This document shows, in pieces, positions 1 through 64,000 of a stretch of 64,000 nucleotides of DNA (position 1 is its first letter; each line of letters opens with the position of its first letter). This DNA is from Cyrtodaria siliqua. Taxonomy: Eukaryota; Mollusca; Bivalvia; Adapedonta; Hiatellidae. The stretch is taken from NCBI GenBank assembly GCA_037043455.1, contig JAWPHD010001332.1, positions 248,001 through 312,000 on the forward strand, read 5' to 3'. A program made the translations under genes and the position numbers. The notes under the pieces are model-generated. The model was not told the DNA's origin and made no database searches. It was given only the letters and a program-made list of their open reading frames with translations.

Positions 1-59
1 ATGGATTCTTATATTCCTCCAATAGTTATGAAAGCTTTATTGCCTTAATAGTCAAAGTA

Positions 60-310
60 CAAATAAACTTGACGGTTCCTTAGTGCATATAAAGTGTGCC
101 TAACTTGACGGTTATATCGTGCATATGCTGATAAACAAGGGTGTCATTAAGAGAAGGTAGGTGGGAACTCTACTTTGACTGGTCTACCAGGCTACTGTGA
201 ATACTTTTACCAGTATTTTATACAAGAATAGTACATATAAAGTGACTTTGTGCCTAACTTAATGGTTATATAAAAGTGGTTTCGTGCCTAACTTAATGGT
301 TATATATATA
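60..310. repeat. Degenerate tandem repeat
   Basis: The phrase AAGTG...TGCCTAACTT(GA/AA)TGGTTATAT recurs about four times here, and again near 690-755 and 950-975. Unit lengths are irregular, about 45-60 bp. Confidence 0.55.
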
Positions 311-422
311 TAGGACATTTGTTTGTTTTGAGTGAATATAGGATTTATTTTCATCGAGCAGTGAGAAAACTTATATTTTCACGAGTGCTAATATTCGAGT
401 TTTCTCGCTTTGAGATGAAATT

Positions 423-492
423 AGAATATTTGTTGGTTCGTCGTGAATATAGGATTTATTTCCTATATTCACGGCGAACCAACAAATATTCT
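423..492. repeat. Near-perfect 32-bp inverted repeat (hairpin)
   Basis: Arms at 423-454 and 461-492 are reverse complements with a single mismatch, around a 6-base loop. The arms begin AGAATATTTGTTGG. Confidence 0.9.
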
Positions 493-1007
493 ATTTATTA
501 TATACTCACAACCTGGAAATGCAGAAAAAGATAGGCTAATGCGCCAAAACGCAATAATGTCAACAACGTAAGCAGTTGCATTACGTCACTTTGAGTGAAA
601 ATACAGCGAAAATATAAGGTTTTATTTTAATCATAAAATCCACTATTTCACTGGAAAGTAAAATAAAAAAGGTGATTTTGACTCCTAACTAAATGGTTAT
701 ATAGTACATGTAAAGTGATTTTGTCACCCAACTTATCAGTTATATAAAAGTCAAACAGGAAATGTAGAAACAATTATTACAAAGAAGAATAAAATGCAAG
801 ATATGACCTCACAAACATAAGAGTTGACAACAGGTCTACCACCTTGTAACGATGGCCAGTGGCAAAAATGGCTACTGGGGCTTTAAACCAGGTTCTAGGG
901 TGCACCAAACTTCATGCTTACCCTACTGTCATCACAATAAAACAGTAATGTATCACCTAACTCCATGGTTATACAGGATATTTAAAAGGATACACAGTAA
1001 TCTTAAA

Positions 1008-1572
1008 GTTAAAGGGACACACTGCAAACTTGGTTTTTATGGCAATCTTGATTTTCTCAGCAATCTTGATTTTCATGGCAATGGCAATCTTGATTTTCAT
1101 GGCAATGGCAATCTAGATTTTCATGGCAATCTTGATTTTCATGGCAATCATGATTTTCATGCAATCTTGATCTTAAATTTTGATTTTCATGGCAATCTTG
1201 ATTTTCATGGCAATCTTGATTTTCATGGCAATCTTGATCTTGATTTTCACGGCAATCTTGATTTTCATGGCAATCTTGATTTTTTTTTAAAAACTAGCGG
1301 CATCCCGTTTGTTTGTTTTCTACATAAATTCCATTTGTTCAATCATTAACGTTAATTATAAGAATTGTATTAAGCCATTTGCTTTTACATATTATTAATA
1401 TTTGATATTATTACACCAATAATATATTAAAACTTATAGTATAAGACGAAATAGTGAATACTTAAAATTTGATTTATTTAAATGTAACCAGGGTAAAAGT
1501 AAAAATGATACTGGATATATAAATCAAGACACCCATTTTAAATACTTCAAGATTGCCGTGTGTCCCTTTAAC
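1008..1572. mobile_element. MITE-like element with GTTAAAGGGACACAC termini
   Basis: The left end GTTAAAGGGACACAC (1008-1022) is the exact reverse complement of the right end at 1558-1572. No transposase coding. A related end sits at about 1917-1947. Confidence 0.6.
1037..1282. repeat. Minisatellite, 18-bp unit
   Basis: Units of ATGGCAATCTTGATTTTC with length variants (12 and 24 bp) repeat about fourteen times. It reads as an open frame of GNLDFH repeats, but this is a by-product of a unit length divisible by three. Confidence 0.85.
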
Positions 1573-2447
1573 ATTGATTTATTAATCTAGTATGATTGCG
1601 ACTTTAAAGCTGCTTGCATATAATTAAATAAAAGTTATTACAACTTGGACATTTTCAAAAACAAGTCGTTCTGCCATATTGTTTGAATATACTATTGATG
1701 CAATACAATCAACAATTAGGAAAAAACATTTCAGCTATACCAATAATAAGAAATGCTTTTGCAAATATGCAAGTGTTTTTTTTTGTTTGTTTTTTCTCTC
1801 TTGAATGTCTAACGTCACATAAAACAAAGTGTAATTGTGCAATAAAAGTGCAAATATGCAAGTTACAAGGAAAAAATAAGTTACCAGGAAAAACAAACAC
1901 GATGCCTCAAGTTTACAAAAATCAAGATTGCCATATGTCCCTTTAAACAACTGAATTGATTCAGGCTTCTAAGGCTAAAAACAACTTTCCTTTTTCTGTG
2001 AAAACTTTTATTCCTGCAATCACAAACAGCTACAATGGGCATGTGAACACTAAATTTATACATGTATATATACACTTTATTTGTTCATGACATTGGTGAA
2101 TGGCTCTTTAAAATGCCCGACCTTAACAATTGCATGTAGGATTATTTAAAAAATTCAAATTTGAAGAAAATCTTGACTCATTGTTGGTAATGTGATAAAC
2201 ATAGCAATTTTTAATAGTACTGATAGGTCACGGTCACTGGTAGGTCACTGATAGGTCACGGTAGCAAAGTATTTTCAATATGTACTGCAACTAATAAGGT
2301 GCAATCAGATTTACAGGTGTATCACTACTAACTACGTCTTTTAAATGTTTAACTATTCACACAAGCTAAATACCAACATCAAAATTATATAAATGTCGGT
2401 AAAGTTGACGCCATAATATTTCTTGTTCACAGGCCAAACATTAATCA

Positions 2448-2670
2448 AGTTGAATTGAATTGAATTGAATGTTGTTTAACGGCTGATCAACACAGTATAG
2501 GTTATTTACAGCCACCCAGAGAGAGGGGAAGGATACATAGGAATCTGGGAACCGTGCCCTACTCGTATTATCGATAGATTTCTATGGTTCTTTAACGTGC
2601 TTGGAGGATAGACCAATACACGGGACCGCCCGGTTTACGTCCCCATCCGACAGACGAGGCCAAGTAATCA
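2448..2670. repeat. Dispersed repeat copy (GTTTAACGGCT family)
   Basis: Starts with TTGAATTGAATTGAAT and TGTTTAACGGCT, continues through an AGAGAGGGGAAGGATACATAGG block and ends with a CACGGGACC block. Related copies lie at 5278-5430 and 33415-33585. Confidence 0.75.
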
Positions 2671-3479
2671 AGTTGGAAGCCTTGAGAATCACCTTGTTGT
2701 CAATATACCAGTAGTTAACACTTTCACTCAGTTGCACAAAAAGTGTCATATCATGGGGGTTTTTTTTGGGCTGTTTTTATAGACATTATTCCGTCAAATT
2801 CCCTAGGACAAAATGTCCTATGACAAAATGTGTGTTTTATTGAAATTGCATGTGGGAAGCAAAAGTGTGACAAACTAGTAAGAATACTTTTAAATGCCTC
2901 TGTTAATCTTGATGTTAAATGAGCAGTATTAAAGATACAATTATGAAATGACTGTTCTACTTTATTTTTTTCCCAATTTTAAAATTCCCAAACTGTGACA
3001 GTAGGGGTTATGTTCCCAAAATATAGAGAAAAAAACACTGTATCCAATCAGCATTCATCCTTTACTTCCAAATGTCAAGGCTTTTCCTTTGTTTCTGAGT
3101 TAAGATAAAGTTTTAAAAGTAGAGGGCGAAAAAGTTGTTCCTTTTTTGCTGTATTTGAGACTGCTTATAGTACGCTTTCAAGTCACATGTCTTCTGGTTA
3201 ATACGGGAAGCCCTGATCCAATATCAATATCGGTATCATACTTTTTAACAATATGCACCAGTAATGTCATAACCAATATTTACTAATTAACTGATGAATT
3301 CCAACAGACTTATCATATTTAATATGTAACTTGTAACAAAATATTTCTTATCAATTGATGTAAGTAATAATACTTTGTAAAACAATGCACACAAGTGAGC
3401 TTATAGTCAATATTATACTACATCAATCACGGCATTCTTTATATCCAATCACAATGGGATACCAGCTCCAACATTAATC

Positions 3480-3640
3480 CATCCATGTGGACAATAATGT
3501 TATAGTCCAGTGGAAATACTAGTTTGTCACAACCATGTGTGTAATACTGTCACAGCGCACAGGGGAAATACCATATGTAGCCTACAGTGGCGATATTAGT
3601 CCATCGCAACCATTTAATGGCCCCTCAGTGCAATACTAGT
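3480..3640. repeat. Copies of the exon A coding tail in its 3' flank
   Basis: The pattern ATACTAGTCC...CAACCATATGTG...AATA(C/T)TG found at the end of exon A recurs in degenerate form near 3516-3550 and 3592-3615. Confidence 0.55.
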
Positions 3641-3943
3641 CCGTCCCAACCATATGTGCAATATTGTCTTTTATATGTACTATCATGTGACTTTTCAGGT
3701 TACTTTTTGTGGAGAAAGGTTTGGCACAGATCTTGCAAACATATGGTTTGTCTCCCTCATGCACGATCCGCTGATGTCTGTTCAACGCCCAAGAGTTTTG
3801 AAAGGCTTTGTCACAGTAAACACAAAAGCTCTGGCTTCTTGGACTTCTGTTTAAAGTATTGTAAGCTGAATGCGCGAAGGCATTGTTGCCAGAGGTGAAA
3901 CTCAAGTCCATAGGAAGTGATAAACCAGCCATTGACGGAAGAC
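3636..3943 (-). CDS. Alternative 3'-terminal exon A, two C2H2 zinc fingers (most distal)
   Basis: The acceptor is ...TTAATTGCAG; the exon starts GT (Ser at the junction), stop TAG. It encodes 102 residues: a Ser/Asn-rich leader (2-40), finger 1 at 41-62 (CVYCDKAF...HQRIVH), finger 2 at 70-90 (CAKPF...HMIVH) and a 12-residue tail. It is the odd member: finger 1 has four residues between His ligands and finger 2 three, the reverse of exons B to H, and the linker is EGDKPYV rather than TGEKPxx. It is about 53 kb from the shared donor and is the last finger exon seen; more could lie outside the window on the left. Degenerate copies of its coding tail occur in the 3' flank (about 3480-3640). Confidence 0.89.
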
Positions 3944-6182
3944 CTGCAATTAAACAGAAATAAAATTATAATTTTATGAAGCACATACAGTGTTATCTAT
4001 CTTATCTTTCTTGTAAATTAAATTCTATAATACAGAAAGAAGACAAACATACAACCCTCCTTGACCCTAGAATCTGAAAAGTGTGTGGGTTTTTTCATCA
4101 GGAACCTTGCACTTTTCTTAAAATTGGAGAAAACTCGCTCTTCATTTTTACTAAAAACATTTTGTGGGTAGGCCAGTTATAGTGTTAGTGGATTAATCCC
4201 AATCTGTCGCTTACTAACATAACCAACTTCTTTACTACAAATCAAATATACTGAAAGAAATAAGTTTAACACATAAATAACATGGTAAATTCCATTCAGC
4301 AGATTCAAGGCTATGTGCTTCAGCTGCCATTAACAATATAATTAACATAATTAACAAGTATATGCAGGACATTTTTTTTAAACGATATCTGCGAATAAAA
4401 GTAGCAACAGGTTTTAATTTACCTGCTTTACAGAAATTATAATTTCGTTCTTATTTCAATATTAAGGGAGATAATTTTAAAATTTAACACTTTGGTTCGT
4501 AATTTCATTTTAATGATAAGGTTAATGTCAGTTGTTTTTGCATTTTTTATCACAAGAACCCCAAAATAGTTATTTAATAAAGTTTAATCCTGTTCTTGAT
4601 AATATTCTTATTTTTAATGTGACAAAAATGTTGTTTTATATAAATGGGAGATAACTCTGATACTTACTTTGAATCACACATAATTGAAAAGAACACCTTC
4701 TGATGCCAAAGTTATCAAATGCTTTACATTATAAAATAAACATTCAGTTTCTTTAAGCACCGTCCTAAACTAATTTCTTTCAGTATATGATGCCATCAAT
4801 TGCACATGAAGATTTGTTGACAATAGGGTAAGAGTCCCTCTATTGTCAAGCATTTTATGTTTGTGATGTCATAAACTTTGCTTTTGTATCTACTTTTTTC
4901 TAAAAGACAGTCTTAGCAAGGGTAACAGTAACTGAACACAAACATTCAAAAGGTTAGACTATATTTATTGATTACACCAATACAATAAAGCTAAGCAACA
5001 CAAACCTACAGCAAACAACACATTAAGACAGTCCTGATCAACTTCTACCAAACAGGCTGTAAATAATAATATTAATAGAGAGAAGAAAAGTAATCCATTT
5101 CCTGTGAAAAAAATACTATATAGGGCTCTTAACTAACACTTTTCGTTCCATCCTTACTAATTCAAAACTGCTAAGTAGTGAGGAATAAATGAATGATGTT
5201 TTACAACCATTTAACAGCTTAGTTGAATAGGTTGGAATTAAATAGGTGGGCGGGGAAGAAGTGACAATAACGGAGAGGAATTGAATTGAATATTGTTTAA
5301 CGGCTCATCAACACAGTATAGGTTATTTAGAGCCGCCCCAGAGAGAGGGGAAGGATACATAGGAATCCGGGAACCTGCCCTACTCTTATTAGCGAATAGA
5401 TTCCTATGGTTCTTTTACGGAGAGGAAGATGATTACCGGAAATTAATATTTTCTCAAACCCCATTCAATTAATCACTTTCAAGTACCCATTGCGGGAATT
5501 CTAGCTTTGTAGGGAATGGAAGTCAGTTATTTCTTTGGCCCATCACCAACCGTTGCCATGTAAACTTCATACTAATGTTACAAAGCAAGTATACAATTTT
5601 GTTGTTTTTTATATTCATATATACATGATCATCTTTGTGTTTAACTTATATGCCTAGTTTGGTGAGAGTAAATAACCCGGTTGGAATTTCTTTATTTACG
5701 CTGTACGGTCTAACTGTGATGACAATGGAGTAGAAGTGAGATTTGATGCACGTGCACCTGACAATCAGAATAGATTTGCTATAAAAGGTCTACAAAATTA
5801 ATTAATATGTGTATGTACAGTTCAAAATATTTACATATATGCCTTAATAAAAACTATTAACATAATTCCTTGGAATTATTTTTATATCTGCTCTTATTAT
5901 TGTATTTTATGAACAAAACATTGCATAAGTCAATAGTGCACATACAAAGTCTCTTTCAAACATGTTTTACAAAAATAGTGAATAATAGTTGTCTCCACGT
6001 TCTTTCTTTTTGCAGTCCATCTTTCAAATTAACCCCACACTTTATTATACCGTTTCCATATACACTTAATTAAACTGCAGCTATATATTCCATGTGTTCT
6101 TAAGCTTGAACTTTGCATCCACTTAAAATGCTATCATAAGAATGTGTAAAGTTAGTGACAGTTTAATATAACTCTGTATATA
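3944..6182. other. Sequence between exons A and B
   Basis: Intron for exon A isoforms and 3' flank of exon B. Apart from a dispersed-repeat copy at 5278-5430 it is AT-rich with no recognisable coding sequence. Confidence 0.6.
5278..5430. repeat. Dispersed repeat copy (GTTTAACGGCT family)
   Basis: Same order of blocks as 2448-2670: TTGAATTGAAT, TTTAACGGCTCATCAACACAG, GAGAGAGGGGAAGGATACAT. Confidence 0.75.
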
Positions 6183-6466
6183 TCACTGAGTATGTCTTCC
6201 ATGCAAAGCATTCACATGTTGAACCATGTTGCCTTTGTGTGCGAACTGTTTACCGCAGTGGCTGCACTTGAACGGTTTCTCCCCGGTGTGTATTCTCATG
6301 TGTATCTCCAGCGCACCGCGAGATGCGAGAATCTTTCCACAGACCACACACGTAGACTTGAGCATTGTGGCCGGTATGTCAAGGTCTCGGAGTTGTTGGT
6401 GCAGGCTGGGATTGTGGGGAATGGCTGGAGGAAATGGTGTTGTTTGCGAATGATAAAGCCCTGTCA
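6183..6466 (-). CDS. Alternative 3'-terminal exon B, two C2H2 zinc fingers
   Basis: The acceptor is ...TTTTCTCTTTCAG; the exon starts TG (Met at the junction). It encodes 94 residues: a Pro/His/Gln-rich leader (2-39), finger 1 at 40-60 (CVVCGKIL...HMRIH), canonical TGEKPFK linker, finger 2 at 68-89 (CSHCGKQF...HVNALH, X4 type) and tail GRHTQ. Finger 1 belongs to the LEIHM group with C, D and E, and has Leu at the core Phe position. A coding-strand AATAAA at 6041-6046, about 140 bp past the stop, is a candidate poly(A) signal. Confidence 0.91.
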
Positions 6467-6610
6467 CTGAAAGAGAAAATAATGGATTCAAACTAACTTT
6501 AGACAAAAGATACAAGATTCTCCATAGAAAGTATTAAATACATTAACTAGATTTACGATTAAGTGAATCAAACCGGCCAATATTTAGAAGAAAAGAATAT
6601 GACACGAACT

Positions 6611-7075
6611 ATACTGACGAGATAAAGAAACGCCTCATCGGGAATTTCCGCTATATATTGTATGTACACTATGCTGCTGTTAATCGAATGGTACATGGCT
6701 ACGTAAGACCTTTCTTTTCGGAAAAAATACTAAAACAACACAAAACACAGCAAATAGTATTTCTTTAAAGTTTGATTATTGGCAGAGTATCTGTTTGGCT
6801 CAAGCATGTGAGCAAACTTAGGATGCAAATTTCTGCAAACTCTTTACGTTAAATACAATACTAAAATAGTCAATATTTATGAATTTCTTGTTATAAAGTG
6901 TACTGTGATTAAAACGTCTACAACATCACAGTTGTGTCCTTTCTCTAACCAACTGCAACTTTGTTTTACAAAACATCTTGGGCATTTCTTTGGAATATTA
7001 TGTGGCATTAAGTGTGCGGTATATACAATATATAGCGGAAATTCCCGATGAGGCGTTTCTTTATCTCGTCAGTAT
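6611..7075. mobile_element. MITE with long terminal inverted repeats (copy 1)
   Basis: The first about 53 bases (ATACTGACGAGATAAAGAAA onward) recur as an essentially perfect reverse complement at the right end. The interior is non-coding. A second copy, inverted, lies at 48247-48729 with matching interior but different outermost bases. Confidence 0.85.
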
Positions 7076-7439
7076 AACATACAATATACAGATATGTACC
7101 AGCCAGCGCAACTTTAAAATGTAATGCTGAAGGATCTATATTACATAACTAGCTTTGCCCTGAATGTTTGCAAGAGACAAAACTGCTGAGTCAGTTTAAA
7201 AACAGAAAACAAGGTCAAATACAATGGGCTACAATTAACAGAGAAAAACTACCTTTTGAGTAAACAATTTTAATAATACTATGAATATTTATGAACATGA
7301 TACAAGTACAATTTGTGAAAACTTTTACACAAACTTTATTTATGTTAGGGTTTACTACTTTCCCTGTCCGATCTTTTTATATTTCTTTTTAATACTCTGC
7401 AAATGGCTAAGCAAATGAGTCTGAATTAACATACATACA

Positions 7440-7685
7440 AGGGTGGCTACAGAAATCTCAAAACAAAATTCCCTGATAGTTCCCTGACCCAACAGTGGGT
7501 TTCCTTGATTAACCTAAGAAGGGAGTCAATTACATGTAACATTTTTGTTGTGGGTCAAGGTAGCGCAGAAATAAAATTCCCTGATTTTCGCTTGATTTTT
7601 TTTTTTTAAATATGATTTTTCCCTGCAAAGAAGGTGTTTTTTTGCCCATTTTCCCTGTTTTCTAGAGTCTGCGGCCATCCTGATA
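7440..7685. repeat. Probable dispersed repeat (AATTCCCTGA-rich)
   Basis: AAAATTCCCTGAT recurs internally and the segment ends in TTTTCCCTGTTTTC. It resembles common bivalve dispersed repeats, from memory only. Confidence 0.4.
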
Positions 7686-8148
7686 CACTTCACTTTAAAA
7701 ATACATCATTTTACCGCTACTATATACGTCCATTTACCATGTTTTGCACGTGCATACGTTGATATCTTCATGTAACTAGGTAATGCACAGATCAAAAAAA
7801 CTCGCTACCTTGAAATAAAATTGCATGAATTTGTGAAAAATATCAACTAAATCATAAAATAAATTTTAATTGACTCATAAAAGGCAAAGGAGTTAACCCA
7901 TAATTAGATAATGCCATTTTATAGGATATTTTGGTTTAAAATACATAATGGCATTGAGAATTAACTACACCCAATCCAAAACACAAATGGTCGACATTAT
8001 ATAATTAACCTTCCCCACACATATACACTGCCCTCTACCATATATATTCTCGCTCACATCTACCACCCTGTAACTTCTGGTGAACTTCTCTATCACATAA
8101 ACATGCCTACTATCATATATATATATATCTAGACCCTATTCACTTGTA

Positions 8149-8212
8149 TTAACCCTTAACCCTCTAAAAGAAAGAATAGTCCATTATATATATGTAGTGG
8201 GTTAAGGGTTAA
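8149..8212. mobile_element. Short TTAACCCTTAACC element
   Basis: The ends TTAACCCTTAACC and GGGTTAAGGGTTAA form an inverted pair around a core with a CCATTATATATA block that also occurs in the longer copy ending at 44147. Confidence 0.65.
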
Positions 8213-8925
8213 GTATATACCTCTCCCTCGCACACACATGAAGTGCTCTGTCAAACGTATAAACAACATTATCCGATTTATTCAGTGAAGCATAACGTTA
8301 TACATATGTTCTAAGTTAACCGGTTTTATTTTTTTTAGAGATTACAACCTTACTAGTATTCTGAACCACAGTTCTAACGCAACATGGTGAGTTTTGTCTA
8401 TAGGTGTACCGGAAGTAAATCAAATCCCACTGAGTCCTATGCAATATTGTCCAAGCTTTCTAGTTAGCCATTTTTCAAAATGAAGTTCAAACTAAGATTC
8501 ACTTACATGTTCTTAGTCATGAGACCTGCCTTACTAGAAAACTGCTGAGAATAGAAGGGTTCATGTGGCATATAAGAAAATAAAATTCTGATCTTTGTTG
8601 ACACCGTGAACAAACATTTATTCGGCATCTCTTAAATGTGTTTTACTTTCACTTTCAAAACTTTCAAGTTGATAAATAAAATCATCATACAACCATGCAA
8701 GTGGTTTCTAGCTATCACAAACAAGTCAATAAAGTCATTTCAGCCAGAAAAACAGGCCTTAAATACTCAAAAATGCCATTTATCACAAAATAAGTTAGGG
8801 ATTATATATTTGGGAACTCCTTTCGACTACACCAGGCATGAATACCACAGTGATTTACTTCCTGTATACCTATATTACTTTAATATGTGATGGACACTTC
8901 AATATGATATGGAAACACATCCAGT

Positions 8926-9168
8926 ACTCAACTTTTATAATCGGTCACCCAGCTGGTTTTGAAAATAACATGCATACTAAAAACTGGAAATCACTGAAAC
9001 ACACACCAATAGTTTGTTAAGTTTATCAACAATGTAATCTGAAATCTTTTTTTTTTAGATTACATTGTTGATAAACTTAATAAAATATTGGTACGTGTTT
9101 CGGTGATGTTTTGAGTATTCGTGTTATTTTCCAAAAAAAATGGGTGACCGATTTTATAAAAGTTGAGT
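8926..9168. repeat. Large imperfect palindrome, arms about 120 bp
   Basis: ACTCAACTTTTATAATCGGT at 8926 is matched by ACCGATTTTATAAAAGTTGAGT ending at 9168. The inner arms GTTTATCAACAATGTAATCT and AGATTACATTGTTGATAAAC are perfect, with a short T-rich loop. Likely a MITE or foldback element. Confidence 0.85.
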
Positions 9169-9258
9169 AGTGTACAGTAACTGTTACTGAGATTTTCGAT
9201 GAAACTGTAGTCTGAGGAAATGCTTAATCTGGTTTGTATCTGATCAGTATTTCATATT

Positions 9259-9534
9259 ATCACAAAACTTACAGTGTGGGAGTGGAATAACACCATTCTA
9301 TATTTTCAATATACCACTAGTTATATATAAGTATGCAAATAAGCCTAGTATGCGCTGTCAAAAATAATGACTATGATCCAATTCCCATGGTTTATGTCGG
9401 TTTAGCATGTTAAAGCGACAGGCAAAATGCAATAAAAGTCGATATGTGAGTTATGTGATAATAAAATCTACCATTCGTTCTCATTCATTATTGACTTTAT
9501 TAAACTCGTTATGATATGCTTGGCAAGAGCCTCG
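9259..9534. repeat. Block shared with exon D 3' flank (copy 1)
   Basis: Aligns almost continuously with 15671-15960, from ATCACAAAACTTACAGTGTGG to TTGGCAAGAGCCTCG. Lies downstream of exon C, as the second copy lies downstream of exon D. It carries a coding-strand AATAAA. Confidence 0.8.
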
Positions 9535-10118
9535 AAAAGGCGAGACAAAAAGTAAGGGTGTGCTCTTTTTAATAATTGCCCACAGATATTTTCTTTTCCT
9601 GTTGCAGGTGATAAAACAATAGTGTGAGGTTAGATGAAGAGCGATTAGACAACACTGACAGCAACATGCGACACATTTGTGGGTGCTGAAGATGTGTATG
9701 AATTTAGGTGCAAAGTCTTTAGTGAAAGTCGAAAAGAGGAACTTGTCTGACACCACTGACATTAAAAAAAAAACTGTGCCATGTACCAGATTTTGTGGAT
9801 TTTTATGAGCGGCAATAACTGTATTTTACCAAAAAAAAACTTTAAGACTGTAAATGTCACATTCAGAATGGTGAAAAGTATAATACTAGATATGAACATG
9901 TACCTATTCAATTAGATACTCCTATAACAAGACCCGGAAATAATAATAGACAAATAAAAAGTGGCTAAGGAAAATTGGACTTTACTCCTAATGGCCAACA
10001 CAGCAAAATCGAAGTGTGGTGTGAGACCTGAAGTATGCCAGGAAACTCTAATTTGTCCACACTCAAGTTGAAGTATAAACTATAAATCTTAGTACTCATT
10101 TCACATATATCCCCATTT

Positions 10119-10666
10119 CTACTGAGGTTGATACAATGGATCATGCACGGCTCTGATGTGCTGATATTTGTTACTCTTGTTTGCAAATGCATGTCCGCAG
10201 AAGTCGCACCTGAAAGGTCTTTCCCCGGTATGGGATCTCATGTGAATCTCAAGTTTCCCTTTCGATGTCAAAACCTTTCCACAAACCAAACAGACATGTT
10301 TGTACTGGTTCCCAGAAATTATGCTCAACAGGTTCCCACTCACAGACTGGTTTTCAACATATTCTGGGTCATGCACAGCTCTGATGTGCTGAAATTTGTT
10401 ACACTTATTCGAAAAGGTATTCTCACAAAAGTCGCACTTAAAAGGTTCTTCCCCAATATGTGATCTCATATGAATCTCAAGTTTCCCTTTCGATGTCAAA
10501 TCCTTTCCACAAATCCAACAAATTGTATTTGACTGGTTCCCAGTTACTACACTTGACAGGTTCCCACTCATAGACTGGTTTTCATCAGATTCTGAAGTAA
10601 ACTGACTGGTTCTGGAACTTGCAAACAGGTTAAGATCTTGTTGAGGAATATAATAATGGAGCGCTC
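10119..10666 (-). CDS. Alternative 3'-terminal exon C, four C2H2 zinc fingers in two pairs
   Basis: The acceptor has a strong pyrimidine tract ending TTTCAG; the exon starts GA (Arg at the junction). It encodes 182 residues, about twice the usual length, because the two-finger cassette is tandemly duplicated. Fingers lie at 50-70 and 78-99, then 126-146 and 154-175; the tail is DPLYQPQ. The spacer repeats too: NQS(M/V)SGNL plus a GNQ before each pair. In the first pair the linker is HIGEEPF, departing from HTGERPF of the second, and finger 2 reads NKCNKF where the second copy has NKSNKY. All zinc ligands are intact in all four fingers. The second pair is closest to exon D, so the first pair seems to be the diverging copy. 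This isoform could contact a longer DNA site than the others. Confidence 0.92.
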
Positions 10667-10807
10667 CTGAAAAAAAAAGAAGAAAAAGATTGAGATTTTT
10701 TTAGTATCTTGATATGTAAAATGTGTTTTTGTTAGCATGGTATGTTTAGATTCTTAAAGTTGTTTGTTAAGTTATTAATCATTACAAACTTAATAAACTA
10801 ACAAGTA

Positions 10808-11102
10808 AGGCCAAATAAAATAATAGGTGTGGTTCCAGTTTCCCGACCGACCCTAAACATTTTACGTTTTGCATTTTATGTTTTCTTTTTAATTATTTTT
10901 TCTATCAGTTCTGTATCTGATGATATCAACAAATATATAGTTAAGTTTATTTATTTATTGGGAATAAAAGTATAGTGTAAAAAAAAAAAAAGACAAAATA
11001 TAAAAATTAATATTTTTAGAAAATTAAATTTGCCCTACCTACTACCTACCCTACTTTTTTTGAGCATGTAATAGGAACCACACATATAATTTTATTTGGC
11101 CT
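10808..11102. mobile_element. AGGCCAAATAAAAT MITE (copy 1)
   Basis: The ends AGGCCAAATAAAATAAT and ATTTTATTTGGCCT are inverted. The sub-ends hold CCCGACCGACCC and CTACCTACCCTAC blocks found in the other copies (18535, 36943, 51548). Confidence 0.8.
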
Positions 11103-12380
11103 AACTACTAATCAGACCTTGAAGTCGTCACAGGACTCTTGACTCCCACGAATGTGTAAATTATAAAATAAAATAACAGCCTATAAACTCTCAGAATATG
11201 CACTTTTATTAAGGAGTCTGTCCTTATAAATGTCAAATCCCACTGAAATTGAATACGAAATTGATACAAAATCAGAACTCAAATATTCTCGAATATTTTT
11301 ACATGAAACTTTTAGTTAGTATGTCTTCAACTTTTGTCAGTACTACCCATGAATTATGGGAATTATACTGAAAAGGCGATCCCTTGCCTTGGCAGCACAA
11401 AGGGCGACTTTTTTTACAGCAGCCACACAGCACTAAACAAACACTAGTGTGAACTTGATAAATATATAAATTGATCAATACTTAGCTTAGGTCATAATCT
11501 AGGTCATTTGTATATTGATTAATTTACATATTCATCAAGTTTGTATTTAAGGTATAAGCAGAAATTAATTATCCTTAAAAACAACTTTTCATAAGTTGTC
11601 TCAATATAATTTCCATTCACTCAGAACAATTAAGTACTTTTAATAAATGCTATCCAGTGAAAAATTTGTTAATTAGTGATATCCAAATATTTATAAACAA
11701 TGTGGTTAATTAGTGCAAAAGGTATAGACCAATGGAAGAAAGGAAACACTCATTTTGCAAGTACATTTATTAGTTTTTGTTTATTTACACACAAAACATG
11801 AAACATTAAATTAACAACTCTCATACACAACCCCAGTCTCATAGATAATAAATTGTCAGACAAGCCTTTCAGATGTGAATTTCAGACTAATAAAGGCTTG
11901 AAGCAAAACTTGACTTGGTCATTTGTTAGGTAGAGAAAATCTACAAGATGAAAAAATATTTACTACTAAAGCTGCTGTTCACCACCTGAACACCTATCAA
12001 TTATCTTTGAATGGCCATGCCAATGTTTCTCCAAGTTTGGTTCATTCAGGCTAATAAGTAGTAATAAGCACATTTGATATTTCCGCAAACGAAAGCCCGG
12101 TTGTAATGACCTTGTTGGATGTTTGGGTGCGGATTATTAGAGTAAAAAGGTTTCAAAGGAATGAAAAGTCCACTTTAAACAGTCTATTAAATCATTTTAG
12201 AATTATTTTATTATGATAAGTTACTGTTTCTGGATTTCAAGAACCTCATTCCTCAATGTCAAGTAAAGCCTCAATGTGTTCTAAGAATGTAATTAGTTTT
12301 AAACTAACTGGTTTCATTGGTCCAATTTTTATCACTGAGCCAATCAGATTGCTTCATTCATATTTTCATTTGGTTGTTTC

Positions 12381-12454
12381 TATCATGACATCACTTGCTG
12401 GTATTATGACATCACATCCTGGTATTATGACATCACATCATGCTATTATGATGC
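12381..12454. repeat. 21-bp tandem repeat, about 3.5 units
   Basis: Unit TATTATGACATCACATCCTGG. The units contain TGACATCA-like sites by chance or otherwise. Confidence 0.75.
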
Positions 12455-14200
12455 AACTCAGTGTGTTCTGAGAACTGACCAAGCATTTAAATTGCTGTGA
12501 GAAACAGATTAAGACTGTTTGTATCTCTCAATGAGTAACGAGTTTCTTGAAACCAAGAATCATAAAATTCTAAATATAGAATAATTCTAAAATGATTCAA
12601 TACATGTTTTTAATATAATGTGTTATGTTGTTGTTTTTTCATCATAAAAGCCACTATTTCACATCTATGTAAATAATAAAAACACCTGACTGGAAAAGTG
12701 GATGGGCTTATACTAAAAGTTGAAGAAATTGTTACTACCCCTTAAAAGATCATCTGTTACAAATAAAGTGAGTGGGTGGGCATTTATTGGAGAAAATAAC
12801 GTATAAACAAAATTAAATGTTAATTGTATATATAGTACATTACCCTGATCTAAGCAAAAATACTCTCCTCTAAATAAACATAAAACCATAAGGTACAGTC
12901 AAACATGTAATAGCAGACCACCAGAAGGAAGAGCAAACACTTTCTCTTACCACAGGTGACCTTTTAATACAGGTACATTTTAATTAAAAACGTATCATTG
13001 AGATTTAAAACGATGGTCTCTTAAACCAGGTGATCTCTTCATAGACAGGGGCATAGCCAGGCATACTCCTGTAAGCCCGGGCGTACTCTAGAAAAACGAA
13101 TGTGAAAAAATAGGTGCTTATTTTTTAAAATCAGCAATAAAAATTGAAGTGGGGTAGGGGGTGAGGCACTATTTTTAAAAATACATTTAATGAATGGAGG
13201 CAAGAGCCTCCAAAATCTCGCTCAAATGAAGCCACGAACCTCCGAAATAGCCCATTTCACCCCGACATTTGCCGAAAGATCACGGATAATAACGAGCTAT
13301 CTCCGAGTAGCCAAATAGGTCGACCAATCAAACGCTGGTAGGCACATTAAATATTCATTGTAACGGTGCCAATGTGAATTAAAAACAATGTAAAAATGTT
13401 ATTAAATGTCAGACTATAACTTGAACGCATGACAAATATATGTTATTAATGTGTTTGGCACTATAGAAAAACAAAAAGTAAAGCGTGTTTGTTGATACAA
13501 TTCAAAAACGGGATTGTCAGAAAACAATGAATATTTCTATCGTAACACCGGTTCCAACTTACGCGCACATGCTCCAATGTAAACAATTCAACACGTGTTC
13601 GTATAGCCATGAAATCCGATCTAGTTTCCAAGGAATGAGTCAAGATGGCTTCTGTGTAGAATAGCACTAACGATTGCGGTGCTTTAGCGAACAAATACGC
13701 ATATATAAAGACAGAAACTAGTTAATTTGTGAGTGTTGATACTGTTATGACTACCAGCATCTGATTAGTTCTTGAAGTCATGTGACTTTGCGCCATGTGA
13801 CTGAAATTCCTAACTGTGTACGGAGATTTCCGAAGTACCGGTGAAATGGGCTATTGCACTAAAATTTCTAAATTTCTCCGGGACCCCCACCAGCAGGAGG
13901 GGGTTTCCCCTCCCGCCAGGGAGTATTCTTCAAAAGGCTCTGGCTACGCCCTGATAGAGGTGGTCTCTTGGGCAGGTTTGACTGTACAAACAAAAACTAT
14001 TTACAGCAGTATTACCATATTCCCCCAATTTCTGCATGGTTTAAATATCGCATGTGTTTTCAGCGTGCAGTAAGTTGACCTCGCTGGTCTTTATTTATAT
14101 ATATATTTAGTGGAATCCTGTTCACCTCTGAAGACAGATACTGTACATCACTTACAATTACGCCTCTCAATATAGATACATCACTTACAATTAACCCTTA

Positions 14201-14402
14201 GCCCGCTAAGGAGGGTGACAACAATAGCCTTTGCGTCCATTGTAAACCCAGATCAGCTGGCGTTTACTCGCAGGCTGATCAGAGTTTACAATGTCTGGCT
14301 GCTCATCAGTCATTTCTCCAAAACACCCCTTTGTAACATAAATGGAATGGTCTAAATTTAAAGAAAGAACAGTCCATTATACATTCATAGCTAAGGGTTA
14401 AT
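14201..14402. mobile_element. TTAACCCTTAGCCCGCTA element (copy)
   Basis: The termini TTAACCCTTAGC and GCTAAGGGTTAA are inverted. The interior has CAGGCTGATCAGAGTTTACAA and an AAACACCCCTTTGT block shared with 23515-23675 and 43990-44147. Confidence 0.8.
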
Positions 14403-15082
14403 TTAATCTTACATAGGTATCTGATTATAGTTAAGTCTGTTTACATCAAAATGACTATTTACAGTGAAGTGTGTTTACAGTAAAACCACTATTTACAATA
14501 TCAGTATTCCAGATTATAAGCCTTCATGTCAAAGAGAATTTCACTCTACAAATAAATCAGCAGGCAGTGCTGATTTTTTAAGTCTGAAGAGTAATTATTA
14601 TGGTTTTGTTGTTTCTACTTTCAAATATGCCATTTTTGCTTTGAAATGGTAAATTTGTAATACTGATTTCACTCCTAATATGGGTTTTTTTAATGCTGAA
14701 TTTTCAAATGTTTAATGCTAAATTCAGTGCTGATTTTTTAATTATCATGCTTTTGTTTCTTCTTTCAAATATGCCAATTTTGTTTTGAAAAAGCTGACTT
14801 CACTCCTACTATATATTTTTTAATGCTGAATTCCCAAATGTTAACGCTGAAATATCCCTAAAATTGCTTATCTGGAGCACTGCAATATCCATCAAGCACG
14901 TATACACGTTCAAGTACTGGTCAAAAGAAAAGTTCCATCACTTCACTTTTTAGTATAGATCAAGAACCATTCTTACCAAGTTGTGCTCGTCTATTTACTT
15001 TTATTTTGAAAACATCTTTTTACAAAACTGATCCACCAGTTGCGCAATATTCCGCATACTTTTCAATTCTACAATACATCAG

Positions 15083-15560
15083 TCAGGGGTGTAACTTATT
15101 TCAGTTATTTTTAAATAAGGTTATTACAGCTTTGGGTGTTTATGTCGAAATAACAGCAATAAGTTATTTTCAGATAAGCATTCCTTTTCATCTATTTTTA
15201 AATCTGTTCTCTATCAAAACCAGATTTTCCCTCTAACATATGACATCTTTTACACAAGCTCTTACTGATGGTCCATGTTACAGAACAAAATTGGAAATTA
15301 ATTGACTCTATGGCAATCATGCCTAATGGTGCCATCATTATACCATCTAGGTCAAGTTACCCGTTGAATGGATTCATTGCTTGGGATTTATTACTGCAGC
15401 AAATAGTTTTATTAAGATAAAACATGTTTTCAAGAAAAGTACCCTAAATAAGTTATTTTGCCTAAAGTAAGCGGAATGGACGCTTGGACGCTTACTATGT
15501 GTCAAAGGAAATAACTTTTTTTCTTCAAAAATAACTTAAACATTTAAGTTACACCCCTGA
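15083..15560. mobile_element. MITE with TCAGGGGTGTAACTTA termini
   Basis: The left TCAGGGGTGTAACTTA and right TAAGTTACACCCCTGA are perfect inverted repeats, followed inward by further complementary TTATTTTT/AAAAATAA. No coding sequence inside. Confidence 0.85.
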
Positions 15561-15670
15561 AAGTACATGGTTCTTATCTGTCAATCAAGCTTACATCAAT
15601 CAACGATTTGAGCCAATTAAAGGTAAAATAGGTTTTAACATTGGTCTCACAAATAACTCTTAATACTATT

Positions 15671-15960
15671 TATCACATAACTTACGGTGTGGGAGTGGAA
15701 TAACACCATTCTATATTGTCGATATACCACTAGTTATATAACTATGCAAATAAGCACAGTATGCGCTGTCAAAAAAATCGATAATGACTATGATCCAATT
15801 CCCACTGTTTATGTCGGTTTCGCGTGTTAAAGCGAGTCCAAATGCAATAAAAGTCGATATGTGAGTTATGTGATAAATAGAATCTAACATTCGTTCTCAA
15901 TCATTATTGAATTTATTAAACTCGTTAGCAAAAATGATATAATGCTTGGCAAGAGCCTCG
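15671..15960. repeat. Block shared with exon C 3' flank (copy 2)
   Basis: The direct counterpart of 9259-9534. Its last about 50 bases are also mirrored at 15960-16012, making a hairpin that ends 56 bp from the exon D stop. Confidence 0.8.
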
Positions 15961-16012
15961 CATTATATCATTTTGCCATACTCGTTTAATAAATTCAATA
16001 ATGAATGAGAAC
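15893..16012. repeat. Inverted repeat, arms about 50 bp
   Basis: The left arm ending GATATAATGC (15945) and the right arm starting GCATTATATC (15960) are complementary outward to GTTCTCA.../...TGAGAAC. The 14-base loop TTGGCAAGAGCCTC itself begins the end of the shared block. Confidence 0.85.
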
Positions 16013-16068
16013 TCATGTAAGATCCTCTATGAAGCACATGGCCAATGTTTGTGGGAACTTAACAAAGG

Positions 16069-16403
16069 TCAATTAGCTTTGTACAGGGGATCATGGCACG
16101 CCCGTATGTGTTTGTACTTGTTGCTCTTATTCGCAAAAGTCCCGTCACAAAAGTCACAACTGTACGGCTTCTCTCCAGTATGGGTTCTCATGTGAATCTC
16201 CAGGTTGCCCTTGGATACTGTGATTTTTCCACACACTTTACAGACAAACCGAGGAAGAGAGTGTACAGATATCGACATGGGGATGCCATCTGCTGACTGG
16301 TTTCCTTTATTTAGTTTGAATGGCAAGTACTGGTCCCCTGACTGTTGCTGCTGGTAAATGGATGGTCCAACTTCGGGAAATGTTGCTGGTATTGTTTGGT
16401 TCC
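16069..16403 (-). CDS. Alternative 3'-terminal exon D, two C2H2 zinc fingers
   Basis: The acceptor is ...TTGTTTTTCAG; the exon starts GG (Arg at the junction). It encodes 111 residues: a Gln/Pro-rich leader, finger 1 at 55-75 (CKVCGKIT...HMRTH), TGEKPYS linker, finger 2 at 83-104 (CDFCDGTF...HIRACH, X4 type) and tail DPLYKAN. The second finger and tail ([18 protein letters not shown]) closely match exon C, and both leaders contain a GNQ phrase. C and D also share a block of 3'-flanking sequence (9259-9534 and 15671-15960), supporting duplication of an exon plus its flank. Thr replaces the core Phe of finger 1. Confidence 0.9.
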
Positions 16404-17800
16404 CTGAAAAACAACAGTGTGTAATTAACCTCTTGTTTTAACATTAAGGATACTCCACTATAAAGCAAGCATTGACAGACAGGCAATGTAATAACAAGAA
16501 CGCATATGTAGATTTTCCTCCCCAATGTCCAGCGGCGTATGGTCCCAGTATCTAACAAAATACTATGCCCCGAAGAGCAAAATAAACAAAATGGAATTTA
16601 GTTGGGAGCAGCGGTTATAAAGCCTGCATATCACAAGTAACAGCCAAAAGACAAAACTAAAAAGCAGACAACATATCCTACGAGTGGTTAAACAATACCC
16701 AGATTCTTTTATCGGCCGGAGTTGTGGAACCACTCGAAAATTAAGTAAGGAAAAAGCAATTGAAAATGTACCACCGATAACTAAATATAAGTATCAGGCT
16801 CAGCGATCTCCAAAGATCGAATGAATAACAGTCCTGAATGCAAGCGCGGGGAGACGTTTTACTGCCGCAACTTCTAGAATCCAAACTCTATAGACCCAAT
16901 ACAAATGGCTTTAACCAAACTCCCAAACTGTAGCGTTGAATTAAGAGTTACCAATCCATAATTCATTTTACGCATATTCAAACATGGTTATTTTAAGAAC
17001 CCATGAAAAATCCTATATTTTTAATTGGCACATATACATTATTTTATGACCTAAACACCTGGACAGTTTTGATAAACGGTTTTGTATTTGTAATTTTGCC
17101 GTTATTTGGTGGGTTGGTTTCTTCAAGTTCAAAACATCTACTAAAGAAGTCTCTTGGGTTACCTTAAAGGCCTTAAACCCACAAATAATGTATAAATTAT
17201 AGTTTACATAATCATTACATTACGCATGTAAACAATTTAACAAGCTAGTGTACCCCACTTTTTAACGAAAATGTGTAATATATAAACACTCAACATGTTA
17301 AAATTAAACTATCTGTATTTATTATCATCTTCATAACACAATTATTTTTTTTGTATTTTGAGTTACCAACAATTTCTATACAGTCCTATGCCAAATATTA
17401 TAAGCACAACAAATGGGTTGAAAGTAGTTTTGTGGTAAAATTCGGCAGTATTGTTACTATATGTAATTCATATTAAATTTTTTGCAGACATTTTCAGATT
17501 TGGAAAACTCATGGCCATACTCTGAAAACTTGTGGCGGCAGCGTTGTTAAATATGAGTAACATGGTCCTACAGAAGCCACAGAAGTGAAGCACAATGCCA
17601 CCATAGGTCCGCAATGCCACCATAGGTCTGCAATGTACCACAGACTTGATCAAATGAGCAAATTAAATAGTCAATAAACTGGCTACAAAATATGATTTTG
17701 TTTTCAAATTAATTTTTTGGATAAACAAAACATTAATTGGCAGTCCCTTAAATAACAAATCATAAAGCAATCATACTATTAAGAAACATCCAGTTCAGGA
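16404..17800. other. Sequence between exons D and E
   Basis: AT-rich intron and 3' flank of exon E. I see no coding sequence and no clear repeat. Confidence 0.5.
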
Positions 17801-18009
17801 TCAGGTTAAGCCCTCCCAGGCAAGATGGACAGCAAACACATGTGCTTTCTGGTTACTCTTATTGGCAAAGCGCCTGTCACAGTGTGGGCATTTGTAGGGC
17901 TTCTCCCCAGTGTGCTTCCTCATGTGAATCTCCAGTGAGGCTTTTGATGCTTGCATCTTTCCACATACTGCACAGTTAAATCTAGATCTAGTATTAACCT
18001 CGCTGCCAC
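17801..18009 (-). CDS. Alternative 3'-terminal exon E, two C2H2 zinc fingers (shortest)
   Basis: The acceptor is ...TTTTAATTGAAG, with a less favourable base before AG; the exon starts GT (Ser at the junction). It encodes only 69 residues, the shortest of the set, and lacks an upstream Met, so ATG-based searches miss it. The leader is 12 residues, finger 1 at 13-33 (CAVCGKMQ...HMRKH), canonical TGEKPYK linker, finger 2 at 41-62 (CPHCDRRF...HVFAVH, X4 type), tail LAWEGLT, stop TGA. Finger 1 has SKASLEIHM like B, C and D, and Gln instead of the core Phe. The weaker acceptor could mean low usage. Confidence 0.87.
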
Positions 18010-18319
18010 CTTCAATTAAAAGAAAATACAGTTTTAGACAAAGCAGATACTATGAACAACCTGTAGAAAGTGCACCTCAGTTAAATAGAATTCCGTCAGG
18101 CCATGTGAATTGCAACAGGAAAGGAAGTGAACTGCATTATCAAGATTCTGTGATTGATTGTTATATCAGACTCCCAAAATTGTCTTAGGGAAATGGTATT
18201 GAATAGATGTAAAGTGTAGTTTCTGGGTGTCGATGTAGACTATTACATGAGATAACAGTAAGACTTTCCTAGGTTTGTCAGGGGCCTAGAAATCTTTGTG
18301 AGGAAGCTATCCAGCTGGC

Positions 18320-18425
18320 TTGCGTAACGTCGGTGTTTCTACCCAGGTGCCTGCCCCAGTGAAAGCTGGGAAGTCGCCATGATCTTAGCTGTTGGTACGA
18401 CTATAAAATCCAATTCAATTCAATT
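18320..18425 (-). repeat. Dispersed repeat copy (GTCGCACCAACAGC family)
   Basis: In reverse complement it matches 31905-32070 and 40562-40765: TTGAATTGGATTTTATAGTC, ACCAACAGCTAAG, then a CCTGGGTAGAA block. Confidence 0.75.
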
Positions 18426-18534
18426 GTTAGGTCACTGAATGTCAATGATGCACCATAAATTGTATAAAACCATGTAGCTATGCAAAGCAGTTTTGTACTA
18501 ACAAATAAACTCGTAATCTGTCATTGCTAAAATT

Positions 18535-18727
18535 TAGGCCAAATAAAATTATACGTGATTCCGGATTGCTGACAGACCCAGTTTTAAGGGCTAAATATAT
18601 TATGTCAAAAAAAGGTTTTAAGTATTAAGCGAGAAAAAAAATATTTACATATATAAATAAAATATTTTACCTACCTACCCTAATTGTTTTTAGTGTGTAA
18701 TAGGAACCACACATATGTTATTTGGCC
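18535..18727. mobile_element. AGGCCAAATAAAAT MITE (short copy)
   Basis: Ends TAGGCCAAATAAAATTATA and TTATTTGGCC, with the CTACCTACCCTA and AATAGGAACCACACATAT blocks near the right end. Confidence 0.75.
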
Positions 18728-20616
18728 ATAAATAATAACGTAATATTTTTTTAGAAATAATCCTTAAAATACCTGCCAAATGTGTTTTGCTTGTTTTGCT
18801 TGTATAGACATGCAGCAATACCATGTGACATTACATAGTCAAAATGCAGGAAACTGTGTAAGCATACCGAGTCTGAAACTGTTCATGCATTCATTCTCAT
18901 TACAGACCAGTGTTTCAATGTTTGATTACACATTTCAAGCATTGTTAAATAGTAAACTGTTCCTGAAACACTTTTCATACAGCGTCTTATAGAAGCATGG
19001 TAGGTATCAATAGGTATTATAATGAACAGGTCAGATTCTAATGGAACTAACACGATTTTATTTGACAAAGTTATTATATTAGAACAATAACATGTAATTA
19101 CATTCTTACAAGCTATTTACAAAATATATATATATATATAAAAACAGTGAATAAAAGTATTTCAATACAATCCCATCTAGAAGGTAAATATTTTGATAAA
19201 CTGTTTGTCCAATTTAGTGTATTTTGAGTACAATAGTTATTATGTCCATGAATTAACAACGCTTTAACAACACTGATGGTCATAAATGGATGGAATAGGA
19301 AATGATGATGACAGTGTTTTTTTCCTTATATAAGTGGTACCGAAAAACTACCATTCCCAAAGGCAAGAAGCAATTTTTTTTCCAAATTGGAGTAAAAAAT
19401 TACCAAAAATAAACTTTATTTGAAGAGAAAAAGTGGGGAACTGTATAAATGGTAATGTGTTTGCAATGTATTAAGCATACAATATTGCTTTTGTTTGATA
19501 GTGAAAAATTCCCAAATTAAGGCAAAAGGCCGCAAATTTTCCCAATTGAATGGTACTGGTACTGGTACTGGTACCATTCCTAAAAGGGTGAAAAAAATCA
19601 CTGAATGAGCTATCACGACAATAATACTGATGAAGATGAATGTTAAAAAAATTAGTACCATGGTTTCAGCCCCCATTCAACCCTAAAACCATGGTATTTT
19701 AGTTTTTACTGAGTGAGATTAACTTCCAAACATGACAAACCTTACAAATGATTTGAATGAAAAACGCATACCTTAAACAAGTCCAAATATATATGGGTTA
19801 AACTAGGAAACATTACAAAATCCATGAATAATTGAATAATGAAATAAGGTCATCATCAATTATTTTAAAATAGGATTAAACTTTACATTTCCAGTCTACA
19901 AATTTACAATATTCTTTTTAGGCTTGAAGAAAATAATAAACAAATGCATAACATTATATTACAAGAGATGTTTTACAAGAATGTTTCACCTGTACTTATA
20001 AACAGGATACAAATCCAAAACTTTCCCACTGTATACCTTCATCCTTAAGGACCTATTTCCCAACCCAAATATTCATTGAAAAAGTATAGAAAGCTTGTTT
20101 ATTTACTGCTAACATGCTACATGACCAATTAGCTCAGTTGAAGCTCTAGTAATGTTTTTTCTTTGAAAAGCATTGTTACATTGAACATTATCTAGGGTAT
20201 AGCAGCATATAATACTTTGAACATTCCTTTTACGAAGAAAAGAACAACAAATTGACCAGTTAGCTGAACTAAATACAAAACTTTGTTGATAATTCATTGG
20301 TATTCATTAGAACAAAAATAAAACCAAAACACAGCTAATGAAAAACTTATGTTTTAATATACTGGCTTAATAGAAAAGCTGTAATGGGAGGACCTCACCA
20401 TCTTATATAAACTTGAACTCTACCATTTGCTCATGCAATTGGAATACCTAATTGATTAACAGTTAACAGTACAAAATCTCTACCCACTCCCACCCAAATA
20501 CAATAGGCTCGAAATAAGTCATTAACATGACTGTCAAGAAGTCTCCAGTTACAAGAAGTCTGTTCAGGTGCAACCAGTACCAGCATACAATTCCCATGAC
20601 AACCATGTGCTATCAT

Positions 20617-20906
20617 TCACTTATTATAAACATGCACAGAAAACACGTGTGACTTCATGTTGCTCTTGTGGGAGAACCCTTTCTGGCAGTAATTACAGAC
20701 GAACGGTTTCTCTCCGGTATGTTTCCTCATGTGCAAATCTAACGCTGACTTTGCGTGAAATACTTTGCCGCAGTGTGGACAGTTGTGCCTGTAGCTGATA
20801 CCAGCTGCTGTGCATATGCCACACTGCTGCGGGTTGTCACAGACATGGGCGTAAGTACCAGCAGATCTGCTCAACATCGACATTGCATCATGTTCACGGA
20901 ACTGAT
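20617..20906 (-). CDS. Alternative 3'-terminal exon F, two C2H2 zinc fingers
   Basis: The acceptor is ...TTTTATTTTCAG; the exon starts AT (Asn at the junction). It encodes 96 residues: leader with [10 protein letters not shown], finger 1 at 43-63 (CPHCGKVF...HMRKH), TGEKPFV linker, finger 2 at 71-92 (CNYCQKGF...HVFSVH, X4 type) and tail VYNK. It is the close paralogue of exon G. The leader has three conserved Cys just ahead of finger 1 (C-X6-C-X2-C) that do not fit the C2H2 pattern and are kept in G; they may form part of an extra metal site or a disulfide, which is speculative. Confidence 0.91.
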
Positions 20907-20958
20907 CTGAAAATAAAACAACAATTCAAATGATTAATCTATTTGTTACTACTTCTTG

Positions 20959-21486
20959 AAGGGGTTGATGCACTTTTTTTAAACACAAATTATTTAAAAG
21001 GGCTCTGAAAAACTCAAACAAATATGAAAAAAATATCAAAATGACATGAAAAATAAAAAATATATGACTCGATTGAAAATATGCAAAGAACATTAATGGA
21101 GACCATCTTGGAACGATGACGTCATCGCGCCTTTTTATTGTAAAAGGCATATAGACAAAATACATTTTAAAGCAAACAAAATCACTGCAAATTGATTAGA
21201 AACTAAATATACAGATGTAAAATGTATAAATTGTATGCTTATTTTTCATTTGCAGTGGTTTTCTTTGCTTTGAATGACATTTTGTCACTATGGTGAAAAG
21301 TTGGCCCTCTCCATTTATGTTTTTTTGCAAATTTTCTATAGGTCATAACTCCTTTTTTTTCATGGCATTTTGATCATTCTTTCAGCTTTTTTCCATTCTT
21401 TTTATAGCCCTTTAAAAAAAACTTTCAGCTTTTTCAAGTTTTTAGAGCCCTTTAAAATAAACCTTGTTTGAAAGCGCATCAACCTG
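20959..21486. mobile_element. Foldback element between exons F and G
   Basis: AGGGGTTGATGCAC on the left pairs with GCGCATCAACCTG on the right, and the adjacent AAAAGGGCTCT/AGAGCCCTTTAAA also pair. The interior is AT-rich and non-coding. Confidence 0.6.
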
Positions 21487-22064
21487 TTTAATAATAACAT
21501 ATATATTAAAATCTTCTTTTATCTACATGCATACAACAATCCAAAAATAATTATAAACTTTCTAGCTTTAAAAGCATTCTCAATGTGCAACAGTTTTCGA
21601 AAATATGTTTATAGGTGAACAAAGCAACTTTAAAAAACAACTTTAAAAAACTTGCAATTTTAATAGCGTTCAGTATATTAAAGCAAAGGATAAGGCATAA
21701 AAGAAAAAAGTGTTGTTTCCGCTAACCCGACTGACCCTATTAATTAGCCGCCAATCCTAACTTTTTTATTGCAAAAAAAAATAAATAAACAAATAAATAA
21801 ATAATACTAAAAAGTTGAACCCATGAACTAAGGTTTCTTATGGAGATGAAAAAAGAAATAAAAAAATATTCCTCCAGTGAGATTTGAACTCTAGACCTCT
21901 GGGGTTTCCAGTGTACATTACCAAATATTGAAAAAGGGCCATAACCATGTATTATCTAGGTGTTAATACCTTCCCCAGTACTTTTTATAATATTAGCAGA
22001 AACAAACCATTTTTTTTTTTGGCCTAATAACAAGCAAAGTGTACAACACCACCAACATTAAAGG

Positions 22065-22405
22065 ACTGACAATAGGGGTATCGCGTGTCTGATCTGAAGT
22101 CACGTTGCATTATACGAGTATTTCCAAAAATAGATGTACACACTTCCTTTGTTGACTCGGCATTATTACCTCTAATGGACAGCCTTATTTACCAGGAAGT
22201 GACAAATGCCTCGAAAATGTTGACTAATTTGACCGTTAACCTCAAAGTGTGAACTTGGCCTTTGAGGTAGACCTGATTCTTGCACATAACACACCTTCAT
22301 ATTGTGGTTAACATTTGTGTGAAGTTTCTTTCGAAGTTATGGCTGAAGGAAGGACGAACGGACAGTGCGATTACTATATGCCTCCCTTCGAGGGCATAAA
22401 AACTG
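22065..22405. repeat. Dispersed repeat with GGACGAACGGACAGTGCGAT
   Basis: Contains TGAGGTAGACCTGATTCTTG and ends CTATATGCCTCCCTTCGAGG. Recognised as a type seen often in bivalve genomes, from memory rather than a search. Confidence 0.5.
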
Positions 22406-23183
22406 TGCATGCTACTTTTCTCTTTGGTTTGTGGATGTTGCTTTAAAGGGATCCCCTTTTCAGTATATAATGTAAGAATTGTTATAAATTCATTCCAACA
22501 GTCGAATTATGTATATCAAAGGGAATTATAAATTATTGAATACGTACAAATCTGAAGAACTCGTAAGATTACAAAGTATACATTACAACAACAATTATAT
22601 AAGTTAACATTTATACTAGTTATTAATTCAGCTAAAAAACACAAAAAAAGCGACCGTCATACACAACCTAACTAAAGATATTTATTAACTTTATTTTTCA
22701 TTCTATGTACAATATAATTAACTGGATAAACTGGATAAAAGTATTTCACTACAATCTTCAGATTGCCAATTTTTTAAATAAAATATTTTGAGTCATGTTA
22801 TTTCAATTCGATCAAATCCATGAATGAACAACACCATTTCAGTTCAATCAAATCCATGAATGCAGCTTAGGTCGTATCAGGTTGGAATGGGAAATGGTGA
22901 TGAACAAAAGAATGACAATACTGGTGTGTTGTATTTTGTCGTATTTATCTTGTAAAATGTTGTATTTAAAGAATGATTCAGCTGTAAAACACCTATAAAA
23001 AGTGTACAGCTTGACAGAAATCAAGATTCCACACTAAATAACTTCATCCTTGATATGTAAAAAACTAGAGGTCTCCTGATGGAGGAAGGCTCCTGTTGCA
23101 CGAGGTCTTCTGTTGCAATTGCAAGAAATATGTTCTGGTGCAACAAGTTATAGTAAAGTCCACGTAACAACCACATGCTATTA

Positions 23184-23464
23184 TCACTTATAAACATGTA
23201 CAAGAAACACGTGCGACTTCATGTTGCTCTTGTGGGAGAAGCCTTTCTGGCAGTAATTACAGATGAACGGTTTCTCTCCGGTATGTTTCCTCACGTGCAA
23301 ATCTAACGCTGACTTTGCCGGAAACAGTTTGCCGCAGTGCGGACATGAGAGCCTGTATGAGATACCAGCTGTTGTACATATGCTACACTGCTGTGGGTTG
23401 TCACAGACGTGGGCACTGGCAGATCTGCTCGACATCGACACTGCATCATGGTCACCATACAGAT
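23184..23464 (-). CDS. Alternative 3'-terminal exon G, two C2H2 zinc fingers
   Basis: The acceptor is ...TTATTCTTCAG; the exon starts AT (Asn at the junction). It encodes 93 residues: leader with the Cys-containing phrase [10 protein letters not shown], finger 1 at 41-61 (CPHCGKLF...HVRKH), TGEKPFI linker, finger 2 at 69-90 (CNYCQKGF...HVFLVH, X4 type) and tail VYK. It is nearly identical to exon F 2.6 kb away across the leader, both fingers and the tail. The similarity continues into the 3' flank, so a segment larger than the exon was copied. The finger helices ([14 protein letters not shown]) are the same in F and G; if both are used they probably bind the same DNA. Confidence 0.91.
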
Positions 23465-23514
23465 CTGAAGAATAAACGATTTATTAGATATTCCTATTGT
23501 ACTGTAACTATTTC

Positions 23515-23675
23515 TTAACCCTTAACCTGCTACATATGTACAACGGACTGTTCTTTCATTGAATTAAGAGCATTCCATTTATGTGACAAAGGGGTGTTTC
23601 GGGTGATCAGCAGCCAGACATTGTAAACAATGGATGCAAAGACTATTATAGTAGTGCTTAGCGGGTTAAGGGTTA
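23515..23675. mobile_element. TTAACCCTTAACCTGCTA element (copy)
   Basis: The ends TTAACCCTTAACCTGCTA and TAGCGGGTTAAGGGTTAA are inverted. Same family as 14201-14402, inserted 48 bp upstream of the exon G acceptor. Confidence 0.8.
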
Positions 23676-24752
23676 ATAAAATATGCTGAAATTGTCAGCC
23701 TTATCATTCATCTCCTGGATACATTACTATCAAAAATCTAAGAGAATTAAGGGATACAAGTTAAGCAACATATTATTTGAGTAAGAGAACTGATATCCAC
23801 TTTATCATCAATGAATAATCCGGCTTGAATGCCCGGCTTGAAACAAGTTTGGTTTATATAATATGTAAATCATCAGAAAGTGAGATTATATTAACCTTTG
23901 TTATCACAAAGGCTGCATAGACTGCCTTGACAAACATCACGGACATATACCAATAGTGAATTATCAAAAATGTCACGGACATGGTATATACCAATAGTGA
24001 ATCATCAAAAATGTCAACTTGTGTTACTACACTCTTAGGCCGTAAGTTATGATATAGTTATTATGTCTTGTTCCCATTTACATCATGATCTATATTATGG
24101 TTCATATTTTTCGTAAATTGGTCCCTGTGCTGGTAATTCAGGTAAAAGTTCTGTATATTAACAAACAATTCTTATTCTTTTTGTTCAAGTTTACGGACAG
24201 CTGAGTCGAACCTATTGTTACATGGACCAAAGAAGAAACATGAAACACTAAATGCCGGACTGACCCCTCCTCCGAGTCTATGAACTTGCATATGGATTGA
24301 AACACCTTACATTATTTGTTTCAAAGATCTTTTAGTAACCAGTATTATATATTATGAACTATTCATTCAGGAATGAACATGCACCAAAAATTAAAATGTA
24401 ACATTACCTTGATGGTAAAAATCATAAAGATCATAAAACCAAACGAAAGGGTAGAATTAAAATTCTTTATTATTGCAAAATTCTCAAAATATATACATTT
24501 ACATGCCATTAAACATACTTTACAAAAGCATGTATGGTCAAGTTATACTAAAACTGTGACAAAAGTGGCTGATGGGAACTATGGAACTCCTGCTAGTCAG
24601 CAGGGCAAACATATTACACTAAAACTGTGTTTATGATATGGAATGGCCTCACAATATATCCAATAAACAATAATTGTACCATAGCTCTAATGGTTTTCCT
24701 TTGTTCTTGCTTATGATATTTTCATGAACCTGAAGGTCTGAGCCTAAACCGT

Positions 24753-24818
24753 GCTATAACTGCCGGTATATTTCGGCCGTGATATAACTGCCGGTATATT
24801 TCAGCCGTGATATAAATG
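24753..24818. repeat. 30-bp tandem duplication
   Basis: TATAACTGCCGGTATATTTC(G/A)GCCGTGA occurs twice head to tail. Confidence 0.8.
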
Positions 24819-24934
24819 ACAGATTCAGCAGTTATACCGTCTATTTAATTTTACACGCACTTAGTTGTAACGTTTACACACAACCTATCAATCAAAATGT
24901 CAATTACCAGCATTGAATTGCTATGGTACAAAAC

Positions 24935-25039
24935 ATTTATAGCATATTTTTCTCGTATGCAATTTATACTGCACTCTAGGGCCTTCGGCCCTCGAAAAGC
25001 AGTATAAATCGCATATACTCCAAAAATTATGCTATAAAT
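24935..25039. repeat. Inverted repeat with GC-rich hairpin tip
   Basis: Arms ATTTATAGCATA...GCAGT and its complement ending TATGCTATAAAT, around a centre with GGGCCTTCGGCCC, itself a perfect small hairpin. Confidence 0.85.
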
Positions 25040-26266
25040 ATTACATATACAACAATTAGGCCAGAACATCAGTTGCAAAACATACACAAGGCAAATCTAA
25101 CCAAGGTTAAATAACATTAATCACATTTTTGTTTTATAATGAATGATATAACTCATGGCTTTCATCTTCATGTACAGGAAAGTTTTGTCTGCATTACAGA
25201 ATTAACTTATCACAATAAACTGACTTCAAAAACAAAACAGATTTCCTTTTTTACAAAAATCCCTGGATTTATCATAATTTTACTGGTGTAATGCCTTCAA
25301 ATCGTGCACACCTTTTCACTTATAAGAAATTCAAATGTGTCTTATAATACACACGTTTCAAGTTGAATTATTCAATGTCCCAGTCGCAACTTTAATACTA
25401 TGACTTTGTCACTAATGATGGAAATTAGTGAGTTGTAATTTACCTCCCCTCGAGTCATATCAGCACCACTGCATCGGTCCTAACATGTGAGGTCCTTTGC
25501 TTTCATCGTTGCATTACAATTTGCAGGTTTATGAATTATGAAATTTTGAACAAATTTGAGTGTTTTTCAAAACGTGTATCAAAATTCTGAGTAGTAAATT
25601 AAATATCAGACTTAACAAAGCCTTTATTTTAATGGCTCAAAAACAAGTGTCAAAATGCATCGAATTTCTGTAATTCTATATACAAGCAGCATAAAACACC
25701 AAGGAAACCAAACAGTTATAGTGCTCCAGATAAACTCAGCATTGTATGCATGAAAAATAAAAACATTACATATTTACATTTACAAATACGTCTTCTTAAA
25801 AACAAGTTTTGGACAAAGCATTACTGTAGTGATAACTCTTTAACCATTACAATAAAAAATATTGTGTATTTCCTCTTCTCCTTATATAATATATATTCAA
25901 AACTGCTTCTGTCATTTTTAAAGGGCATTAATTTGTGTCAAACAGCCAACAAAAATGCCATTTCTTTTTTCTTGTAAGCATATACTGGTAAAATTTTGCT
26001 GGAGGTACTTGATTGCCATTCAATACTGCAAACTTCAATGAGCATCTATTGCATATGACTGGGTGCACTCTATTTTTCTAAGCTATTATGTGTGTACGCG
26101 GGAATTTGGTTCTCAATATTTATTGGTGATTTTTTAATGCGTTTTTTAATGCGTTTTTTTAATGCGTTTTTGATGAAAAAATATGCGTGATACGCAGATA
26201 CAGGTCTTCTCTGGAGCACTGAGTTAGACCAATGTGTTTGAGCTATTGAACAGGGGAGATTAAGCA

Positions 26267-26556
26267 CTACTGTCCCTCATTAAAATCTACTAGTTTATTG
26301 TTATGCACAGAAAACATGTGTCTAGTCAGGTTACTCTTGTGTGTGAAAGCCTTAGGACACAAGTGACAGGTGAAGGGCCTTTCCCCAGTGTGACTCCTCA
26401 AATGCAACCTTAACGCGGAGCTCGCTGCGAAGATCTTGCCACAGTGCTGACAAACGTTCTTGATGAAGTAAGTCATGTGCTCCTCCCCATGCTGAGTGTG
26501 TAAAGCCTGATAATATGGATCGATTCCGCCATGTGCTAACGACTCTTGTAGAATAT
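26267..26556 (-). CDS. Alternative 3'-terminal exon H, two C2H2 zinc fingers
   Basis: The acceptor is ...TTCTACTTCCAG; the exon starts AT (Asn at the junction). It encodes 96 residues: a His/Glu-rich leader (2-35), finger 1 at 36-56 (CQHCGKIF...HLRSH), TGERPFT linker, finger 2 at 64-85 (CHLCPKAF...HMFSVH, X4 type) and an 11-residue tail. Finger 1 keeps the core Phe. The finger 1 helix (ASSALRLH) is related to F/G (AKSALDLH), but the leader is not. An AATAAA hexamer on the coding strand at 26119-26124, about 140 bp past the stop, is a candidate poly(A) signal. Confidence 0.9.
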
Positions 26557-27437
26557 CTGGAAGTAGAAATATTGATATAGTTGCGTTACCTTTGTGACCA
26601 TTTTAAATAAACTATAAATAACGTATGCTGTAATCATTCTAAAGTCTGTAACCTGCAATTTTTAACATAACTTTAATGAGCGGATAAAAAGTTTTTTTTA
26701 GTTTTTTGTGCGTTTAAAAGCCAAGGTGTGAAATACGATTACGAGGACCCAAGAAAGTACACAATGACATACAACACAAAAACACACAGTTCACAATCTG
26801 AATTATCAATTGTATGATTTTGACAATGTAACATAAAAGCAATAATGATGGTCTTTATTTTTTGTTCAATGTTATTTTGTAAGGACAGTCGAACTGAAAT
26901 GATCGAAGCAGTACGCCCCATCTTCTTCCTAGTAGGGAATAGTAACAGTGACAATGTATTCACAATAATTTATTAAAATAAGCATTCATTATTACAACAA
27001 TATACAAACTTTGTAATTGTAAATATCAGTAGATCTGACGATGTACCAGCAATAATACAAGCAGTTCAATATTTCAGGTACTGTATCATGGAAGTTTCAA
27101 AATCCAATATGAAATCGAAGTGTTTACTTGTTTATCTTTTTTTTTACCAAAAAATCATTCTTGTAATATTTGGAAATGAAATGCCAAAAAACTCAACTAG
27201 AAGTGTTAAACAATAGAACAAAACCAATAGCACGGGCAGATATTGACATCACACAATAAATTTCACGAAAATATTGTGCGATCTGTTTTCGGGAAAAATC
27301 ATACGTATTTGTACGAATGAAATCTATTTAAGCAATCTTGATCCGTTTAAAATTAGCTGGATATTTTACAAGCTGCCCAAAAACATTCCTTACATGTATC
27401 TTTAGTAGATCTAGTTGGTCTCCGTTTTTAAAACTGA
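26557..27437. other. Sequence between exons H and I
   Basis: AT-rich; I see no coding sequence and no clear repeat. Confidence 0.5.
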
Positions 27438-27718
27438 TCAAAGTATGTTACTGCCACATTGACCGCTATCAGGACCTGGAGTAAACTGGGCCTTCGGATG
27501 GGTTCTAAGATGTGTTGTGAGATTACTTTTATGGGCAAATTCCCAACCACAAATGCTACACTTATACGGTTTCTCTCCTGTATGAACCCGCTCGTGTACC
27601 TTGAGGGCCCACGGGGATGCTGCAAACTTGCCGCAGAATTTACATTTGTGCTTAAGCATGACTGCGTTCATGACCGTTCCTGGTTCTCGAAATTGACTTG
27701 CATGCATAAAACTGGCAC
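27438..27718 (-). CDS. Alternative 3'-terminal exon I, two C2H2 zinc fingers
   Basis: The acceptor is ...TTATATTGTAG; the exon starts GT (Ser at the junction). It encodes 93 residues: leader, finger 1 at 26-46 (CKFCGKFA...HERVH), TGEKPYK linker, finger 2 at 54-74 (CSICGWEF...HLRTH) and a 19-residue tail containing PGPDSGQCGSN. It sits only 1.2 kb from exon J. Both belong to the SxWAL group with exon K. The tail is the longest in the set and has no resemblance to the others. A Trp in the finger 2 knuckle (CGWEF) is unusual. Confidence 0.9.
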
Positions 27719-28888
27719 CTACAATATAAAAGAAACAGATGTGTAAATTCCCTAACTGGCAATCACAAATTATGATCTAGCAATAAAACAATACCCCCAC
27801 CACCACTAAAATGGCCAAAATTTTCGCAAAGTACCTAGGAGTAAATCTAGCTATAACCAGTTAGTAATTGGGTCAAAACTGTTGTACCGCGAAATGCCAT
27901 AGTATTAGCAGGAATCAAAGTACGAACGAGGGTTTGCCATGTCTATTTATCTGATAATTTAAAGCTTTCACAGGCATATAATTATATACTGGGTTTAAAC
28001 TGTTGTTTTAATTCAAGTTCAATTCTTACACTTTATTCAGAAATCCATACCACATAACAGCATATTTCAAAGCAACAACAACAAATACATGTATACATTC
28101 ACAATGATAAAATTTAAATGTGAAACAGTACTGAGACAATTCAAGATCTTCATTTATATAACAGGACAGCATGCTCGAATATGAATCCAGATATTACGGG
28201 TTCGGATCTCACTGGCACCATTGAGTTTGTCGGCATAATCTTCAGCAAGACACTTCCCTTAACCTTGTCCGATGGATAGGAACATAAACTGGGCGGACCT
28301 GTATATAGGAGTCGATCTTCCAAACACAATAAAGTACCAAAGGAATCGTATTCGTAAGAGTAGGACATGTTCCCGGATTCTAATGTAATCTTCCCCTCTC
28401 TTCGAAGTTTATTTATTCATTTTGTCAGGTTTCCAGAAAATGAGAATTATAAACACAATTCACACAGTACTGCCTTTAAGTACTATGGACTTTGCAGATG
28501 TTTAATATCAATGAAAAAAATACTTCCAAACTATTTTATATTAAAACTGCTCAATATCCATCCATTCAGCATCGCAAACATTTTTCCATGCCAATTATTA
28601 GAGGCATTAATTTTACTATGATGTTATACTTCCTTTACTAACTTTAAATATTCGTTAAATTTAAACTCCAAACTCATTTCCAGTTTCTGGAGTCAGTTTT
28701 ATTCACCATTTGAGTGTTAACAAACGTTTCGGTACATTTGTTCATTTTCCCTAACCTTAAACTCCCCAATTCCATTTGACTGCTTTTACTCGAAATTTCA
28801 ACTATTGTCTGCAAGCTAACATGATGTCCACCTCTATCAAGTTTGGTGCCAGTCTCGAAGCCTCAGCTTCACCAGTCTCCGACGACAA
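27719..28888. other. Sequence between exons I and J
   Basis: AT-rich intron and 3' flank of exon J; nothing further recognised. Confidence 0.5.
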
Positions 28889-29176
<288 letters not shown>

Positions 29177-29596
29177 TCATCTTAAAAATAAACTTATTTT
29201 TTATTTCAAACAAAGTTCAAAATCATAAAAATATACAATTACAACATTTAAAATGATTGCAATGAAAGTTTATCCAGTCCCTTTCCTTTCCTGAAATTTT
29301 TCTCAAGCTTGAAGAATTTGCAAATAAACGATACGACGCAAAAAAAAGAACAAGCACATGGAGCCATAGTATATAGTACTATCTTTCAGGTGGAAAGTTT
29401 ATAAACAAACTGTCTGATACAGATAATTTAAGTATGTCAAGGGACCAATATCAGTTTTAATCGGAGGTTGCACTGCACGAGCAAGAGATTTTACAATACT
29501 TATGCATCATATGTCTCAAGTTTATATAACAAAACAACCCTGGAACTTGCCAAGATATAATTCTGCCACAATTACACCAATTCCGTTCACATGATT

Positions 29597-29658
29597 AACC
29601 CTTTACAAGAATTCTAATAACCCTTTACAAGAAATCTAATAACCCTTTACAAGAATTT
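29597..29658. repeat. Three-copy tandem repeat AACCCTTTACAAGAA
   Basis: AACCCTTTACAAGAA(T/A)TCTAAT repeats three times. Confidence 0.85.
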
Positions 29659-31305
29659 TGAGTTTAGATGTGTTAAACTGGGTTTTATGGCGCATCTACA
29701 CAAAAATGTTATATGGTGCCAACAGGAATGAATGTTCCATTTACATTGAGATTAAAAAATATGCAGAATGGGCCTAGAACCTATTGAAAACAAATGTTTG
29801 GATGTAACAAATAACACTAATTCTTCCATTGTATTTTGCTTATTATAATCTAAAAGAAAGAAATTCAAAATACAAGTATAATCATGCTGGACACTTCTAT
29901 CTACACAGCTCAGCATCACTTATTTCAGAATTAGATAAGCAATATACAAATCTGATACTTTTATCAGTCAGAGCTCTAACCTTAAACAGTTAAAGTTTTA
30001 TAACTGCTGGAAGTTATTAAAATGGCAAATTATTATCTCCCTTTGGTTTAGAGCAGCATATACTTTTCCCTAATAACCATTTGTAACCTAAATCAGTTAC
30101 CAAGATCATTTGCAAATAAATCGAAATAGTTGCCAAATGTGCAGTGTTTATTTATGTCTGAATACTTATTATTAAGGATAAATACATCTTCATCAAGATC
30201 CAATTAGCTGTTGTTCACTAATTGTAATGTTGGTGCCTACAAAATGATTTTTAATGAATTTTATTGCATAACAGTAGGTAACTTGAGAGGCTTTGCACAT
30301 TGGATTTTCATCAATGCTCATAGAATTTTATTGCATGGTTGTAAAGTTGAATAAACACCCTACCTGGAGAAAATTATATATATACTGGGAAAATTCCTGT
30401 ATAGAAGATAGAATGCATCTAAACTTGAATGATTTTGTGGTAGTAACTGCTTCTGGTTACTATCCCAGTTTTATTTGTTTTTTTAATAACAGTCACAGGT
30501 TATGAAAAACGTAACTGTTTAAGGTAATTGATGAAATGTTAAAGAATTTATCTGTATATCAATAAGCTCTCATCATGAGTGGACGAGTGGAATTTTTGTG
30601 CCCTCAAATACTTGTACACACATTTAGTGAATGCAGGGCGCTTTTAGGGGACTGCGGCCAGGGACCTCAGGAAGAGGAATTTCTAAGAAACACAAAATAG
30701 TGTGTATTTTATTATTTAAGTGGCACCCAGAATGTACGATTTCAAAGTGAAAACAGTGTGCCTGTTTTCTTGTATTGAAGTTCAATTTTTTTTATAAAAA
30801 AAATTTAAGCGGGAAACTTTTTTACATGAAAAGGGGAAATTTCTATACTTTCCGGGGAGGGAAATGGGGCCAAAAAAATTGGCCAAACGAGTGCCCTGGT
30901 CATTGCATTTTTCACTGAGTACTTGCATACCAAAATACATTAACACACATTACTTGCACACATTTACACCAAATACTTGTACATACATTTACACTGAATG
31001 CATTTTTCACTAAATAAACACATTTACACAAAATACATGAATTAACAAGTCTTGAACATGTTTACACCAAATTCATGAAAACCCATTTACAGTAATACTT
31101 AATTGGTTGGCACAGCTGAATGAGTTCATTTCATAGCAAACACTTGAATATATGTCCACACACACTAAATATCTGAATACATGTCCAAGCGGCTGGATTG
31201 GCCAGGATGATAAAGTGTACTTAAAATGCAGACAGGCTGGTACTTTGTTTGCAGTGGTTCTTTATTATGTGTTTATGTACAAAGTTGTACTTTATAATGA
31301 ACATT

Positions 31306-31422
31306 GTACTTATGCACAGTTCAGTTGGTACTACATTTATGTACTTATGCACAGTTAAGTTGGTACTACATTTAAGTACTTATGCACACTTAAGTTGGTA
31401 CTATATTTATGTACTTCTGCAG
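31306..31422. repeat. 40-bp tandem repeat beside exon K
   Basis: Unit GTACTTATGCACAGTTAAGT plus TGGTACTACATTTAT, three copies. Similar to the last coding bases of exon K at 31482-31508 (GTATTTATGCACAGTCAAGT). Confidence 0.75.
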
Positions 31423-31454
31423 TCAGGATATCCTTTAGGTGTTAACTTATGCCG

Positions 31455-31693
31455 TTAAAATGGCACTTTATTTAAATGCGAGTATTTATGCACAGTCAAG
31501 TTGCTCTTTTGAGCAAACTTTTTACCACAAACATCGCAACCAAATGGCTTTTCTCCAGTGTGTATTCTCTCATGCAACCTAAGTGCCCAATTTGACGACT
31601 GTATCTTGCCGCAAAATTTACAGTAGAAGGCTGAAATGGCAATTCCTGCCACTTGCGGCTGACTTACGATCCCAGTAGCATTGCTATCCGGCC
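31455..31693 (-). CDS. Alternative 3'-terminal exon K, two C2H2 zinc fingers
   Basis: The acceptor is ...TATGTTTCAG; the exon starts GG (Arg at the junction). It encodes only 79 residues: short leader, finger 1 at 25-45 (CKFCGKIQ...HERIH), TGEKPFG linker, finger 2 at 53-73 (CDVCGKKF...HKYSH) and tail LNKVPF. Finger 1 contains the SNWAL core typical of exons I, J and K, and lacks the usual Phe. All three share the CKFCGK start and HER-hydrophobic-H end of finger 1, so they form one duplication group spread over 4 kb. The last coding bases resemble the 40-bp tandem repeat lying just downstream (31306-31422). Confidence 0.9.
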
Positions 31694-31904
31694 CTGAAAC
31701 ATACAAAAGTACATCAGTGAATAGTGCCTGAACTGCCTGTATGCAACTATAGCAACTGTTAACATGCTCAATGTGTTCATTCCTGCATTTGTAAAATGGA
31801 TTCTTCTTTAGGTTGGGTCATAGACAATCCAATAAATGGGATGTAAAGGCAAGTTAAAAAAAATTCTATAAAAAAACACGCCTCTAAATATATAGACAGT
31901 AGTC

Positions 31905-32070
31905 GATTGATTGAATTGGATTTTATAGTCGCACCAACAGCTAAGGTCATATGGCGACTTTCCAGCTTCCATTGGTGGAGGAAGACCACAGGTGCCCCTC
32001 CGGGCAATTTTCGTGCATGGGCGGGCACCTGGGTAGAACCACCGACGTTCCGCAAGCCAGCTGGAAGACA
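31905..32070 (+). repeat. Dispersed repeat copy (GTCGCACCAACAGC family)
   Basis: TTGAATTGGATTTTATAGTC, ACCAACAGCTAAGGTCATAT, then CACCTGGGTAGAACCACCGA. Overlapping reading frames here are fortuitous. Confidence 0.8.
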
Positions 32071-33414
32071 GTAGTCGAAGAAACAGTTCTAGTTCTACAA
32101 AACATAAAATTTTCTGGAGAGCATTCCCTCGGTCCTTCCACATCAGGTGTGGCTGACGAATTTGTAGATATAGAAATTATAGGGAAATCCTTCACTAGAT
32201 GGTAGAAGTGTTATTTTTTTCACGAACGAGTGTATGCGAGTGAGCGAGTGAAAAAACAAAACACAACTACAATGGAGTAAAGAACTTTCCCTATAATCGA
32301 ACCAGCAGTTAAATAATCTATTTACTAGATTTTAATTGTTTATGTATAATTTTAGCCCAATTTATTCGCTTTATTGAACGTTGTCTTCGGATGACGTCAT
32401 AACTCAACGTCACAGTTATTTTTGTGTTCGGAGTTAGTTATTAATATTTATCGATTATGAATATTCTTTCACTGATAAATCAATATTCTTTCACTGATAA
32501 ATCCCAATCTTTCACCCACATAAACGTAATAAATGATAATACTAGCAGATTAGTAAGTAGGGTTTTCCTATTTATTTATGTTTTGCCATTTGCTTAGGCT
32601 ATAAATATAAATGTGTGAAAAAACTTTCTACACCTGCTTTCATGACACTTAAAACACTAGAACAAAAGATGGTGTAGTGACCCATCCACTGATCCTCCAA
32701 GGCACTTGAATTCAGAAGCAACACATGTGTAATTACAACATTCAGAACTTTATTACATATAACAAACAACACACAGATTAAAACCAAAAAGTTTGTAAAC
32801 TATACCTTAATTTTTGGATATTATATGCACTTGTATACAACTTGACTACAATTTGCTTAGCAATTCCAGTTTCCACAAATATAAGTATACTGAGATGTTA
32901 CCCATTACTTGTATCCATTAGACAAATTATATATTCATTGCTGAAATTTAAATGCAAAAACCAGCATCAAATGTTTTTCATTCTCGTTTGCCAGAGTTTC
33001 ACAGTGGTACCCGTCGTAAATCCTCTCGGACAATCTGTCACTTATCTAGGAACGAGGCGGAATGACCAATCAGATGATCGGTTTCAAGTTGAAACAGTAT
33101 ATGACGGGATCGATTAACGTTAAGTTCAATTATTTGTGTAAGGTTAAATGTAGCTATCTAAACCTAATCGCACTATGCTTGTAACTATTTATTTTGACGT
33201 AGATATTTTTTATAGAACAATCAAAACGGAATAGACTTACAGTCTGCTTGCTCTAAAATATCTACTGTGCATGCCGATACATATTTATCGCTGGTTTTAA
33301 TCACAGATACGACTCGGGGACAGTTTAACTCAGAAATGTACGATTGAAGTTTTTTGCAATCATCATTTTCCAAAATTACTCCAAATGAATAAATGAAGAA
33401 TTGTTGTTCCAACA

Positions 33415-33585
33415 CCCATCAACACAATACCTTAGGTTTATTTTAAGCTGCTCAAGAGAGAGAGAGGAATGATACGCTGGAATCCACGAAGGTGCACTTC
33501 TCATACGGTACTACTATGGTTCTTTAACATGCTTGAAGGATAAGATTCTAAAACACGGGACCACCGTTTAAATCCACATGATGGA
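33415..33585. repeat. Dispersed repeat fragment
   Basis: A degenerate copy of the 2448-2670 family: CATCAACACAATACC, AGAGAGAGAGGAATGATAC, TATGGTTCTTTAACATGCTTG and CACGGGACCACC. Confidence 0.6.
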
Positions 33586-34172
33586 TGAATGAATGAATCA
33601 ATGGTGTTTTGTCGACACATAAATAGGTCATATTGTGCGCAAAAACTGATGAAAGATGAAGAAATGAAGTAGTAATTAAAAATTAATGTAAATGTATAAA
33701 GATAAAACTATTTACAAATAAGGGATATGGTAGTATATGATGAATGAAGCCGAGGAAAGTGTATTGCTTTTGGCCATATAAAAAAAAAGTCAGTGGCTAT
33801 ACGTACAATTAGTAAACATACATGAATAATGGCAATACTGTGGCAACAAAAATGTCTGCTCATAACGGATCACCTTATGCGAACTGCATTGGTTTCTCTA
33901 TTATATGTACTAATAAAGTTACAAGTTTCCTTTATACCATATCTCCCCTTATAGTAGCACCCAGCCCCTCCTCCTTCCCCACCCCTCCCCTTTGCATTTT
34001 GCACAGCGACCAGATTCTAATATTAGGTGAATTACGGTATGCTAAACAGAGCCTTTTTAATGTCTACTGACAACACTGTCTAATTAATTAAAGAAGAACT
34101 TATGAAGTCCAGTATTTTTTTGTAATTACTTTAGTATTGTTGGTACATACACTTTATACTCCACTGTGAATT

Positions 34173-34492
34173 CTATTCCAAGAAAACAGATCCGTGAACA
34201 CTAAATATGTGAGCCTTAAGGTTATTTTTCTGCGCAAATCCTTTAGAGCATGCCTGACAGACATAAGGTTTCAAGCCAGTATGAATACGGCGATGAATCT
34301 CAAGCTGAGATTTGTAACCAAATACCATCCCACAATGCTCGCAGTTAAAGGGCGGGGCCCAATTGCTCTCTTGAGGTGGTGAAGTCAGTGTCTGTTCCAA
34401 ACTCGACTGACGCTGTGCTGGTACAAATGGCTGGGTCAAGGTCGAAGACAATGACCTTGACCTCTGTACAGGATTATGAACCTGGTGTAAAC
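34173..34492 (-). CDS. Alternative 3'-terminal exon L, two C2H2 zinc fingers
   Basis: The acceptor is ...ATCCTTACAG, with a short pyrimidine tract; the exon starts GT (Ser at the junction). It encodes 106 residues: a Ser/Gln/Thr-rich leader (2-50), finger 1 at 51-71 (CEHCGMVF...HRRIH), finger 2 at 79-100 (CQACSKGF...HIFSVH, with X4 between the His residues) and tail GSVFLE. The interfinger linker reads TGLKP rather than TGEKP, a change in an otherwise highly conserved linker that could alter how the two fingers pack on DNA. The first finger retains the core Phe. Closest to exon O in helix pattern (KSQLEIH versus KSHLDIH). Confidence 0.9.
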
Positions 34493-36404
34493 CTGTAAGG
34501 ATAAAAAGGTTTTGTTTTTTAAAAGGTTCCAAATTCCTAAACCTAACAATTCTGAACTAAAGATATCCATGTATCAACCAGTAAAACAAATATTCAATTT
34601 ATTTTTTATTCGGATATTAAAACAATGACAGATTATAACATATATATACATGTATACAGACAAGAAAACACAATATGAGGAATGACCTAAATATAGATCC
34701 ATGCAAAGAAAACTTGTTAATAAAACAGTGAATACAATTTGCTTAGCTAGCCAAAAAAAAAATGTTGTATTTTTAAAATATATACCAAATAGTGTCCTTC
34801 ATTAACATGCTGTTTTTATTAAATTGTGAATGTTTTATTCAAACAAAATGTTATTCTCTTAACGGTACTTGTAATGCCTTTGTAAATCACACTAGCATAA
34901 CTGGGAGATGTCAACAAAAAAAATCCACTGCTTTTGCAATACAAACCTCTGCATACCAGCTAGAGCAATACTAAAATAAATCTATACTGGTATCATTAAA
35001 GAAATTTCAAAATGTTCAATGAACAAGGTCAGTGTGTACTTTTATTGGGATACTAAATTTGTGTTAATATTGTGAAAGGAAACCATTGCTGCTAAAAACT
35101 TCATATGGATTATTTTTACTACTTCTTGACCATACTACCTAGACTGGTATGTAATGATTTTATATTGCAAATTCTGCATAAATATAATTAAATACTGCCA
35201 AATTATCAATATAGTTCAATGTAATTTACAAAGGCATTACAGGGCAGGAAAATCTGTTTCCGAGTTGTAACTGCTCCTACGTAATATCTGAATGGTCAAA
35301 TGGATAAATTGTTAAAGAATTCATCTGAATATCTACTCGTCCTGCACAATGAACACTCAATTAGATTATAATTCCGTACGCATTTGGTGTCAGACCAGTC
35401 ATGAAGTACTTCCAGGTCATAGGATGCTAAAATAGTTCCATGAAAAAATCCAAAGTTTCTAGTTTGCATGTGTTTCTCCCAAGATAAGTTTTTATTTCAT
35501 TGTTAAATCCAACCTGATGTTAAAGTATTATGTCTGTTGTCAGGAATAGTATTTTACTGTGTTTGTCAGAACTATTTCTTTGGACAGTATGACCACAGTG
35601 GGTAGGTATCGATGCGGCTTGACCTACGTTTATTTCAAAATACGCATAGTCACAGGGTCTTCAACAGAAATTATTTAAGGGATAGGGGAAATTAAATTTG
35701 AATGTCATGGGGTTGGTGTGCGAGGGAGGTACCCTTTGGGTGACCAAATATTTTTACGGATCATGATTTATTTAGATGCAATGTGAAGTATATTTCAACT
35801 GTAAATGAAAGGGTTTTTAACAAGTATAGCCTACAAGGAGCTATTTATAGACAGGTATAATGCATTTTGGAGATTTATTGGTGTTTTTAAGGGATAGGGC
35901 AGGGAGATAAAAGGATAGGGGGGTTATTAAGGAGTAGGGGGAAATTAGATTTTAGCATTAAGGGATAGGGGAAATATGCTCTTAAATGGCCTGTGGAAGA
36001 CCCTGCGTCACTACATCAGTGTGAATGAGGTGAAATGTTGAAAACCTGAATCGGTGTTTTATTCCAGATATTGGACTGTGTTTGTAATTCATAGAATTGA
36101 AATGCATTTAAGCGAACGAATGTTGTGGAACTTGTGCCTGATCTCCAAAAATAGCTTATTTTGCATTGTGTTCAATGGGCTGATTTTCACCGGTCTAACA
36201 CCATATACAAGATGGTTCTTAATAAATCATTGCAATGTCATGTCAAAGCAAATATATTAAAGTATCTTCCATGTTGCTAAATATTACCCTTGGCATAGAA
36301 AACAAAACAAATCCACTGAAAAAGTACTCAGTACCGATAAATAAAACTTGTTTACTAGAGCAGTAACATCTGAGGACAAGCATTTTTGTCTTGGATTGGC
36401 TGAT

Positions 36405-36640
36405 TGAATGGTATTTTACATCATTTTCAGCACATTTTAAGCTATATAAATTATGACGGTTTATTGTTTGAAGTGATGAAGGCTGGTAGGTTGAATGGTG
36501 TTTTACATCATTTTCAGCACATTTTAAGCTATATATGACAGTTTATTGTTTGAAGTGATGAAGGCTGGTAGGTTGAATGGTGTTTTACGTCATTTTCAGC
36601 ACATTTTGGACTAAATACATGACAGTAGATTTTTTGAAGT
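36405..36640. repeat. About 85-bp tandem repeat, three copies
   Basis: Each unit has GGTGTTTTACATCATTTTCAG, CACATTTTAAGC and TTGTTTGAAGTGATGAAGGC. The same sequence is next to the SINE-like core, here and at 37630-37700. Confidence 0.8.
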
Positions 36641-36900
36641 GGTAGTGGCAGACCACCCACTTTTCCTGGGTAGAACCAGTACTGTACAGCTCCCGCATCT
36701 GTAAGAATTGACCCTTTCTTACTTACAAGTCAACCTCCCAGTGGGATTAGATCCCACAATGATGAGAAGCGAGAAGGTTTCAAACTCAGTGTCTTTACCA
36801 TACCGGTCACTGATTCCCTTTTTCCTGGGTAGAACCAGTACTGTCTACCTCCCGCCATCCATACGAATCAAGTGTCTTGGAGACCAGAAGTTACGTTAAG
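36640..36900 (-). repeat. SINE-like copy, reversed, with a partial second copy
   Basis: CCTGGGTAGAACCAGTACTG occurs twice (about 36666 and 36825). Between them lies the complement of a tRNA-type B box region (GGGATTAGATCCCAC) matching the head at 38673-38685. Confidence 0.65.
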
Positions 36901-36942
36901 TCACCAAACGTCAAAAATTCGACAATAAAAGATCATAATTAG

Positions 36943-37449
36943 TAAGGCTAAATAAAATTATACCTGTGTTTACTGTAACATTGCTGAAAAAAATAGGGTA
37001 GGTAGGTAGGCATTTTATTGTATTTTATTTTTTTATTTTATTTTTTGGCGAAGTTACATTTAAGGTGGCGATGAGCTTTGATGAATTTGATGAATGGGAA
37101 AATGTGGTATTTTAAAAACTACAATAGATAACAAATGAAATTGTGTATGTGTTATTGTTTCCCAAAAGGCATGGCAACAACTGGCTCTTTTCCCAATCAC
37201 TTGCAATTATTGCAAAGGGGTAAAACCTTATTTTTCGCAAGTCCGGAAGAGGTTCAGTTCCAACAGCAGGACAATGAGTACATGAGTCGACCGTGATCGC
37301 GTGAACATAATTATTTAAAAATAAAAAAATAAAATAATAAAAAAATAAATTTATTATTTTATTTTCAATAAAATAAAAAAAGAGTCGGGAGTGTTTTCAG
37401 AGGGTCGGTCGGGTTACAGTAAACTCAGGTATAATTTTATTTGGCCTAA
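36943..37449. mobile_element. AGGC(C/T)AAATAAAATTATA MITE (long copy)
   Basis: Ends AAGGCTAAATAAAATTATAC and GTATAATTTTATTTGGCCT. The subterminal GGTAGGTAGG and GGTCGGTCGGG blocks match the other copies. Confidence 0.8.
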
Positions 37450-37629
37450 GTCCCACATCAAAAAAAAATTCAAATAAACTCTGATTAAAAAACGAGTTTG
37501 TTTCCAAAAGATTTCACTATCATCATGCAACAGAAGCATTCAGATTGACAAACTTTTCAACTTATTGATGTCTAAATTTTTGCAAATATTAAAATTGCAT
37601 AAACTGTACTTTGCTTTCTGTGTTTGTTG

Positions 37630-37770
37630 GCCGGAGGGTTTAACGCCATTTTCAGCACAGTTTAGGCTATGTACGATGGTAGATTTTTGTGATGGAGGCA
37701 GATCAGCCACATATTTCCTGGGTAGAACCAGTACTGTATACCTTCCACCACCCGTAAGAAACGCTTTCTC
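37630..37770 (-). repeat. SINE-like fragment, reversed
   Basis: Has the ATTTTCAGCACAGTTTAGGC tail, GGCAGATCAGCCACAT, then CCTGGGTAGAACCAGTACTG, in the same order as 36600-36690. Confidence 0.7.
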
Positions 37771-37884
37771 ACACGTTTTCTATCCTATACATACACTAAT
37801 AGCAATCACTTCCATTTTCAAGCTTCACCCGCAGTACGTCAGATCTCCAATGTTTAATTTGTCTATCAATCTTTTCTCACACTT

Positions 37885-38198
37885 TCACTTCGTGAACGTT
37901 ACCACGCTAGAATCTAACAGATCTTTGTGCACAATCATATGAGTTTTCAGATGATATTTCCTTCGAAATGATCTTCCACAAAGTCGACATACGAAAGGCT
38001 TTTCTCCAGTATGTGTTCTCATGTGGCTATTTAGATGGGAAATGCACTTCACGCGTAGCCCACACATCTGGCAGTTTAACTGTTTCTTTTCCCCACTTTG
38101 TATGTAGTTATATTGCATGTCCGTTCCCACATTCCAAGAGTCGGCGTCCGAGTGATCGCTCAAATTGCCAATGCTTCCCATAGCAATCACTTGCGGAT
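37885..38198 (-). CDS. Alternative 3'-terminal exon M, two C2H2 zinc fingers
   Basis: The acceptor is ...CATTCTTTCAG; the exon starts AT (Asn at the junction). It encodes 104 residues: leader with DSWNVGTDMQ, finger 1 at 43-63 (CQMCGLRV...HMRTH), canonical TGEKPFV linker, finger 2 at 71-91 (CRLCGRSF...HMIVH) and a 13-residue tail beginning KDLLD. It is the paralogue of exon N: same leader phrase, same missing Phe in finger 1, near-identical finger 2. Both fingers are C-X2-C-X12-H-X3-H. Unlike N it has no obvious tail repeats in its 3' flank. The upstream intron carries SINE-like copies. Confidence 0.9.
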
Positions 38199-38604
38199 CT
38201 GAAAGAATGTAGTTAAGACAATTAGCAAATAGTATATCAAACAGCAACATTTTCTACTGGTGTTCTCAATTACTCAAAAATACAAGTACACGTTTTCACA
38301 GAATTTAAAATGGTTTATTAGCATTGCTACAACTAAGAACACTGCATTATACAGGGGGTATATACTTTACTAAGTCGATCAAACTGACAAGAAGCATCAT
38401 CAATAATGGTGTGAACACCAGTTTTCGAGATTTTACAATACTGCAAAAACTTAAGATGAAAAGGGGGATAAATTTGGTAAAAGGCATGACAGAGATAAGG
38501 TGATTGTAACACAATGATGAACACGTATTTCAAGTTTCAAAGCTGTCTGTCAATACTTTATGATTGGAATTGCAAAATGCTGACCAATGACTGGACAGTC
38601 AAAG

Positions 38605-38760
38605 CGTATCCGTGGCTGAGGGGTTGACGACGTTTACATTGCCTTGTAAACCTTCTCGCCTCTCAATGCTGCGGGTTCGAATCCCACTGGGAGCTTGACT
38701 TGTGAGGAAGTGTCGATTCTCATGGATGGTGGGAGGTGTACAGTACTGGTTCTACTTTTC
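38605..38760 (+). repeat. tRNA-derived SINE-like copy
   Basis: Has an A-box-like GTGGCTGAGGGGTTGACGAC and a B box GGGTTCGAATCCC (38673-38685), followed by a GGTGTACAGTACTGGTTCTA core. It has tRNA promoter features without a complete cloverleaf, so it is a SINE rather than a tRNA gene. Confidence 0.7.
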
Positions 38761-39939
38761 CCTCCACCACCAAAAAAAAATCCATCATATATAACCTTAC
38801 ATGTCAGTGCTCCAAGAATAGAATAGCTCGATGCCTGGGGCTCCTCAAAATCCATTCCGGGCCTGTCTCATTTTGCATACAAGGAGCCCGTCGGGCCTGT
38901 CTAAAAAAAAAATAAAAAAAATAAAAAGGATCCTCAAGACAAAATACTCCCATGTGTATTCTGAACTATGAAAACACTTGCAATAAAGTAATTAAAATTT
39001 GAAATACACAAACTGAAACAATAAGAAGATTGAATATTTTGCCTGGCGTCGTGTCGGCAGTTTGTCACAACATTGAGATTGACAATTTCTGACGTAAAAC
39101 TACATTATCCTGCTATTAGGGTTGTATTTTCTTTCCTCTTTGATAAGAAATACCATTTTTGGCATTCAAAACACATTAATGCATGAAAAAAGTTCCTAAT
39201 TGATGGTATTTCGATTGAATGTTTGTGAAATTTTCGGGCCGTAAAAGTGCGGTGGCATAGTAGTTTGGATGGTACATAATTTCGGATTTTTTTTTTTTTG
39301 ATTTATTTTTTTACATAATCGAATAAGAAAAACATTTCTATTCTTTATTTAATCCATCATTCTTTCTTTTATCATGTGTTCCTGGAATCCTACTTTTAAA
39401 TGAATTCTTAGTTTTTTTCTACTCTAGGCTCCTAATTCTTCAACTTGGAGAAAGTGGTGACAAAATGAAAAATATAGCCAGAGGAGGCCCTGATAGTCTA
39501 ATAAAACCTGATTAAAAATTTGGCTCCAAGTTCGGCTCCAGTTTCACCAAGTCGGCTCTGATTATTATCGCTTGGCAAAAGTGCTAGTACTCTCCTTTGC
39601 ATCGGTTGTAAATTTCAATGTAATATTCTATTCTAACGAAGTGATAAATAAGTCTGCTGACTAGGGAGCATAAAGTGGTAACAAAAAGAAAAATATAGTC
39701 AGGGGAGGTTCCGAGTTTGAGAAATACATACATAACAAATGTGTGCTATAAAAGCGAATAAAGACACATTTCCACTAAGAAAAAAATATTGGACCTTTCC
39801 ATTTTAAATCAGGGCCTGTCCATTTTCAGAAGCAACAAGCCCTGGGCCTGTCTCTTAAAATAATTTTCTGTGAGCACTGCATGTGTTGAAAATGACGTAA
39901 AACACCATACAAAAAAACTGGACATTCAGAATGTTAACC

Positions 39940-40330
39940 AAAAATCCAAGTGGAAAAGGGGGATAATTCTGGTAAAATGCATGACAGAGTTATGGTACTT
40001 GTCACATATGGATGTGTAATAATGATTAACATGTGTGCCAAGTTTCAAATATTTCTGGCATTTGTTTTTTGGAATAGACATGACTGTACATTTAAAATGT
40101 TAAGTAAAAAGGGAGAACAATTCTCATAAAATGCATAACTGAGTTATGGTGCTTGTCACATATGGTTGAAAAATGTAAGTCGTGAGTGATTTAAGACTTT
40201 TGGTGTTTGTCATTTATGTTGTGTTTGTCATTTACGTTGTGTAATGATAATGAACATGTGTGCCAAGTTTCAAAGCTTTCGGACATTTCGTTTGCGAAAT
40301 GAGGAAAACAGAAACTACCAAAATGCGTAG
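39940..40330. repeat. About 120-bp degenerate tandem repeat
   Basis: Recurring AATTCT(G/C)(G/A)TAAAATGCAT, AGTTATGGT(A/G)CTTGTCACAT and GTGTGCCAAGTTTCAAA blocks. A related fragment is at 38455-38535. Confidence 0.7.
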
Positions 40331-40561
40331 ACAGACGGACGGATAGATGGAAATCACCAAACCATAAGCCTGAATTTGCTACGCAATCTGGCTCAAAATG
40401 TATGAATGCATTCAAAATCGCTTTTTTTTTTAAACATATTTTTTGGGGAGCGTTTCAGAAATCAGAAAATCAGCACTATTTAAAATAATTTCCACTAAAA
40501 TTTTGCACATTTCACATACATGTTGTCCATATTTGAACACTGTTTAATTCTCCATCAAAAA

Positions 40562-40765
40562 CAATTGAATAAATTGGGAGTTTATTGTCACACCAACAGC
40601 TAAGGTCATATGGTGAATTTCCAGCTTCTATTGATGGAGGAAGATAGACAAGGTGCCTCTACGAGCAATTTTCGTGCACGGACAGGCACCTGGGTAGAAC
40701 CACAGACTTTCCTCAAGCCAGTTCACTGATAACTTCCTGACATAAAGATTCCTGGTCCCATGAGG
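40562..40765 (+). repeat. Dispersed repeat copy (GTCGCACCAACAGC family)
   Basis: CACACCAACAGCTAAGGTCA, TTGATGGAGGAAGATAGA and CACCTGGGTAGAACCACAGA, in the same order as 31905-32070. Confidence 0.8.
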
Positions 40766-41099
40766 GCTCGAACTCAAAGCGGTGAGTGGCAATAATTAAA
40801 ACAAGATTAGAAAACAAGGTTGGTCCCCATTCTCACTTGATCGCCCACCAATCCTCCACTAGTACCAAATTCTTACTCCTTGAACATTAACACACTAGGA
40901 TTTACCACATATTTAAGCACAACCAAATTAGAAAATGTTGTTTTTCCGTAAGGAATTTGATTGTATTTATTTTTATTTTACCTTCTCCCATATTGTAACT
41001 GGATATTTCGTTCTCTTTTCGATTCCAACAAAATAAAAAATAGTTTCCAAATTTATTTATTTTTTCATAAAAATAATAGCCTCTAATGGGTTTTCTACA

Positions 41100-41340
41100 A
41101 CATTTTTACGCACAATTAAATACGGTTTCTACAAGATATCTATGCACAACCATATGGAGTACCACCTCATCTCTATGCACAATCGTATGTTTTTTCTATA
41201 AGATCTCCAAGTTAAGAATGCAGTTTATATACAAACGTATTTCAACAAAACACTACTGTCTTTTCTATAAGATCCTTATGCACAAATATATGGGTTTCAA
41301 CAACATCTTTTTTTTATGTAAACAAATGTTTTTTCTACAA
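41100..41340. repeat. Repeats of the exon N coding tail in its 3' flank
   Basis: TCTACAAGAT(A/C)T...TATGCACAA(C/T)CATATGG recurs four to five times at about 40-bp or larger spacing. The last exon N coding bases (41355-41395) carry the same TCTACAAGCTCTTTATGCAC. Confidence 0.75.
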
Positions 41341-41660
41341 GATCTTAACGCATGATGAGTTCTCTACAAGCTCTTTATGCACAATCATATGGGTTTTCAG
41401 ATGGTATTTCCTGATAAATGACTTTCCACAAACTGGGCACACAAATGGTCTTTCTCCAGTATGTGTCCTCATGTGTTGTTCCAAATGGGAAACAAATTTC
41501 ACATTTAATCCGCATATTTGACAATTCACATCTTTTGGTCTATATTTTCTGCTATCCAACAGTTCTGGCTTGAGTTCCATTCCAACATTCCAAGAGTCTC
41601 CATAGTTGCCATCCTCAGACAGCGACTGATTGGTCCAATTTCCTAAGTTGTGGACTTCCA
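41335..41660 (-). CDS. Alternative 3'-terminal exon N, two C2H2 zinc fingers
   Basis: The acceptor is ...CCATTTCAG; the exon starts TG, giving ATG (Met) at the junction. It encodes 108 residues: an acidic, Asn-rich leader with the phrase DSWNVGM, finger 1 at 47-67 (CQICGLNV...HMRTH), linker TGERPFV, finger 2 at 75-95 (CPVCGKSF...HMIVH) and a 13-residue tail beginning KELVE. Finger 2 has the helix residues RKYHLKT, shared exactly with exon M 3.2 kb away apart from the residue just before; the leaders also share DSWNVG. N and M are therefore a duplicate pair. Finger 1 has V where most C2H2 fingers have the core Phe. The coding sequence of the last His and tail is echoed several times in the 3' flank (41100-41340). 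Confidence 0.9.
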
Positions 41661-41944
41661 CTGAAATGGTATAAATAAGTTATTAGTTAACTGCCAATGT
41701 TTATTCCTGTAAAGCATGTCAATAACAGCTACAATATCACATTCTCAGTGCTAATGTTTATATTTCTGTGGCTCCAAGAGTGGGAATTTTGGTGAATACT
41801 GCATACATTGTTTAGGCAGTAATCTGGTGTTTATTTGTTTATTATTTGTCTGCATCATGTGGCTGTACTGGTGACAACCCCATTTTTTGTTCATGTTCAT
41901 TAAAGGTCTTCATCATGATCCCTGCTGCTTGTTTCAGGTGCCAT

Positions 41945-42180
41945 CTCGCTCACATCAAAAGAGCAGTGGCAGAAAAACAATAAACGTGGCTCCAGCGTAA
42001 ATGGAGTTTCTACGATAGAATTTGCAGCAACTCTGCAGTTCAGGGTGAGAAGGTCCGAGGCCCATTATCCATATTTTATCTCGATGTACATGGAGGATGA
42101 GCCTGGCATGTTCATTCCTGTTAAGCGCCATATAACCTTTCATGTGTTGGTGCACCTTAAAACCCAATTCAATTCAAAAT
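41945..42180. repeat. Dispersed repeat (copy 1 of pair)
   Basis: About 235 bp matching 47545-47800 at most positions, from ATCTCGCTCACAT to ACCCAATTCAATTC. The open frame it carries on the minus strand is shared with the second copy, but resembles no protein I know. Confidence 0.8.
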
Positions 42181-43659
42181 CTATATAAAGCTATGTATTC
42201 AATAGATAGTATCGAGATTCAATTTCTAGCTCTGCCCTCTATGGGTTAATGTACTACAAACACTGATCTATGTGATATATTGTATCTTAGAGTTGTTTGT
42301 GGGACAACACATGCTTTTGGTACAGGTGTAAATATCGAATGAACGTTTAAATGACTCAAATCTATTGTGGATACATTAAGCTTGATTGACAGATCGGAAC
42401 TATGTAATGTCCATGGCTCAATGTACTACAAATATTGGCCATTTGCTCCACTATATTTGTGAAACAGCATGTGCTTTTCTTACAGGTGTAAATAACTGTT
42501 GAACATCTGATTGACTCAAATCTATAATCCTGATAGACATATCGGAAGTATTTAGACACCACTCCAAAGATGGTTATGTAAGAAATAATGTACAGAAAAT
42601 TTAGTTGTGGAGCATTTATTAATGTGCAGAAAGAGAGAGAAATAATATTATATGATAAACATTATATTTGATTGAACACAGCTAATCCTAACAGAGTGTT
42701 AAGTCAAAATATCAAGTCTCCCTAAATTTTTGATAAATCAATATTTCTACCAGAACTTGAGCATGTAAAAGCATTATGTTAAGAAGAAATGCAAATTAAA
42801 AATGTTTAATAGTACAAAACAATTTTATGAGAAAATGTACTTTGAAAATTTTACACTAACCAAGGTATGTTTGAAAATATACAAAAGTGGAACAGGAATG
42901 GTACCATCCAAATAATGCAGCCACCCAAAAACATGCAATTAACAAACACTTTATTAACATGGAATACTTTATAAGGAGAGAAATCACAAACATAAATTGG
43001 TGAACAATAGGGATATCCTCTTGCAATGGTCAGTGCCAAAATGGATTTGTTCCAGTCGGCTACATGAGCACCCAATAATTCAACTTCTACCACAAACACA
43101 AGGACGGGAGTTATTCTCCAACTTAAGAATGTAGTCGAAATAAAAATATATTTCACCAAAATATTAATAAAGGCGTTCGCAACATATAGTACACTGCTTT
43201 ACAGCATTACTCGAATGTATATCGAAGGTCACCATATTGGTAACGTCCTACTAGCATGACGCGCATCAGATTCCCACCAAAATGAATTGGAATCCAAAAA
43301 ATCAAAGTTCTCTTCAACATGGCACAATGTCATTTAGCCGATAGCTCCATCTACAGTTTATTTACATGAAAGCAGTGATAAAACCGTCACCACCTGCAAC
43401 AGTTCAATATTTTCTCTGCCGTTGCCTTCCAGCTGTAAAAGAATGTCCAGAATTTGAACATATCAAAGCGTCGATATACACAAGAGGCGGGATCCCAAAA
43501 AATGACGGGATTGGCCAAGTTTTCACGATTGTACATACCCAGAATGCAAGCAAAGTTCTCCACTATCATTAACTTCTCCAGTTACGTATAACGGTTATCC
43601 ACGACATACACACTTTTCAGTTAAAAGTATTGTTTTTTTCATGAGTTCTTAAAATACAC

Positions 43660-43770
43660 AGATCAGCCTGCGAGCAACTTGCAGGCTGATCAGAGTTTAC
43701 AATTTCCAGCTGCTGATCAGTCATTTTCCCCAAAACACCCCATTGTCACATATATGGAATGGTCTTAATT
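43660..43770. mobile_element. Partial TTAACCC-family fragment
   Basis: Internal part only: CAGATCAGCCTGCGAGCAAC to AATGGTCTTAATTCA, matching 43990-44147. Confidence 0.65.
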
Positions 43771-43989
43771 CAGTCAAAAGTACTGTTTTTTTCACGGGTT
43801 CTTAAAATACACGTGGATGGAAGTAAGATTTTCCAACTATAAAACCAGAATATCCTTATCTGGTAAGCAAGAATATTTGAATTTAATCTTCAACTATTTT
43901 AAGAGCATTAAAATAGGCACCTAAAAATTTATTTATCCAGTTTCATTTTTTCTTTAATCCTGCTTGCATTTATAATTAAATCTGAAACC

Positions 43990-44147
43990 CAGATCAGTCT
44001 GCGAGTAATTTGCAGGCTGTTCAGGGTTTACAATGTCAAGCTGCTGATCAGTCATTTTCCCCAAAACACCCCTTTGTCACATAAATGGAATGGTCTTATT
44101 TCAAAGAAAGAAAAGTCCATTATATATATGTAGGGGTTAAGGGTTAA
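43990..44147. mobile_element. TTAACCC-family element abutting the exon O stop codon
   Basis: Internal blocks CAGATCAGTCTGCGAGTAAT and AAACACCCCTTTGTCACAT, ending GGGGTTAAGGGTTAA at 44147, four bases from the TAA of exon O. Confidence 0.75.
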
Positions 44148-44151
44148 TTTA

Positions 44152-44486
44152 TTATGGCCTTATATGAACAACCATGTGAGATTTCATGTTGTTTCTCTGT
44201 GCAAAGCCTTTTCCACAAATGTCACATTTGAACGGTTTTTCTCCAGTATGAATCCGATAATGAATATCCAAGTGTGATTTGCAGGAGAAGCTCCGCCCAC
44301 AAATCGAACACTGATTCTGAGCAGTCGTGTCTGATGCCGGAATCCAGGGCTTCTGTCCAACGTTACTGGGAGCCTCTCTTTGAAATGCTATTTGAGACGC
44401 GGGTTGATTGTATTGCTGTGTCGGCGGTTCTAAATATCCAGAGATAGAATTGCTACGAGATAACCCAGGATTGAACGCCTGATAAT
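44152..44486 (-). CDS. Alternative 3'-terminal exon O, two C2H2 zinc fingers
   Basis: The first finger exon after the shared exon, about 13 kb downstream. The acceptor is ...CATTTCAG; the exon begins AT, which completes AAT (Asn) with the shared donor base. It encodes 111 residues: a Gln/Asn/Ser-rich leader (2-59), finger 1 at 60-80 (CSICGRSF...HYRIH), a canonical TGEKPFK linker, finger 2 at 88-108 (CDICGKGF...HMVVH) and a three-residue tail IRP. Both fingers are C-X2-C-X12-H-X3-H. The reading frame has no Met in a useful place, so it is easily missed by ATG-based ORF searches. The stop TAA is followed at once by a second TAA, and an AATAAA hexamer overlaps it at 44148-44153. A repeat element begins four bases after the stop. 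Its fingers most resemble exon L. Confidence 0.88.
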
Positions 44487-45869
44487 CTGAAATGTGGAGA
44501 AAACATTCAAATTACATTTGATACCACATTTATTTACACTTTTCGATGACTTTAGCAAACCTGACTTGGGTAGCTCCCCTCATGCTAAATTGAAAACAAA
44601 GTTCCTTCAAATAAACCTATTAAGCCGGATGAAGTCAAATCAAACAAACCCTTCAAGCACAACTTAAGACTACTTACTGATTAGGCTTATAAACTCTGAA
44701 GATTTTTAGTTCGAGACCCAGTCGCTGCATACTTTAGCAAGCAACTAACTGCTTGATGTCCTGGGCAGGGCCTTGGGGAAATGCCAGTGTTCTGGACCAA
44801 CTGAAGTTTTCATAATTTAGAAAAAAATCCGGTAAAATGCAAAATGGTCCAGGGAAAGCGGACATGAACCAAACAGTCCCATGTACTCGAGTCTTCCCTG
44901 CAGAGCTTGTATTAGAGAACCAGAAGAAGGAATCTACTCGGAATTATCGGAAGAATTGGGTGATCCCGAATTTCAAATCCTTTCCCTCCCACTAGAGTGG
45001 CTAATAAACCTAAATCATGTGTTAATGAGCTGTTAAACAACATTTTAAGTCAATATGGAATGCATACCGCACAGAGATGAATTCAGTTTACACCCAATAC
45101 CCATCGGGCTATATAGAGGAAATACAAAAGAATGACATTACTCTGCTCTTACTGTCAATAAGATTTCTCTGGTTCTTGACCATGTCCGATTGGAAGACAC
45201 AACTGCCAGGTATTGTGCCAATTGGACACCGCACAACACAGGTGAAACAATTCACTCGCATGTTTGTCGATAAAAAATTGCTATTTTTTTGGTTGTTGTT
45301 CACATGGTCTGATACAAATATTTTCAATTCTATTGATGATATAGGATGTTTGAAGAATTCTTGAAATTCTATTTCCATTATTCATAAGGCCATTGTAAAA
45401 AAAAATGTTAGACTCTCATCCAAGTTAGTAAAAATGGCAGTAGGTGAATGAGGATGAGAGTAGCATTTTTATAATGGCCTAGAATGTCATGTTAAGAAAA
45501 ATTACGGACCTTCTCCCCATTGTGGTTAACCTCGTATTTAGCAGGGCCTTCCTTTAGTTATTGAGTAACGGGAAAAGCTTTTAAAGTAGGCGGGTGATTT
45601 ATAGATCCTCCTTTTGTTGTTGTAATGGAGACTGCTAAAAGTAGCCGCAGGGGTGTCATAATAAGAGGCGGGAGGCGGGGATTTCCCCCTGCTACTTTGA
45701 CTGGTCTACCCAGCTACTATGAATACTTTTACTAGTATTATATATACAAGTATCGATCAAAATACCCGGCTACTCTGCTCTTCGGGTTGCTTACTTATTA
45801 AGTTAATGAAACCCCTGAGCCGGTCACCTAGAATCAAAGTAGGAGGGTAAATCACCCGCCAACCGGCAA

Positions 45870-46942
45870 TTAACCCATTTCATTCGAGATACCGATCCAT
45901 CAGTACCTACCCTTTCTATTCGGGATACCGATTCATCAGTGTGTACACATGTGCTCCATAGAAACGTGTGAAAAACGTCATTCGAATGAATATGTGCCCG
46001 GAAATAACAAATTCAATAACGCATGCGCACTGATTTCTGTTTACTTCCGCATTTTTCCGTAGGAAATTCTTTCAAAAAGTGATTTTGACTTTGTTTTTTG
46101 TGATTTTTTCGGGGAATTTTTCAAAATGGCGAACATTGACGATGTATCGAGTGAAGGTAGTGACATTGATGTCTGAAGTACCTCCGATTTTAGTTCTGAA
46201 GACTTCGAAAATTAAAGTTTTGACGACAAGAACGTACTGAATGTACTGGGGAAGACCTGCTGTTGGTCGGCGACCGGGAGTCCGCGACTTCAGGGTTTTT
46301 TCGCCTCGGATTCGAACTCGGGACTCATATTTCGAAGGGTTTTATGCCGACTGGATTACGGACAACTTTACTCCCAAGAAATCCTGACCCATTTACTGGA
46401 GTTGAGGGTGCTACAGTACAGCATCCACAGGAATACAAACCCCATAACTTTTTTGATTTTATTTGGGGTGATGAGCTGTGAAAACACATGGTTACAGAAA
46501 CCAACCGGTATGCAGACCAGGAACGAACATGGAATCCGCTCCTCCCTTTGCCCCAAAACAGTTGTAACTTTTGAACTACTCAATGGATTTTGATGATTTT
46601 TGGTGTGTGATGAAGTGCTTAAAATGGATATTTACCACAGAAAACATACCTTGAAGTCCAGGTATGACTTTTTTATGTCCCGATTCGCACGCTTCCCTAA
46701 AGTTTATAATTAAAAAGAAACTTTTTTTACATGACTTCTGCCTTTTTATTTATATCAATGTGTAGGTATTTCAAATATCTACACAATGATATATAGTTTT
46801 GTTATGTTTATGTTAATACTTACTTGGTAAATTACTAAAATGTAACTATACCGATTTGAATTTGTTGCTGTAGCATAATTCTGAAAATGTTCAGATATTC
46901 AAGACTTATTATCTGATAGGGTTCCAGAATGAAATGGGTTAA
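45870..46942 (+). mobile_element. Degraded piggyBac-type transposon, TTAA-flanked
   Basis: Bounded by TTAA at 45870-45873 and 46939-46942. Directly inside are perfect 12-bp inverted ends CCCATTTCATTC (45874-45885) and GAATGAAATGGG (46927-46938). The CCC...GGG ends and TTAA target are the piggyBac hallmark. A second internal ATACCGAT(C/T)CATCAGT repeat follows the left end. The interior contains a broken transposase N-terminus (see the pseudogene entry). At about 1.07 kb it is an internally deleted, non-autonomous copy. Confidence 0.85.
46126..46535 (+). pseudogene. piggyBac transposase N-terminal remnant
   Basis: Begins ATGGCGAACATTGACGATG with an acidic start (MANIDDVSSEGSDIDV) and a stop soon after. 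Downstream, in the frame from about 46365, it reads NPDPFTGVEGATVQHPQEYK and then an FFDFIWGDEL motif, a stop, then HMVTETNRYADQ. This F-[DE]-x-[LI]-[WF]-x-[DE]-E-L ... ETNRYA pattern is typical of the N-terminal part of piggyBac (DDE_Tnp_1_7) transposases. Stops and apparent frame changes break it, and the catalytic Asp region is missing. It is a relic with no expected activity. Confidence 0.75.
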
Positions 46943-47544
46943 GGAAAGCCCTGATTTAGTATCCTAATAATATTTCTATATCATGGAATTTAAGGAAAAA
47001 ACAAATGCATGATAACTTGTGAATATGCTAACATGTGTTATAGTATATTTATCTAAGAGATTTCAATACTGTCAAGTAAATAAACCATTTTTATTGAGAT
47101 TTTGAATCGATATGTTACCTTTTTTTTCCACTTCCGAACATTTTTTCCAGTTTCAGACTCCATCAAAACTGATTGTGAATAATGTATAGACTCATTATCC
47201 CTAGTCTACACTTATCCATTCTTCTTGAAAGTAAACATGGTAGCAGATCTATAAGTCTCATCCATTGTTACATCAGCATAACTTCTACATGGTCCACAAT
47301 TCATTCCTGCCTTTTCTGATACAAATAGTGGCAAAATCTTCCTTCATTTTTTTTGTCTTTTTAATTGTTCTTCCTTTAAATCTCTCTCTGTTTCTACTGA
47401 ACTAAACACTTTTTTCATTATACAGTAGTTTGTTGTTGAACCACGTTGCATAATGGTAATTTTTTGTACATTATTGTATTGAAAAGAAATAAAATGTTAC
47501 AAACAAAAATAGCGGAAAAACATCACTATCCACCTTCAACTACT

Positions 47545-47800
47545 TCAATGCCATCTCGCTCACATAAAAAGAGCAGTGGCAGAAAAACAATAAAGTGGCT
47601 CCAGCGTAAATGGAGTTTCTACGATAGAATTTGCAGCAACTCTGCAGTTCAGGGTGAGAAGGTTCTAGGCCCATTTTCCATATTTTATCTCGATGTACAT
47701 GGAGGATGAGCCTGGCATGTTCATGCCTATTAGGCACCATATAACCTGTAATGTGTTGGTGCGCCTTAAAACCCCAATTCAATTCAATTTAATTCAACTA
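47545..47800. repeat. Dispersed repeat (copy 2 of pair)
   Basis: Direct-orientation match to 41945-42180, 5.6 kb apart. Confidence 0.8.
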
Positions 47801-48246
47801 CTTCAAATCAACCGATTGTATGTGTCAAGCAACATGGATGTTTCTGACTCCTCCATCCCTTACCCTCCCATCCATAACACCATAACAGGTATTTTATTTG
47901 TAAAATACATAAAAAATTCAACTTATTTTTTCTTGACATTAAATATTACAAAACATGTTCTTCATTTCACTGAAGCAATATTGTAACTCACTGAATTTCC
48001 AAAACTTCCAACTTTTTCATTCTAACATTCACGAATGTCAAAAATCAGTATCACATGCCTATCCAAAATGGCTGTTTAACAGCAATCAAAAAAGCTATAA
48101 CATTTGATACAAACATCCTGCAAATTATCAGCTATGACAAGTGTTTTTTCAAAAATAAAAAACACAAATGGCCCATTCAAATCTTGTATCACAGCTTATA
48201 AACTTTTTAGCAACACATCTTAAGTGCTACAAAGTAATCAACATAT

Positions 48247-48729
48247 ACTGAAATGCAAAAGAAATGCAACACGGGAATATCCGCTATATATTGTATATAC
48301 TGCACACTTAATTGCACATAATATTCCAAAGAAATCCCAAGATGTTTTGTAAAAAAAAGTTACAGTTAATTAGAAAAAGGACACAACTGTGATGCTGTAG
48401 ACGTTTTAATCACAGTACACGTGGTAACAAGAACTTCATTAATGTTGAAGTTGCTCTTTGAAAAACTGAGCCAGTTCAGTACTGTATTTAACATAAAGAG
48501 TTTGCAAAATTTTGCATCCTAAGTATGCTCATATGGCTCTCTAAGTTTGCTCACATGCTTGAGCCAAACGCGTACTCTGTCAATAATGAAACTTTGAAGG
48601 AATACTATTTACTGTATTATGTGTTGTTTTAGTTGTTTTTCAAAAAGGAAAGGTCTTACGTAGCCATGTAGCATTGTGCATACAATATATAGCGGAAATT
48701 CCTGTGTTGCGTTTCTTTTGCGTTTCAGT
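48247..48729. mobile_element. MITE with long terminal inverted repeats (copy 2, inverted)
   Basis: The ends ACTGAAATGCAAAAGAAATGC and its near complement GCGTTTCTTTTGCGTTTCAGT. The interior matches 6611-7075 in reverse (GGTCTTACGTAGCCATGTA, CATGCTTGAGCCAAAC). Confidence 0.85.
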
Positions 48730-50951
48730 GTGTTTTATTTTTAAGTGAACTATTTCAATGCTGTATTCACAATAATATAAGTTTGTGTATTTGAGATTTT
48801 CAAATTGTTCAAGATCACGATAATTCTTGAATTCCATTTGGTGTCATTAACTCTAGATTAGTTGCTGGGTTAAATGCAACATCTGACAGAGTTTTGTTCA
48901 AAATAACACCTACCGACACTCTCACATCACTACAAGCCTTGTATACAACACTGTGCATTTGCTGTTAACATTATAACTGCTTAAGCCAGTACTAGGAGGC
49001 GTGAGCGGTGTTGCACTTAACGTTACCTCTCATGAACAGACTCAATAAAACCTGAGTCTACTACTTTTATCTCTTCTTTGCGTTTGTTGTTTCTAAGGGA
49101 TCCACTTTTGAGTATGTATTCATTGATTTCAATAACCCATGTCCTGTACCTTTGACTTGTTAAATGTTAGTACAATAATGGCAAGCAAACTCTCCACAAA
49201 CACACCGTCTCCATCCCACCAGTAACACCTAATGCTGATGCTAACGGAGCAGCAAAATAACTGATACATTATCTTCAGCAGTATAAACTGCAACACTAAT
49301 GCATTTACTGGAATCACCCACAATTCTAGTTGTTTACAAGGCCAACAAATACTTGTATACAAATTATATCACAGTTTATAGACCACATCTATGCTAGTAC
49401 CTGTGAAATAAAGCAATTCTGTAGAATCTCTCATTAATAACTAGGCCTTGTTGTTACATATAAACACTATCATGTTCTGTAATACTAAAACACATTAAAA
49501 TCGCAGAAGCAGTCGACTGCCATTGTCATTTCCAGCTCCAGTTAACACAAATATATTACTCACAAACAACATATTGTCCATGCTTACATGGCAGAGTCAA
49601 TATACAGACAAAATCTACCTGAAGTAGAGTATTCCTTGTTGCTTAATCTCTTGCAATCATTGCTGGATTATGCATACTCATATAGAAATTGTCTTTATTG
49701 CTATGGTAACAGTCTTCTGATATCACTATTAGTGAGGGAGTGTGAACACCATCAAATTTCCATTTTCCAGCTGATTTTGATGTAGCTCATCATTTTCATT
49801 AAAAATCACAGATTGCACAACTTTGTCTACATTGAAATCACAACACAGATTGTACAACATGTCTTCATTGAAATCACAAGAAATCCTCCTATCCAAATCA
49901 AATGTCTCACAAAACGCTGCTGTGTCAGTAAATAATACAAGATGTTAATTTTCCATATATATGTAAACATGACTCAAAGGGAAAAAGCAACAGCCGAGGT
50001 TTCTCTTTTTTCTCTCCGAAAATGGAAAAAACAAACTATACTTGTATTTTAATCATCATTTAAAATGATGGTGTCTGCATTCACATGTTAAACTGGTGTT
50101 CCAAGGTCTCTTACTTGGATTTAAACAACATATTTTATTTTCATACAGATGCATTTATATGGAATGGGAATTCCAAAGGTCATGGAACATATCAATAACA
50201 AACACATTTTAATTGTTGTATGTTTCTTCTGTATTATTACCAACATGTAACAGCAATGCATTGTTCATTTGAATGGATGAAATATCTAACGGAAATGACC
50301 AACATTGCAATATTGATTAAGAAACAACTGCCAAATATACATATAGTAAACAGGGATCACTTTAGGCCGCGATTCCACGATATTCTCGCGTTAATATAGA
50401 GAAAATCTAAAAAGTAACCAAAAATTGCGTAAAAAATCGGGTCTAAATCCTCCTATGTGTATCAATGCTCTTTCGCATTAATAATTATATATCCTTTCTC
50501 CGGCAGTTTCTCAGCAACAAACAGCAACTCTTTATGGCTATCATTTAGGCGTTTGCCAATGAATTTTACAATAAGCTTCAGAAGATCGTTATATTTTGAG
50601 TCATGCCAACGAGGTAGGAATTGTGACCTGTCCCAAGTGTGCCACTTTCTTCAAAATTCATGATGTTAACAAGAATAATGTCATTACCAGGGGTTGAGTA
50701 ACGTTTTTTACAAACTGGCATAAGTGTATTCTTACTGGCATTTTTTCTTCTTCTTTTGGTCAAAGAAATTTCTGCGAATACACTACTAAAGACAGCAAGT
50801 AACTCCTTTTGTTATTTGAGTAATATATCAATCATGCTAAATTTGTACAGAAAAGATGTACTCACAGTTTTTTATGAGTGCTGAAAATTTCAACTTGCAT
50901 CTTCTCAAGACAATTCACATTTTGTGAGTTTGCAAGTGCTAAATTCAAGCC

Positions 50952-51547
50952 CTGATTACAGGGGTAACCAACGAGACCCCGGACTGCCCTGATTTCAGGG
51001 ATAATCAATGAGACCCCGGACTGCCCTTATTTCAGGGATAATCAAGGTACCCCGGACTGCCCTGATTTCAGGGATAATCAAGGTACCCCAGACTGCCCTG
51101 ATTACAGAGGTAATCAATGAGACCCGGACTACCCTGATTACAGAGGTAATCAATGAGACCCCGGACTGCCCTGATTACAGAGGTTAATCAATGAGACCCC
51201 GGACTGCCCTGATTACAGAGGTTATCAATGAGACCCCGGACTGCCCTGATTACAGGAGTAATCAATGAGACCCCGGACTGCCCTGATTAGAGGTAAACAA
51301 TGAGACCCCGGTCTGCCCTGATTACAGGGGTAATCAATGAGACCCGGACTACCCTGATTACAGAGGTAATCAATGAGACCCTGGACTGCCCTGATTACAG
51401 AGGTAATCAATGAGACCCCGGACTGCCCTGATTACAGAGGTAAACAATGAGACCCAGGACTGCCCTAATTACAGGGGTAATCAATGAGACTCCGGACTGC
51501 CCTGATTACAGGGGTAATCAATGATGAAACCCCCGATGGCCCTGATT
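50952..51547. repeat. Minisatellite, 37-38-bp unit (left block)
   Basis: Unit CCCTGATTACAGAGGTAATC plus AATGAGACCCCGGACTG, repeated about sixteen times with small length changes. The array continues at 51926. Confidence 0.92.
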
Positions 51548-51925
51548 AGGCCTAAAAAAAAAATATGTGTGTTTCTGGTTTCACCCTGTCAAAAAGTTAG
51601 GGTAGGTAGGTAGGGAAAAATTGTTTTTTTAGATATTTTTTTTATATATATTGTTCGCATATATTATGCCATTTTTGTACTAAGGCAACTTTTTGATAAC
51701 CTTTGCAAACAGTTTGGATCCAGATTAGATGCTTAACAACTCTGGCTAATAAAATTATCATTTGAATAAAACTATTTTTTGTTTGATTGTAATATTTCCT
51801 TTTTTTTTATTTCTTTTTTTTTAAAAAAAATTAAAAAAAATTTTTGCTAAAAATATTTTGGGTCGGCGGTGAAAAAGTAAGGTCGGTCGGGAAACCGGAA
51901 ACAGACATATTTTTTTGTTAGGCCT
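51548..51925. mobile_element. AGGCCTAA MITE inserted in a minisatellite
   Basis: The ends TAGGCCTAAAAAAAAAATATG and ATATTTTTTTGTTAGGCCT are inverted. It has GGTAGGTAGG and GGTCGGTCGGGAAACCGG blocks of the same family as 10808, 18535 and 36943. The satellite resumes directly after it. Confidence 0.85.
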
Positions 51926-52325
51926 TACAGAGGTAATCAACGAGACCCCGGACTGCCCTGATAACAGAGGCTATCAATGAGACCCGGACTACCCTGATTA
52001 CAGAGGTAATCAATGAGACCCCGGACTGCCCTGATTACAGGGGTAATCAACGAGACCCGGACTGTCCCGATTACAGAGGTAATCAATGAGACCCTAGACA
52101 GCCCTGATTACAGAGGTAATCAATGAGACCCCGGACTGCCCTGATTACAGAGGTAATCAATGAGACCCGGACTACCCTGATTACAGAGGTAATCAATGAG
52201 ACCCCGGACTGCCCTGATTACAGAGGTAATCAATGAGACCCGGACTACCCTGATTACAGAGGTAATCAATGAGACCCCCTCCCAGACAGCCCTGATTACA
52301 GGTAATCAACGAGACCCCGGACTAT
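51926..52325. repeat. Minisatellite, 37-38-bp unit (right block)
   Basis: About ten further units of the same array, ending GAGACCCCGGACTATGG. Confidence 0.92.
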
Positions 52326-55300
52326 GGCATAAATGTTGTGAAATTGAAGTAACAGTTTGGTGAGAATTTTGACTGAGGGACATGCACTAAGTTTAATTTA
52401 GTGATATGAGAAATAAACTGTTGAATGAAAGTTCTAGTTTAATTATAGAAATAACAAATACAGAACGTCAGTCATTTGGTGAAACTCTCATTAAAATCGA
52501 AAAAAATATCATTGTCTTGATCAATAATGATATTTTCTCTCATTAACCTGGCAGGCTTGGGTAATCCCTGAATGAATTTAAACCTTTATCTTGTAGTAAA
52601 TAAGCAACTTAAAAAAAAAATCTATTTTGCTGTTATTCTTCAATAAAGAAATAACAAATTTATCCATTCAAATGAACAATTTTTTCAAAGTGCATAATTA
52701 TATATATTAACTTTTATCTACATAACAGATCAATAGATTGTAACAATGCTTTTCCCTTCCCCCACCCACTCACCTGTCCAGTGGGACAAGCTTCCACAGA
52801 GAATGGGTTTCGTTTGGGGCACTTTTTTATATAACTAGGCGGGAAGATTGACACAGCACCTGCTGTATATCAAGATGTCAGTTAGAGGTAGCCATATTAT
52901 TGCCTTGACGGTATTACACTTGTTACACAATATTCAATATAAAGTTTCTGTTAAACAGAAGGCATTTATATGGTATATAATGGCCTTAGTAATTCTTCAA
53001 TAACAAAGTCCGCACTTCCTGGTGTCCTCATTCAGGAACACATAAAGCTCATGGTTTAGATCACTTAGGAAACACATAAAGAACGTGTTTTAGAGAACGA
53101 ACACATTCTTCACTTTGGCAATATATAAATGTTCACGTCATAGTCCCCACTTAGGGAACACACAAAGCACGTGTTATGCACATGTTTACAAAATGTACAT
53201 TTCATAGTCACATAAAGCACGTGTTTTAGAGAATGTACATAGTAGTAAATACGATCCGACAGAAATTAAATGTGACTATATCAAATGTTGCAAGCAAGTA
53301 GTCAATAGACCTAATGATAATTATCTATTTCTTTATGTCTAACCTAGAACATGATGCATACAAATCCCACCTTACCCCCATCACAGGTCATTAAACAATA
53401 AATAAACATAGGCAGGCAACATTAAAAACAATATGTGGGGTTCCCATTTTGTATTGGTATGAAGTCAAGTTTAAAAAATTGTATTATAAGCCATGTTGAT
53501 ATGGAAAAAGGCAAAAATATACAAATATATCTCCTTAGTTATAGGAACCACACATATTTTTTTTATTTTACCTTATCAGCATAATAGCATGATTGCAAAT
53601 AAATGTGACATATAATAATAATATAATCCATAAGAAATATGCAGAATTTCTAAGGTAAATGAACTTTAAAATAAAAAGACAACTTGTACTTTTTCTTGAA
53701 TAAATATATATTCTATATATATATATACATTTAATCAACACACAAAATCCATTTTTGTTTATTTACAAGTATATTTTTTTGTAAAAATTCAAAACTTCAT
53801 TATATATCTTGTAAATTTTAACAGACTTGATAACATTATTATCTAAAATGAGGAATTCTGCAAGTTTCCATGGTAACAGACCACAACAAGCCTCAATTCT
53901 GTGTATGTGTCATAATGCCCAACAAGCCATAAAAAAAAGTCTTGTCAGATACATACATGTATACAAGTAGTTTATATATTAACTTTAATAAAAACTTATT
54001 TTTGGCGTCTTTCCCATGATGCAATGCTTCTTATCTAACAAATCAGTTTACCTGAGCGAAATACCTAGAGCAATGCAACATTTCATGGCATTTATAGATG
54101 TTATTCCATTTAAAGTTTGGCTTTGGTTAATTTGTATCTCATTGGAAATAAAAGTAACTCCAAATAAACGCCTGTATTGCATTTTTGCTTCCCCTTTCAA
54201 GATGTAAGCCACCCACTTTTTCCAACAAATCTTACAGCAAAACCTTAAAGATTAGACTAGTAATGCTTTTCAATTGAATGTGGTGTTGCTCTAGGTATTT
54301 CCAATGCTCATGAAATAATGTTAAGCACCCTTTTTGCATATTCATCTCGAAAGACAAAATAACGGGAGGCTAAGGTTACCATGTTAATAACTCCTTTAAA
54401 ACATCATCAAATCAAATTGAAGGGCCACCAAAGATAATCAGTAAGTTTGATAAAAACAAATCACTTACCTTTCTTGCAGCGTGAACCGCAAACACATGTT
54501 ACGTTGCCATGGAAATGTGCAAGTTATTTTAATGCTGATTTTAATTGTAAGTTGAAATAAACATATAGCAAAACGTTCTGTGATGTCGGAAGTTATTGAA
54601 AGAACAAATGGGAATGTTTCATAATTTGTTTTAAACATTTTGGCCCAACTTACTTTTGCGGTTTTAGATTTATATTAATGTGAACGTTGCTTAAAATTCC
54701 TTCTTAATTTTGTAATATCAACAGGTACACAAACGCCTGCATATATACAAGTTAATAATTTTGCTCATAAATTTAAAAACATATTTTTAATTTCTTCCGA
54801 TGCTCAGACTGGATATTTTTTACAGGTTGATCCACAGTATTTGGCTCTTATTAAAAACAGTAAAACGGTATTGAATCTCGTACCTTGTATTTGTTAAGCT
54901 CAGCATTAAAACACATGTACCGTACATTTCCAAGATGACAGAATTCAAGAAATTTGCATATATTCATTCAAGGAAATTCTGGCGCATGGAACTATTTTCA
55001 GTAAAATAATAACAATGAATAAAAGAAAACATTATGCAAATCAACCAGTAGTCCATAAGGTTACACTGAAGTAAACATATGTACTGGCAACTGTTCAATA
55101 CTCTTCAAAATCACTGAATTGTCTTATATCGAGAGTCAACATGAAATCATTGTATCTTGTTCTTCATTTATAGACAGTTACAACAGTTTCACATTCACCC
55201 AACAATTATTATTATACCGAGTTACTCCCATACGCCAGTTCATAGCAGTGAGAAGTAGGGCTGTATTACAATATCTGAAGCATTGCATCGGTGAAGGACA

Positions 55301-55884
55301 GGTCACACCTAAACACAGAATGGCTGCTGTGGTCTGCCGACCATATCCCATGCCTGACATTTGGGTGAGAAGCTCCTGGAACTATTGTAAACCATCGACA
55401 TTAATGTGCTTATCACAAGTTAATTTTTTTTGTGCGTATCTATCATTTTTGTCCATCTTTAACAATTTCATAGTAAGACGGGGCTTTTTTTCCCTTCAAA
55501 AACAGTGGCCGATATTCGTCTAGCAAAACAGACCACCTTTTTCCCTTCTTTGGCTGAGAATATTCCCCCCCCTCCCCCAAAAAAAGTTGTTTTTTTCTTT
55601 TTGCTTAGCATTATTTCCCCCTCTAACTTTCTCAACATTATTATGTTTGGGATACATTTATAGAAGACAGTTTATCTAAAATGTACCTCTTCTGCATATT
55701 TGCACACTCAAATCTTCATTTTCTGCCTAATACACCGTTCCCCCTATATCTCGAAATCGCATTAATTTTTCCCTTTAACTTTAAAATTCGCCCCCACACT
55801 ATTGAAGGGCCTGGGACTCTTCCTCTATTTCCAAAAAAAAAAAAGCCCTGAAAGATATACTCACTTACAAAATTTGCTGAAACT

Positions 55885-56890
55885 TCGTAGTTTTAATCAA
55901 AATCCTGCCAGACCCTATTTTGAACCAAAATCCCACTTGACGGACCTTATTTTAACCAAAATCCTGCCTGAACTGACCTTGTTTTGAACCAAAATCCTGC
56001 TGGACCGTATTTTGAACCAAAATTCCGCCTGACAGACCTTTTTTTTAACCAAAATCCTGCCTGAATGGATCTTAATTTGAACCAAAACCATGCCTTATTT
56101 TTAACCGAAATCAACAGATCTTAATTTGAACCAAAATCCTGCCAGACCTTATTTTGAACCGAAATCCTGCCAGACCTTATTTTGAAGCAAAATCCTGCCT
56201 TACTGACTTTATTTTGAACCAAAATCCCACTTGAAATGACCTTATTCAGAACCAAAATCCCACCTGAACTGGCCTTATTCAGGAATAAAATCCTGCCTGA
56301 ACTGGCCTTATTTTGAACCAAAATCCTGCCCGAACTGACCTTATTTTGAACCAAAATCCTGCCTGAGCTGACCTTATTTTGAACCAAAATTCCACCTGAA
56401 CTGGCTTTATTCAGAACTAAAATCCTGCCTGAATGGATCTTAATTTGAACCAAAACCATGCCTTATTTTTAATCAAAATCAACAGATCTTATTTTGAACC
56501 AAAATCCTGCCTTACTGGCCTTATTTTTTAACCAAAATGCTGCCAGAGCTTATTTTGCAAAATCCTGCCTTATTGGAACCAAAATCCTGCCTCACTGGCT
56601 TTATTTTGAACCAAAATCCCACCTGAACTGGCCTTATTTTGAACCAAAATCCTGCCCGAACAGACCTTTATTTGAACCAAAATCCCGCCTATGCTGACTA
56701 TTTTGAACCAAAATCGTGCCTGAACTGATAATTTTTAACCAAAATCCTGTATGAACTGACCTTATTTTGAGCCAAAATCCTGTCTGAACGGGTTTTAAAC
56801 CAAAATCATGCCTGCCCGAACAGATCTCCTTTTGAACAAAACTCCTGCCTGAACTGATGACTTTTTTGCACCAAAATCCAGCCTACGGTG
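55885..56890. repeat. Minisatellite, about 32-35-bp unit
   Basis: The unit TTATTTTGAACCAAAATCCTGCCTGAACTGACC in variants runs for about 1 kb, roughly thirty units. Open frames on either strand are repeat artefacts. Confidence 0.92.
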
Positions 56891-57150
56891 ATCTGATATT
56901 GCACCCAAATCCTTTTAATCTATAACCTTTTCATAAAATAAATGTACAATTCAACTCTATATTGCTGGACAGACAATAGACCTGTTCTTGGGAAAGGGTA
57001 AAATAATTAACAAAATCAGATGGCTGACCATATGAAGATTCTTTTAAAATGAATATGGAAGCCACAGATGAGAACTTAATAATTAATTAACTTAATAATA
57101 CTGAATACTGATCAATGCAATTATTGAAGTGAAACAAGGGAGAAAAGTGC

Positions 57151-57222
57151 AGGGGGTAGGGGACTTGAACCCGGGACCCTCTCTTACAGGGAGAGTGCTC
57201 TACCACCTGAGCTAAATGTGCC
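57151..57222 (-). repeat. tRNA-like sequence (pseudo-tRNA or SINE head)
   Basis: On the minus strand it has TAGCTCAGGTGGTAGAGCA (A box and D arm), a perfect CTCTC/GAGAG anticodon stem with loop CCTGTAA, and GGGTTCAAGTCCC (B box). The acceptor stem does not pair, the T stem is short and the base before the would-be anticodon TGT is C, not T. It is therefore not a functional tRNA as seen. Confidence 0.75.
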
Positions 57223-57519
57223 GTCAGGTACCCAATACTACTACATTAACTTACAATATATAGATGTAATTTATTGACCCGAGAGGTAATCAAATTTCCT
57301 CCTTCATCAAGATCGAAAAGAAATGAATCTGCGTGAAATGGTTTCTTAACTGTTAAGGTTGACCAATCAAACATTAAACCACCCTCATTACTGAATCTTT
57401 AAACAATCAGCTTGTGCACTTTAAGGCATTTCGATAATTTACGTTTATTTCAAGAGCTTTACAGGTCGCCATGAATGGGAGATGATCAATCATAGGAAGT
57501 CTGGAAATTTGGTACTTAC

Positions 57520-58431
57520 TGTAGCCTGGTTCTGATCCCGACATATCAGCCTGACTTCCGGTTGCGCCGGGCCCCATCCTGCCATGTGGTGCCCAGTTAT
57601 TTGGTGACCCCATTGGGTCCACACCACTGCCACTACCAAGTTCTACACCAGTTATTTCTAACTCCATTTCAGATTCAGTTATTGCCTCAACTTTAACGTT
57701 AATATTCGGATCCATCTCCGCACTAGTTCCTTGGGTTTGATCTTGATGCATTGATGACGATGAGTCAGTTATGGCTGAAGCTTCCCTGGATATAAGATTT
57801 GACAAGTCTGAATCTAAACTAAGTCCTTCAGGCGGAACAATGTCACTAGATTTGAGATCCGACGCTTCGTTAGGAATGGTGGATGATGATGATTCTGATC
57901 TTGCGTCGTCATCTTTATCTGATGATTCTGATTTGATTTGTGATGGTGTAGATGATGCAGTGGTGGGCATGTGTGATGGCGAGGATGGCTGACTAGAACT
58001 GGCTGTACCGGCCCCTTGCCGGGCATTGTCACTAACACTATTGTTTATTTCCGAATCCTCGGGATCATCCTCCTCTATCTTGATCACTTGACCTTCGATT
58101 CTATTCCCCAATGGCAGTCTCATAGCTCCATGATTTGGGGCGGCGGGGTTTACATTTTGTTGTTCAAAGTTTAATGAAGGTCGTCTCGGCGGTCTCTGCA
58201 TGGGATATGGTTCGTGCCGCATACCTTGTGCACGTATATGTGCGCCCGGCGATGCACGAGTAAGTGCCACAGGATGAATTCTGGGCTGTCCTTGATGTTG
58301 TGGCGATGAAAAGCGTGGTGACCTTGACGGCATGAAACTTGGCCTTGGGCCTCCATAGCGAGGTGGCGTCTTTGGCATCTGACGCATGGCTTCTTCCTTT
58401 TCCTTCTCTTGCTGCTTTTTTCTATGGTGGC
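57520..58431 (-). CDS. Shared internal exon of a zinc-finger transcription-factor gene (linker region)
   Basis: Open reading through 304 codons, bounded by a good acceptor (pyrimidine-rich ...ACTTTCCAG at 58432) and a GTAAGT donor starting at 57519. Both ends are phase 1, so the exon is symmetric. In order it encodes a basic stretch (HHRKKQQEKEKEE, residues 2-14), a Pro/Arg-rich segment (about 20-90), an acidic patch, and a long Ser/Asp/Glu-rich low-complexity region to the end. Three sumoylation-type motifs of the form hydrophobic-K-x-E are present: IKIE (117-120, followed by acidic residues), IKSE (166-169) and VKVE (246-249). No folded domain is visible. It looks like the disordered linker between an N-terminal domain, probably BTB, encoded beyond 64000, and the zinc-finger tails. 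The final base A plus two bases from any downstream exon completes a codon, so all fifteen finger exons can join in frame. BTB identity is inference; coding status and boundaries are well supported. Confidence 0.85.
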
Positions 58432-59694
58432 CTGGAAAGTAAAGAACACTTCCTTGAGAAAATGACAACTTTCTAATGAGGCCTAAAAAAAGGATTGTTT
58501 CCCAACCGACCAGGATTTTTACCCCCCCGACCGTATTTTTTTTTATAACGGTGTTTTTTTTATACCAGTAAAAAAATTGCGACGATGACGTAAATAAATT
58601 ATTATACCAGTTCCGTCGCTTAGCAACGATCGTTTCCGTTGTTGATTTTCAACGCATACGTCTTTTTAGCACTGAAAGTTGTCTATTTGAAGTTCGCTTT
58701 TCTCATAGGAATCAAGAAAACGAAGTCAAAAACGAACATAAATCTCAAGATAAATGCTTTAATTTACTTTTTGCAAAGAAATAAATTCAAAATTGATTGA
58801 ATATTGTGTTATACACGTGTTTTACTGGTGACCCACATTTGCGGATTACACAAAATGTCTGCCATTTGCATTTAATATTATCATGTTGTTGTTTTTTCAC
58901 AGCATATTTCCCCTCTAGAGCCATAAGCTTGGTTCTTGCAAATATTATATTTATTTGAAATTTTTAAGGCTAAATATTATTTTAAAACTAAGATAGATGA
59001 TGGATGTTCTACGATTCGGAAGATTACAATGGATGAAAATACATTAATCTATTTTAAAACTTCCAATCAAAATTGAGCGTACTAGCGAGAAGCAGATCAA
59101 CTTATTGTGAATATCACGTGTTGTTTACATAAGCTACTGTACACCACAATGCACTCGACAGCAAACATAAGACGATTTGGTGTAGAAATTTGGGAGTATT
59201 CCCAAAATCCTTAATATTTTATGACGTCGGAGTACCTGTATCTGCAGCTCTCTATTTGTGCCAAAGAAACACAACAGTGTTCTCCCCGGGAATTTCTCAA
59301 GGCATGTCGTTTTTATCAGAGAAAATATGCTTCAGAGTGTATTCTTGTAGCAGACCCCTATATGTAAGGGTAGTTTGTCAAAAAGACACTTGATCTATAT
59401 AAGAAATAGGCTAGTGATTCTATATATTGTGTTTTAAACTTATTTAAGCTAAACAAAAATGAAATAATTACAATGTATTACATGTCTTTTCAAAATTAAG
59501 GCATGTTGCAAAGCATTTTGGCTATGAAGGCATGTTAAATGCGACATGCCTTAAAAGCCTGGGGAGAACACTGCACAATAAACAATAGACTTGTTTTATG
59601 CAACTTTAATTCTGACAGTGCTGTTACATATGTATATGGCATATTCCATTTAAGAGGGTATCTGTAGTTCCCACAGAAATGTCTTATACTTATA

Positions 59695-60381
59695 CAGTGC
59701 CCCAGATAAGCAGCGTATCTGCGTATTTCACTCCATTAAAATCGCCAAATACTCAATTAATTTCCCTGACATGAGTACCAGATACACAAGCAATTTCCTT
59801 TTCACTCAAACATTTTAATGTTCGAGCGTATCGACAGTCAAAAAGTGTTCAAATAATTGATGGATTGATGTTTTCGTGCGTATTTCAATATTTACAATAT
59901 AAAGCAGATTTTACTTCCGGTGTTTATCTTGACTGGGACGTTACATAATTATCGATAAAGTGGAGCAGTAAAAGAGAACGCTATATAGTTGAATATGTAC
60001 GCTAAACCAGTCTATACTATTGTGTGTAGTCGTCTGGGCGCTTTCTTGTTTACTTTTGAAAGCGTTTGCGTTGTGCAGACGATTAAAATGTCGAAACGGG
60101 GACGTAAACCGACAAGCGAGTTACCGTTAAGAAACACTTCTGAAATTAACACGTGATTAGTGTTTCTATGGAAATTAATCATTAATAATGATTCATCATT
60201 GACAAACCACTGCCATGAATAACAAGTCAATAAAGCTCACATAAAGACGGGTAAGTTACCTGGCTTGTTTTACATTTGATCCCGAAATCACTCTACTATT
60301 TTGACTATTTGAAATTCACTCAATTAATTTTAATTTCATGTGTGAAATACCCAATAGGTCCAAAAGTTATCTGGGGCACTG
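59695..60381. mobile_element. Inverted-terminus element CAGTGCCCCAGATAA
   Basis: CAGTGCCCCAGATAA at 59695 is the exact reverse complement of TTATCTGGGGCACTG ending at 60381. More complementary blocks lie inside (ATTTCACTCCATTAAAAT versus AATTTTAATTTCATGTGTGAAAT). Inside, ATGTCGAAACGGGGACGTAA opens a 22-codon basic frame (from 60088). Confidence 0.75.
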
Positions 60382-60462
60382 CTTATATAAACAAAATGCA
60401 GATTTTTTAACTGAAAAACATAGATAGGGGTATATTGTTGGCAAAAACATAAAAATAACAAG

Positions 60463-60770
60463 AGCTCAATGACCTTGAAGCTCTACTGATTGATTTTGAT
60501 TTCAGGAAGTAGTCGCTACAGACTTGCTTTTTGAAAACCTATTTTTAACCATGGCGGAGGACCACGCAAGAATGCTTCTTGTGAAGTTTTGTCAAATTCT
60601 ACCCAGCAGTTCATGAGAAGAAGTCGTTTAAAGATTTTTGTATTTTTAGTAATGGTGGCCATATTTGTTAATGGACTGGGACAATTAAATCTGAGGGAGG
60701 ACCACGCATGAATGCTTCCTGTGAAGTTTTGTCAAAGTCTACCCAACACTTTTTGAAATGATTGTTTAAA
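60463..60770. repeat. Fragment related to the 62-63 kb satellite
   Basis: AATGACCTTGAAGCTCTACTGA and GGAAGTAGTCGCTACAGACTTG match the start of the array at 62117. It also carries an internal duplication of GAGGACCACGCA...AATGCTTC. Confidence 0.7.
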
Positions 60771-61041
60771 GATATTTCTATCTTTAGTACTGGTAAAAAT
60801 AGGGTCGGTAGATTTCGTTTTCATATTTCGTTCGTTCTTGTTAAAAATGTAGAATGTCACATTTGTATTTAAATACTGAAATACTTTAAATAAAATCAAG
60901 CAGAGATGCTTGTACACACCCGATTACCGGCAGCCGTAGGCACAGTTCCCGGTAAAAAAAATAAAATTCAAAAGGGTAAATAAATCTAGTTTTATGACTT
61001 GTTAGCCTTAAACTATTAGAAAAGTGAATAGGCCATTTTAA

Positions 61042-61248
61042 TTTGGAAGGAATGTTGTGTATGTCACCTGATTCCCGTGAAATTTGAACCGATATTATGT
61101 GAGTTACGGTCGGTTAAATGTTGAAATTAAGCTAAAAAATGTGTTTGGAAGGAATGTTGTGTATGTCACCTGATTCCCGTGAAATTTGAACCAATATTAT
61201 GTGAGTTACGGTAGGTTAAATGTTGAAATTAAGCTAAAAAATGTGATT
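61042..61248. repeat. 102-bp tandem duplication
   Basis: TTTGGAAGGAATGTTGTGTA through AAGCTAAAAAATGTG occurs twice head to tail with very few differences, suggesting a recent event. Confidence 0.9.
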
Positions 61249-61442
61249 GTAGAAAGTTAGAGACCTGGTACTCGGTAAATAGTCAAGTTTAAGAGATTTC
61301 AGACATACTGCCATAAAATACAGTGATTTTTTTACCTCTGCGTCCTGCGTCCAGGACGCACAAATATTTCCGTGGACGCAAATTGTCAGAACATGTGCGT
61401 TCTCGGGACTCACATAAATTGCAAGTAAAGAGTTCCGTAATT

Positions 61443-61548
61443 CATATTTCCCCTGTAAGAATTCAATCCGTCGCTTTTTTCTTCGCGTCTACCTCCATAT
61501 TTCCCCTGTAAGAATTCAATCCGTCGCTTTTTTCTCCGCGACTACCGC
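61443..61548. repeat. 53-bp tandem duplication
   Basis: CATATTTCCCCTGTAAGAAT through CGCGTCTACC occurs twice head to tail with few changes. Confidence 0.9.
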
Positions 61549-62116
61549 CCTATTTGACTATTCGATGAGGGTTAAGTTTACCCTCGCACCGTTCCGCGTA
61601 ATTTTGTAACGTCGATTATTATTGGATAATGGTCATATGATTAGCCAATGGAATCGGCCGTGAGGTAAAACACGAAACGGTGCGGAAGTAAACATTCCAC
61701 GAGATGGCGATGCATCGTCTGCAAAGTCATTGATGTTAACAGTTTAGTTAGTTCTAATTAAGTATTATTACTACTTCTCTTAAAGAAAGGGGGATGTTGA
61801 TAGAATGATGCATTGTTCTCACAACTGCGATTGTTATGCTCTCACCGTATGTATGCCTGATTAAAGTTATCAACACCATGTTATAAAATAGTGCTTGAAT
61901 TTGAAATAAATTACTACTAAAACCTGTGACTCACTCCTTTAGTTTTCGGACTCATAGATTTTTGGCCCAGCGAGTCCTAGGACTCGTACAAGTGAAATTG
62001 TAAAAAAATCACTGAAAATATAATCTTTCCTGAATGAACAGTCCAAATTTTAGCCCACAGAACATTTTATTAAAATAATTGTGGGTTTTTAAACACGACC
62101 GGGTATTGAACAAGAG

Positions 62117-63365
62117 GTCAATGACCTTGAAGCTCTACTGATTGATTTTGATTTCAGGAAGTAGTCGCTACAGACTTGTTTTTTGAAAAATTATTTTTAG
62201 CCGTGGCGGCCATCTTGAATTTCCGGCCGACCTGAAATTTTGCTAGGATCAATTAGACATCAAGAGCAACATTCCTGTGAAGTTTCATGAAAATCTGCCA
62301 AGTAGTTTCAAAGGAGTAGTCGCTACAAGTTTTTACTATATAACTTTATGTAAACAAAGATGGCCGCTGGCAGCCATGTTTAACGTTGAATCAAAACAAT
62401 TTTTGACAAGGATCAACATCATATCATGCTGATCATTTTAGAAAAAGTCCAATATCAATATCACTTCTAGTTTTCAAGAAGTAGTCGCTACAAACTTGTA
62501 TTTTGAAAAATTATTTTATTCGTGGCGGCCATCTTGAATTTCCCGCCGACCTGAAATTTTGCTAGGATCAATTAGACATCAATAGCAACATTCCTGTGAA
62601 GTTTCATGAAAATCCGTTAAGTAGTTCCCGAGGAATAGTCGCTACAAGTTTTCATTATATAACTCTATGTAAACAAAGATGGCCGCTGACAGCCATGTTT
62701 AACATCGAATCAAAACGATTTTTGACAAGGACTAACATCATGTCATGCTGATCATTTTACAAAAAGTCCCATATCAATATCACTTATAGTTTTCAAGAAG
62801 TAGTCGCTACCAACTTGTATTTTGAAAATCTATTTTTAGCTGTGGGGGCCATCTTGAATTTCCGGCCGACCTGAAATTTTGCTAGGATCAATAAGACATC
62901 AAGAGCAACATTCCTGTGAAGTTTCATGAAAATCCGTCAAGTAGTTTCAGAAGAGTAGTCGCTACAAGTTTTCATCATATAACTCTATGAACAAAGATGG
63001 CCACTGGCAGCCATGTTTAACGTCGATTCAAAATAATGTTTTGACTCTGATAAGCATCAGATCATGCTGTTCATTTTACAAAAAATCCCATATCAATATC
63101 ACTTATAGTTTTCAAGACGTAGTCGCTACAAACTTATTTTTTAAAAATCTATTTTTAGATGTGGCGGCCATCTTGAATTTCTGGCCGACCTGAAATTTTG
63201 CTAGGATCAATTAGACATTAAGAGCAACATTCCTGTAAAGTTTCATGAAAATCCGCCAAGTAGTTTCAAAGGAGTAGTCGCTACAAGTTTTTACTATATA
63301 TCTCTATGTAAACAAAGATGGCCGCTGGCAGCCATGTTTAACGTTGAATCAAAACAATTTTTGGC
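62117..63365. repeat. Satellite-like array, about 315-bp unit, four copies
   Basis: AAGTAGTCGCTACA(G/A)ACTTG recurs near 62158, 62468, 62798 and 63117. Each unit also holds GTGGCGGCCATCTTGAATTT, ACCTGAAATTTTGCTAGGAT, a second GTAGTCGCTACAAGTTTT and ACAAAGATGGCCGCTGGCAG. Confidence 0.9.
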
Positions 63366-64000
63366 GTAATATGGCGGTTCCTATTACCGGCTTCGCGGTG
63401 ACTGAACATAAAATTCAATTAGTAATTCTTATACTGAAAATTAGAATTATATTATATATTAATCGTTATTTGTAACACATTTTACTATTCTGCTGTTGAC
63501 TATTAATACATCGATGGGTTCTTTAGTCAAAAATAATCCGAAAAATTGTAAAGAATTACGGGTCATAAACTCGTTATTAGTGCCGCCTTGTTAATAAGTA
63601 CACACATCGCAAAGGATTGCGGGAAGCCAATTTATGTCCAGTGAAGAAAAATGTGACTTTTGGACAACAAAAACGAAAAATATGTGTTATTAAATGCATT
63701 AAAAGTTTGAAATATGTATTGCTTTCGAAATTTATTCATTGCATTTATCAGTTTTATTACATTTTTTATGTTGATCCCTGCTCTAATTTCCCCCGCGTTC
63801 CTATCACAGAGGATCACGGTGATTGCTTTCTTTCGAGACTAGATTTTGCAATCGCGGCGATTTTTACGGTCGCAGGAAATCCCCGCAATATTTCGGGTGA
63901 CAATCCGCGGTACAATCGCGGCGATTTGTGACTTCGATTGAAAAACGGCCACGGGGATGCTGCGAAAAAGTCGTAATCTGCATGGCAGCAACTGTAAATT

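Follow-up and report, generated by a model that had tools for sequence, protein, structure and literature searches.

Results

Locus and extent of the array

The window analysed here, a stretch of 64 kb, lies within a 333-kb contig (C1332) of the 2.9-Gb Cyrtodaria siliqua genome. Its minus strand holds one long shared exon followed by fifteen exons encoding C2H2 zinc fingers (Table 1); all fifteen lie where a preliminary description had placed them, including the two cassettes it saw in the exon starting at 10666. The array of fifteen in that description was too small, since reading the contig less 20 kb gave 42 finger exons over 252 kb, the 27 further ones (E16-E42) lying on the same contig downstream of the low end of the window. 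The search picked up only open frames with an intact finger, and badly decayed copies would escape it. All 42 finger exons have the same orientation as the common exons, with none seen on the opposite strand, and the same reading of the contig shows a single N-domain exon pair and a single linker exon against the 42 finger units. The membership of E42 is less sure because it lies 57.8 kb past E41, across a gap with GPCR-like and reverse-transcriptase-like open reading frames. Paralogous arrays are present in the same genome, and the paralogous contigs (C5767, C3212, C4210 and C3904) show the same layout.

No tRNA and, at gathering scores, no known RNA family was found in the window. Among 65 of its 201 non-finger open reading frames of at least 60 residues, none matched BTB, BEN, DUF3504 or transposase at E 0.01; three weak and unrelated single matches (E 0.0005-0.004) were noted among the same 65.

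Table 1. Exons of the locus on the window scale (exons 1 and 2 lie outside the window).
Feature	Position	Strand	Remarks
Exon 1	66251-66162	-	contains ATG
Exon 2	64794-64638	-	N-domain
Shared linker exon (third coding exon)	57520..58431	-	phase 1 in, phase 1 out
E01, alternative 3'-terminal exon	44152..44486	-	two C2H2 fingers, own stop
E02, alternative 3'-terminal exon	41335..41660	-	two fingers
E03	37885..38198	-	two fingers; old duplicate of E02
E04	34173..34492	-	two fingers
E05	31455..31693	-	two fingers
E06	28889..29130	-	two fingers
E07	27438..27718	-	two fingers
E08	26267..26556	-	two fingers
E09	23184..23464	-	two fingers
E10	20617..20906	-	two fingers
E11	17801..18009	-	two fingers
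E12	16069..16403	-	two fingers
E13	10119..10666	-	two cassettes, each with two fingers; 228-bp tandem duplication within the exon
E14	6183..6466	-	two fingers
E15	3636..3943	-	two fingers

Splice sites and phase

The donor of the shared exon, at 57520, reads GGC TAC A/GTAAGT (slash at the splice site) and is of phase 1, as had been described; the exon itself, previously given as 304 codons, measures 912 nt and consists of 2 nt, 303 codons and 1 nt. Exons 1-3 have compatible splice sites, and their joined reading, ...GFCLK-R-HHRKKQ..., matches that of the relatives. Each of the fifteen window acceptors has an AG at the predicted base and leads into an open frame that encodes a finger cassette and ends in a separate stop; in 15/15 this acceptor was the top-scoring one among 6-18 AGs in frame and of phase 1. 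Over the contig, the best acceptor was of phase 1 in 42/42 finger exons versus 113/360 control (non-finger) frames. This ranking of acceptors is the independent evidence for the phase. The exon lengths of 2 modulo 3, to which attention had been drawn earlier, are correct but follow automatically from the choice of a phase-1 acceptor and are hence not independent support.

Judged by their reading frames, all 42 finger exons stay open beyond the last finger and then end in a stop, which does not fit mutually exclusive exons of the Dscam type, where the alternatives are internal and have a donor and a constant 3' part. AATAAA occurs within 136-730 nt 3' of each of the fifteen window exons, which at a density of 1.95 per kb is no better than chance. 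A k-mer comparison revealed no motif near the acceptors that was clear after allowing for the number of k-mers tested; TGCATG, upstream of 10/42 acceptors where random intron AGs predict 1.6 (Poisson 8e-6 before correction for the thousands of k-mers tested), is a lead for a splicing-code motif and no more.

Zinc fingers and growth of the array

The window contains 33 strict C2H2 motifs, of which 32 fall inside these exons on the minus strand, whereas 20 simulated windows (second-order Markov) held 0-2 (mean 0.3). Two strict motifs are present in 40 of the 42 exons, three in one and four in one, and no half-broken exon with a single strict finger left was among those found. The fingers are under purifying selection, pN being lower than pS in 41/41 neighbouring cassette pairs (mean 0.30 versus 0.84). 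The predicted contact residues form 41 distinct sets across the 42 exons; E09 and E10, the least diverged of ten window cassette pairs compared (dS 0.22), have identical ones.

The nearest match in sequence lies at most two places away for 24/42 exons, against 4.0 predicted from shuffled order. When one-to-one orthologues of the finger exons were sought in other species, the picture was mixed, the best match among 80 foreign cassettes exceeding the best own non-neighbour for 19/42 exons. Comparison of 36 Mercenaria with 21 Ruditapes cassettes yielded 11 reciprocal best pairs, four of them at 74-86%, so that some exons do persist within the Veneridae.

N-terminal domain and linker

A BTB exon had been anticipated upstream of 64000. 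Upstream exons were found, but they encode another conserved domain of about 85 residues (N-domain), absent from the window itself, and are 97% and 91% identical to a hand-entered consensus. In four relatives no Pfam match of the N-domain was better than E 0.3, sequence comparison with the PDB produced no credible hit (best E 0.21), and, with 150 of 540 candidates scored, the BTB matches listed in this genome all fall outside C1332. A BTB front was rejected on these grounds. Fold matches were weak when a MADS/SRF or NRF1-type dimerisation fold was compared; the N-domain may dimerise, in which case isoforms could pair. The linker exon is of low complexity, acidic and Ser-rich, and its product is probably disordered.

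Relatives in bivalves

In five imparidentian bivalves, databases annotate related loci as genes with many isoforms. In 10 groups of isoforms with identical fronts from Mercenaria, Ruditapes and Mya, 53/53 annotated isoforms compared diverge exactly after the phase-1 donor, and the first residue past the switch is always one of those that an A/NN codon can encode (N, S, I, K, M, R or T). Five proteins with N-domain and fingers (P0005, P0094, P0097, P0126 and P0132) are encoded on contigs that measure 1.46-2.10 kb, cannot accommodate the introns and thus carry the spliced form. Among 62 listed proteins with the N-domain, strict finger motifs number two in 51, one in 6 and three in 5. More than two fingers appear in 11 annotated models (P0023, P0029, P0036, P0045, P0085, P0106, P0121-P0124 and P0131), so that either one pair per protein is not a strict rule or these models contain errors.

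The nearest protein found, P0001, is 59% identical to the shared part, and a linker tree groups it with the window, with support that is not firm (88/65). Every relative with a species name is a bivalve, in agreement with the molluscan setting proposed earlier. Searches with the N-domain gave 23 matches among proteins of 495-1575 aa (21 species-named) and 33 among proteins of 80-254 aa (five species-named), all species-named ones being imparidentian bivalves; other lengths, the matches that bear no species name and diverged relatives leave room for a wider spread. Mercenaria LOC123539568 and LOC123540335 and Ruditapes LOC132745172 and LOC132744376, for example, match the window gene in N-domain, linker, phase-1 junction and finger ends and belong to the same family, whose definition (N-domain, linker and phase-1 finger exons) the window gene shares.

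Discussion

The locus is very probably one minus-strand transcription-factor gene whose front is spliced to one of about 42 alternative 3'-terminal finger exons. The earlier proposal of one shared exon serving alternative terminal exons is thereby supported, and we infer the joins from exon 3 to the finger exons from the anatomy together with the annotated isoforms and short spliced contigs of relatives. The common part would be encoded by three exons (ATG, domain and 303-codon linker) and have 386 residues, comprising the N-domain and the acidic linker, and each transcript would join the donor at 57520 to one of the 42 or so phase-1 acceptors, in cis and with all exons in use in C. siliqua. 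Each terminal exon would add 68-182 residues, as a rule with a finger pair, and end in a stop, presumably followed by a separate poly(A) site. The predicted products of about 450-570 residues would have a constant front and a different DNA-binding end for each choice. Local tandem duplication of exons would account for growth of the array and purifying selection for its retention.

The alternative that survives best, though unlikely, is joining in trans, with the finger exons having their own promoters and being trans-spliced to the common part. An array of 252 kb implies a long pre-mRNA, and mod(mdg4) offers a precedent (excerpt of PMC12692577), but the terminal exons of that gene, according to the same excerpt, occupy both strands, whereas here 42/42 run in the same direction as the common exons; the lack of a clear k-mer motif near the acceptors also argues weakly against trans joining. 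Serial use of the exons, yielding many-finger proteins, is very improbable: eleven relatives' models (e.g. P0121, P0123 and P0131) do have more than two fingers, but every exon reaches a stop after its last finger, so that a donor would be needed before each stop, and 51/62 N-domain relatives have exactly two strict fingers.

Slightly less probable still are separate zinc-finger genes with own promoters and starts, wrongly chained by annotation pipelines. Zinc-finger genes often form tandem clusters in animal genomes, and adjacent cassettes here are tandem duplicates, but the 42 units share a single acceptor phase and, over the part of the contig that was read, have one N-domain pair and one linker between them rather than an N-domain exon each, the join is seen in five short spliced contigs and 53/53 annotated isoforms of relatives, and the layout is repeated on paralogous contigs. 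Least probable of all is a decaying array with few exons in use; badly decayed copies would escape the search, but at least two intact fingers in each exon found and the low pN of all neighbouring pairs speak against it.

The splicing of one front to alternative terminal exons is thus the reading retained, and the gene is best read as a member of a bivalve family whose 3'-terminal finger exons are used alternatively, resembling lola in design and not by descent. To our knowledge, genes that yield dozens of transcription factors through exchange of 3' finger exons are known as a peculiarity of arthropods linked to the BTB domain. Clustered protocadherins also combine an exon array with one constant part, but their alternatives are first exons with own promoters, whereas those of the clam gene are last exons. 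The mod(mdg4) gene, with ends of the FLYWCH type, resembles the clam gene in its constant part and many alternative 3' ends. Its front is BTB (excerpt of PMC11426971), and its one constant part serves more than 30 alternative 3' ends, with terminal exons on both strands and all trans-spliced (excerpt of PMC12692577), whereas the clam gene uses one strand and another N-domain.

In lola, as excerpted from PMC5127561, a common 5' part is followed by alternative 3' exons, mostly with two C2H2 fingers, giving at least 20 isoforms, of which 17 have fingers; trans-splicing contributes (excerpt of PMC12692577). Both genes have common 5' exons followed by alternative 3' ends with a common phase and own stops, as judged for the clam from anatomy and relatives, and both have a finger pair in their terminal exons. 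However, lola starts with BTB and the clam gene with a different N-domain in which BTB was not found, and the clam gene has about twice as many finger exons. TTK-type BTB factors, which were looked for and not found in Mollusca according to an excerpt of PMC11426971, combine an N-terminal oligomerisation domain with C-terminal fingers, and the clam gene would share this plan, oligomerisation of its N-domain being a guess. Since the front domain is unrelated and not BTB, the clam design looks like an independent invention, which of the two origins considered earlier leaves this one standing and not deep conservation of lola.

A wider and more doubtful reading, to which we give less than even weight, is a combinatorial transcription-factor locus, larger than lola and invented independently in bivalves, with 42 finger ends, several loci per genome and a common, new dimerising N-domain. 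A pair of isoforms would then read a split DNA site, allowing up to 903 different dimers per locus, and more with paralogous loci. This reading includes loci that swap in QRICH1/DUF3504 or BEN-like ends, which would make the common part a general adaptor.

The clam gene would show that the lola-type design can arise twice, on an unrelated domain, and would provide a second system for asking what maintains arrays of this kind and how the choice among 42 acceptors is made. No description of a bivalve N-domain/linker/finger gene family was found in the literature searched. The observations point to a large bivalve regulator family whose isoforms currently carry unrelated names, NCBI naming them singly after proteins such as sal-like, luna and myoneurin.

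The gene and its array of finger exons

The shared exon and the fifteen alternative zinc-finger exons of the preliminary description are present at the positions claimed for them. The window holds 33 strict C2H2 motifs, 32 of them on the minus strand within these fifteen exons, versus 0-2 in simulated sequence of equal make-up. The exon lengths, all 2 modulo 3, had been presented as the register that the shared donor needs; phase 1 stands in all fifteen, but the length register is a mere consequence of picking phase-1 acceptors, and acceptors were therefore scored blind to phase. Each AG before the first finger, in every open frame, was ranked by a simple, hand-made score (polypyrimidine content, base -3 and AG exclusion). 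The top-ranked acceptor was the claimed one in 15 of 15 exons, each in phase 1. The splicing logic originally proposed is correct.

The array is real, but fifteen exons are only about a third of it. Contig C1332 (332,849 bp, bases 248001-312000 of which form the window; genome 2.88 Gb in 26,948 contigs) was read throughout except 8001-28000, and the array continues downstream to a total of 42 finger exons, from E01 at 292486 to E42 at 40302. The best acceptor was in phase 1 in 42/42, versus 113/360 non-finger frames of the same contig as control. A scan of C1332:28001-38000 for further finger exons added none. The remaining matches on the contig as read, two strict motifs on the plus strand and four to the loose pattern (one plus, three minus), look like noise, and no plus-strand match was accepted as a finger exon. 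The same reading found only one linker (shared) exon and one exon pair for the N-domain, a conserved N-terminal domain of ~85 residues.

Finger exons are mostly spaced at 1-7 kb and up to 16.6 kb, with 57.8 kb ahead of E42, which is the least secure member because this gap contains three GPCR-like and two reverse-transcriptase-like ORFs. The three 7tm_1 ORFs all lie between E41 and E42, on the strand opposite to the array. The hexamer TGCATG, the RBFOX-type motif, is found 150 to 25 nt upstream of 10 of the 42 acceptors versus 1.6 expected, and is a possible handle on exon choice.

Features of C1332 outside the finger exons
Feature	C1332	Window scale	Strand	Remarks
Exon 1 (ATG)	314251-314162	66251-66162		donor CTG|GTATGT
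Exon 2	312794-312638	64794-64638		boundaries TTTTCTAG|GTC and AAA C|GTAAGT
Rhodopsin-type GPCR-like ORF (7tm_1)	90690-91964		+	outside window
Rhodopsin-type GPCR-like ORF (7tm_1)	74449-75390		+	outside window
Rhodopsin-type GPCR-like ORF (7tm_1)	59706-61001		+	outside window
Reverse-transcriptase-like ORF	28001-29383		+	near far array end
Reverse-transcriptase-like ORF	48001-48762		-	near far array end
Reverse-transcriptase-like ORF	71528-72151		-	near far array end
Tandem repeats, introns flanking shared exon		50949-52323, 55911-56884, 62152-63363		units 37-bp, ~33-bp, 319-bp

The N-terminal domain and relatives in other bivalves

The expectation of a BTB domain at the N-terminus was a wrong guess, since the two small exons upstream of the shared exon encode the N-domain, as in relatives. 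The exon 2/exon 3 junction reads GFCLK-R-HHRKKQ, and relatives read alike. The shared part, used as a query, matched 163 proteins, and the species named among the 120 listed belong to Mercenaria, Ruditapes, Mya, Mactra or Dreissena only, all Imparidentia. Full-length relatives open with MA-PDMDVIKEIPGYKVILKAVLKSQIQQLVEQLA...FLGFCLK, followed by the linker and then the fingers. Strict finger motifs number two in 51, one in 6 and three in 5 of the 62 N-domain relatives among the matches listed, where isoform numbers reach X20, X18 and X43.

In 10 groups of at least two members with an identical front within each, the residue after the last Y codon is N, S, I, K, M, R or T in 53/53 proteins, exactly the set that A|NN permits. 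Among the matches listed, 50/53 finger-less ORFs carry Y/F-S-K in their later part, the residues that result from reading through the donor A|GTAAG. Five proteins without species name have N-domain and fingers on contigs of just 1.46-2.10 kb and are therefore spliced copies, either transcripts or, less likely, retrocopies; their source, 'lgn', presumably denotes assembled sequencing reads. In P0138 (Ruditapes) a finger pair follows the N-domain almost directly, as if the linker exon, skippable with phase 1 at both ends, had been left out.

The long proteins P0134 (Mactra, 1,423 aa) and P0135 (Mercenaria, 1,445 aa), which open with the N-domain and close with a single finger pair, are possibly conventional relatives of the array genes. 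Ends of QRICH1/DUF3504-like type are found in P0125, P0128 (under the family cut-off) and P0130, and P0044 has a BEN-like stretch, under cut-off, placed after a finger; these four carry the same N-domain as finger-ended relatives.

Comparison with known systems

The C. siliqua gene works like lola but falls outside the BTB-ZF family. In the fly, lola produces 20 or more isoforms, of which 17 bear fingers (PMC5127561), and the more than 30 isoforms of mod(mdg4) are all trans-spliced (PMC12692577). The oligomerising BTB type of both fly genes was searched for in Mollusca and not found (PMC11426971). No paper describing the bivalve family was found among open PMC papers. The initial observation is real and important.

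Origin of the array and its paralogues

Similarity between cassettes (finger pairs) is highest between neighbours, with a mean score of 161 at rank distance 1 and 125 at 8 or more. The best-matching cassette lies within two places in 24/42, versus 4.0 in shuffled order (shuffled maximum 13). In 41/41 neighbouring pairs pN was below pS (means 0.30 vs 0.84, synonymous sites being close to saturation), which indicates that the finger units are old and under constraint. The closest of ten window pairs compared was E09/E10 (dS 0.22). Predicted contact residues (-1, 2, 3, 6) form 41 distinct sets over the 42 exons.

N-domain exons matched the genome 55 times; 39 of these matches correspond to exon 2 and are spread over 35 contigs, with haplotype copies included. 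The linker matched nine times on seven contigs including C1332, two of the nine being adjoining pieces on one contig. A search with finger exon E26, in which 150 of 10,183 candidates were scored, gave at least 47 matches on 11 contigs on which an N-domain or linker exon is also present, and C1332 accounts for 15 of the 47. All 47 listed are on the same strand as, and downstream of, the N-domain or linker exon of their contig, the anchor exon having been chosen for two contigs. Among them, two on contig C4210 have an internal stop and two lie inside longer frames (230 and 364 residues), and therefore not all are necessarily intact terminal exons. Together, the N-domain, linker and E26 matches on other contigs indicate that the window's gene is one of several array genes in this genome.

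Spaced, same-strand, single-exon partial BTB matches (~residues 4-71 of 110) were seen on C1503, C1640, C173, C4747 and C12966, with at least seven on C1503, and are perhaps another exon or gene array.
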